From positions 1-28,307 of IMG/VR virus record IMGVR_UViG_3300042518_001753: a DNA stretch of 28,307 nucleotides; one strand, 5' to 3'. Shown here piece by piece: positions 1 through 28,307 of the stretch (the first letter of the stretch is position 1; each line of letters begins with the position of its first letter). The notes below the pieces were generated by a model. That model ran no database searches. It was not told where the DNA came from and worked only from the letters and a program-made list of their open reading frames with translations. Origin of the DNA: a virus. Position numbers and translations under genes: made by a program.

Positions 1-11
1 GCGAGGGACCT

Positions 12-1478
12 GTGACCCTCCCCCCCTCCGCCCTCTCGGACCTCGACCTCGAGCGCGAGCTCGCGGCAGCCCTCGCGGGGCGGTCGCTGCCCGCCGTCGT
101 CGAGGACACGGCGCGGGCCCTCGAGGAGCGGGCGCGGATCCGTCACGAGCACCCGCTCGCGGCGCTGCAGCTCTGGGTCAACCCCGAGGCACCGTGGGAC
201 CAGCGGCGCCTCGTCGCTGCGCTGGTGTCTCCGTTGACGCTGGTGCTCGGAGGCAACCGCAGCGGCAAAACCTACGCTATCATGCAGGCTGCCATCGCCT
301 TCGCCCTCGGCGCCGCACACCCGGCGGTCGCTGCCTGGCTGCGCGACAACGACCTCCCGCCCGACCTCATCCCCGACGGCCCCGGCCACGTCTGCCTCAT
401 CGCGCAGACGGGCCCGACATCGATCTCGCTGCACAGGAAGAAGCTGCTCGAGGACATGGTCCCGAGGGACGGCGTCCAGAGCTGGATGATCAACACCCCG
501 CAGGAGGCGCGGCTGGAGATCGACGTGCCCGGGTACCGCGAGCGCGCGGTGATCTGGTTCAAGTCGGTAGACCAAGGACATCGCAAGTTCAAAGGCAGCG
601 AATTCAGGTTCGCCGCCATCACCGAGGAGCCCGAGGGGGACGAGGGCCGGCTCGTGGTCGACGAACTCATGCGCGGCGCGTCCAGCGTCGGCGGGCGCGT
701 GGTCCTCGACATGACGCCGCAGAACGGCATGACCTGGGTCTTCGACGACCTGTACACCGCACGGCGGTACGGCTGTCAGGTCGTCGAGCTAGACACGACG
801 CACAACGTGCTCCTCCCCGACTACGAATCCGTCCAGCGCTGGCTCGCCTCGCTCACCGAGGACCAGCGCCGCGTGCGGCAGCTCGGGCAGTTCGTCGACC
901 GTCGCGGCCGCATCTACACCGAGTGGACCCGCGGCGACGGCTCGCGCGAGGGGCCCGGCCATCTCGTGGCGCCGTTCACCATCCCGCCGGAGTGGCCGCG
1001 GTTCCGCGCCGCGGACTTCGGGCAGGTGGACCCCACCGCCGTCCTCTGGGCCGCCCTCGGCGACGACCGGACCCTGTACGTGTACCGCCAGTACTACGCC
1101 GCGGGGCTCGACTACCAGGAGCACGGGCGCTCCGTGCGCGCCCTGTCGGCGGGGGAGTCATACCGCGCGAGCGTGGGGGACCCATCCGCCTCAGGTCGCG
1201 GGGCGATGGAGGTGTGGCGCGTCTCTCCAGACGTTCAGCTCTACTTCGACCTGGGCGACCACGAAGTGGATGCCGGGATCTCGACCGTGCGCGATTGGAT
1301 GTCCGTGCGCAACGGGAAGCCGCGGCTGCGCGTGTTCTCGGATTGCTCCGACCTCATCCGCGAGGTGGAGGGCTACCTGTGGGACCCGAAGACGAAACGC
1401 CCGATCAAGCGGCACGATCACATGCCCGACGCCTTGCGGTTCCTGGTGATGGCGGTGGACAGGTGGTTCCGCCTGTGA
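12..1478 (+). CDS. terL: Terminase large subunit
   Basis: The packaging motor ATPase and nuclease that pumps phage DNA into the prohead and cuts concatemers. The 488-residue length is normal for the family. An N-terminal ATPase carries a Walker A loop GGNRSGKT at residues 80-87, a Walker B-like AITEEPEGDEG near 202-212 and a coupling-type LDMTPQNG near 232-239. The C-terminal RNase H-like nuclease has acidic residues in AADFG (D335), VGDPSASG (D390) and HDHMPDALRF (468-477). It starts at GTG with GAGG about five bases upstream, right at the window edge, so a small subunit would lie outside. It is followed directly by the portal gene, the usual order. The family assignment is firm; the packaging type (cos or pac) is not visible. 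Confidence 0.95.
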   Translation: MTLPPSALSDLDLERELAAALAGRSLPAVVEDTARALEERARIRHEHPLAALQLWVNPEAPWDQRRLVAALVSPLTLVLGGNRSGKTYAIMQAAIAFALGAAHPAVAAWLRDNDLPPDLIPDGPGHVCLIAQTGPTSISLHRKKLLEDMVPRDGVQSWMINTPQEARLEIDVPGYRERAVIWFKSVDQGHRKFKGSEFRFAAITEEPEGDEGRLVVDELMRGASSVGGRVVLDMTPQNGMTWVFDDLYTARRYGCQVVELDTTHNVLLPDYESVQRWLASLTEDQRRVRQLGQFVDRRGRIYTEWTRGDGSREGPGHLVAPFTIPPEWPRFRAADFGQVDPTAVLWAALGDDRTLYVYRQYYAAGLDYQEHGRSVRALSAGESYRASVGDPSASGRGAMEVWRVSPDVQLYFDLGDHEVDAGISTVRDWMSVRNGKPRLRVFSDCSDLIREVEGYLWDPKTKRPIKRHDHMPDALRFLVMAVDRWFRL

Positions 1479-1507
1479 TTGCGCGCGTGTATCCGATCTG
1501 ATACGCT
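1479..1507 (+). promoter_or_regulatory. Promoter/operator element P1 ahead of portal gene
   Basis: TTGCGC (1479-1484), 17 bases, then TACGCT (1502-1507). TGA precedes the second hexamer, giving an extended -10 form TGATACGCT. The spacer holds the dyad GTATC-N6-GATAC at 1489-1504. The same arrangement recurs at 2934 and 17389. If TACGCT is the -10, transcription would begin at about 1514-1515, on the ATG of the portal gene, so the message would be leaderless. The pattern is seen; the promoter role is inferred. Confidence 0.6.
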
Positions 1508-1514
1508 CGCCCGC

Positions 1515-3029
1515 ATGTGGGCTCGCATCGTCTCGATCGCGTCGCAGTGGTTCCAGCCGACCAAGGCCCTGTCGGCGGGGCCCGACGGGATCGCGATCAT
1601 CCTCTCGGGGGACGCGGGGCACACGTCCTCGAGCTACCCGGCCGAGTGGTCGATGTCCTCCCTCGCTCGCTTCCCGTGGGTGTGGACGTGTGTGCGCGCC
1701 ATCGCCGACGACGCGGCCGCGCTGCCTCTCGTGGGCGTGGTCACCGACGCGCAGGGCAATCGCACGCTGGTCGACGATCCGGCCCTGCGCCTGCTCCGCA
1801 ACCCGGGCGGGGGCCTCACGGAGAACCTGTTCCGTCGGCAGCTCTGGGTGGACTACCGGCTGACGGGCAACGCGTACGTGTGGCGCCCGTCCGAGGTCGA
1901 ACTCATCCGCCTGCACCCCGGGCGGGTCAAGGTCGACACCGCGGGCCTGGCTCACACGATCGTTGGATACTGGGTCACCGACGGCTCGGATCGGCAGTGG
2001 GTTCCGGTGTCGCAGATGCTCCACATCCGGGACGTGTCGTGGGAGGACGGCCCCGCGAGCGCCCTCGGCGAGTCCGTGATCCGCTGCCTCCACGACGACC
2101 TCACGATGGAGCTCGGCGCGAAGAAGCTCGCCGCCAAGCAGGCCAAGATGGGCCGTCCCGACGTGGTGTTCTCGTCGGAGTCCGGGATCTCGCCCGACGA
2201 CCAGAAGCACATCAACGAGCGGTGGGCGGCGGCGTCCCGCGACGGCCAGCTCGCCTTCACGGTCGGAAAAGGGCTCAAGGTCGAGACCCTCTCGTGGGAT
2301 CCGAGGGTGTTCGAGTTCGCCGCGAGGTCGGCCGAGGTGCGCGATGTGGTGCTCGCTGCGTTCGGTGTGCCGCCCGCGCGCGCCGGTCTCGCGTCTGCCA
2401 ACTACGGCACGCAGAAGCAGCAGATGCGCACGTATTGGGAGACGATCCGCGCCGCAACCCGCGCGTTCGACGACGCGTTCTCGACGCTCGCGCGCACGGG
2501 CGTACGCATCGAGTCAGACATGCAGGACGTGGAGGCGCTGCAGGTGTCGTACACGGAGCGCCAGCAGCGCGTGGTGACCTGGGTTGCCCTCGGTGCCGAC
2601 CCGAACGTCGCGGCCGCGTACGAGGGCTTCGACGACGCGCCGCAGATGGACCCCGCGAAGGCGGCGACCGTCGCCCCGAGCAACGGCACGTCGAAGAAGC
2701 CCGAGGAGCCGCAAGGCGACAAGGCCGCGACCGTGCTCGAGTACCTCACCGACGCCCGGCCTCGCTACGAGGTGATGGCCAGCGCCGCGAACGCCGGCGT
2801 CGACGTGACCCCCGCTCGCGCTGTCGAGGTCGAGCGCGCGTTCGCGGTCGCGTCGCAGCTCGCCGATCCCACCACGGCGCGCGCCTGGGCGGAGTCCACG
2901 GTGGGCTCCACGATCGAGGCGGTGCGGGCTGGTTTGCGCGGTGGTATCAGTTCTGATACGCTCCGAGCATTCGCCGCGGAGCGTGCCGATCGGCTCGCCT
3001 CCGGACTGCTCACCAGGGAGGCCGCGTGA
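1515..3029 (+). CDS. Portal protein (HK97-type)
   Basis: Forms the dodecameric portal ring at the head vertex through which DNA passes and to which terminase and connectors dock. The N-terminal half matches the Phage_portal family: WVWTCVRAIADDAAALPL, a DDPALRLLRNPGG segment, LTGNAYVWRP, LHPGRVKV and a later HIRDVSWEDG. Residues after about 400 form a charged, Ala-rich extension that would lie inside the head or face the protease. I chose ATG 1515 (504 residues). An in-frame TTG at 1479 is also possible, but it falls exactly on the -35-like hexamer of element P1 and no ribosome site precedes it. ATG 1515 also lacks a clear ribosome site, which fits a leaderless start. The last part of the gene contains the second promoter-like element. 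It overlaps the protease start by 4 bases. Confidence 0.93.
   Translation: MWARIVSIASQWFQPTKALSAGPDGIAIILSGDAGHTSSSYPAEWSMSSLARFPWVWTCVRAIADDAAALPLVGVVTDAQGNRTLVDDPALRLLRNPGGGLTENLFRRQLWVDYRLTGNAYVWRPSEVELIRLHPGRVKVDTAGLAHTIVGYWVTDGSDRQWVPVSQMLHIRDVSWEDGPASALGESVIRCLHDDLTMELGAKKLAAKQAKMGRPDVVFSSESGISPDDQKHINERWAAASRDGQLAFTVGKGLKVETLSWDPRVFEFAARSAEVRDVVLAAFGVPPARAGLASANYGTQKQQMRTYWETIRAATRAFDDAFSTLARTGVRIESDMQDVEALQVSYTERQQRVVTWVALGADPNVAAAYEGFDDAPQMDPAKAATVAPSNGTSKKPEEPQGDKAATVLEYLTDARPRYEVMASAANAGVDVTPARAVEVERAFAVASQLADPTTARAWAESTVGSTIEAVRAGLRGGISSDTLRAFAAERADRLASGLLTREAA
2934..2962 (+). promoter_or_regulatory. Promoter/operator element P2 inside portal gene end
   Basis: TTGCGC (2934-2939), 17 bases, TACGCT (2957-2962). 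The spacer contains the perfect dyad GTATCAG-TT-CTGATAC (2944-2959). It lies within the portal coding region, about 65 bases ahead of the protease start, so it could drive protease and capsid genes separately from the portal. The hexamers and spacing are identical to P1 although this copy is also constrained by coding. Confidence 0.6.
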
Positions 3030-3847
3030 TCGACGACGACGAGGGATCCGACGGCGTCTCGTGGGCCTGGGACGTGTGCCACCAGCGCGCCGACGGCGGC
3101 AGTTCGGTGCTGGTCAAGGCCGGCGGATCCGACAAGCAGAGCGGGACCACCCTCTTCGTTGCCTCGACAGACGCCCCCGACCGCGCGATGGACGTGGTGC
3201 GGCAGGACTGGCGCTTGCGTTCGTTCCGCGCGAATCCCGTGATCCTCGACAACCACAACACCGGCCGCGTGGTCGGCCGTGGTGTCGAGGTCTCCGTTCC
3301 GAAAGTGGGCGACGACGCCGGCAAGCTCATGATCCGCGTCGCCTGGGACATGGACAGCCCCGACCCTTCGATCCGCGCCGTCGGCCACCAGCACCTCTCG
3401 GGCATCCGCCGCGCGGGCTCGGTCGGCTTTCGCGCCGGGAAGCGCACCGAGCGGCACAAGCTGCCGCAGGACCACGCCGCCTACCAGGAGCCCGTGGAGG
3501 TCGAGACCTGGTTCGGAAAGATGAAGGTGTCGGGGTACTATCTCGAGGCCAACGAACTGATGGAGTTCTCGTCGGCGACGATCCCGATGAACCCGGAAGC
3601 CCTCCAGCGCTCCTACTTCGGCAAGGTCGACGCGCCGCCATCCCCGTCCGTGGTCCTCGCCGAGATGCTGCGGACCGCGCGCCCCGAAGACGTGCACGCC
3701 CTCGCGGCCGTCGTTCTCGACGAGTTCCGCACCCTCCCCGCTTTCGCCGATGTCGTCCGCGGCCTCGTCGAAGCCGTCCCCGCCAGCAAACCGCCCGCGC
3801 CTTCCGTCGCGGCATTGGTGCTCGAGCACCTGAAGAGGATCCCATGA
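3026..3847 (+). CDS. Prohead maturation protease (HK97/S78 type)
   Basis: Cleaves the scaffold domain from capsid subunits inside the prohead. At 273 residues it is a little longer than HK97 gp4. The family's spaced triad is visible: His77 in ILDNHNTGRVVGRG, Ser132 in the AGSVGFRAG block, and an acidic position around Glu180 in LMEFSSATIPMNPEAL, where the trailing NPxAL is typical. The start is GTG, overlapping the portal stop, with AGGGAGG about seven bases upstream. Residues after about 205 form a helical tail that is not part of the protease core. Its stop overlaps the capsid ATG (ATGA). It lies in the canonical portal-protease-capsid order. Confidence 0.9.
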   Translation: MIDDDEGSDGVSWAWDVCHQRADGGSSVLVKAGGSDKQSGTTLFVASTDAPDRAMDVVRQDWRLRSFRANPVILDNHNTGRVVGRGVEVSVPKVGDDAGKLMIRVAWDMDSPDPSIRAVGHQHLSGIRRAGSVGFRAGKRTERHKLPQDHAAYQEPVEVETWFGKMKVSGYYLEANELMEFSSATIPMNPEALQRSYFGKVDAPPSPSVVLAEMLRTARPEDVHALAAVVLDEFRTLPAFADVVRGLVEAVPASKPPAPSVAALVLEHLKRIP

Positions 3848-5424
3848 CCGAAGCCGAGAAGGCAGCGGCGGAGCTCGCCCACAAGCTCGCCGGCATCCAG
3901 AACGACGTGAAGGCCCAGGGCGGTCAGGTGACCGACCTCGCCGCGAAGATCGAGGCCGTGCAGACCGCGCAGCTGCAGGTCCGGCAGGCCGTCGAGGCGA
4001 CCCACCGCGCCGAGCGCGAGCGCTCCGTGCAGGGTGGCACCGAGCGCGACCTGATGTTCTACACGGCGAAGTCCGACGCGATGACCTCCGAGAACCGGAA
4101 GTCTTTCCAGGTCGCCGGCGACGACGCCGTGCAGATGGTCGGCGACTTCCGCAAGGCGGTGTCCGGGAACGAGGTGTACCGCACCTGGCACCCCGGCCTT
4201 CTCGACGACCCGAACCCCCGCACCACCGAGCAGCTCCGGCTCCAGCGCGCCGTCGAGCGCCGCTCGATTGCGCGCTCCCTCCTGGAGCGCAAGCACACCC
4301 CGCTCCTCGATGCCGAGGTCCGCTCGGCGGCCGCCGCGTGCGGTCCTGTCGTCGCGAAGATCTTCGCCGATTCGGCCGGTATCGGCGCGGAGTGGGTGCC
4401 CGACACCTTCCTGCCCGAGCTCGAGCGTGACGTGCAGGCGCCTACCGGCTTTGCCGCGCTGTTCCGCCAGCGCATGGTGAGCCCCGGCACGATCAAGATC
4501 CCGAGCCGGTCCTCGGGTCGCCTCCGCGCCTACGTCAACGGCGTGCCGACCACGAACAACCCGGCCGACGCGCTGATCAGCACCTGGACCACGTCGAACA
4601 ACAGCATCGACACGAAGCCCCTGTACGTGGCCGCGCAGGTCGAGCGGGACTTTGACGAGGACTCGATCATCGCGATCATGCCGGAGATCCGCGAGGAGAT
4701 GGCGCGCGCCTTCGGGTGGGCCATCGACGACGCGATCATCAACGGCGACACCAACGCCACGCACCAGGACGCGATCGCTACCTGGGACGGCCGCGGCGAG
4801 CTCGGCGGGACCTCCGGCCTCGGCACCACGGCGGACCACCGCCGCGCCTGGCTCGGACTGCGCGCCCGCGCCGCCGACCTCACCAGCATGACCACCGACC
4901 AGACCGCTGCGAAGACCTTCGCGGGTCTCCTCGTCGCGCTGGCGAAGCTCGGGCCGAAGAACCTGATGAACAGCCGCATGGGCCAGGGCGGGAACCGCGT
5001 CGTGGTCGCGCCCTCGTGGGAGTACTTCTTCTCGACGATGCTGTCGTGGTCGGAGTTCTTGACCTGGGACAAGGCCGGCCCCTACGCCAGCGCGCTCACC
5101 GGCTCCCTCGGCCCCAACCAGGCCCCGCTCCTGCCCGGTCAGGTCGGGTTCCTCTCGGGCTTCCTGCCGGTCTGCATCCCGGCGCCCCTCACGGCCGACC
5201 TCGCATCGACGGGCCTCTACACCGGCTCGGGCACCACGACCGGGATGCTCCAGTTCGACGCGAGCCGCTTCGAGTTCGTGACCCGGATGGGCATGCGCTT
5301 CGAGACGGCGACCCGCATCGAAAACAACACCGTGACCGCCGTGGCTCGCGGCCGGTACCTGTTCCGCGCGCAGGATGCCGTGGCCTCCACCATCAAGGAT
5401 GTCCACTACAGCTACAACCTCTGA
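3844..5424 (+). CDS. Major capsid protein (HK97 fold) with N-terminal scaffold domain
   Basis: The shell-forming subunit. The 526 residues begin with a strongly helical, charged coiled coil (about 1-65) and a further linker. The HK97 fold starts near residue 170 (FADSAGIGAEW), followed by ELERDVQAPTGFA, VERDFDEDS and NGDTNATHQD near residue 300. The long N-terminus fits a built-in delta (scaffold) domain removed by the upstream protease; the exact cleavage site is not identifiable here. The start is ATG 3844, overlapping the protease stop, with AGAGGA just upstream; an in-frame reading continues further upstream but has no ribosome site and overlaps the protease. The stop codon sits inside a strong stem-loop. 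Confidence 0.93.
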   Translation: MTEAEKAAAELAHKLAGIQNDVKAQGGQVTDLAAKIEAVQTAQLQVRQAVEATHRAERERSVQGGTERDLMFYTAKSDAMTSENRKSFQVAGDDAVQMVGDFRKAVSGNEVYRTWHPGLLDDPNPRTTEQLRLQRAVERRSIARSLLERKHTPLLDAEVRSAAAACGPVVAKIFADSAGIGAEWVPDTFLPELERDVQAPTGFAALFRQRMVSPGTIKIPSRSSGRLRAYVNGVPTTNNPADALISTWTTSNNSIDTKPLYVAAQVERDFDEDSIIAIMPEIREEMARAFGWAIDDAIINGDTNATHQDAIATWDGRGELGGTSGLGTTADHRRAWLGLRARAADLTSMTTDQTAAKTFAGLLVALAKLGPKNLMNSRMGQGGNRVVVAPSWEYFFSTMLSWSEFLTWDKAGPYASALTGSLGPNQAPLLPGQVGFLSGFLPVCIPAPLTADLASTGLYTGSGTTTGMLQFDASRFEFVTRMGMRFETATRIENNTVTAVARGRYLFRAQDAVASTIKDVHYSYNL

Positions 5425-5440
5425 CGCGCCCACGCGTCAG
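5421..5440 (+). terminator. Stem-loop overlapping capsid stop codon
   Basis: A perfect 8-bp inverted repeat CTGACGCG / CGCGTCAG with the 4-base loop CCCA; the capsid TGA (5422-5424) lies in the left arm. There is no T-run after it, so it is not a textbook intrinsic terminator. It could act as a leaky terminator, an RNase barrier or a translation-linked element that sets capsid expression apart from downstream genes. Confidence 0.45.
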
Positions 5441-5449
5441 CGGCACCTG

Positions 5450-5473
5450 CCCCGTACGGTTCGGCCGACGGGG
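5450..5473 (+). other. Second stem-loop between capsid and next gene
   Basis: CCCCGT (5450-5455) pairs with ACGGGG (5468-5473) around a 12-base loop that can itself partly pair (GG..CC). It lies between the first stem-loop and the ribosome site GGGAGG of the gene at 5496. Together the two form a tandem hairpin leader of about 55 bases, probably affecting mRNA stability or partial termination. Confidence 0.4.
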
Positions 5474-5495
5474 TCGAGGTGTCAAGGGAGGTCCC

Positions 5496-5882
5496 ATGTT
5501 CAAGGTCGCTCAGATGGTGCTTGGCAGCGGCGAGATCAACGCCGCCGGCACCGCCAAGTCGTACACCTACATCTTCTCGATGCCGGGCAAGTGGTTGATC
5601 CGCTCCGCCAAGCTCGTCCCCAGCGCGGCCGTCACCGCGAACGGCACGAACTTCGTGACGGCGACCGTGTCGAACGTGACCACCAGCACGACCATCACGA
5701 GCCGCTCCTACGCGGCTACCAACTCGGTCGCCGACACGCCCGAGACCCTGACCGCCCCGACCGGTCTGGCCGCGGTGCTGACCTCCGGTGACGTGGTCAA
5801 GATCGCGATGGCGCACAGCGGTAGCGGCCTGGCCACGCAGACCGTGGTCGTCCTCGAGCTCGAGCAGGCCCCGCTCCCGTGA
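5496..5882 (+). CDS. Putative head decoration or accessory virion protein
   Basis: 128 residues, unrecognised as a named family. It is rich in Thr, Ser, Ala and Val in alternating patterns suggestive of a beta-sandwich (for example TATVSNVTTSTTITSRSY, AVLTSGDVVKIAMAHSG), with no Cys and no membrane segment. A strong ribosome site GGGAGG lies four bases before ATG. The position directly after the major capsid gene, with its own hairpin-separated leader, is where decoration or cement proteins commonly sit, and that is the basis of the call. It could equally be a head fibre or minor head protein. Its stop overlaps the next GTG (GTGA). Confidence 0.45.
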   Translation: MFKVAQMVLGSGEINAAGTAKSYTYIFSMPGKWLIRSAKLVPSAAVTANGTNFVTATVSNVTTSTTITSRSYAATNSVADTPETLTAPTGLAAVLTSGDVVKIAMAHSGSGLATQTVVVLELEQAPLP

Positions 5883-6097
5883 TCCTGCGCCTCGCCGAGA
5901 CCGTGCCGTGGGCCGGGGGGTACTCCTCCTCGGTCCACACGGCGTGGCAACCCGGCGAGGCCCGCGAGGTCGACGAGGACGAGGCCAGCCGGCTGCTGGC
6001 CACGTTCCCCGACCTGTTCGCTCCCGTGGCCATCGAGCCCGCGCCGGAGCCAGAGCCACTCCCCATCGCTCCCCCGAAGCCCTCCCGCCGCCGGTGA
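5879..6097 (+). CDS. Small hypothetical protein of head-connector region
   Basis: 72 residues starting at GTG overlapping the previous stop. The N-terminal half carries WQPGEAREVDEDEASRLLAT followed by FPDLF, resembling short proteins often encoded between capsid and head-tail connector genes, in which a W-x-PGE stretch leads to a helix ending in FPxxF. The C-terminus is Pro/Glu-rich and ends in basic residues. No catalytic motif is visible. A structural role is inferred from position only. Confidence 0.6.
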   Translation: MILRLAETVPWAGGYSSSVHTAWQPGEAREVDEDEASRLLATFPDLFAPVAIEPAPEPEPLPIAPPKPSRRR

Positions 6098-6100
6098 TCC

Positions 6101-6691
6101 GTGTCGCTCGTGACCACAGCGCAGGTCCGCCAGCACTACCCCGCGCTCACGGGCGACGAGGTGCTGCTGACGACGATGATCGCGCAGGCAGACGGCCTGA
6201 TGGCGGGCGCGTGCGGGTTCCCCACCGCCGACTCCGGCGTCCACACGCTCCAGTCGACGACATACACCCGGTACCCGGTGCCGCTGATGGATCCGCGGGT
6301 CGTGTCGCTCGGGGTGCCGATCGCGTCGGTGACCTCGGCGCACGTCTCCGTGGACTGGACGTATGGCAGCGTGGACGCGGTCACGCTCTCCGACCTGGTG
6401 ATCGACGGGTCCTCGCTGATCCTCAAGCCCAACGCCGGGAAGGCGTGGTCGATGTCCTCGCGCGTCAACCGCTGCGTGGTCGTCGGCGGCTACGCCACCA
6501 CGCCTCCGGCGCTCGTCGCGATCACTGCCACGGCGGTTCGGCACCTGCTCCACGGGCGGCACACCGGCCCGCTCTTGTCCTCGTCGGCGGGCGGGCAGTC
6601 GATGTCGGTCGCGGCCGCCACCGACCTCCTGCCGCCTGAGGTAGTCGCTGCCCTGGCGCCCTACACGATCTGGGGGTCGCGTGTCGGCTGA
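6101..6691 (+). CDS. Head-tail connector / adaptor protein (gp6-like)
   Basis: 196 residues. The N-terminus (TTAQVRQHYPALTGDEVLLTTMIAQADGLMAG in outline) is the helical pattern of gp6-type adaptor proteins that ring the underside of the portal: a statement about where the ORF begins, then D-E-xxL-xxxIxxA. The middle part is beta-rich (TTYTRYPVPLMDPRVVSLGVPIASV), consistent with this type of connector in which the insertion describes a slope or substrate strip. GTG start four bases after the previous stop; overlap of 11 bases with the next gene. The family call rests on residue pattern plus position and is not certain. Confidence 0.6.
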   Translation: MSLVTTAQVRQHYPALTGDEVLLTTMIAQADGLMAGACGFPTADSGVHTLQSTTYTRYPVPLMDPRVVSLGVPIASVTSAHVSVDWTYGSVDAVTLSDLVIDGSSLILKPNAGKAWSMSSRVNRCVVVGGYATTPPALVAITATAVRHLLHGRHTGPLLSSSAGGQSMSVAAATDLLPPEVVAALAPYTIWGSRVG

Positions 6692-7184
6692 GACCGTCGA
6701 CCAGTGGGCGCCGCGGGTCTCCCGCGAGCTCGAGCGCATGCACGAGGCGCACACGGCCGCGCTGGCGAAGCTGGGCGAGTCCGCCGTGGCGGCGGCACGT
6801 CGTCGTGCACACCGCTCGGTCGCGCCCACGATCCGCGGCACCACGTCGAAGGACGGGATCGCGTTGTCGGCGACGCACCCGGCCGCCGCCGGCTTCGAGA
6901 CGGGCGGCCGCGTGTACGGCTCCCCGTGGCTCGCCGTCCCTCTCCGCGACGAGCTGCGCAACGTCGGCCCGCGGTCGGGGCCGCGCCTGTTCGTGATCCG
7001 CACCCGCGACGGACGGCGCTTCCTCGCGTCGCAGGCCAGCGGCGCGATCGACATCCGCTGGCGGCTGGTCCGCTCGATCGTCTCCGCGCACCGGCCCGCC
7101 ATCCTGCCCGCGGGCCGCGATGCCGCTGCCAAGATCCCCGACACGCTCGCCGCGGTCACCACCGAGAGGCTCACCCGTGGGTGA
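6681..7184 (+). CDS. Putative neck / head-closure or tail-completion protein (HK97 gp10-like)
   Basis: 167 residues. It opens with a long amphipathic helix (residues 5-45) followed by a basic, Gly/Pro-rich body with FETGGRVYGSPWLAVPL and FVIRTRDGRRF, and a final segment rich in helix formers ending before residues that resemble the LPAGRDAA-type C-termini of gp10-like proteins. Position between connector and tail terminator fits a neck or tail-completion component. GTG start within the previous gene (11-base overlap) and 8-base overlap with the next, so translation is likely coupled. Not a firm family match. Confidence 0.5.
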   Translation: MSAETVDQWAPRVSRELERMHEAHTAALAKLGESAVAAARRRAHRSVAPTIRGTTSKDGIALSATHPAAAGFETGGRVYGSPWLAVPLRDELRNVGPRSGPRLFVIRTRDGRRFLASQASGAIDIRWRLVRSIVSAHRPAILPAGRDAAAKIPDTLAAVTTERLTRG

Positions 7185-7635
7185 CCTCGTCGACCAGCAC
7201 CTCGCGATCCGCGACTCGCTCGCGACGCTGCACAACGCGGCGCTCGACCTGCGCGACACCGGGGCGATCCTGTTCGGCAGGTACACCCACCCGCCGCGGA
7301 TCCCGTTTGTCGGAATCTCGGCCCCGAACATCCGCTCGACGCAAGGCCCGGTCCTCCACCACTGGGACGACGAGGTCTCCGTCGACGTGGTAGCGTGGGT
7401 CCCGGTCGAGTCTGACGACCTCGACGGGCGTGTTCGCGCCAGCGTCGAGGCGATGTCGCTGTTGATCGGCGCCATCCGCGGGGCCATCGACGACAACACC
7501 TCGGCGCTCTACCGCGCCGAGTCCCTCACCGTGTCGGCTGGGTCGATCGACTCCGACGCAGATCCGACCTCACCGGGTGCCGCGCAGGTGGTGCTCGTGG
7601 TAGGGTGGAGCAATCGCCGGGCGGGTGCTCCATGA
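7177..7635 (+). CDS. Putative tail terminator protein
   Basis: 152 residues from GTG 7177. The sequence has the layout of tail-terminator proteins: an N-terminal helix, a beta-rich core (DEVSVDVVAWVPVES), a long helix (VRASVEAMSLLIGAIRGAI) and a final strand (AAQVVLVVGW). Such proteins cap the tail tube and join it to the head. The reading frame is open further upstream, but GTG 7177 overlaps the previous stop in the same way as its neighbours. The stop overlaps the ATG of the next gene. Function is inferred from position and secondary-structure pattern. Confidence 0.5.
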   Translation: MGDLVDQHLAIRDSLATLHNAALDLRDTGAILFGRYTHPPRIPFVGISAPNIRSTQGPVLHHWDDEVSVDVVAWVPVESDDLDGRVRASVEAMSLLIGAIRGAIDDNTSALYRAESLTVSAGSIDSDADPTSPGAAQVVLVVGWSNRRAGAP

Positions 7636-8474
7636 GCTGGTACGACGAGGACTACCAGAAGCGCGCCGCGATCACGGTCCACGAGGGCACCGCGACCGCG
7701 ACGGCCGACGTGGACATCACGATCCCGAGCGACTGGGACGACTTCTGGGACGCCATCGACAGCAGCGGCAACGAGTTGCGCATCACGTACGCTGACGGGT
7801 ACACGCTCGTCCCCGGGTACGATGTCGACAAGCCCGGGGGTGGGGCCTTCTCCAAGGCCAACCGCACCGGCCGGCTGCGCATCGACGCCGCCACCTTCCC
7901 CAACGTCGGGAACACGCTGGTGCTCTTCTGGGTGTACTACGACACTGTCAGCACCCAGGGCGACGGCTCCGCCGCGGTGACGATGGCGAGCATCAAGGAC
8001 GGCTACATCGAGCTCGGCAAGCCGGCGACCGACAAGCACACGAGCCAGCGGCACCCCCCCGGGCTGTCACGCCCCCGGCGCATCGTGTCGAAGACGGCGG
8101 GCGAGACCGCGGTGGTCTCCGTCGACCTGGCGCGTGTGCTCGAGCAGCGGGAGACGCCGTTCGCGGGCCGCCGCGCCCACGAGGAGCCGTGGGCGGTCCT
8201 TCACGCAGCGCTTGAGCAGGACGGCACCACGTCGGCAACCGCCACGATCTTCCCAACCAACGGCGCGGGGTCCCGGTACATCGAGACGAAGGGCGAGACC
8301 GGCGCGGAGCGTTCGCTGTGGCTCAAGGTGCCGATCGCGGCGGGCACGAACGGTGACAACTACACCGTCTCGCTCATCGTGCGCACGCTGCAACCCGGCG
8401 GGACCGCGTTCTATCGACAGATCAACGATCGGATCGGTGTGCGAGTAATCGACGCCGTCGAGGAGGCTACGTGA
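7632..8474 (+). CDS. Virion-associated protein with DUF2341-like N-terminal domain
   Basis: 280 residues; ATG 7632 overlaps the previous stop. The N-terminal 110 residues follow the pattern of DUF2341: WYDEDYQKRAAITV, then DVDITIPSDW, then ELRITYADGYTLVPGYDVD and LFWVYYDT (known members have a G-x-D-L-R-F-T-D-A-D-G core and end in a YYGN-like strand). DUF2341 is a beta-sandwich found in large secreted proteins and is suspected to bind carbohydrate. The C-terminal half (about 150-280) is another beta-rich region. An insertion between tail terminator and tail tube is unusual and suggests a surface-exposed decoration of the neck or tail tube. No enzyme motif is visible. Confidence 0.5.
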   Translation: MSWYDEDYQKRAAITVHEGTATATADVDITIPSDWDDFWDAIDSSGNELRITYADGYTLVPGYDVDKPGGGAFSKANRTGRLRIDAATFPNVGNTLVLFWVYYDTVSTQGDGSAAVTMASIKDGYIELGKPATDKHTSQRHPPGLSRPRRIVSKTAGETAVVSVDLARVLEQRETPFAGRRAHEEPWAVLHAALEQDGTTSATATIFPTNGAGSRYIETKGETGAERSLWLKVPIAAGTNGDNYTVSLIVRTLQPGGTAFYRQINDRIGVRVIDAVEEAT

Positions 8475-9466
8475 GCAACGGACTGATCGGCTACTCCGCC
8501 GGGATCGGACTCGCCGAAGAGACGACGTGGGGGACCCCCGTCACCCCGCTGACGCACTGGCTCCCGATCGTGTCGTCGAACTTGACCGTCACGCACGACC
8601 GGCAGACGATCCCGCACCTCTTCGGGCGTGCGGCGACCTCGACCAGCCGCCTTCCGCGCGACCACGCGTTGATGGGTGTCGACGTGGGCGGCTCGATCGA
8701 GTTCGTGCCCCTGTACGACCACAAGGCGACGCTGCTGATGTTCAGCTACATGCTCGGCGCGACCTACGTTACTGCCGGCGCGGGGCCCTACACCCACGAC
8801 CTCGATCCCGGCAACATCAGCTCGACCGTTCTCGGGCTGACGATGCAGGTCCGCATGGGCGGGCACCGCACCGAGACGGACCTGGTGCGCGTGTTCGCGG
8901 GGTGTGTCGTCAGCGGGTGGGAGATCAGCGCTTCGGCGCGGTCTCCCGTTCGCGTCAAGTGCGACATCATCGGCCGCAGCGCCGGCGACCCCACCACCCT
9001 CTCGGGAACGGCCGCGTTCGTCGCGGGTGACGAGATCCTGGCCCACCACATGGCCGCGACCGGGATCGCATGGAACAGCCGCACCGACCTGTTCCCCGAG
9101 TCCCTGAGCGTCAAGGCAAACAACAACCTGACCCGCACGCCGCGGGTCGGGTCGCTGTATACCGCCGAGCCCGGCGAGTCCGGGATGGTCGAGATCACGA
9201 TCACCGCCCGCTGCTACGTGATCGACACGTCGGTACTCACCAACTTCGCCGCCGAGGCCGAGGGGGATCTGGTGCTGACGTTCACCGGCGCGACCGCCAA
9301 CGATCGGCTGGCCATCACCGGCCACAACGCCGTGATGACCAAGTGCGACTTGGCCTCCGACTCGCCGGGGCGGCTGATGTATGACATCGAGTGGAAGGTG
9401 TACAACGACGCCACCGACAGCGGGCTCAACATCGAGTTCCGCAACGCCAACGCGGCAGCCGTCTGA
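8471..9466 (+). CDS. Major tail tube protein
   Basis: Polymerises into the tail tube. The 331 residues open with GYSAGIGLAEETTWGTPVTP, the characteristic N-terminus of Phage_tube_2-like tail tube proteins, followed by alternating beta strands: FVPLYDHKATLLMFSYMLG, YTHDLDPG, LTMQVRMGG, VSGWEISASARSPVRVKCDIIG. It ends with a typical core strand (LMYDIEWKVYND). GTG 8471 overlaps the previous stop by 4 bases. Position ahead of the assembly chaperone and tape measure supports the call. Confidence 0.8.
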   Translation: MSNGLIGYSAGIGLAEETTWGTPVTPLTHWLPIVSSNLTVTHDRQTIPHLFGRAATSTSRLPRDHALMGVDVGGSIEFVPLYDHKATLLMFSYMLGATYVTAGAGPYTHDLDPGNISSTVLGLTMQVRMGGHRTETDLVRVFAGCVVSGWEISASARSPVRVKCDIIGRSAGDPTTLSGTAAFVAGDEILAHHMAATGIAWNSRTDLFPESLSVKANNNLTRTPRVGSLYTAEPGESGMVEITITARCYVIDTSVLTNFAAEAEGDLVLTFTGATANDRLAITGHNAVMTKCDLASDSPGRLMYDIEWKVYNDATDSGLNIEFRNANAAAV

Positions 9467-9672
9467 TGGGCGCCCACGACACCATCGCCAGGGCGCAGGC
9501 TCGCGAGGCAGACCCCGAGCGGGCGCGCATCACGGCGCTCGTTCGTCGTTCCGAGCCGCGCGACGGATCCGCCCCCGTGCCGCTCACGGACGACGAGGCC
9601 GCCGAGGTGCGCGCGTGGTACGAGGAGCAGGCGGCCCGCAAGGCCGCAGCCGCACGCCAGGAGGCCCCGTGA
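9466..9672 (+). CDS. Small charged helical protein
   Basis: 68 residues, almost entirely helical and rich in Ala, Arg, Glu and Asp (DDEAAEVRAWYEEQAARKAA). ATG shares one base with the tail tube stop (TGATG) and its own stop overlaps the next GTG. It lies between tail tube and tail assembly chaperone genes. No recognised domain; it may be an accessory tail assembly factor. Confidence 0.6.
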   Translation: MGAHDTIARAQAREADPERARITALVRRSEPRDGSAPVPLTDDEAAEVRAWYEEQAARKAAAARQEAP

Positions 9673-10319
9673 AGCGCGCCCGCACCCCGAAGCCTGCTCC
9701 GCCCCCGCCCGAGCCCGCTCCGCCGCCCCTGCCGCTTGCGCAGCGGCTCGCGACGGCCCGCGAGGGCTACCTGCTGTGGGGGTCGCTCGCGCTCCGGATC
9801 CGGCCTGCGTCCACCTACGAGCTCTCGCAGGTCGGCGCGGCCGAGCTCGCCGGCGCCGCTGCTGCGCTGGCCGCCGAGGACGCCGCCAAGGACGCGGGGA
9901 TGCTCGCGCTGATCACCGACGGCGTGCCCGCCGAGGAAGCCGAGCGCCGGCGCGGCCTGATCGAGGCGCAGAAGGCGGCCGCGCGCGAGACGAAGCTGTC
10001 GCGCTTGGCGAGCACCGAGCAGGGCGCAAAGGCGCTCCACGACCGAGCGACCGCGCACCTCTGCGCCGCGGTGGACGGCGCGCACGAGCTCCCGCAGCCG
10101 TACCCCCTGCAGCTCGTGCGGACGCTCCCCGAGGGCGCCGGGCCGCGCGCCCCGCTGCGCTTGGTGCCGCGCGAGGAGGACGCCGACTTCGGCGCGGATC
10201 GCGTGTGGATCGCCGCGCTGATGTCCGTTGAGGATCGCGTCTCGCTCGGGCTGATGGTCATCGCCCACATGCACACCACCCTCGTCCGCGAGGTGACCCC
10301 CTTTCGCAGAGCGCCCTGA
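9669..10319 (+). CDS. Tail assembly chaperone, short form (gpG-like)
   Basis: 216 residues. A Pro-rich N-terminus (about 1-25) is followed by a helical body with conserved-looking WGSLALRIRPASTYELSQVG and DRVWIAALMSVEDRVSLGLMVIAHM. It lies between the tail tube and tape measure genes, where siphophages encode a chaperone in two forms by programmed frameshifting. The zero frame ends at CCC-TGA (10314-10319) and the +1 frame stays open to 10509 with family-like sequence, so a longer fusion is likely. GTG start overlaps the previous stop. The role, coating the tape measure during tail assembly, is inferred from synteny and the frameshift layout. Confidence 0.65.
   Translation: MKRARTPKPAPPPPEPAPPPLPLAQRLATAREGYLLWGSLALRIRPASTYELSQVGAAELAGAAAALAAEDAAKDAGMLALITDGVPAEEAERRRGLIEAQKAAARETKLSRLASTEQGAKALHDRATAHLCAAVDGAHELPQPYPLQLVRTLPEGAGPRAPLRLVPREEDADFGADRVWIAALMSVEDRVSLGLMVIAHMHTTLVREVTPFRRAP
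10299..10319 (+). promoter_or_regulatory. Candidate +1 programmed frameshift site
   Basis: Zero-frame codons here are CCC TTT CGC AGA GCG CCC TGA. The +1 frame is blocked upstream by a TGA at 10294-10296, so any shift must happen between 10297 and 10319. Two places allow it: CCC-T at 10299-10302, and CCC followed by the stop TGA at 10314-10319, where slow termination could promote a slip of the Pro tRNA onto CCT. A -2 slip would reach the same frame. Confidence 0.5.
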
Positions 10320-10509
10320 GGCGCTCGAGCTACTCGACCGGATCGCCCGGAGGTACCGCTGCATGCCCCACGAACTGCTCTCGCTGCCCGACCACGCGCT
10401 CGCCTTCGCGGTGCTGGCCATGTCGGCGGGTGAGGAGGGCGAGCAGGATCGACTCCGTCGGCTCCCGAGCGGCGCGCAGCCCGTGATCGTCGTAGGCGGT
10501 GGCTCGTGA
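10318..10509 (+). CDS. Frameshift extension of tail assembly chaperone (gpT-like part)
   Basis: 63 codons in the +1 frame, reading EALELLDRIARRYRCMPHEL and ending VIVVGGGS. The RYRCMPHELLSLP segment resembles the C-terminal part of gpGT-type chaperones, in which a helix leads to a Pro-x-(E/H)-LL-x-LP motif. Joined at 10316/10318 it would give a product of about 279 residues. The extension's stop overlaps the tape measure GTG (10506), as expected for this family. Alternatively an ATG at 10363 with GGAGG nine bases upstream could start a separate 48-residue protein; but the in-frame sequence before that ATG already looks like coding helix. Confidence 0.55.
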   Translation, partial: EALELLDRIARRYRCMPHELLSLPDHALAFAVLAMSAGEEGEQDRLRRLPSGAQPVIVVGGGS

Positions 10510-12419
10510 GCGTAAGGGAGGTTGTCCAGTACCAGATCACGATGACCGCGCAGGGGGCGCAGACGACGGCCGCCGCGGTCAAGTCCGTCGACGCGTCGGC
10601 GAAGCAGGTCACCGCCGGCATCAAGTCGGCCGAGGAGGCTGTGAAAAAGTCGCTCACGATGATGGGCGGCTCGTTCGGCATGCTCGGCGAAGTCGCGTTC
10701 GAGTTGACCGGCAAGATCAGCGGCGCAGCAGGCGCGATCGGCGCCATGGGGGCCGCCGCTGCTCTGTCCGTGGTCGCGGTGGGGGCGCTGGCGTTCGCTG
10801 GGGTGCAGCTCGCCGCCGCTGCCTTCGAGGCCGGCGAGCGGCTGGAAAAGGCCGGGCTGCAGGCGATCATCCCGAAGGACGCACAGGCATCGCTCGACCG
10901 GTACAAGGACGGCACCAAGGGGCTCCGGGACGAGATCGACCTCCTCACGGTGTCGATGTCCGGCGACCTCCTGACCGCGGTCGGCGACCTGTCCTTCGCC
11001 CTCACCGGCGCGCTGGACAAACTCGGGAAGCTGCGGGACGCGGCCGCGGAGAAGGTCGGAGGCGACACCGGTGGCGGGTCGATGCTCCGCCGGGTCGCGT
11101 TGGGCATCGGCACGCTGGGCGCGTCCGAGGTCGCCGGCGCGTTGTCCGGGGCCATCCAGACCCAGATCGCCGACGGCGAGAGGCTCAACGAGATCCGGGC
11201 CACCGAGGCGCAGCTCGTGAAGGACGGCACCGCCTACATGGAGCGCGAGGCGTCGGCCCGCGAGTCGGTGAACCAGGACATCCTCGACGGGGTGGACGCC
11301 GAGAGGAAGCTCGAGGAGGCGAAGCGCCGCCGCGCCGAGGCCGATCGGGAGTCGGCAAAGGCCGCTGCGGAAGACGCCGCCGCCCTCCGCGCCATGCAGT
11401 CGGAGCTGGCGAAGCTGGCGGCCGAGGACGCGGCCGACTCCGCGCGAATCCGTGCGCAGATGCTGGCGTGGAACGACGCGGCCATCGCAGCGGAGGCCAC
11501 CGGCGCGGGGATCGCGGCGCAGGCCGGGGCGATCGACACTTCGGGGCTGGCCGCCGCCCTCAACGGCGGGGGGGGCGGGATCGCAGCAGCGGCACTCAAG
11601 GGCCTGCCCGGGATGCTCTCCGGCGGCGCCGGCGGCGTGATGTCCTCGCTCGGCGCAGCAGGCCCGGTCGGCGCGGCGATCGCTGCGGTGGTCGCGCTGC
11701 CGGACATCATCGACCAGATCGCCGGCACCGTCGACGGGCTGGTGGACATGTTCGAGGCGTTCCCGGAGAAGCTGAGCAAGGCCCTCACGGAGACCCTGCC
11801 CGGCATCATCGACGCGATCCCCGACCTCGTCGTCGCCATCGTGGAGGCCGTGATCGCGCTGCCGGGCATCATCATGGAGATGGTCCCCGAGCTTGTCAGC
11901 TCGATCGCCGCGCTCGTCCCCACCCTGATCGGCGACCTCGTTACGAGCCTCGCGGAGAACCTCCCCACCATGCTCGCTGACGGCCTGTCGTCCCTGCTCT
12001 CCGGCGGGTTGTACGGCGCGATCCTCAAAGGGGTCTGGGACGGCATGAACGAGGCGCTGAACGGCCTGCCCGACAAGATCGCCGAGGCGATCGGGAAGCT
12101 CCTGGCCCCGCTGACGAAGCCGTTCAAGGACAAGGAAGGCGACTTCCTCGGCACCGATTTGAAGGCCGCGAAGGGAGAGAAGAAGCTGTTTGGGATCAAC
12201 GTCCCCTTCTTCGACATGGGCACCCCGCGCATCCAGCGCGGAGGGCTCGCGGTTGTCCACGAGGGCGAGCGGATTAGCTCGGTCGGCGAGGGCCGATCGG
12301 GCGGCTCGCCCATCAACGTCACGGTGGTCGCCGACAGCCCGCGCGACATGATCCGGCAGATGCAGGGCCTGCTGGGGCCGTACGGGCTCGGCGAGACGCT
12401 CGCGGGGCTCGGACCATGA
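10506..12419 (+). CDS. Tape measure protein
   Basis: Sets tail length and is ejected with DNA. The 637 residues contain coiled-coil stretches (about 255-310, Ala/Glu/Arg rich), a hydrophobic membrane-like segment near 75-112, and a second hydrophobic region around 350-510 with repeated (I/V)P-x-(L/I) units such as LPGIIDAIPDLV, VPELV and LVPTLI spaced 10-18 residues apart, which is typical of the family. No lytic transglycosylase or peptidase motif is seen. By the usual rule of about 1.5 angstroms per residue the tail would be near 95 nm. GTG start overlaps the chaperone extension; stop overlaps the next ATG (ATGA). Confidence 0.9.
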   Translation: MSVREVVQYQITMTAQGAQTTAAAVKSVDASAKQVTAGIKSAEEAVKKSLTMMGGSFGMLGEVAFELTGKISGAAGAIGAMGAAAALSVVAVGALAFAGVQLAAAAFEAGERLEKAGLQAIIPKDAQASLDRYKDGTKGLRDEIDLLTVSMSGDLLTAVGDLSFALTGALDKLGKLRDAAAEKVGGDTGGGSMLRRVALGIGTLGASEVAGALSGAIQTQIADGERLNEIRATEAQLVKDGTAYMEREASARESVNQDILDGVDAERKLEEAKRRRAEADRESAKAAAEDAAALRAMQSELAKLAAEDAADSARIRAQMLAWNDAAIAAEATGAGIAAQAGAIDTSGLAAALNGGGGGIAAAALKGLPGMLSGGAGGVMSSLGAAGPVGAAIAAVVALPDIIDQIAGTVDGLVDMFEAFPEKLSKALTETLPGIIDAIPDLVVAIVEAVIALPGIIMEMVPELVSSIAALVPTLIGDLVTSLAENLPTMLADGLSSLLSGGLYGAILKGVWDGMNEALNGLPDKIAEAIGKLLAPLTKPFKDKEGDFLGTDLKAAKGEKKLFGINVPFFDMGTPRIQRGGLAVVHEGERISSVGEGRSGGSPINVTVVADSPRDMIRQMQGLLGPYGLGETLAGLGP

Positions 12420-13189
12420 GCGCACACATCTACTGGTACGCCCCTGGGGACCGGTCCCCGCTGCGGGATCTGGACCTCGGGCGCGCGCTCTCCGAGCTCA
12501 TCGAGTACGAGGTCCGCCGCTCCACGGTGCTCGAGTCGCTGTCGGGCCGGCGGACGCAACAGAACCACGTCGGGCTCATGCAGGTCCGAGTGAACGCGGA
12601 GTACCTCAACGCGCTGCGGTCTCCCGGCGTGATCCGCGAGTTGCAGGCGATCATCGGGCACCTCAAGCGAAACGGGACGATCGCGCTGGCCGAGGAGGAT
12701 GACTGCATGTGGGGAGGGTTCTTGCAGACCCTCCCGCGCCGCGGCGAGCTTACGCTGCGGATCCGCGAGAACCTCTGGAACGACTGGGGCACGCCGTCGC
12801 TCACCGCAGGCGGGACCGTCATTGTGCAGGGCCCCGGGCCGGAGATGCTGCGCGAAGAGGTGGTGATCACGGCGAGGACGGGCAAGACGATCACCCTGGA
12901 CACCGGCGGCCTCCTGCACGACTACTCCGAGCAGGCGTGGGTGTTCGTGCGGGATGCGCGGTTCTGGCCGTACCTCCGCCTGTCGGCGGCGCAACTGAAC
13001 AGCGACATCCTCCAGACCCAGCACCGCATCACGTACACGCTCGACGGCACCTTCGAGGAGCCCCCGAACAAGCTCGAGAAGGCGTACGCCGACGCGACCG
13101 CGTACCGAGCCAGCACCGCGACCGCGGGCGGCGCGCAGTACGACGTGGATGCGACCGACACCGCGACCGCCACGATCCGGGGGATCTGA
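12416..13189 (+). CDS. Tail-tip protein (distal tail-like)
   Basis: 257 residues; ATG overlaps the tape measure stop. Encoded directly after the tape measure, where the distal-tail or first tail-tip protein normally sits. Beta-rich, with RRTQQNHVGLMQVRVNAEYL, GELTLRIRENLWNDW, GTVIVQGPGPEMLREEVVITA and RITYTLDGTFEEPPN. No signature motif lets me name the family. A tail-tip role is inferred from order and composition. Confidence 0.6.
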   Translation: MSAHIYWYAPGDRSPLRDLDLGRALSELIEYEVRRSTVLESLSGRRTQQNHVGLMQVRVNAEYLNALRSPGVIRELQAIIGHLKRNGTIALAEEDDCMWGGFLQTLPRRGELTLRIRENLWNDWGTPSLTAGGTVIVQGPGPEMLREEVVITARTGKTITLDTGGLLHDYSEQAWVFVRDARFWPYLRLSAAQLNSDILQTQHRITYTLDGTFEEPPNKLEKAYADATAYRASTATAGGAQYDVDATDTATATIRGI

Positions 13190-14745
13190 TGGCCTGGTCG
13201 GATGAGCTCATCGACCGGCTCCGCTCGCCGTCGTACTCGCCGCGGTTCCTGCTCGAGTCGGTGGAGGTCGGGCAATTCAAGATCGAGGGCGCTCGACAAC
13301 TGCGGATCAGCTCGTTCGATGTCGACGGGTACGAGCACGCCATCGCCGCGATGGGCAACCGGATCAGCTACGGCGAACTCCAGATCCCCGCGTTCACGGC
13401 GACCACCTCGATGCTCACGCTCGGGCTTACCCGCGACGTGTCCCGGCAGGTCACCCGCGGGCTCGTGGTGCAGCTCCGGATCGGCTTCGCGGGCTGGCCC
13501 CCCGACCGCTTCGAGACGGTGTTCGTGGGCTGCGTGCGGGGCTTGTCCTACGTGCTCGGCTCGGGCTGGTCGCTCACCGTGCAGGACCTCGCAGGGTCGC
13601 TCACGTCGCGGTTCGTGACCTCCACGGTTCTCGCCGGGATGGCGGCCGGGTTGTTCGACAATCTGTCCGAGACGACCATCAGCGGGGGGGCGTACTCGGC
13701 CGGCGATCCCACCGTGAACGTCGCGTCAACCACGGGCTTCGAGCAGTCAAACCAGGGCGGAGGCGAGGGCTACATGTACCTCGTCACGTCCAACACCGGC
13801 GATGGGTTCTTGCTCCTCTCGACGGGCAAGACGGGAACCACCTTCACCGGCACCATCGGCACGGCGCTCTTCGGCACGACGGCCAGCGCCGCAGCAAACG
13901 GCAACGTGGTCCGCGAGGTCGTCTACACCAAGGGGCACCCGCTCACACTCGCCAGGCGGATCCTGGTGTCAACCGGCACCAGCACCACCTCGGCCGCAGG
14001 CAGCAACGGCACCGCCGACCTGCTCCCCGAGGCATGGGGCTACGCCCTCCCGCCCGCGTTCGTCGACGCCGGTGACATCGCGAAGCACAAGGGCCTAAGC
14101 CAGCCCGCGAGCGGAAACGACGATTGGGAGGTGGTCGAGTACGATCGGCAGGAGTCCGGATCCTCGTGGATGGCGGGGCTGCTCGCGCCCGGCGGCTACT
14201 TCCTGACGATGCGGCAGGGCGCTGTCACCGCGCGATGCCTCGTCGACGTGGAGCGAGGCGAAGCCGCCGAGACCTGGCGGTGCAGCGACGACGACATCAG
14301 CGAGCTCAGCTACGAGCCATTCGACGGCAGGCAGCCCGCCGAGTACCGCTACCTCCGCCTCGACGCTGCAGACGGTGGCTTCGACCAGCCCTCCGAGTCC
14401 ACGATCGACACGCGCCCAGTTGCGTACCGGCGGGAGATCACGCTCCCCTACGTGTGGAGCAACGGCAACGCGATCTGCAACGAGATCACGGCGCGGCTCC
14501 GCTACTACATGCTGCGGGTCCCCGAGCGGATCTCGATCCGCACCGCCGGCCTGCACCTGGCCCCGGCGACGATCGGCGACTGCGTGCGCCTGACGACCTC
14601 TGTAGTGCGTTCGCGGTGGGCGGAGGAAGGGCACGACTTCGCCGACCGGCCGTGCCTGATGGTGGGCGGTGGACCCGACTGGTTCCGCGGCGGGTGCCAG
14701 CTCGAGCTGCTGGCGATTCCGCCCTCCGCGGGGACCTCGTCATGA
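13189..14745 (+). CDS. Putative tail hub / baseplate protein
   Basis: 518 residues; ATG shares a base with the preceding stop (TGATG). The N-terminus (SYSPRFLLESVEVGQFKIEG) and strands up to residue 150 look like a hub domain. A central region (about 165-260) is Gly/Thr-rich. The C-terminus (YYMLRVPERISIRTAGLHL, then IGDCVRLTTSVVR) resembles tail-hub proteins whose last domain lists where conversion to DNA-channel strands occurs. Position after the distal-tail gene supports a baseplate or hub role. The family remains unconfirmed. Confidence 0.55.
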   Translation: MAWSDELIDRLRSPSYSPRFLLESVEVGQFKIEGARQLRISSFDVDGYEHAIAAMGNRISYGELQIPAFTATTSMLTLGLTRDVSRQVTRGLVVQLRIGFAGWPPDRFETVFVGCVRGLSYVLGSGWSLTVQDLAGSLTSRFVTSTVLAGMAAGLFDNLSETTISGGAYSAGDPTVNVASTTGFEQSNQGGGEGYMYLVTSNTGDGFLLLSTGKTGTTFTGTIGTALFGTTASAAANGNVVREVVYTKGHPLTLARRILVSTGTSTTSAAGSNGTADLLPEAWGYALPPAFVDAGDIAKHKGLSQPASGNDDWEVVEYDRQESGSSWMAGLLAPGGYFLTMRQGAVTARCLVDVERGEAAETWRCSDDDISELSYEPFDGRQPAEYRYLRLDAADGGFDQPSESTIDTRPVAYRREITLPYVWSNGNAICNEITARLRYYMLRVPERISIRTAGLHLAPATIGDCVRLTTSVVRSRWAEEGHDFADRPCLMVGGGPDWFRGGCQLELLAIPPSAGTSS

Positions 14746-15371
14746 GCCAGCCGATCCCCCGCCCGTCGCGTCCAGGCTCGGTCCTCTCGTGGAGCGGCAC
14801 CGCGTACGAGTGGGTGGCGCCGTCAACGCCCGGGCTCGTCCTCACGTCCGACAGCGACCGGACCGTGGTGTGGACGGTGCCGAGCGGCGGAGGCGGAGGC
14901 GGCGGTTCGGTGTCCTCCGTCTTCGGGCGAACGGGCGCGGTCACGGCGCTCTCCTCGGACTACTCCGCCCACTACCAGCCGCTCAACAGCAACCTCACCG
15001 CCTACGCCGGGCTGGCCTCCACCGGGCTCGTGGTGCGCACGGGTGCGGGAACGGCGACGGTCCGATCGATCACCGGCACGGCGTCGGAGATCAGCGTCAC
15101 CGACGGGTCAGGCGTCTCGGGCGCGCCCACGGTCGGCCTCGCGAGCAACCCCACGATCCCCGGCACCGGTGGCGCCGTGGTCCCAACCGGCACCACCGCG
15201 CAGCGCGGCGCGTCCACTGCAGGCCGACTCCGGGCCAATACCACGCTGACCGTGCTCGAGTACTACGACGGGTCCGGGTGGGTGCAGGTGGCTTCCGAGA
15301 GCTACGTCACCACGGCAGGGTCCGCGGTCGTCACCAGTGCGCGCCGGCTCGCTCTCTTCGGGGGTCTCTGA
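14742..15371 (+). CDS. Tail fibre / appendage protein
   Basis: 209 residues; ATG overlaps the previous stop. The N-terminus contains RPGSVLSWSGTAYEWV, followed by a flexible Gly-7 linker near residue 50. The next part has the common fibre signature SSVFGRTGAVTALSSDYSAH, then LASTGLVVRTGAGTATVRSI, both recurrent in side-fibre and tail-spike proteins. The C-terminus (LTVLEYYDGSGWVQVAS) resembles short fibre ends. No chaperone or lyase motif seen. Receptor contact is inferred. Confidence 0.65.
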   Translation: MSQPIPRPSRPGSVLSWSGTAYEWVAPSTPGLVLTSDSDRTVVWTVPSGGGGGGGSVSSVFGRTGAVTALSSDYSAHYQPLNSNLTAYAGLASTGLVVRTGAGTATVRSITGTASEISVTDGSGVSGAPTVGLASNPTIPGTGGAVVPTGTTAQRGASTAGRLRANTTLTVLEYYDGSGWVQVASESYVTTAGSAVVTSARRLALFGGL

Positions 15372-16594
15372 TGTCGCTCGGGATCGTGCTCACCACCACC
15401 ACCACGCTGCGGGTCACCACGACGACCACCGACGTGCTCCACTACGCCGCGAGCTACGGGGACGACGCCTCGAGCGCGATCACGATCGACGCGGTGGCGC
15501 CGGGCTCGATCTCCTCGGCGACGACCACCACGATCGTGGGCTCGCCGGGCGCGGGCAAGCGGATCGTGAAGTCGCTCACGCTGCGGAACACCTCGACAAC
15601 CGTCACCGTCGCCACCTCGGTCGACCTGTGGGACGGGACCACCGCGCGGCCGCTGTGCCCCTGCCGGCTCGGGCCCGGGGAGTCGCTGCAGTACGAGGCC
15701 GGTGCGGGCTGGATGATCCTGCAGGCCGACGGGAGCCCCCGCCCCGCGTCCGGCACGGTGCGCGCCGGGCGACCGTTCATGATCCTGAAGGCGGGGACGG
15801 CGCCGGAAGCGGCGGGCAACTGGTACTCCATGCACAAGGACGCCGGCCAGCCGGGGGCGTGGGCACCGGGGACGCCGGGCCTCAACGGCCGCACGACGAA
15901 CGGCACGACCACCACTGACGGCGGATGCATCCCGTGGGCGAACGCCACGAGCGGCTACGCCAACACGTTGGACAACCTTGCTGGGTCCAGCACGATCGCC
16001 GGGATGGCGATGCTCGTGGACATCGTGTGGATCAACACCGGCGCCGTGGTCACCACCACCACCCTGCAGGCGATCACCACGGGGACCCTGCCCGCGCGCG
16101 ACGCGAACGGCAGCAGCAACGGCGAGGGCTACGGCCTCGCGCTGCTGTTCACCGCCGCGAGTACGAACGCGGCGGCGATCTCGAACTGCACAGTCAACTA
16201 CACCAACAGCGACGGCACCACCGGGCGGGTGGCGACCCTCTCCGCGCTGCCGATGCTCATCCCCGCGACCCCCGTCATCGGCACCGTCGTGCCCTTCCGG
16301 CTCGCCGACGGCGACCGCGGCGTGCGCGCGATCACGAACGCGAGCGGGGGCGGGCTGACGCTGGGCACGAGCCTCGTCACGGGCTCGGTCTCGCTGGTGA
16401 TCTACCGGATGCTGGCCATCGTCCCGTTCCCAGCCACCAACGTCGGGCAGACCGCGATCGGCGGGGCGGGCGGCGTCCTCACCGCTGGGCCCCGCTGTTA
16501 CGATGGCACCTGCGCGCTGCTGTGGCTCTCGCTCAACGCCGGGACCGCCAGCAACCCCACGGTGTGGGGCAACGTGGTGGAGCGGCTGTTGTAG
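15371..16594 (+). CDS. Large beta-rich tail appendage protein
   Basis: 407 residues; ATG shares a base with the preceding stop. The N-terminus is a Thr-rich low-complexity stretch encoded by repeated ACC/ACG codons (LTTTTTLRVTTTTTDV). The body is dominated by Ser/Thr/Gly/Ala beta strands (SLTLRNTSTTVTVATSVDLW, GRVATLSALPMLIPATPVIG) with a few Cys residues. The C-terminal residues include PRCYDGTCALLWLSLNAGT, resembling receptor-binding virion proteins such as putative minor tail or head-appendage proteins. It ends the main tail operon. Exact family unknown. Confidence 0.55.
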   Translation: MSLGIVLTTTTTLRVTTTTTDVLHYAASYGDDASSAITIDAVAPGSISSATTTTIVGSPGAGKRIVKSLTLRNTSTTVTVATSVDLWDGTTARPLCPCRLGPGESLQYEAGAGWMILQADGSPRPASGTVRAGRPFMILKAGTAPEAAGNWYSMHKDAGQPGAWAPGTPGLNGRTTNGTTTTDGGCIPWANATSGYANTLDNLAGSSTIAGMAMLVDIVWINTGAVVTTTTLQAITTGTLPARDANGSSNGEGYGLALLFTAASTNAAAISNCTVNYTNSDGTTGRVATLSALPMLIPATPVIGTVVPFRLADGDRGVRAITNASGGGLTLGTSLVTGSVSLVIYRMLAIVPFPATNVGQTAIGGAGGVLTAGPRCYDGTCALLWLSLNAGTASNPTVWGNVVERLL

Positions 16595-16606
16595 GAGGAG
16601 GCGCGC

Positions 16607-16819
16607 GTGGAGACGACCAGGGAGGACCTCGGCGGCGGATGCGTGGCGTGGTACCCCGCGGGGGACGTGCGCGACGAGACCGTCCTCGTGTGGGTCGCGC
16701 CCGCAGACGGCGCGTGGGCCGTGTACCTCGAGGGCCTGCCTGGCGAGCCTCGGCGCCACGAGGGCATCGCCAGCGCCGCCGAGGCGGAGGCCGTCGCGGT
16801 CGCGCTGCTGACGGCGTGA
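16607..16819 (+). CDS. Small hypothetical protein
   Basis: 70 residues starting at GTG with a very strong ribosome site GGAGGAGG (16593-16601), one of the best in the window. The sequence VAWYPAGDVRDETVLVWVAP followed by a C-terminal helix SAAEAEAVAVALLTA looks like a compact alpha/beta fold. No recognised motif, signal peptide or membrane segment. It lies between the tail operon and a lipoprotein gene. Confidence 0.6.
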   Translation: METTREDLGGGCVAWYPAGDVRDETVLVWVAPADGAWAVYLEGLPGEPRRHEGIASAAEAEAVAVALLTA

Positions 16820-16861
16820 ATGCCACGCGCTCGCCGCGCGTACCTGTCCAACGGAGGGCCC

Positions 16862-17392
16862 ATGCTCCTGCTCCTGCTCGCGTGCACCGACCATGCCCCC
16901 GTGGCCCCCCTCGCTCGCGTCCAGGCGTGCAGCACCGACGCTCCGCCCGTCGACAGCGGCGAGCCACTGCCGCTCGACAGCGCCGAGCACACCGGCGAAC
17001 TCCCGGCGCCCGAGCACACCGGCGGCGACACCTGCGGAGCGGGCGCCGTTCTCGGGTGGCAGGTCCTCGACTGGGTGCCGTCGCAGTCTGTCAACCTCGC
17101 CATCTTCCCCGCGGGGTCCCTCTCGAGCGTGGGGCACATCGAGGTGCCGCTCGGCGAGGAGGGCGACGTGTGCGCCGCGACCTGCTCCGAGTCGTGGGCG
17201 ATCCCGGTCGTCTCTCGTCCAGACGGGTCGTGCTCCCAGGATCCCGCCGTGCTGCCGCTGGTGGGTGTCGCCTCCGGGCGGGTCGTGCAGGTCTGCGTGG
17301 CGGTGTACGAGCCCGCGGGGGCGCGCCGTGTCGCAGAGTGCGAGGTTACCGCGTCCGGCGGCGTCGCGTCGTTCCGGGTCCGCGCCGACTGA
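16862..17392 (+). CDS. Putative lipoprotein with Asp/Ser/Gly-rich tether
   Basis: 176 residues from ATG 16862, which has GGAGGG just upstream; an in-frame ATG at 16820 would add PRARRAYLSNGGP, a positively charged n-region, and is a real alternative because the shorter start lacks positive charges. The sequence MLLLLLACTD gives a lipobox (LLA-C) for signal peptidase II, followed by a tether rich in DSG, HTG and Pro (about residues 20-55). The remaining domain has several Cys (GDTCGAG, DVCAATCSES, DGSCSQD, VQVCVAVY), suggesting disulphides in the periplasm or outside. Function unknown; a superinfection or cell-surface role is possible. Its stop codon overlaps promoter element P3. Confidence 0.6.
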   Translation: MLLLLLACTDHAPVAPLARVQACSTDAPPVDSGEPLPLDSAEHTGELPAPEHTGGDTCGAGAVLGWQVLDWVPSQSVNLAIFPAGSLSSVGHIEVPLGEEGDVCAATCSESWAIPVVSRPDGSCSQDPAVLPLVGVASGRVVQVCVAVYEPAGARRVAECEVTASGGVASFRVRAD

Positions 17393-17417
17393 CGGCCCGT
17401 ATCAGACGTGATACGCT
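17389..17417 (+). promoter_or_regulatory. Promoter/operator element P3 ahead of fibre-like genes
   Basis: CTGACG (17389-17394), 17 bases, TACGCT (17412-17417) preceded by TGA. The spacer dyad is GTATCA-GACG-TGATAC (17399-17414), and CTCC follows as in P2. It lies in the 43-base gap before the gene at 17436, whose ribosome site GGTGAGG (17424-17430) starts about where transcription would begin. The -35-like hexamer differs from P1/P2 but keeps TGAC. Confidence 0.55.
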
Positions 17418-17435
17418 CCGGACGGTGAGGCACGT

Positions 17436-17801
17436 GTGGCGTACCCGAGCACCCCCGGCAGACACGCGATCGAGGTCATCATCGGGGACAACCTCGCGAT
17501 CGTGGTGCGGCTCCTCGACGCTGACGGTGTGGGCTTCGACCTCTCGGCCGCGACTGGCACGGGCCAGATCACCGCGCAGAACCATGGGACGGTGCTCCTC
17601 GCGCTGACGGTCGGCAGCACCGGCGACGCGACCCGGCTCCTCGCGGACGGGTACATCCTGATCTCGGCGACCGCCGCGGAGACCGCCGCCCTTACCGCGC
17701 GGCTCGCCGAGTACGCGATCCGGCTCTCGTGGTCGGGCCCGACGTACGTGGCGACGGTGCTCCTCGGCGACTGCACGATCCGCAAGGTGTGGTCCTCGTG
17801 A
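17436..17801 (+). CDS. Putative fibre-assembly or baseplate Ig-like protein
   Basis: 121 residues, GTG start with GGTGAGG five bases upstream. The pattern HAIEVIIGDNLAIVVRLLDADG then FDLSAATGTGQITA resembles the N-terminal Ig-like domain of BppU-type baseplate proteins (a bound or unbound state is described by G-D-x-x-x-(L/V)-x-(V/L)-x-L-x-D-x-D-G). The next gene carries a fibre signature, so the pair probably forms a second appendage. Expression may be set by element P3. The family link is tentative. Confidence 0.5.
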   Translation: MAYPSTPGRHAIEVIIGDNLAIVVRLLDADGVGFDLSAATGTGQITAQNHGTVLLALTVGSTGDATRLLADGYILISATAAETAALTARLAEYAIRLSWSGPTYVATVLLGDCTIRKVWSS

Positions 17802-18427
17802 GCGTGGTACGCGTCACCGTCGAGCGGCCCGTGATCGAGGTCGCCGCGAACGCGATCCCGGTCGTGTCGGGCGGCACGACCGATCACGCTGCCCTCGCCA
17901 GCAACCTCGCGTGGACCACGAGCGGCCACACCGGCACCGCCTCGCGCCTCGCGGGCTTCGACGCCAGCGGCGTCGCTGCCCTCTACACCCGGGCCACGGG
18001 GCTCGCGCTCCTCGGCGCCGTGGTCGTGCCCGCCGCGGCGCTCTCCACCTCCGACGCGGTCACCGGCTCGGTGCTTGCCTCGTTCACGCTGGTCGCCGGG
18101 CGGAAGTACATCATCACCGGGGAGCTGTCGGTGACCACCGCCAGCGGTTCGACCGCGCAGAACTTCCGGATGTCCGCCGGCGGGGGGCTCGTGCTCGCCA
18201 CGGCGACCGCGGGGTGGACGATCGCGTCGGCGTCCTACGTCGGCACCGTCACCGCGATCGACGTGTGGACGGCGTTCACCGCGGGCGCGATCGACCGGAT
18301 CGCCCGCGTCGCGATCTACGCCGACTGCACGACGGGCGGGACGCTCTCGGTCGAGATCCGCTCCGAGGTCGGCGGCGTCGCCGTCGAGTCGCGGGGCGGC
18401 GGCCTCGTGCTGTGGGAGGTCGCGTGA
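17798..18427 (+). CDS. Tail fibre-like protein with SGHTGTASRLAGF motif
   Basis: 209 residues; GTG overlaps the previous stop. Near residues 25-55 it carries DHAALASNLAWTTSGHTGTA followed by SRLAGFDASG, a motif seen repeatedly in phage tail fibre and structural proteins. The C-terminal 140 residues are beta-rich (SFTLVAGRKYIITGELSVTT, GTLSVEIRSEVGGVAVES), like a jelly-roll receptor-binding tip. No enzyme motif. Likely a structural partner of the preceding gene product. Confidence 0.6.
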   Translation: MSVVRVTVERPVIEVAANAIPVVSGGTTDHAALASNLAWTTSGHTGTASRLAGFDASGVAALYTRATGLALLGAVVVPAAALSTSDAVTGSVLASFTLVAGRKYIITGELSVTTASGSTAQNFRMSAGGGLVLATATAGWTIASASYVGTVTAIDVWTAFTAGAIDRIARVAIYADCTTGGTLSVEIRSEVGGVAVESRGGGLVLWEVA

Positions 18428-18744
18428 TCCACGTCGGAACGGCGGGGACGGTGTGGGTGTGCCCGGAGTGCGCGGCGGCCCCGATGCCTGACCTCGGGTC
18501 CGTCGTGGACGCCCGCGGCCGGGTGTCGAGGGTGGCGGCGCTCGACAAGGGGGCGGCCACGCAGCTCGACTACCTGTCGGCGTGCCCCTGGTGCCTCACG
18601 GACGATCACGCCGTGCGCCACGCGGTGATCGTGCGGCTCTACGTTGCCGACGAGGCCGAGGCCAAGCGCCGCGGGCTCGACACCAGCAAGGCCCGGAGCC
18701 TCGACCAGGCCGGCGACCTCGTCGCCTACAGGGAGGGCCGGTGA
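18424..18744 (+). CDS. Small protein with two CxxC pairs
   Basis: 106 residues; GTG overlaps the fibre gene stop. Two CxxC knuckles, CPEC (C13/C16) and CPWC (C54/C57), could form a zinc ribbon. The C-terminal half is mixed charged (VADEAEAKRRGLDTSKARSL). No named family. Its position between fibre and membrane genes gives no clear role. It is one of several Cys-rich mini-proteins in the window. Confidence 0.6.
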   Translation: MIHVGTAGTVWVCPECAAAPMPDLGSVVDARGRVSRVAALDKGAATQLDYLSACPWCLTDDHAVRHAVIVRLYVADEAEAKRRGLDTSKARSLDQAGDLVAYREGR

Positions 18745-19169
18745 CCGCAGCGCTCGGGATCGTGCTCCTGGTGTACGCCCTCAGCTCGAGCGCCTACGGG
18801 GCGGCGCACTGGCGGGTGATGCGTGCGGCGGTGTCGATCCCCAGGTCGGTCCGACTCGTGATCGCCGTGCGTGAGCGGCTCGTGATCCCCGCGGGGCTCG
18901 TGTCGGCGGCGGGGGCGCTCCTGGCGCTCGCGCAGGGCTGCCACCTGGCGCTGATCGCGCTGGTGATCGCGGCGGCGGTGTCGGCGCTCCTCGACGGCGC
19001 GATCGCGGGGACGCTGGTCGCGGCGTCGCACTCGACAGCCCCCGAGGTCGCCCGGACGCACCGCCTGGCCGACGAGGGGGCGCAGTCCGCCGCCCGGGGT
19101 ACGGAGATCCTCCGCCGGCTCGAGCTCGCTCGACGGCCCGCGCAGCACCGACACCACGCGGAGGCCTGA
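18741..19169 (+). CDS. Membrane protein, holin candidate
   Basis: 142 residues; GTG with GGGAGGG just upstream. Three hydrophobic segments are visible at about residues 2-22, 48-68 and 70-96, followed by a soluble basic C-terminal tail (RRLELARRPAQHRHH). A three-segment small membrane protein next to a candidate endolysin fits a class I-type holin, although the cytoplasmic tail is longer than usual. An alternative is an unrelated membrane protein. The stop is 1 base from the next start. Confidence 0.45.
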   Translation: MTAALGIVLLVYALSSSAYGAAHWRVMRAAVSIPRSVRLVIAVRERLVIPAGLVSAAGALLALAQGCHLALIALVIAAAVSALLDGAIAGTLVAASHSTAPEVARTHRLADEGAQSAARGTEILRRLELARRPAQHRHHAEA

Positions 19170-19170
19170 C

Positions 19171-19455
19171 GTGCCGGAGATCCCTGCCAGCGACGGGCCG
19201 CCGACCTCCCCGCGGGCCCTGTCCCCCGAGGCGCGCGACGAGTTGATCCTCGCCGCGGTGCAGTGGCTCGTGGCCCGGGAGCAGGCGCGCGGCGAGGACC
19301 GGGGCTACCTTCGGAGCCTCGCCGAGTCGCGGATCCTTGACCGGGTGCGCCTCGACCAGCTCGCGGCGCTCGTGATCCTCGCTGCCCTCGCCGCGGGGCT
19401 CGGGGTCTCGGGGCCGGGGCTGTGGGGCCTGATCACTGGTGGAGGTGCTCCGTGA
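19171..19455 (+). CDS. Single-span membrane protein of lysis region
   Basis: 94 residues from GTG. A soluble helical N-terminus (SPEARDELILAAVQWLVARE) leads to a hydrophobic segment at about 65-90 (LAALVILAALAAGLGVSG). The layout, a short helical domain plus one C-terminal span, is compatible with an antiholin or a second holin-like protein. It sits between the three-span membrane protein and the candidate endolysin and overlaps the latter by 4 bases. No firm family. Confidence 0.5.
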   Translation: MPEIPASDGPPTSPRALSPEARDELILAAVQWLVAREQARGEDRGYLRSLAESRILDRVRLDQLAALVILAALAAGLGVSGPGLWGLITGGGAP

Positions 19456-19943
19456 AGATCCTCGACGCGTTCCTGAAGGTCGCCGCCTCGCTGCGGGTCG
19501 ACAACCCCAACGACCAGCTCTGCTGCGTGTACGTCCGCGCGACGCTCGCCGCCGCCTACGGCGAGGCCGTCGTGGCGCGGGCGCCCGTGAACCTCTGGCA
19601 CCTGTGGCCCGAGACCCGAGACCCGTGGGGGCCGGTCACCGCCGCGCTGCGGGCGGGTGTGGCGACTGCGCCCCCGGCTCCCGCGCACCCGGTTCGTGGC
19701 GCCTGGCACATCGTGCAGGGGTGGCGGGGGACCCCCTTCGCCCCGGGCGTGCTCGGTCACACGTTCCTCTGGTACGAGGCCCCGGACGCGTCGAGCGGGC
19801 TCCTGCTCGACTCGGCCGACAAGCGCGCGCCCGACGGCGGCATCGTCGACACGATCGAGGACGGCCCGGCGGCTACCCCGACGACGTGGGCAGCGGTGCA
19901 GGCCCGGTACAGGGGCGGGATTGCCGTGGGGGTGCTGTCGTGA
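19452..19943 (+). CDS. Candidate endolysin: Cys-His peptidase fold (CHAP/NlpC-like)
   Basis: 163 residues; GTG overlaps the preceding stop. Cys24/25 sit at the start of a helix (DQLCCVYVRATLAAAYG), and a His103 in GVLGHTFLWYEA is followed by LLLDSADKR with Asp120. This Cys - GH-x-x-L-x - D/N layout is that of CHAP and NlpC/P60 cell-wall amidases, in which Cys attacks a peptide bond in peptidoglycan. No signal peptide is visible, so it would need a holin, and membrane protein genes lie just upstream. The assignment is by motif geometry and context; overall similarity to a named family cannot be judged here. Confidence 0.45.
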   Translation: MKILDAFLKVAASLRVDNPNDQLCCVYVRATLAAAYGEAVVARAPVNLWHLWPETRDPWGPVTAALRAGVATAPPAPAHPVRGAWHIVQGWRGTPFAPGVLGHTFLWYEAPDASSGLLLDSADKRAPDGGIVDTIEDGPAATPTTWAAVQARYRGGIAVGVLS

Positions 19944-20149
19944 GCGACCACCCCCGGCCCGTGCCCTGGGAGCTCGCCGGCGGGCCCGACGAGTGCTCGC
20001 ACGGGTACGCGGCCGGGGTGCCGTGTCCGCGGTGCGAGGAGTTCCGCGCCGCATTCGAGGACGGGCAGCGGCTAGCTGCGGAGTTCCGCGCGCGGACACG
20101 GCACACTCGGATCATCACTGCCGCTGACCTCGCCACCAGGAGCGACTGA
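19940..20149 (+). CDS. Small zinc-finger-like protein (shares module with 24574-24858)
   Basis: 69 residues; GTG overlaps the previous stop. Residues 8-32 form a C-x-H-G-Y-x5-P-C-x2-C motif (C19, H21, C29, C32), likely a small zinc-binding knuckle. The same module, VPWE-x-AGGPDEC-x-HGYAAGVPC-x-RC, opens the protein on the minus strand at 24574-24858, with the DNA also nearly the same, while the rest of each protein differs. The C-terminus is helical and basic (AEFRARTRHTRIITAADLA). Function unknown. Stop and next ATG share a base (TGATG). Confidence 0.6.
   Translation: MSDHPRPVPWELAGGPDECSHGYAAGVPCPRCEEFRAAFEDGQRLAAEFRARTRHTRIITAADLATRSD
19961..20034 (+). repeat. Inverted duplicate copy A (zinc module)
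   Basis: This stretch matches the reverse complement of 24776-24849 at about 65 of 74 positions by hand alignment, including a run from the GGGCCCGACGAGTGC block through CACGGGTACGCGGCCG. It codes for the shared zinc module in both genes. Confidence 0.7.
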
Positions 20150-20685
20150 TGTCCTACCCGAAGTCCAAGGCGGCCCTCGGGCTCGCCGGCCTCGTCACCG
20201 CCCTCGCCGCCGGTGCCGCAGTCGTCTACGGGCGCGTCCGCTCCGTCGACGTGCCGCAGCCCGCGCACTGGCCCGGCGTCGCTCTGGTGTGCGCCGGTGA
20301 CGGCGTCGACCGGGTGGCGCTGGTCGAGGCGATCGACGCCCTCGAGGAGCACGAGCAGAAGGTGCGACTCCTCGCGCGCGGTGAGGACTGCACGCCGCGG
20401 GATGGGATCGTCGCCGTGCGCGTCGATCCGAGCCTCGACACCGAGGCGGGGATGGGCGGGTTCGACGGCGACGAGCCCCGGATCGTGTGGGGCTTGACCC
20501 ACGTCGTCGCCGAGGGCGAGCGGATCCGCTCCGCTACCGTGCGCCTGCACCCGCGGCAGGACGCCACCGGGGACGCGCACGAGCTCTTGCACGCGCTGGG
20601 GTTCGAACATCCCCGCCTGGCGCCCACGGGGCACATCCTGCACCCGAGCAACCCCTCGCTACGGGACTGGCGCGGGGTGGAGTGA
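20149..20685 (+). CDS. Membrane-anchored metzincin-like metalloprotease
   Basis: 178 residues; ATG shares a base with the previous stop. An N-terminal hydrophobic helix (about 9-27, LGLAGLVTALAAGAAVVYG) after a Lys-containing start acts as a signal anchor. The C-terminal part contains HELLHALGFEH at 144-154, the HExxHxxGxxH zinc motif of metzincins with catalytic Glu145, then GHILHP at 161-166 where a Met-turn (usually x-M-x-P) would be; here Leu replaces Met. The size is small for a metzincin catalytic domain. It ends the plus-strand late block next to the lysis genes and might act on the envelope or surface proteins. Catalysis is likely; substrate unknown. Confidence 0.65.
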   Translation: MSYPKSKAALGLAGLVTALAAGAAVVYGRVRSVDVPQPAHWPGVALVCAGDGVDRVALVEAIDALEEHEQKVRLLARGEDCTPRDGIVAVRVDPSLDTEAGMGGFDGDEPRIVWGLTHVVAEGERIRSATVRLHPRQDATGDAHELLHALGFEHPRLAPTGHILHPSNPSLRDWRGVE

Positions 20686-20847
20686 GCGCCGTTCGCGGTG
20701 CCTCTCCTCGACCCTCGCCCACATCCACTCCCGGTGCGCCGCCTCATCCATCCGGCGGGCGGCGTCCACGATGACCGCGTCGGCGGTGCACACGCACTCC
20801 CCGAGGCGGATCGCGAGGCGGGCGGGTGGTGCGGTGCGGCGGATCAC
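20659..20847 (-). CDS. Small basic hypothetical protein
   Basis: 62 residues from GTG, overlapping the stop of the upstream gene (GTGA). The sequence is mostly helical, with LAIRLGECVCTADAVIVDAA and a charged helix WARVEERHRERRS. It is the last gene of the minus-strand block; its last 27 bases overlap the end of the convergent protease gene. No motif identified. Confidence 0.5.
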   Translation of the reverse strand: MIRRTAPPARLAIRLGECVCTADAVIVDAARRMDEAAHREWMWARVEERHRERRSLHPAPVP

Positions 20848-21092
20848 GGCGTCACCGCCCCGGCCTGCCACACACCCTCGACCTGAAGCACGACGCTCGG
20901 CGGCGCGTCCCAGGGGTGAGCGTGGAGGACGCCGGTGATCGTGCCGGAGACGCTGACGCGCTGGCCGTCGACGAGCCACGAGGCGGTGAGCTGCTCGCCC
21001 TCCCCGGGGCACGGGCTGCCCGGGCGGAGGTCGAGCGGGCGCCGGAGGTGCTGGGGGATGGGGTCGGGGTGCAGGCTGATGCGCATGTCCAT
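20844..21092 (-). CDS. Small hypothetical protein, possibly OB-like
   Basis: 82 residues from ATG 21092, which has GGAG upstream. The C-terminal half alternates strands (LTASWLVDGQRVSVSGTITG, PPSVVLQVEGVWQAG), reminiscent of a small beta-barrel, possibly nucleic-acid binding. The N-terminus (MDMRISLHPDPIPQHLRR) is short and basic. The gene is in a chain of short coupled genes. Function unknown. Confidence 0.55.
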   Translation of the reverse strand: MDMRISLHPDPIPQHLRRPLDLRPGSPCPGEGEQLTASWLVDGQRVSVSGTITGVLHAHPWDAPPSVVLQVEGVWQAGAVTP

Positions 21093-21108
21093 GGGGGGGG
21101 CTCCGAGG

Positions 21109-21438
21109 TCAGGGGTTGGTGGTGGGCGGCATCGCCAGCCGGCCGCGCACGTAGTCGGCGACCGACAGCCCGCTGTTCGCGGCGGCGGTGACGATGGCGT
21201 CGCGCTCGACGGGGTGCAGGCGGATCGAGAGGGAGACGCAGCGGGTGCCGTCGTCGCCCCCCGGGGCGCGGGGCGGGCGGCCGCGCTTGCGGGCGAGCAT
21301 GCTCGCCGGGTACCAGCGAGACACGCCGTTGGGCCACTCCACCTTCGCTTCGGGCCCATCGGCGCCGACCTGGGAGGCGATGACCCGCCCGTCGCCGGCG
21401 GGGCCGATCACGCGGTCGCCGACCGCGAGCCGGCTCAC
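21109..21438 (-). CDS. Composite DNA-binding protein: SH3/Tudor-like + AT-hook + ribbon-helix-helix
   Basis: 109 residues, GTG overlapping the upstream stop. Three modules are visible. Residues 4-49 (LAVGDRVIGPAGDGRVIAS, VEWPNGVSRWYPASML) look like a small SH3/Tudor/KOW-type barrel. Residues 50-58 (RKRGRPPRA) contain an AT-hook core RGRP. Residues 68-102 (VSLSIRLHPVERDAIVTA, then SGLSVADYVRGRL) fit a ribbon-helix-helix fold with a beta strand and two helices. This suggests a DNA-binding regulator or nucleoid-like protein. RHH domains bind as dimers. The combination is unusual; family boundaries are my reading. Confidence 0.6.
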   Translation of the reverse strand: MSRLAVGDRVIGPAGDGRVIASQVGADGPEAKVEWPNGVSRWYPASMLARKRGRPPRAPGGDDGTRCVSLSIRLHPVERDAIVTAAANSGLSVADYVRGRLAMPPTTNP

Positions 21439-21593
21439 CGGGACACCCGGACGTAGGCGCGGGACATGGCCCAGTCGAGGGCGCGGCGGGCGGCGAGGTA
21501 CAGGCCCCAGGCCGCGAGGACGAGGGCCATGGGGCCAGCCCAGGCGCAGGCCAGGAAGGCGGCGGAGGCGGTGAGTTCGTGGGCGGGGGTCAC
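21435..21593 (-). CDS. Small single-span membrane protein
   Basis: 52 residues from GTG, overlapping both neighbours by 4 bases (GTGA). A hydrophobic stretch at about 8-36 (TASAAFLACAWAGPMALVLA) is followed by a basic C-terminus (AARRALDWAMSRAYVRVSR). It probably sits in the inner membrane with the tail inside. No family is recognised. Coding is supported mainly by the tight overlaps. Confidence 0.55.
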   Translation of the reverse strand: MTPAHELTASAAFLACAWAGPMALVLAAWGLYLAARRALDWAMSRAYVRVSR

Positions 21594-21697
21594 TGGGACA
21601 CCACCGCGAGGCAGTCGTCGAGGGTGCAGGGCAGGCCCCAGCAGTTCGGGGCCCAGTCGAGGTACAGATCGTAGCGTTCGGGGAGGTCAGAGTACAT
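21590..21697 (-). CDS. Very small ORF (35 residues)
   Basis: ATG 21697 preceded by AGGAGCAACC, a clear ribosome site, and followed by a stop that overlaps the next GTG. The peptide is acidic and aromatic (YDLYLDWAPNCWGL, DDCLAVVSQ) with two Cys and three Trp/Tyr clusters. It lies downstream of a strong stem-loop at 21724-21750. No similarity is recognised. Confidence 0.5.
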   Translation of the reverse strand: MYSDLPERYDLYLDWAPNCWGLPCTLDDCLAVVSQ

Positions 21698-21723
21698 GGT
21701 TGCTCCTGGGTTCTGACGGCTTG

Positions 21724-21750
21724 AGCCCGTCTCCTCGCGGAGTACGGGCT
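21724..21750 (-). other. Strong stem-loop with GNRA tetraloop
   Basis: On the minus strand AGCCCGT-A-CTCC pairs with GGAG-ACGGGCT around the loop GCGA: 11 base pairs with one bulged A and a GNRA-type tetraloop. It fills the 74-base gap between the genes at 21772-21990 and 21590-21697. No T-run follows. It could be an attenuator, a processing site or a stability element. Confidence 0.55.
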
Positions 21751-21771
21751 GGGGAGCGGGTCGGCGGTGGG

Positions 21772-21990
21772 TCAGTCGCTCCACCGGGCGTCGTCGAGCG
21801 CCTCCTGCTCACGCTCCGTGAGGCGCTGCCCGTCCGAGCGCACGACACCACGGTCGGAGTAGCTGGAGGAGCCGTTGCCGCGCTTCACCGCGCGGTTGTC
21901 GCGGTTGGCGCACGCGAGCGCGGCGCCGATGGTGCGGTGGGCGTGGCCGCAAGAGCCGCGGACGCTGCCGATGGTGGTGTAGGTCGTCAT
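21772..21990 (-). CDS. Small Cys/His protein (CGHxH motif)
   Basis: 72 residues from ATG 21990, with GGAGCAACC upstream, the same leader as the 35-residue gene. The motif SCGHAHRTIGAALAC (C14, H16, H18, C27) may bind zinc; it is followed by SSSYSDRGVV and a charged helical C-terminus (LTEREQEALDDARWS). It resembles short phage proteins with a C-x-H-x-H then an Ala-rich helix ending in Cys. First gene after the AT-rich dyad at 22064-22088. Function unknown. Confidence 0.6.
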   Translation of the reverse strand: MTTYTTIGSVRGSCGHAHRTIGAALACANRDNRAVKRGNGSSSYSDRGVVRSDGQRLTEREQEALDDARWSD

Positions 21991-22063
21991 GGTGGTTGCT
22001 CCGTTCGGGGCGGCTCTCTCGGCCCCCCGATGCACTACTCTTAATGCTCTCCATTCCACGCGC

Positions 22064-22088
22064 CACAAGAAATCATAAGATTCTTGTG
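22064..22088 (-). promoter_or_regulatory. AT-rich dyad in the intergenic gap (operator-like)
   Basis: CACAAGAA (22064-22071) and TTCTTGTG (22081-22088) form a perfect 8-bp inverted repeat around nine bases, extendable to 10 bp with one bulged A. It is conspicuously AT-rich in a GC-rich genome. On the minus strand the centre reads TATGAT, a good -10 match, and TTGTGG at 22068-22063 could serve as a -35. It lies between the winged-helix gene and the gene at 21990, so it may be an operator and promoter for the distal part of the block. Confidence 0.45.
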
Positions 22089-22101
22089 AGCATGGAACAG
22101 A

Positions 22102-22362
22102 CTAGAGCTTCAACCGCCACAACTGCGCGCGCGACGACCGACCACGTCCCCAGGCCGGCGCTGTCCCCGCCCGCTCGACGCCGCCCATCCGAGGGAGGCG
22201 ATCCGCGATCGTCGTCGTGTGGGCGCCGGTGCCCTCGGCGAGCTCGCGGATCGTCCACGGCACGGGCCCGTCGGGGCCTGGGGTGCCGAGGCAGGCGAGG
22301 ATCCTGGCCTCCACCGACGGGCCCGGGTGCCGCGACCAGGTGCGGGAGGGGCTACGGCTCAC
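22102..22362 (-). CDS. Winged-helix DNA-binding protein
   Basis: 86 residues from GTG 22362, overlapping the previous stop. After a basic N-terminus, residues 16-60 form a helix (VEARILACLG) and a helix-turn-helix (WTIRELAEGTGAHTTTIADRL), followed by a wing with basic residues (GRGRSSRAQLWRLKL). It resembles small MarR- or ArsR-like winged-helix regulators that control neighbouring genes. The inverted repeat at 22064-22088 lies about 15 bases beyond its stop and could be its target. Whether it represses or activates is unknown. Confidence 0.65.
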   Translation of the reverse strand: MSRSPSRTWSRHPGPSVEARILACLGTPGPDGPVPWTIRELAEGTGAHTTTIADRLPRMGGVERAGTAPAWGRGRSSRAQLWRLKL

Positions 22363-22655
22363 GGGCGCACCGGCATGGAGCCCCACGGCTGCACGGGGTC
22401 GTCGTCGGGGTCTTCGGCTTCGGCTTCGGTCGCCTGCCGTTCGCACTCGGCGCACATGGGCCAGCGGGCGAGGGCTGCGGGGTCGGCGATGTGGGCGCGT
22501 GGCCATTCGCGACCGGGGCCGTGCCGGTACTGCACGCCGCCGGGGGCCTTGCACAGCGGCGCGAGCCGATTCGGGCCCACCGTGCCCACGATGTGGATCA
22601 CCCGCCCACCGGTGGAGCGGTAGCGTGCCCCGACGACGGCTTCGGCGGCGGTCAC
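22359..22655 (-). CDS. Hypothetical protein with SH3-like start and Cys pair
   Basis: 98 residues from GTG 22655, overlapping the preceding stop. The N-terminus (VGARYRSTGGRVIHIVGTVG) looks like a small barrel; a Cys-containing segment (APLCKAPGG) and CAEC (C68/C71) could coordinate zinc. The C-terminus is acidic then Pro-rich (AEAEDPDDDPVQPWGSM). Such short phage proteins with a barrel plus CxxC are common but uncharacterised. No function is assigned. Confidence 0.55.
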   Translation of the reverse strand: MTAAEAVVGARYRSTGGRVIHIVGTVGPNRLAPLCKAPGGVQYRHGPGREWPRAHIADPAALARWPMCAECERQATEAEAEDPDDDPVQPWGSMPVRP

Positions 22656-22909
22656 GGCTTCACCTCGTACCAGCGGCACCCGCCGGTCTGCTGTGGGCGC
22701 GTGCACGCCCGGTATCCGTCCTCATGCTCGACGATCACGCCCCCGCAGCGGGGGCAGGGCTCTACGGCGGTGCGGCGACCGAGCACGCACAGGAGCGACA
22801 GGTCCACCTCCGACGGGCGGAGGTGCTGCCCCACGGGCGACGGGTCGCGCCACGGGTCGCCGTCCGTCCAGCCCCCCGGCCGGTTGCCCACCGGCTGCAC
22901 CCACGTCAC
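22652..22909 (-). CDS. Small zinc-ribbon protein
   Basis: 85 residues from GTG 22909, overlapping the exonuclease stop (GTGA). Four cysteines, C52, C55, C69 and C78, in CPRCGGVIVEHEDGYRAC followed by GGCRW, form a zinc-ribbon-like arrangement of the kind found in DNA-binding or topoisomerase-type fingers. The N-terminal half is Pro/Asp-rich. It is translationally coupled to the exonuclease and may be an accessory in DNA metabolism. Confidence 0.6.
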   Translation of the reverse strand: MTWVQPVGNRPGGWTDGDPWRDPSPVGQHLRPSEVDLSLLCVLGRRTAVEPCPRCGGVIVEHEDGYRACTRPQQTGGCRWYEVKP

Positions 22910-23904
22910 GGCCGGCCCCCGAGCGCGACGAGGTACGCGCGGAGCTGGTCGGTGGGGAGGGTGGGGAGCGAGATCAGGATCTCCGCCAGTGCCGGGTGGA
23001 TGGCTTGCGGGCTGGTGTCGTTCAGCGCCGCGAGCCCCTCCGTTCCGATCCCAGCCTGCGTCAGCGCCTCGATCACCTTCGTCGGGTCGGTCGTGTACTG
23101 GAGGCGGCGAGCCCGCGCCACCAGATCCTCCGCCGACCCCCGCGGCGGGGGGATGGGGATCGTGATCTCCTCGTGGGGCAGGTCGAGCCAGCCCGCGGCG
23201 AGGAGGGCGTGCGTGACGTGACGGAGGCGCTCCACGTCGGCGGCGCAGTGGCGCGCCACCGTCGCGGGGCCGTCGGGCTGGCTCCACACCGCGGAGACCT
23301 TCGATCCGTCGATCTGGTCGTCGACCTCGAGCCCGAGCACCCGCGCGACGTGGTCGAGGGCCCACAGGCAGTCACCGGAGCGCTGCCCCTGGCGCCAGGC
23401 CTCGGCGGGGTCGATGTGGCCGCGGTCACCCCACGGCTTCGGGACACGCACGCGCCGGGCGAGGTCGTGCAGGCCGTGGCGGAGGGCGCGAACGCCGAGG
23501 TAGCGCCAGTCGAACGGGCCGTTCCACGAGACCAGCGGCTCGGTCTGGTAGCGGAGCAGGCCGGCGGAGACCTTCGCCAACAGAACTCTCTCGCCGGTCT
23601 CGTCACCGGTCTCGTTGATGAGCGTCGCCACGCGCCACGGCGTGCCCTCCACCTCGACGCCGATCCCGACGACGACGATCACGCCACCCACGGACGGGTC
23701 GAGGCTCGACTTCTGGCGCAGGTCGTCCACCTGCGTCTCCGCCGCTTCCTTCCGGTGGGCGGCGATCTTCTCGGGGTCCTTGATGGCGCGCGAGACCTTG
23801 ATCTCGGCCTCGGGGCGGATGAGCCACGGATAGGGGTCCTGCTGCAACGTCTCGATGTCCAGGTAGAGCACTGGGTCCTCCCACGGGCTCGACCCGGTCG
23901 CCAT
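22906..23904 (-). CDS. DnaQ-like 3'-5' exonuclease (PolB-exo-like)
   Basis: 332 residues from ATG 23904. The DEDD signature of RNase H-fold exonucleases is present: YLDIET (D16, E18), LVSWNGPFDWRYL (Asn118, Asp122) and HCAADVERLRHV (Asp223). This order and spacing match the 3'-5' exonucleases related to the PolB exonuclease domain, which use two metal ions to remove nucleotides from a 3' end. The C-terminal 100 residues form a helical extension outside the nuclease core. No polymerase domain follows. Upstream is an SSB-like gene with a 35-base gap; no clear ribosome site. Probable role in replication or recombination. Confidence 0.75.
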   Translation of the reverse strand: MATGSSPWEDPVLYLDIETLQQDPYPWLIRPEAEIKVSRAIKDPEKIAAHRKEAAETQVDDLRQKSSLDPSVGGVIVVVGIGVEVEGTPWRVATLINETGDETGERVLLAKVSAGLLRYQTEPLVSWNGPFDWRYLGVRALRHGLHDLARRVRVPKPWGDRGHIDPAEAWRQGQRSGDCLWALDHVARVLGLEVDDQIDGSKVSAVWSQPDGPATVARHCAADVERLRHVTHALLAAGWLDLPHEEITIPIPPPRGSAEDLVARARRLQYTTDPTKVIEALTQAGIGTEGLAALNDTSPQAIHPALAEILISLPTLPTDQLRAYLVALGGRP

Positions 23905-23939
23905 GACGCGTACCGGGTGAGAGTGGGGAGCGACGACCC

Positions 23940-24509
23940 CTAGAATGGAGCGTCGGGGTCCAGTTCGGCGGGGGCCGCGGGCGCGGCCTTGGCAGCCGCG
24001 GGGCGCGGCTTGGGGGTGGGGGTGGGTGCTGCCGCGGGCTCGTCGGCCTCGGGCAGGGGGCAGATGCCGCGCTCGTCGAGCACGTTGACGGGCTCGCAGT
24101 CGGCCGCGTGCTTCCACACGTCGTCGCCGATGGTCCCGGGGCGGGCGCTGACCTTGTACTTCGTGTTCTTGATGCCGGTTCCTTCGCGGCTGATGGACAC
24201 GCCGATCCGTTCGCCGTACTTGTCGAGGAGCTTCCCGAGGTCCGCGAAGGTGCCCGCCGAGAGCTTCAGGATCCGGTTCGTGCGGCTGTCCAAGTCGTAG
24301 ATCCCGATCACGATCTTGACGCTCTCGGTCGCGCCCTTCGTCGCGGCGTCCACGGACTTCCCGTCGAGCCAGAACGAGCGCTCCTCACCGATGTTGTCGG
24401 CGTCCGGGACGACGAAGTCGATCGTCGTGCCGTCCTCGAACTTCACGTACTTGCCGCCCGAACCCGCCGCCGCCTTCGCTGCCTTCGCCCTGTCGTTCCA
24501 CTTGCCCAT
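23940..24509 (-). CDS. Single-stranded DNA-binding protein (SSB-like)
   Basis: 189 residues from ATG 24509. The N-terminal and central part (YVKFEDGTTIDFVVPDAD, FWLDGKSVDAAT, VKIVIGIYDLD, NTKYKVSARPG) reads like an OB-fold domain. A Pro/Ala-rich linker (about 160-180) leads to the acidic C-terminal tip ELDPDAPF, closely like the D-x-D-x-PF tail of bacterial and phage SSBs that binds partner proteins. Encoded upstream of the DnaQ-like exonuclease in the same block. The OB-fold is read by pattern; the tail is the strongest evidence. Confidence 0.65.
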   Translation of the reverse strand: MGKWNDRAKAAKAAAGSGGKYVKFEDGTTIDFVVPDADNIGEERSFWLDGKSVDAATKGATESVKIVIGIYDLDSRTNRILKLSAGTFADLGKLLDKYGERIGVSISREGTGIKNTKYKVSARPGTIGDDVWKHAADCEPVNVLDERGICPLPEADEPAAAPTPTPKPRPAAAKAAPAAPAELDPDAPF

Positions 24510-24537
24510 CACTGCACCTGCTCTGCACGTTGTTGAT

Positions 24538-24555
24538 GCGCGGAAACCGCCGCGC
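24538..24555 (-). other. Small GC-rich hairpin ahead of SSB-like gene
   Basis: GCGCGG (24538-24543) and CCGCGC (24550-24555) pair around six bases. It lies in the 64-base gap after the 24574-24858 gene, near TAGACT and TAGAGT hexamers that could be -10 elements. No T-run; a weak call. Confidence 0.3.
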
Positions 24556-24573
24556 CGGACTCTACAGTCTACC

Positions 24574-24858
24574 TCAGGAAAGCACCACGTCGCGCAGGAG
24601 CAGCGCGTGAGCGAGGGCCTTCGCCTCCGTGCCGTGCTCTGACCACGCGGTCGCCCACCCCATCGACGTTCTCCAGGCGACTGCGAGACGGCGTGCCACC
24701 CAGCACGGCGGCTGGCGGCCGGCCACACGCTTCCACCCCAGCGCCTCCGCGCGCTCGCGGGGGGTCGGGGCAGCACAGCGCGAACACGGCACCCCGGCCG
24801 CGTACCCGTGGGCGCACTCGTCGGGCCCACCTGCTCGCTCCCACGGCACGTCACCCAC
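24574..24858 (-). CDS. Zinc-module protein with C-terminal hydrophobic domain
   Basis: 94 residues from GTG 24858 with GGAGG upstream, overlapping the previous stop by 8 bases. The first 30 residues carry VPWERAGGPDECAHGYAAGV and PCSRC (C15, H17, C25, C28), the same module as the plus-strand gene at 19940-20149. The remainder (GWKRVAGRQPPCWVARRLAV, SEHGTEAKALAHALLLRD) is a different domain with Trp-rich strands and a helix, like small phage proteins that modify or bind nucleic acids. It is a mosaic of a shared module and a private tail. Function unknown. Confidence 0.6.
   Translation of the reverse strand: MGDVPWERAGGPDECAHGYAAGVPCSRCAAPTPRERAEALGWKRVAGRQPPCWVARRLAVAWRTSMGWATAWSEHGTEAKALAHALLLRDVVLS
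24776..24849 (-). repeat. Inverted duplicate copy B (zinc module)
   Basis: Reverse-complement partner of 19961-20034, about 65 of 74 bases identical by hand. The copies lie 4.7 kb apart in opposite orientation, in two operons. Confidence 0.7.
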
Positions 24859-25246
24859 GAGAACCTCCAGAGGCCAGCACCCAGCCGTCGGCCAGGAGCG
24901 CGGCGTCGGCGTCGGCCTGGGCTTCGGCGCGGGTGTCGAACGACCGCCCGAGGTTCAGCCCGGCCAGCCACCATCCGGTGCCGTTCCTGCCCAGGTAGGC
25001 GCGGACGTACTCGCTGGCGGTACCCCAGCGCGTCACCGGGGAAATGTCGTCCTCCGGCACGTCCCACGAGCCCAGCGCGTGGCAGGCTCGCGCTGCCCCC
25101 ACCGCCTCATCCGGCCGCGCCCGCAGCAGCGCCACGAGCAGCGCCCGCGCCTCGTCGGCGGGGAGCGCCACGACGTGGGCCACGAGGTCGGCGGGGGTAG
25201 GGGTGTCCATTCCGCAGGGGCCAACGGTCATCAGCGTTGGGTTCAC
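24851..25246 (-). CDS. Hypothetical phage protein, helical then W-G-rich
   Basis: 131 residues from GTG 25246, overlapping the MazG-like stop by 4 bases, with GGAGG upstream; an internal ATG (MDTPTPADL) is a possible alternative. The N-terminal half is a helical bundle-like region (LVAHVVALPADEARALLVAL). The C-terminal part has GWWLAGLNLGRSFDTRAEAQADADAALLADG in pieces, resembling short phage proteins in which a strand with conserved Trp/Gly leads to a helix with EAxxxADAALL. No enzyme motif is recognised. Confidence 0.55.
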   Translation of the reverse strand: MNPTLMTVGPCGMDTPTPADLVAHVVALPADEARALLVALLRARPDEAVGAARACHALGSWDVPEDDISPVTRWGTASEYVRAYLGRNGTGWWLAGLNLGRSFDTRAEAQADADAALLADGWVLASGGSRG

Positions 25247-25596
25247 AGCAGCCTCCGGGCGAGGGCGAGGGTCTCAGCGGCGGTCATGGTGGCGCCGGAC
25301 GCGTACAGGTACACGGCGGCGTCGAGCAGTTCCTCGAGGGCCTCTTGGCGGAAGTCCTGCCCGTTGTCGTACCGCAGGGGGTGGCCGTAGCGCGCGATCC
25401 CGAGGTCGCGGCGAGCCATGCACGCCGTGTGCAGCGGCTCGTTCTCGTGGACGCCCCACGCGATCAGGTCGCTCCACGCATCCCCGTACCCTTCCCTCGG
25501 CGTCACCGGCGCATCCAGGTACGCCCGCGCGGCCTGCAGGGTCGCGGTGGAGTCGGGGTTGGCCACGAGGGCGGCGATGATCTGGCGGGGGGTCAT
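25243..25596 (-). CDS. MazG-like nucleotide pyrophosphohydrolase (putative)
   Basis: 117 residues from ATG 25596, with GGAG six bases upstream. The region 55-100 (MARRDLGIARYGHPL, DNGQDFRQEALEELLDAAVY) matches a common phage pattern RYGxPLxxxNGxDxxxxxxxELLDAxxYL, with metal-binding Glu88/Glu89 and Asp92, as in MazG-like or dUTPase-like all-alpha pyrophosphatases that hydrolyse (d)NTPs to monophosphates. It is shorter than the two-domain MazG. It is the first gene of the minus-strand block. The link rests on the motif only. Confidence 0.5.
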   Translation of the reverse strand: MTPRQIIAALVANPDSTATLQAARAYLDAPVTPREGYGDAWSDLIAWGVHENEPLHTACMARRDLGIARYGHPLRYDNGQDFRQEALEELLDAAVYLYASGATMTAAETLALARRLL

Positions 25597-25614
25597 TCGT
25601 GCTCCGAAGAGGAA

Positions 25615-25660
25615 TGGAGGCGGGCGGGGTTTCGAGCCCCTTTAATCTGCAGAACCCGCC
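25615..25660 (-). other. tRNA-acceptor/T-arm-like minihelix ending in CCA
   Basis: On the minus strand GGCGGGT (25660-25654) pairs with GCCCGCC (25625-25619) over 7 positions (one G-T), followed by T and CCA (25617-25615). Between them lie 13 bases and GGGG-CTCGAAA-CCCC (25640-25626), a 4-bp stem with a 7-base T-loop-like sequence. No anticodon or D arm is present. It could be a tRNA-derived attachment site, a tRNA mimic or a leader hairpin. Confidence 0.4.
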
Positions 25661-25694
25661 GTAAAGGCGTGGCGCCGTCGTCCGGCGTGATCGA

Positions 25695-25724
25695 ACCGTA
25701 CACCGATTCCGTTTCACGCGGCAA
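25695..25724 (-). promoter_or_regulatory. Candidate promoter for minus-strand block
   Basis: On the minus strand TTGCCG (25724-25719), 18 bases, TACGGT (25700-25695). The start would be about 90 bases before the gene at 25596, so the tRNA-like fold would be in the 5' leader. Moderate match only. Confidence 0.35.
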
Positions 25725-25729
25725 GCCAG

Positions 25730-25758
25730 TTGCAAAAAAATCCTGCACGCAGTACAAC
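25730..25758 (+). promoter_or_regulatory. Candidate promoter for plus-strand early block
   Basis: TTGCAA (25730-25735), 17 bases beginning with an A-tract, then TACAAC (25753-25758). Four of six match consensus in each hexamer. Transcription would begin close to the ribosome site AGGAGG (25766-25771) of the RHH gene at 25776. The A-tract is the most AT-rich stretch nearby. Confidence 0.45.
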
Positions 25759-25775
25759 GGGTGGCAGGAGGCAGC

Positions 25776-25940
25776 ATGGCAGAGACGACGACGGACGTGC
25801 ACCTCGGGCTTCGGGTCCCGAGGGAGCTCCACGAGACCATCAAGCGGATCGCCGACCGTGAGCAGCGGTCGGTGAGCGGGCAGGTTCGGGTGTGGCTCGA
25901 TGCGGCGGTGGCTGCCGAGAGCAAGCGGGTGACCGAGTGA
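25776..25940 (+). CDS. Ribbon-helix-helix regulator (Arc/CopG-like)
   Basis: 54 residues from ATG with a strong AGGAGG site four bases upstream. VHLGLRVPRELHETIKRIAD followed by RSVSGQVRVWLDAAV fits the strand-helix-helix pattern of Arc/CopG-type regulators: a basic strand residue set, then two helices. Such proteins bind palindromic operators as dimers of dimers. First gene of the rightmost plus operon and divergent from the minus block, so it is a natural candidate autoregulator of the 25597-25775 region. Its stop overlaps the next GTG. Confidence 0.65.
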   Translation: MAETTTDVHLGLRVPRELHETIKRIADREQRSVSGQVRVWLDAAVAAESKRVTE

Positions 25941-26134
25941 GCGGCGACAAAAACCGCGGTGGCGGCTGTCTCGCCGTCCTGGTGTGGGGCCTGCTGGGCG
26001 CGGCGCTGGCCTTCGGGCTCGGCGCCACCGTCGAGCACGCGGCCCTCTGGGGCGTCGCTGCGGCGGTCGGGTGCCCGGTGTCGATCCTGGTGGCAGTGGT
26101 GATCCCCATCGCGCTGCTGCGGGGTGGCCGGTGA
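25937..26134 (+). CDS. Small two-span membrane protein
   Basis: 65 residues from GTG, overlapping both neighbours by 4 bases. Hydrophobic segments at about 11-30 (CLAVLVWGLLGAALAFGLGA) and 37-60 (LWGVAAAVGCPVSILVAVVI) are separated by a short turn and flanked by basic residues. It might modify the host membrane or exclude other phages; no family is recognised. Confidence 0.6.
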   Translation: MSGDKNRGGGCLAVLVWGLLGAALAFGLGATVEHAALWGVAAAVGCPVSILVAVVIPIALLRGGR

Positions 26135-26415
26135 GCCTCCGCAGCCCGTGGAAGGTGGACAACGCGCGCGCCGTTGGCGTGGTGTCGCAGGCCCGGGTAG
26201 AGCAGGCGGTGCGTGCGATGGGCGCGGCGCTCGACCGCGCTCGGCTCGCTGAGGATCGCGAAGCGCTGATGGCCAGGCGCGTCCTCGAGCTGGGCGCCGA
26301 GGTCGAGGCGCTCACCCGGCGGGTGCAGGCGCTCGAGCGCGCCGAGGGCAGGGCCGAGCACTGGTCGCGGCAGGCCGACAGGCTCGCCGGGCTCGTGTTG
26401 CGGGGTCAGGGATGA
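26131..26415 (+). CDS. Coiled-coil protein
   Basis: 94 residues from GTG overlapping the previous stop. After a basic start (SLRSPWKVDNARA) the rest is almost one continuous heptad-bearing helix (LEDREAL-type repeats: LAEDREALMARRVLELGAEV, LTRRVQALERAEGRAEHW). A dimeric coiled coil is likely. No enzymatic motif. Coupled to the RuvC-like gene (ATG overlaps its stop). Confidence 0.6.
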   Translation: MSLRSPWKVDNARAVGVVSQARVEQAVRAMGAALDRARLAEDREALMARRVLELGAEVEALTRRVQALERAEGRAEHWSRQADRLAGLVLRGQG

Positions 26416-26900
26416 GCCGCGCCGTCATCGGCATCGACCCCGGAGCTCGGGGGGCCGTCGTCCTGCTCACGGACGCCCACGCGTCGGGGTTCGTGTTGCC
26501 CACGAGCACGGCGGGGCTCGATGGGCGGCAGCTCGTGGTGGAGCTGATGGAGCTGACGTACGGGATCAAGCACGACATGGTGCCGCTCCCGCTCGTCATC
26601 GTCGAGCGCGCGCAGTCGTTCCCCGGGCAGGGCATCGCGAGCGCCTTCAAGTACGGGCGGGACTACGGGAAGATCTTGGGCATCCTTGATGCGTTGGGGT
26701 GGCCGTACGAAACGGTCCCTCCGGCGCAGTGGCACCGGCAGATCGTCGGCGGTGACCCCTCCGAGGGCAAGGCGCGCGCGGCCGCGGTGGTCGCCGCCCG
26801 GCTGCCTGACCTCGAGCTCCGCCCGGGGCGGTGTCGGGTGCCTCACGATGGGATCGTGGACGCGGCGTGTCTCGCGCTGTGGGGGAGGGGGCGTGGATAA
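26412..26900 (+). CDS. RuvC-like Holliday-junction resolvase
   Basis: 162 residues from ATG overlapping the previous stop. RNase H-fold acidic residues appear in RuvC order: Asp9 in VIGIDPGARGA, Glu65 in LVIVERAQSFPGQG, and Asp146/Asp150 in VPHDGIVDAACLALWG. The middle segment (YGRDYGKILGILDALGWPYE, PPAQWHRQIVGG) is typical of RuvC-like phage resolvases that cut four-way junctions before packaging. The size fits the family. Its stop overlaps the next GTG by 8 bases. Confidence 0.8.
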   Translation: MSRAVIGIDPGARGAVVLLTDAHASGFVLPTSTAGLDGRQLVVELMELTYGIKHDMVPLPLVIVERAQSFPGQGIASAFKYGRDYGKILGILDALGWPYETVPPAQWHRQIVGGDPSEGKARAAAVVAARLPDLELRPGRCRVPHDGIVDAACLALWGRGRG

Positions 26901-27108
26901 CAACCAGTTCTCAGACCTGCCTTTTCGGCCGATGAACCCGAAAGCATACCAGGAGGCGCTCAAGATCACCGCGAAGCACTGGGCTGACGTGGTCGCGCTC
27001 CGGACCCGGTGGAGCCCGGCGGACGGGAACATCTACGACGTGATCGAGCGCATGGACCGCGCCGGTGCTGTCGCGATCCGCATGCTCGCGATCGAGGTGG
27101 TGCGGTGA
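26893..27108 (+). CDS. Small hypothetical protein
   Basis: 71 residues from GTG with GGGGGAGGGG upstream, starting 8 bases inside the resolvase gene. The sequence NQFSDLPFRPMNPKAYQEAL then helices (HWADVVALRTRW, IYDVIERMDRAGAVAIRMLA) shows an all-helical protein. No Cys or obvious motif. Coupled to the methyltransferase gene by a 4-base overlap. Confidence 0.6.
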   Translation: MDNNQFSDLPFRPMNPKAYQEALKITAKHWADVVALRTRWSPADGNIYDVIERMDRAGAVAIRMLAIEVVR

Positions 27109-27788
27109 CCCTCCCCCTCACCTACGCGAAGGTGCCGCAGCACGCGGGGATCGACCTCCGCTGCTGCTCCTGCACCGAGGTCGACTGGGCGGGCCTGTAC
27201 GCCGACCTCGTGATCGCGGATCCACCGTGGATGTACAGCCAGAAGCCCGGCGAGGGCGTGCACCCCGAGGAGCACTACGCGTGCCTCACGATCGAGGACA
27301 TCGCCGCACACATGGCAGAGGCATCCAAGGCCGCGCCGCTCATGGCGCTGTGGCTGACGTGGCCGCTCCTCGGGGAGTGGTTGGCGGCGTGGAAGAAGGC
27401 GCCCACGACGGGCGGCGCGTGGACGAAGAGCGGGCCGGGCGACACCGGGCACTTCGGGCCCGGGTACTGGTGGGCGGGGTGCTCCGAGCCCGTGCTGTTG
27501 TACTCGTGGGGCGGTGGGGCGCGTGACCTCGACGAGCCGTTGCGCAACGCCTGGATCGAGGCGCCGGGGGTGCACTCCCGCAAGCCCGCCGCGTGGATGG
27601 CGCAGTGGATCCGCCGGTGGGTGCCACCGGGTGGGCTCGTGGCCGACCCCTACGCGGGTCTGGGCTCGGTCGCGGAGGCCGTGCTGCTGGCGGGCGAGGG
27701 GCGTAGGTACCTCGGCACCGAGATCGACCCCGGGCGTCATGCCGACGCGCTGGGGCTGTTGGCGCAGGTTCGTGGGGGTGGGAAGTGA
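27105..27788 (+). CDS. MT-A70-type DNA adenine methyltransferase
   Basis: 227 residues from GTG, overlapping the previous stop. The catalytic motif DPPW (39-42, in VIADPPWMYS) and the downstream HYACLTIEDI segment follow the MT-A70 pattern. HSRKPAAWMAQWI is the family's SRKP-like block. SAM binding is provided by DPYAGLGSVAEAVLLAG (motif I, 181-188) and YLGTEIDPGR near the C-terminus. This order (DPPW first, SAM motif last) is that of beta-class N6-adenine methyltransferases. It could protect phage DNA from host restriction. No restriction partner is seen. Confidence 0.8.
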   Translation: MTLPLTYAKVPQHAGIDLRCCSCTEVDWAGLYADLVIADPPWMYSQKPGEGVHPEEHYACLTIEDIAAHMAEASKAAPLMALWLTWPLLGEWLAAWKKAPTTGGAWTKSGPGDTGHFGPGYWWAGCSEPVLLYSWGGGARDLDEPLRNAWIEAPGVHSRKPAAWMAQWIRRWVPPGGLVADPYAGLGSVAEAVLLAGEGRRYLGTEIDPGRHADALGLLAQVRGGGK

Positions 27789-28006
27789 ACGCAGACAGGC
27801 TTGCGGAGATCCTGGCGGGAGTGATGAACGGCGTACCCGCCGCAGCGGGTCTCGGGTTCGTCCTCCTCATCGTCGACGACCGCGCGGCGGAGGTCGAGAT
27901 CGCCTACCGCTCCGACCTCGACGACGACGAGGCGGCGGAGGTGTTGGAGAGGACGATCGGGATGCTGAGGGGTGAGGGGACGCAAACGGGTGAGGAGGTG
28001 GCGTAA
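27785..28006 (+). CDS. Small acidic hypothetical protein
   Basis: 73 residues from GTG overlapping the methyltransferase stop. Mostly helical and acidic (LAEILAGVMNGVPAAAGLG, then DDRAAEVEIAYRSDLDDDEA, ERTIGMLRGE). A hydrophobic middle could form a beta strand (FVLLIVD). No motif recognised. Confidence 0.6.
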   Translation: MNADRLAEILAGVMNGVPAAAGLGFVLLIVDDRAAEVEIAYRSDLDDDEAAEVLERTIGMLRGEGTQTGEEVA

Positions 28007-28197
28007 TGGGGAAGGTGTACGAGTGGAAGATGGTGCCGGTCCCCGAGATGCGGGCGGCCAGCGCGGACGGCTGGGAGTACGTGAGCGGGCCTGTGGTGGT
28101 CGAGATGGACACGGCGCTGGTGGGCAGTCCGCCAACGGAGATGAAAGCGAGAGCCACCACCGCCGCCTGCCTGATGCGCCGTGAGGTGGTGGGATGA
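28006..28197 (+). CDS. Small hypothetical protein
   Basis: 63 residues from ATG that shares its first base with the previous stop (TAATG). GKVYEWKMVPVPEMRAASAD and GWEYVSGPVVVEMDT alternate strands and a helix; the DGWEYV segment resembles DUF4177-like small proteins (W-E-x-x-x-x then A-x-x-G-W-E-x-V). The stop overlaps the next ATG. Function unknown. Confidence 0.55.
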   Translation: MGKVYEWKMVPVPEMRAASADGWEYVSGPVVVEMDTALVGSPPTEMKARATTAACLMRREVVG

Positions 28198-28307
28198 GAC
28201 ATCCCCCCTACGTGCTGATCCCGCCGGAGGATGACCTCGAGCACGACTACTACCCGATCGCGTCGGAGCCGCATCGGTACCTCGCGGCGGCGATCTCGGA
28301 CCTCTCC
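28194..28307 (+). CDS. Partial gene at window edge
   Basis: ATG 28194 overlaps the previous stop (ATGA) and the frame is open to the end of the window (38 codons). Begins MRHPPYVLIPPEDDLEHDYY and continues through a helix. Too short to classify. Confidence 0.5.
   Translation, partial: MRHPPYVLIPPEDDLEHDYYPIASEPHRYLAAAISDLS

Follow-up and report, generated by a model that had tools for sequence, protein, structure and literature searches.

Toxin-antitoxin genes are autorepressed. In M. tuberculosis, the operator bound by the ribbon-helix-helix (RHH) antitoxin MazE6 spans 18 bp and includes the TANNNT −10 of its promoter (PMC9477884), and promoters of the TGNTANNNT type constitute the most active class in this organism (PMC3898074). 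Among phages, the Cluster O mycobacteriophages, such as Corndog, have leaderless SigA promoters, one of which lies inside a gene, as well as 34 copies of a 17-bp dyad repeat, TGTTCGG-N3-CCGAACA, to which no role has been assigned (PMC4351075). Cluster K mycobacteriophages carry SAS/ESAS repeats beside gene starts, some of them accompanied by inverted repeats (PMC3203893). In the viral record analyzed here, a toxin-antitoxin-like promoter architecture is placed on phage structural genes, with 1 predicted promoter hidden in coding sequence.

A three-copy dyad in promoter-like sequences

The first-pass annotation of the window (the whole 28,307-bp viral record) had described a three-copy promoter/operator family. 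The family is real, with exact plus-strand matches to GTATC-N6-GATACGCTC at 1489–1508, 2944–2963, and 17399–17418; both the −35 hexamers (TTGCGC, TTGCGC, and CTGACG) and the spacing of 17 bp agree with the original description, and the original coordinates, which begin with the −35 hexamer and stop at the last T of TACGCT, are correct to within 1 base. A second contig, IMGVR_UViG_3300037541_000727, overlaps the window at both ends (100% identity) and contributes a further 4,856 bp, producing a closed sequence of 33,163 bp. The motif search over the complete phage, which had been suggested as a check, recovered 3 copies in the closed genome, all of them within the window, and no further dyad in the additional 4,856 bp. 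Megablast of the first 12 kb of the window against named phages returned no match, a host search via portal alignment in GTDB contigs found none, and a tRNA scan was empty.

In all 3 elements, the −35 is weak (YTG...), the spacer measures 17 bp, and the −10 is of the extended form TGATACGCT. GTATC-N6-GATAC forms a 16-bp palindrome, the right arm of which is part of the extended −10, whereas the left arm lies in the spacer. Copy 1 (1479–1508, plus strand) reads TTGCGC-N4-GTATCCGATCTGATACGCTC, with the −35 at 1479–1484, the dyad GTATC-CGATCT-GATAC at 1489–1504, and the −10 at 1499–1507. Copy 2 (2934–2963, plus strand; TTGCGC-N4-GTATCAGTTCTGATACGCTC) contains the most complete palindrome of the 3, GTATCAG-TT-CTGATAC (2944–2959), and a −10 at 2954–2962, and copy 3 (17389–17418, plus strand; CTGACG-N4-GTATCAGACGTGATACGCTC) contains the dyad GTATCA-GACG-TGATAC (17399–17414) and a −10 at 17409–17417. 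All copies thus have a TANNNT-type −10 with a TGN extension, 17-bp spacing, and a YTG hexamer, as in sigma-70/SigA-type promoters; a strict E. coli promoter scan misses them, the −35 being weak. A bidirectional promoter was rejected, as the mirrored −10 sequences on the minus strand (TACACG, TACCAC, and TACGGG) are without the final T.

With up to 2 mismatches to the motif allowed, 6 matches were obtained versus 0.11 expected, 2 of the 6 being the same sites on the opposite strand and 1 a stray, and no shuffle reached 6. Given that the motif was defined post hoc, we tested the whole class to which it belongs (a 5-bp dyad with a gap of 0–12, 4 fixed flanking bases, and at least 3 copies): any such family arose in 1 of 60 simulated genomes, composed of G and C only, and GTATC-N6-GATAC, observed 3 times, arose in none of 100. 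The earlier statement that the family cannot be chance therefore holds. TACGCT by itself is not enriched (9 found versus 8.7 expected). However, all 4 TACGCTC 7-mers of the closed genome occur as TGN-TACGCTC on the plus strand with a YTG hexamer at 17-bp spacing. The fourth, a TGNTACGCTC promoter at closed-genome coordinate 32573, is without the dyad, indicating that promoter and dyad are separable features. It lies 51 nt 5′ of an ATG at 32630, the start of a gene that adjoins the large terminase gene on its upstream side and is, by position, a small-terminase candidate.

Promoter conservation and an intragenic copy

Copy 1 lies 5′ of the portal gene (Phage_portal, PF04860; 1515–3029, plus strand), not inside it; the single copy within the portal coding region is copy 2. 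TACGCT ends at 1507, 7 nt before the portal ATG at 1515, and a Shine-Dalgarno sequence is absent, a combination typical of leaderless starts (−10 ending 5–8 nt before the start codon) that is displayed by copy 1 only. We infer that copy 1 is a leaderless promoter. In the relative L125, the portal protein of which is 62% identical, the same stretch reads TGATACGCT-CCCGGC-ATG, and in 9 of 11 related loci TGNTA or TANNNT ends 5–10 nt 5′ of the portal start, versus 2.9% of all ATGs in those loci, a count over short contigs that treats the loci as independent. The terminase-portal gap measures 29–75 nt in loci with a clear terminase frame. A leaderless portal mRNA is thus predicted across the whole phage group. 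By contrast, no GTATC left arm is present at the portal promoter of L125 or of farther relatives, which suggests an old promoter with a recent or fast-changing dyad. Conservation in relatives, which had been anticipated for the elements as a whole, extends to the −10 and its position and not to the left arm. Another relative, L144, carries a different palindrome, TGACA-N3-TGTCA, 3 times at 32-bp spacing over the portal promoter (the third copy with 1 mismatch), suggesting that different members of the group place different operators on the same promoter. Apart from L144, dyads near the portal starts of other relatives occur at about chance frequency by our own estimate.

Copy 2 is followed, approximately 60 nt 3′, by the frame of a head maturation protease-like gene (3026–3847, plus strand) with a good ribosome site, and then by the capsid gene (Phage_capsid, PF05065; 3844–5424, plus strand); portal and protease/capsid were thus correctly named as the genes downstream of copies 1 and 2. 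Among 4,528 nine-codon windows in the late genes, the 6 with the lowest probability all overlap copy 2, and its codons GGT GGT ATC AGT TCT GAT belong to the most improbable of these stretches. A or T occupies 5 of 7 third positions there, compared to a mean of 7%, and the rare codons AGT TCT lengthen the palindrome arms to 7 bp. The simplest reading of this codon oddity is selection on the DNA sequence. At the same location, L125 has a promoter-like TGCTACGCT and its own peak of third-position A/T; both the counterpart of copy 2 and the peak are absent there in farther relatives.

Copy 3 is located between a gene end at 17392 and a GTG at 17436, with GGTGAGG intervening (short leader). The gene starting there (17436–17801, plus strand) matches solely phrog_1084, a family without assigned function, which leaves the second fibre cluster named by the first-pass annotation as the target of copy 3 a putative one. 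A search of IMG/VR viral contigs with the proteins flanking copy 3 returned no relatives.

Collectively, the conserved leaderless geometry of copy 1, the atypical codons of copy 2 with its L125 counterpart, and the single frame of the 4 TACGCTC 7-mers uphold the promoter reading. The same data bear on whether the dyad has a role of its own. The elements might be plain promoters without an operator, sharing a preferred extended −10, with the GTATC of the spacer accidental or copied along. This would account for L125, which keeps the extended −10 and its position but not the left arm, and for the fourth promoter, which has no dyad. Yet GTATC stands at an equal offset in all 3 copies, GTATC-N6-GATAC arose in none of the 100 simulated genomes, the rare codons of copy 2 stretch its palindrome, and the layout recurs in bacteria before toxin-antitoxin genes (see below); we consider plain promoters unlikely, if still credible. 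Alternatively, the dyad could work at the RNA level as a hairpin, or as some other element of gene junctions (in translational control or as a recombination boundary), rather than as a DNA operator, since 2 copies sit at gene junctions and arms of 5 to 7 bp are able to pair in RNA. However, if transcription begins at 1515, the copy 1 dyad would lie outside the mRNA of its own promoter, copy 2 is intragenic, an Rfam scan gave no match, and the hairpin is not kept in L125, all of which makes such an element highly improbable.

The same layout before toxin-antitoxin genes and its putative regulator

A search of GTDB genomes, bacterial and archaeal, totaling 257 Gb, for TTG-N7-GTATCA-N4-TGATAC-NNT-N6-ATG gave 53 matches versus approximately 2–7 expected, a rough figure from base composition. 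Among 45 downstream proteins scanned, at least 30 match toxin-antitoxin families (19 Gp49/HigB, 7 Phd/YefM, 3 HicA, and 1 HicB), and a few have HTH domains. In actinobacteria (296 genomes), a shorter pattern matched 7 times and its reversed control not once; the matches precede Phd/YefM genes, a gene for an HTH protein, and genes for RHH antitoxins, 2 of the latter being followed by a Doc-like gene. Of 16 tabulated regions upstream of RHH antitoxin homologues, 11 contain GTATC-N5/6-GATAC with its end 9–10 nt from the ATG; the corresponding distance between dyad and portal ATG at copy 1 is 10 nt, and the dyad of copy 3 is 1 base away from GTATCAGTCGTGATAC, the dyad of 2 bacterial RHH antitoxin operons.

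The layout also occurs in an unrelated phage, L010 (IMGVR_UViG_3300048588_000260), which has 4 promoters of the form TTGNNN-N4-GTATCACTAGTGATAC with a 17-bp spacer, 3 of them with an ATG 6 nt 3′ of the −10 and 2 with 1 dyad mismatch. It differs in its center, ACTAGT, and in that the sites read precede small genes rather than virion genes. The L010 geometry was recognized in a scan of viral contigs at large with the −35 included, which showed no enrichment (14 stretches versus 20 for a swapped-arm control); the bare pattern gave at least 120 matches in IMG/VR, as many as would be expected by chance, by our own estimate, given the size of this collection.

The enrichment of a dyad over the extended −10 before toxin-antitoxin genes, together with L010 and MazE6, points to a repressible promoter whose operator would be the mirrored extended −10. 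The operator proposed in the first-pass annotation thus gains support of an architectural kind, from the bacterial enrichment and the 4 sites of L010. The same comparison yields a sequence-only rule for repressible promoters, i.e., a mirrored extended −10 followed by a nearby start codon, which across bacteria retrieves mainly toxin-antitoxin genes. Since the half-site is common to operons of the HigB, Phd/YefM, HicA/B, and RHH types, the protein family is not deducible from sequence.

From the observed sequence, geometry, promoter conservation, codon bias of copy 2, and bacterial enrichment of the architecture, we infer, as the probable explanation, 3 promoters for the host RNA polymerase, each closed by a dimeric antitoxin-like repressor over the −10. 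The main (sigma-70/SigA-type) RNA polymerase of the host would read all 3 elements, and a dimeric protein bound to the 16-bp palindrome would cover the −10 and block it. Copy 1 would yield a leaderless mRNA from the portal ATG at 1515, copy 2, near the end of the portal gene, would serve the protease and capsid genes from a start near 2970, and copy 3 would serve the genes from 17436 onward from a start near 17424; judging by position, the promoters would separate portal, protease/capsid, and tail segments. The repressor, most likely of antitoxin or RHH type and encoded by phage or host, would restrain or reduce late expression, and the 3 late segments would respond together as 1 regulon, timing included. 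Counting against this explanation are the loss of the left arm in L125 and farther relatives, the fourth promoter without a dyad, the lack of an operator at either phage RHH gene, and the lack of enrichment in viral contigs.

The annotation had left the choice between repressor and activator open; because the dyad covers the −10, a repressor fits better and an activator less well. Late phage genes are often turned on by an activator, and the protein on the dyad could be such an activator, or else an alternative initiation factor, required for late transcription, with which the weak −35 hexamers would agree. However, the spacer has the normal 17 bp, the overlap with the −10 is suited to occlusion, and the bacterial look-alikes mostly precede toxin-antitoxin genes, which renders an activator distinctly unlikely.

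As for the putative repressor, 2 phage RHH proteins are plausible regulators by analogy, one RHH_5/Arc-like (25776–25940, plus strand) and the other NikA-like (PF21983; 21109–21438, minus strand). No operator was found before the gene of either, and autoregulation through the dyad is excluded for both, there being no copy nearby. An alignment of the RHH proteins, weak and uninformative on specificity, brings their DNA-reading strands together. The third candidate put forward earlier, a winged-helix protein, has no family match. A host antitoxin is another possible regulator. Conceivably, though this is quite improbable, a host antitoxin binds the operator on the virion genes, and the phage senses the toxin-antitoxin state of its host and makes particles once the antitoxin is gone. 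If a host antitoxin were the regulator, late expression of the phage would be connected to host toxin-antitoxin systems.

Relationship to known systems

The closest counterparts are the autorepressed promoters of type II toxin-antitoxin systems (Gp49/HigB, Phd/YefM, HicAB, and RHH-Doc; MazE6, PMC9477884). They share with the phage elements the operator geometry, i.e., a palindrome over the extended −10, as well as the GTATC-N5/6-GATAC core, a start codon 9–10 nt past the dyad, and a short leader or none. The phage differs in having virion genes downstream, in the distribution over 3 separate sites, one of them intragenic, and in the absence of a repressor gene from the operons. The genes that follow encode portal, protease/capsid, and an uncharacterized tail-region protein; by analogy, the element can work like a toxin-antitoxin promoter, yet it is no such operon. 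Corndog resembles the phage studied here in a −10 that adjoins the start codon, an intragenic promoter, and repeated dyads with fixed arms and a variable center, but the sequence of its repeat is different, and the copies are described as scattered over the genome, whereas here the dyad sits exactly on the promoter. The SAS/ESAS repeats of Cluster K differ in sequence, in their 17-bp inverted repeats with a variable spacer, and in their many more copies.

Genome closure and repeats outside the dyad promoters

Joining the window to a second contig, L146 (IMGVR_UViG_3300037541_000727), with which it shares an overlap that is 100% identical at both window ends, yields a closed phage genome of 33,163 bp. 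The part added by L146 encodes a DUF5906/primase-helicase-like protein and carries a gene preceding the large terminase. An AT-rich stretch that separates the primase-helicase gene from those preceding the terminase carries short tandem repeats, CTCGGGTTCTA / GAACCCGAGTA (L146 7787-7835 and 7999-8027), which could be a replication origin. The window itself contains a 75-nt inverted repeat with 88% complementarity (19960-20034 and 24776-24850), both arms of which encode the same motif, VPWE.AGGPDEC.HGYAAGVPC.RC, close to the beginnings of two distinct genes that are encoded on opposite strands. Three GTATCCTTTTTGATAC tandem units, spaced ~23 bp apart, were found in L102 (2018-2078), an AT-rich viral contig.

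Promoter-associated palindromes in other phages

In L144, a distant relative, 3 TGACA-N3-TGTCA palindromes with an exact 32-bp spacing (3798-3874), the third with one mismatch, cover the portal promoter and start codon, a different putative operator at the same place as the portal-promoter dyad of the window. The unrelated phage L010 (IMGVR_UViG_3300048588_000260) has 4 GTATCACTAGTGATAC promoters (L010 2695, 3643 and 7375, and G015 28385), 2 of them with one mismatch; an ATG lies 6 nt past the −10 in 3 of the 4, and a NikA-like RHH gene is located between 2 of the sites.

Toxin-antitoxin promoters in bacteria

A mirrored extended −10 with a nearby ATG is a recurrent promoter of toxin-antitoxin genes in many phyla (L184-L236, L241-L246, and L247-L272), with TGGTATC-N5/6-GATACCA being common to actinobacterial RHH antitoxins.
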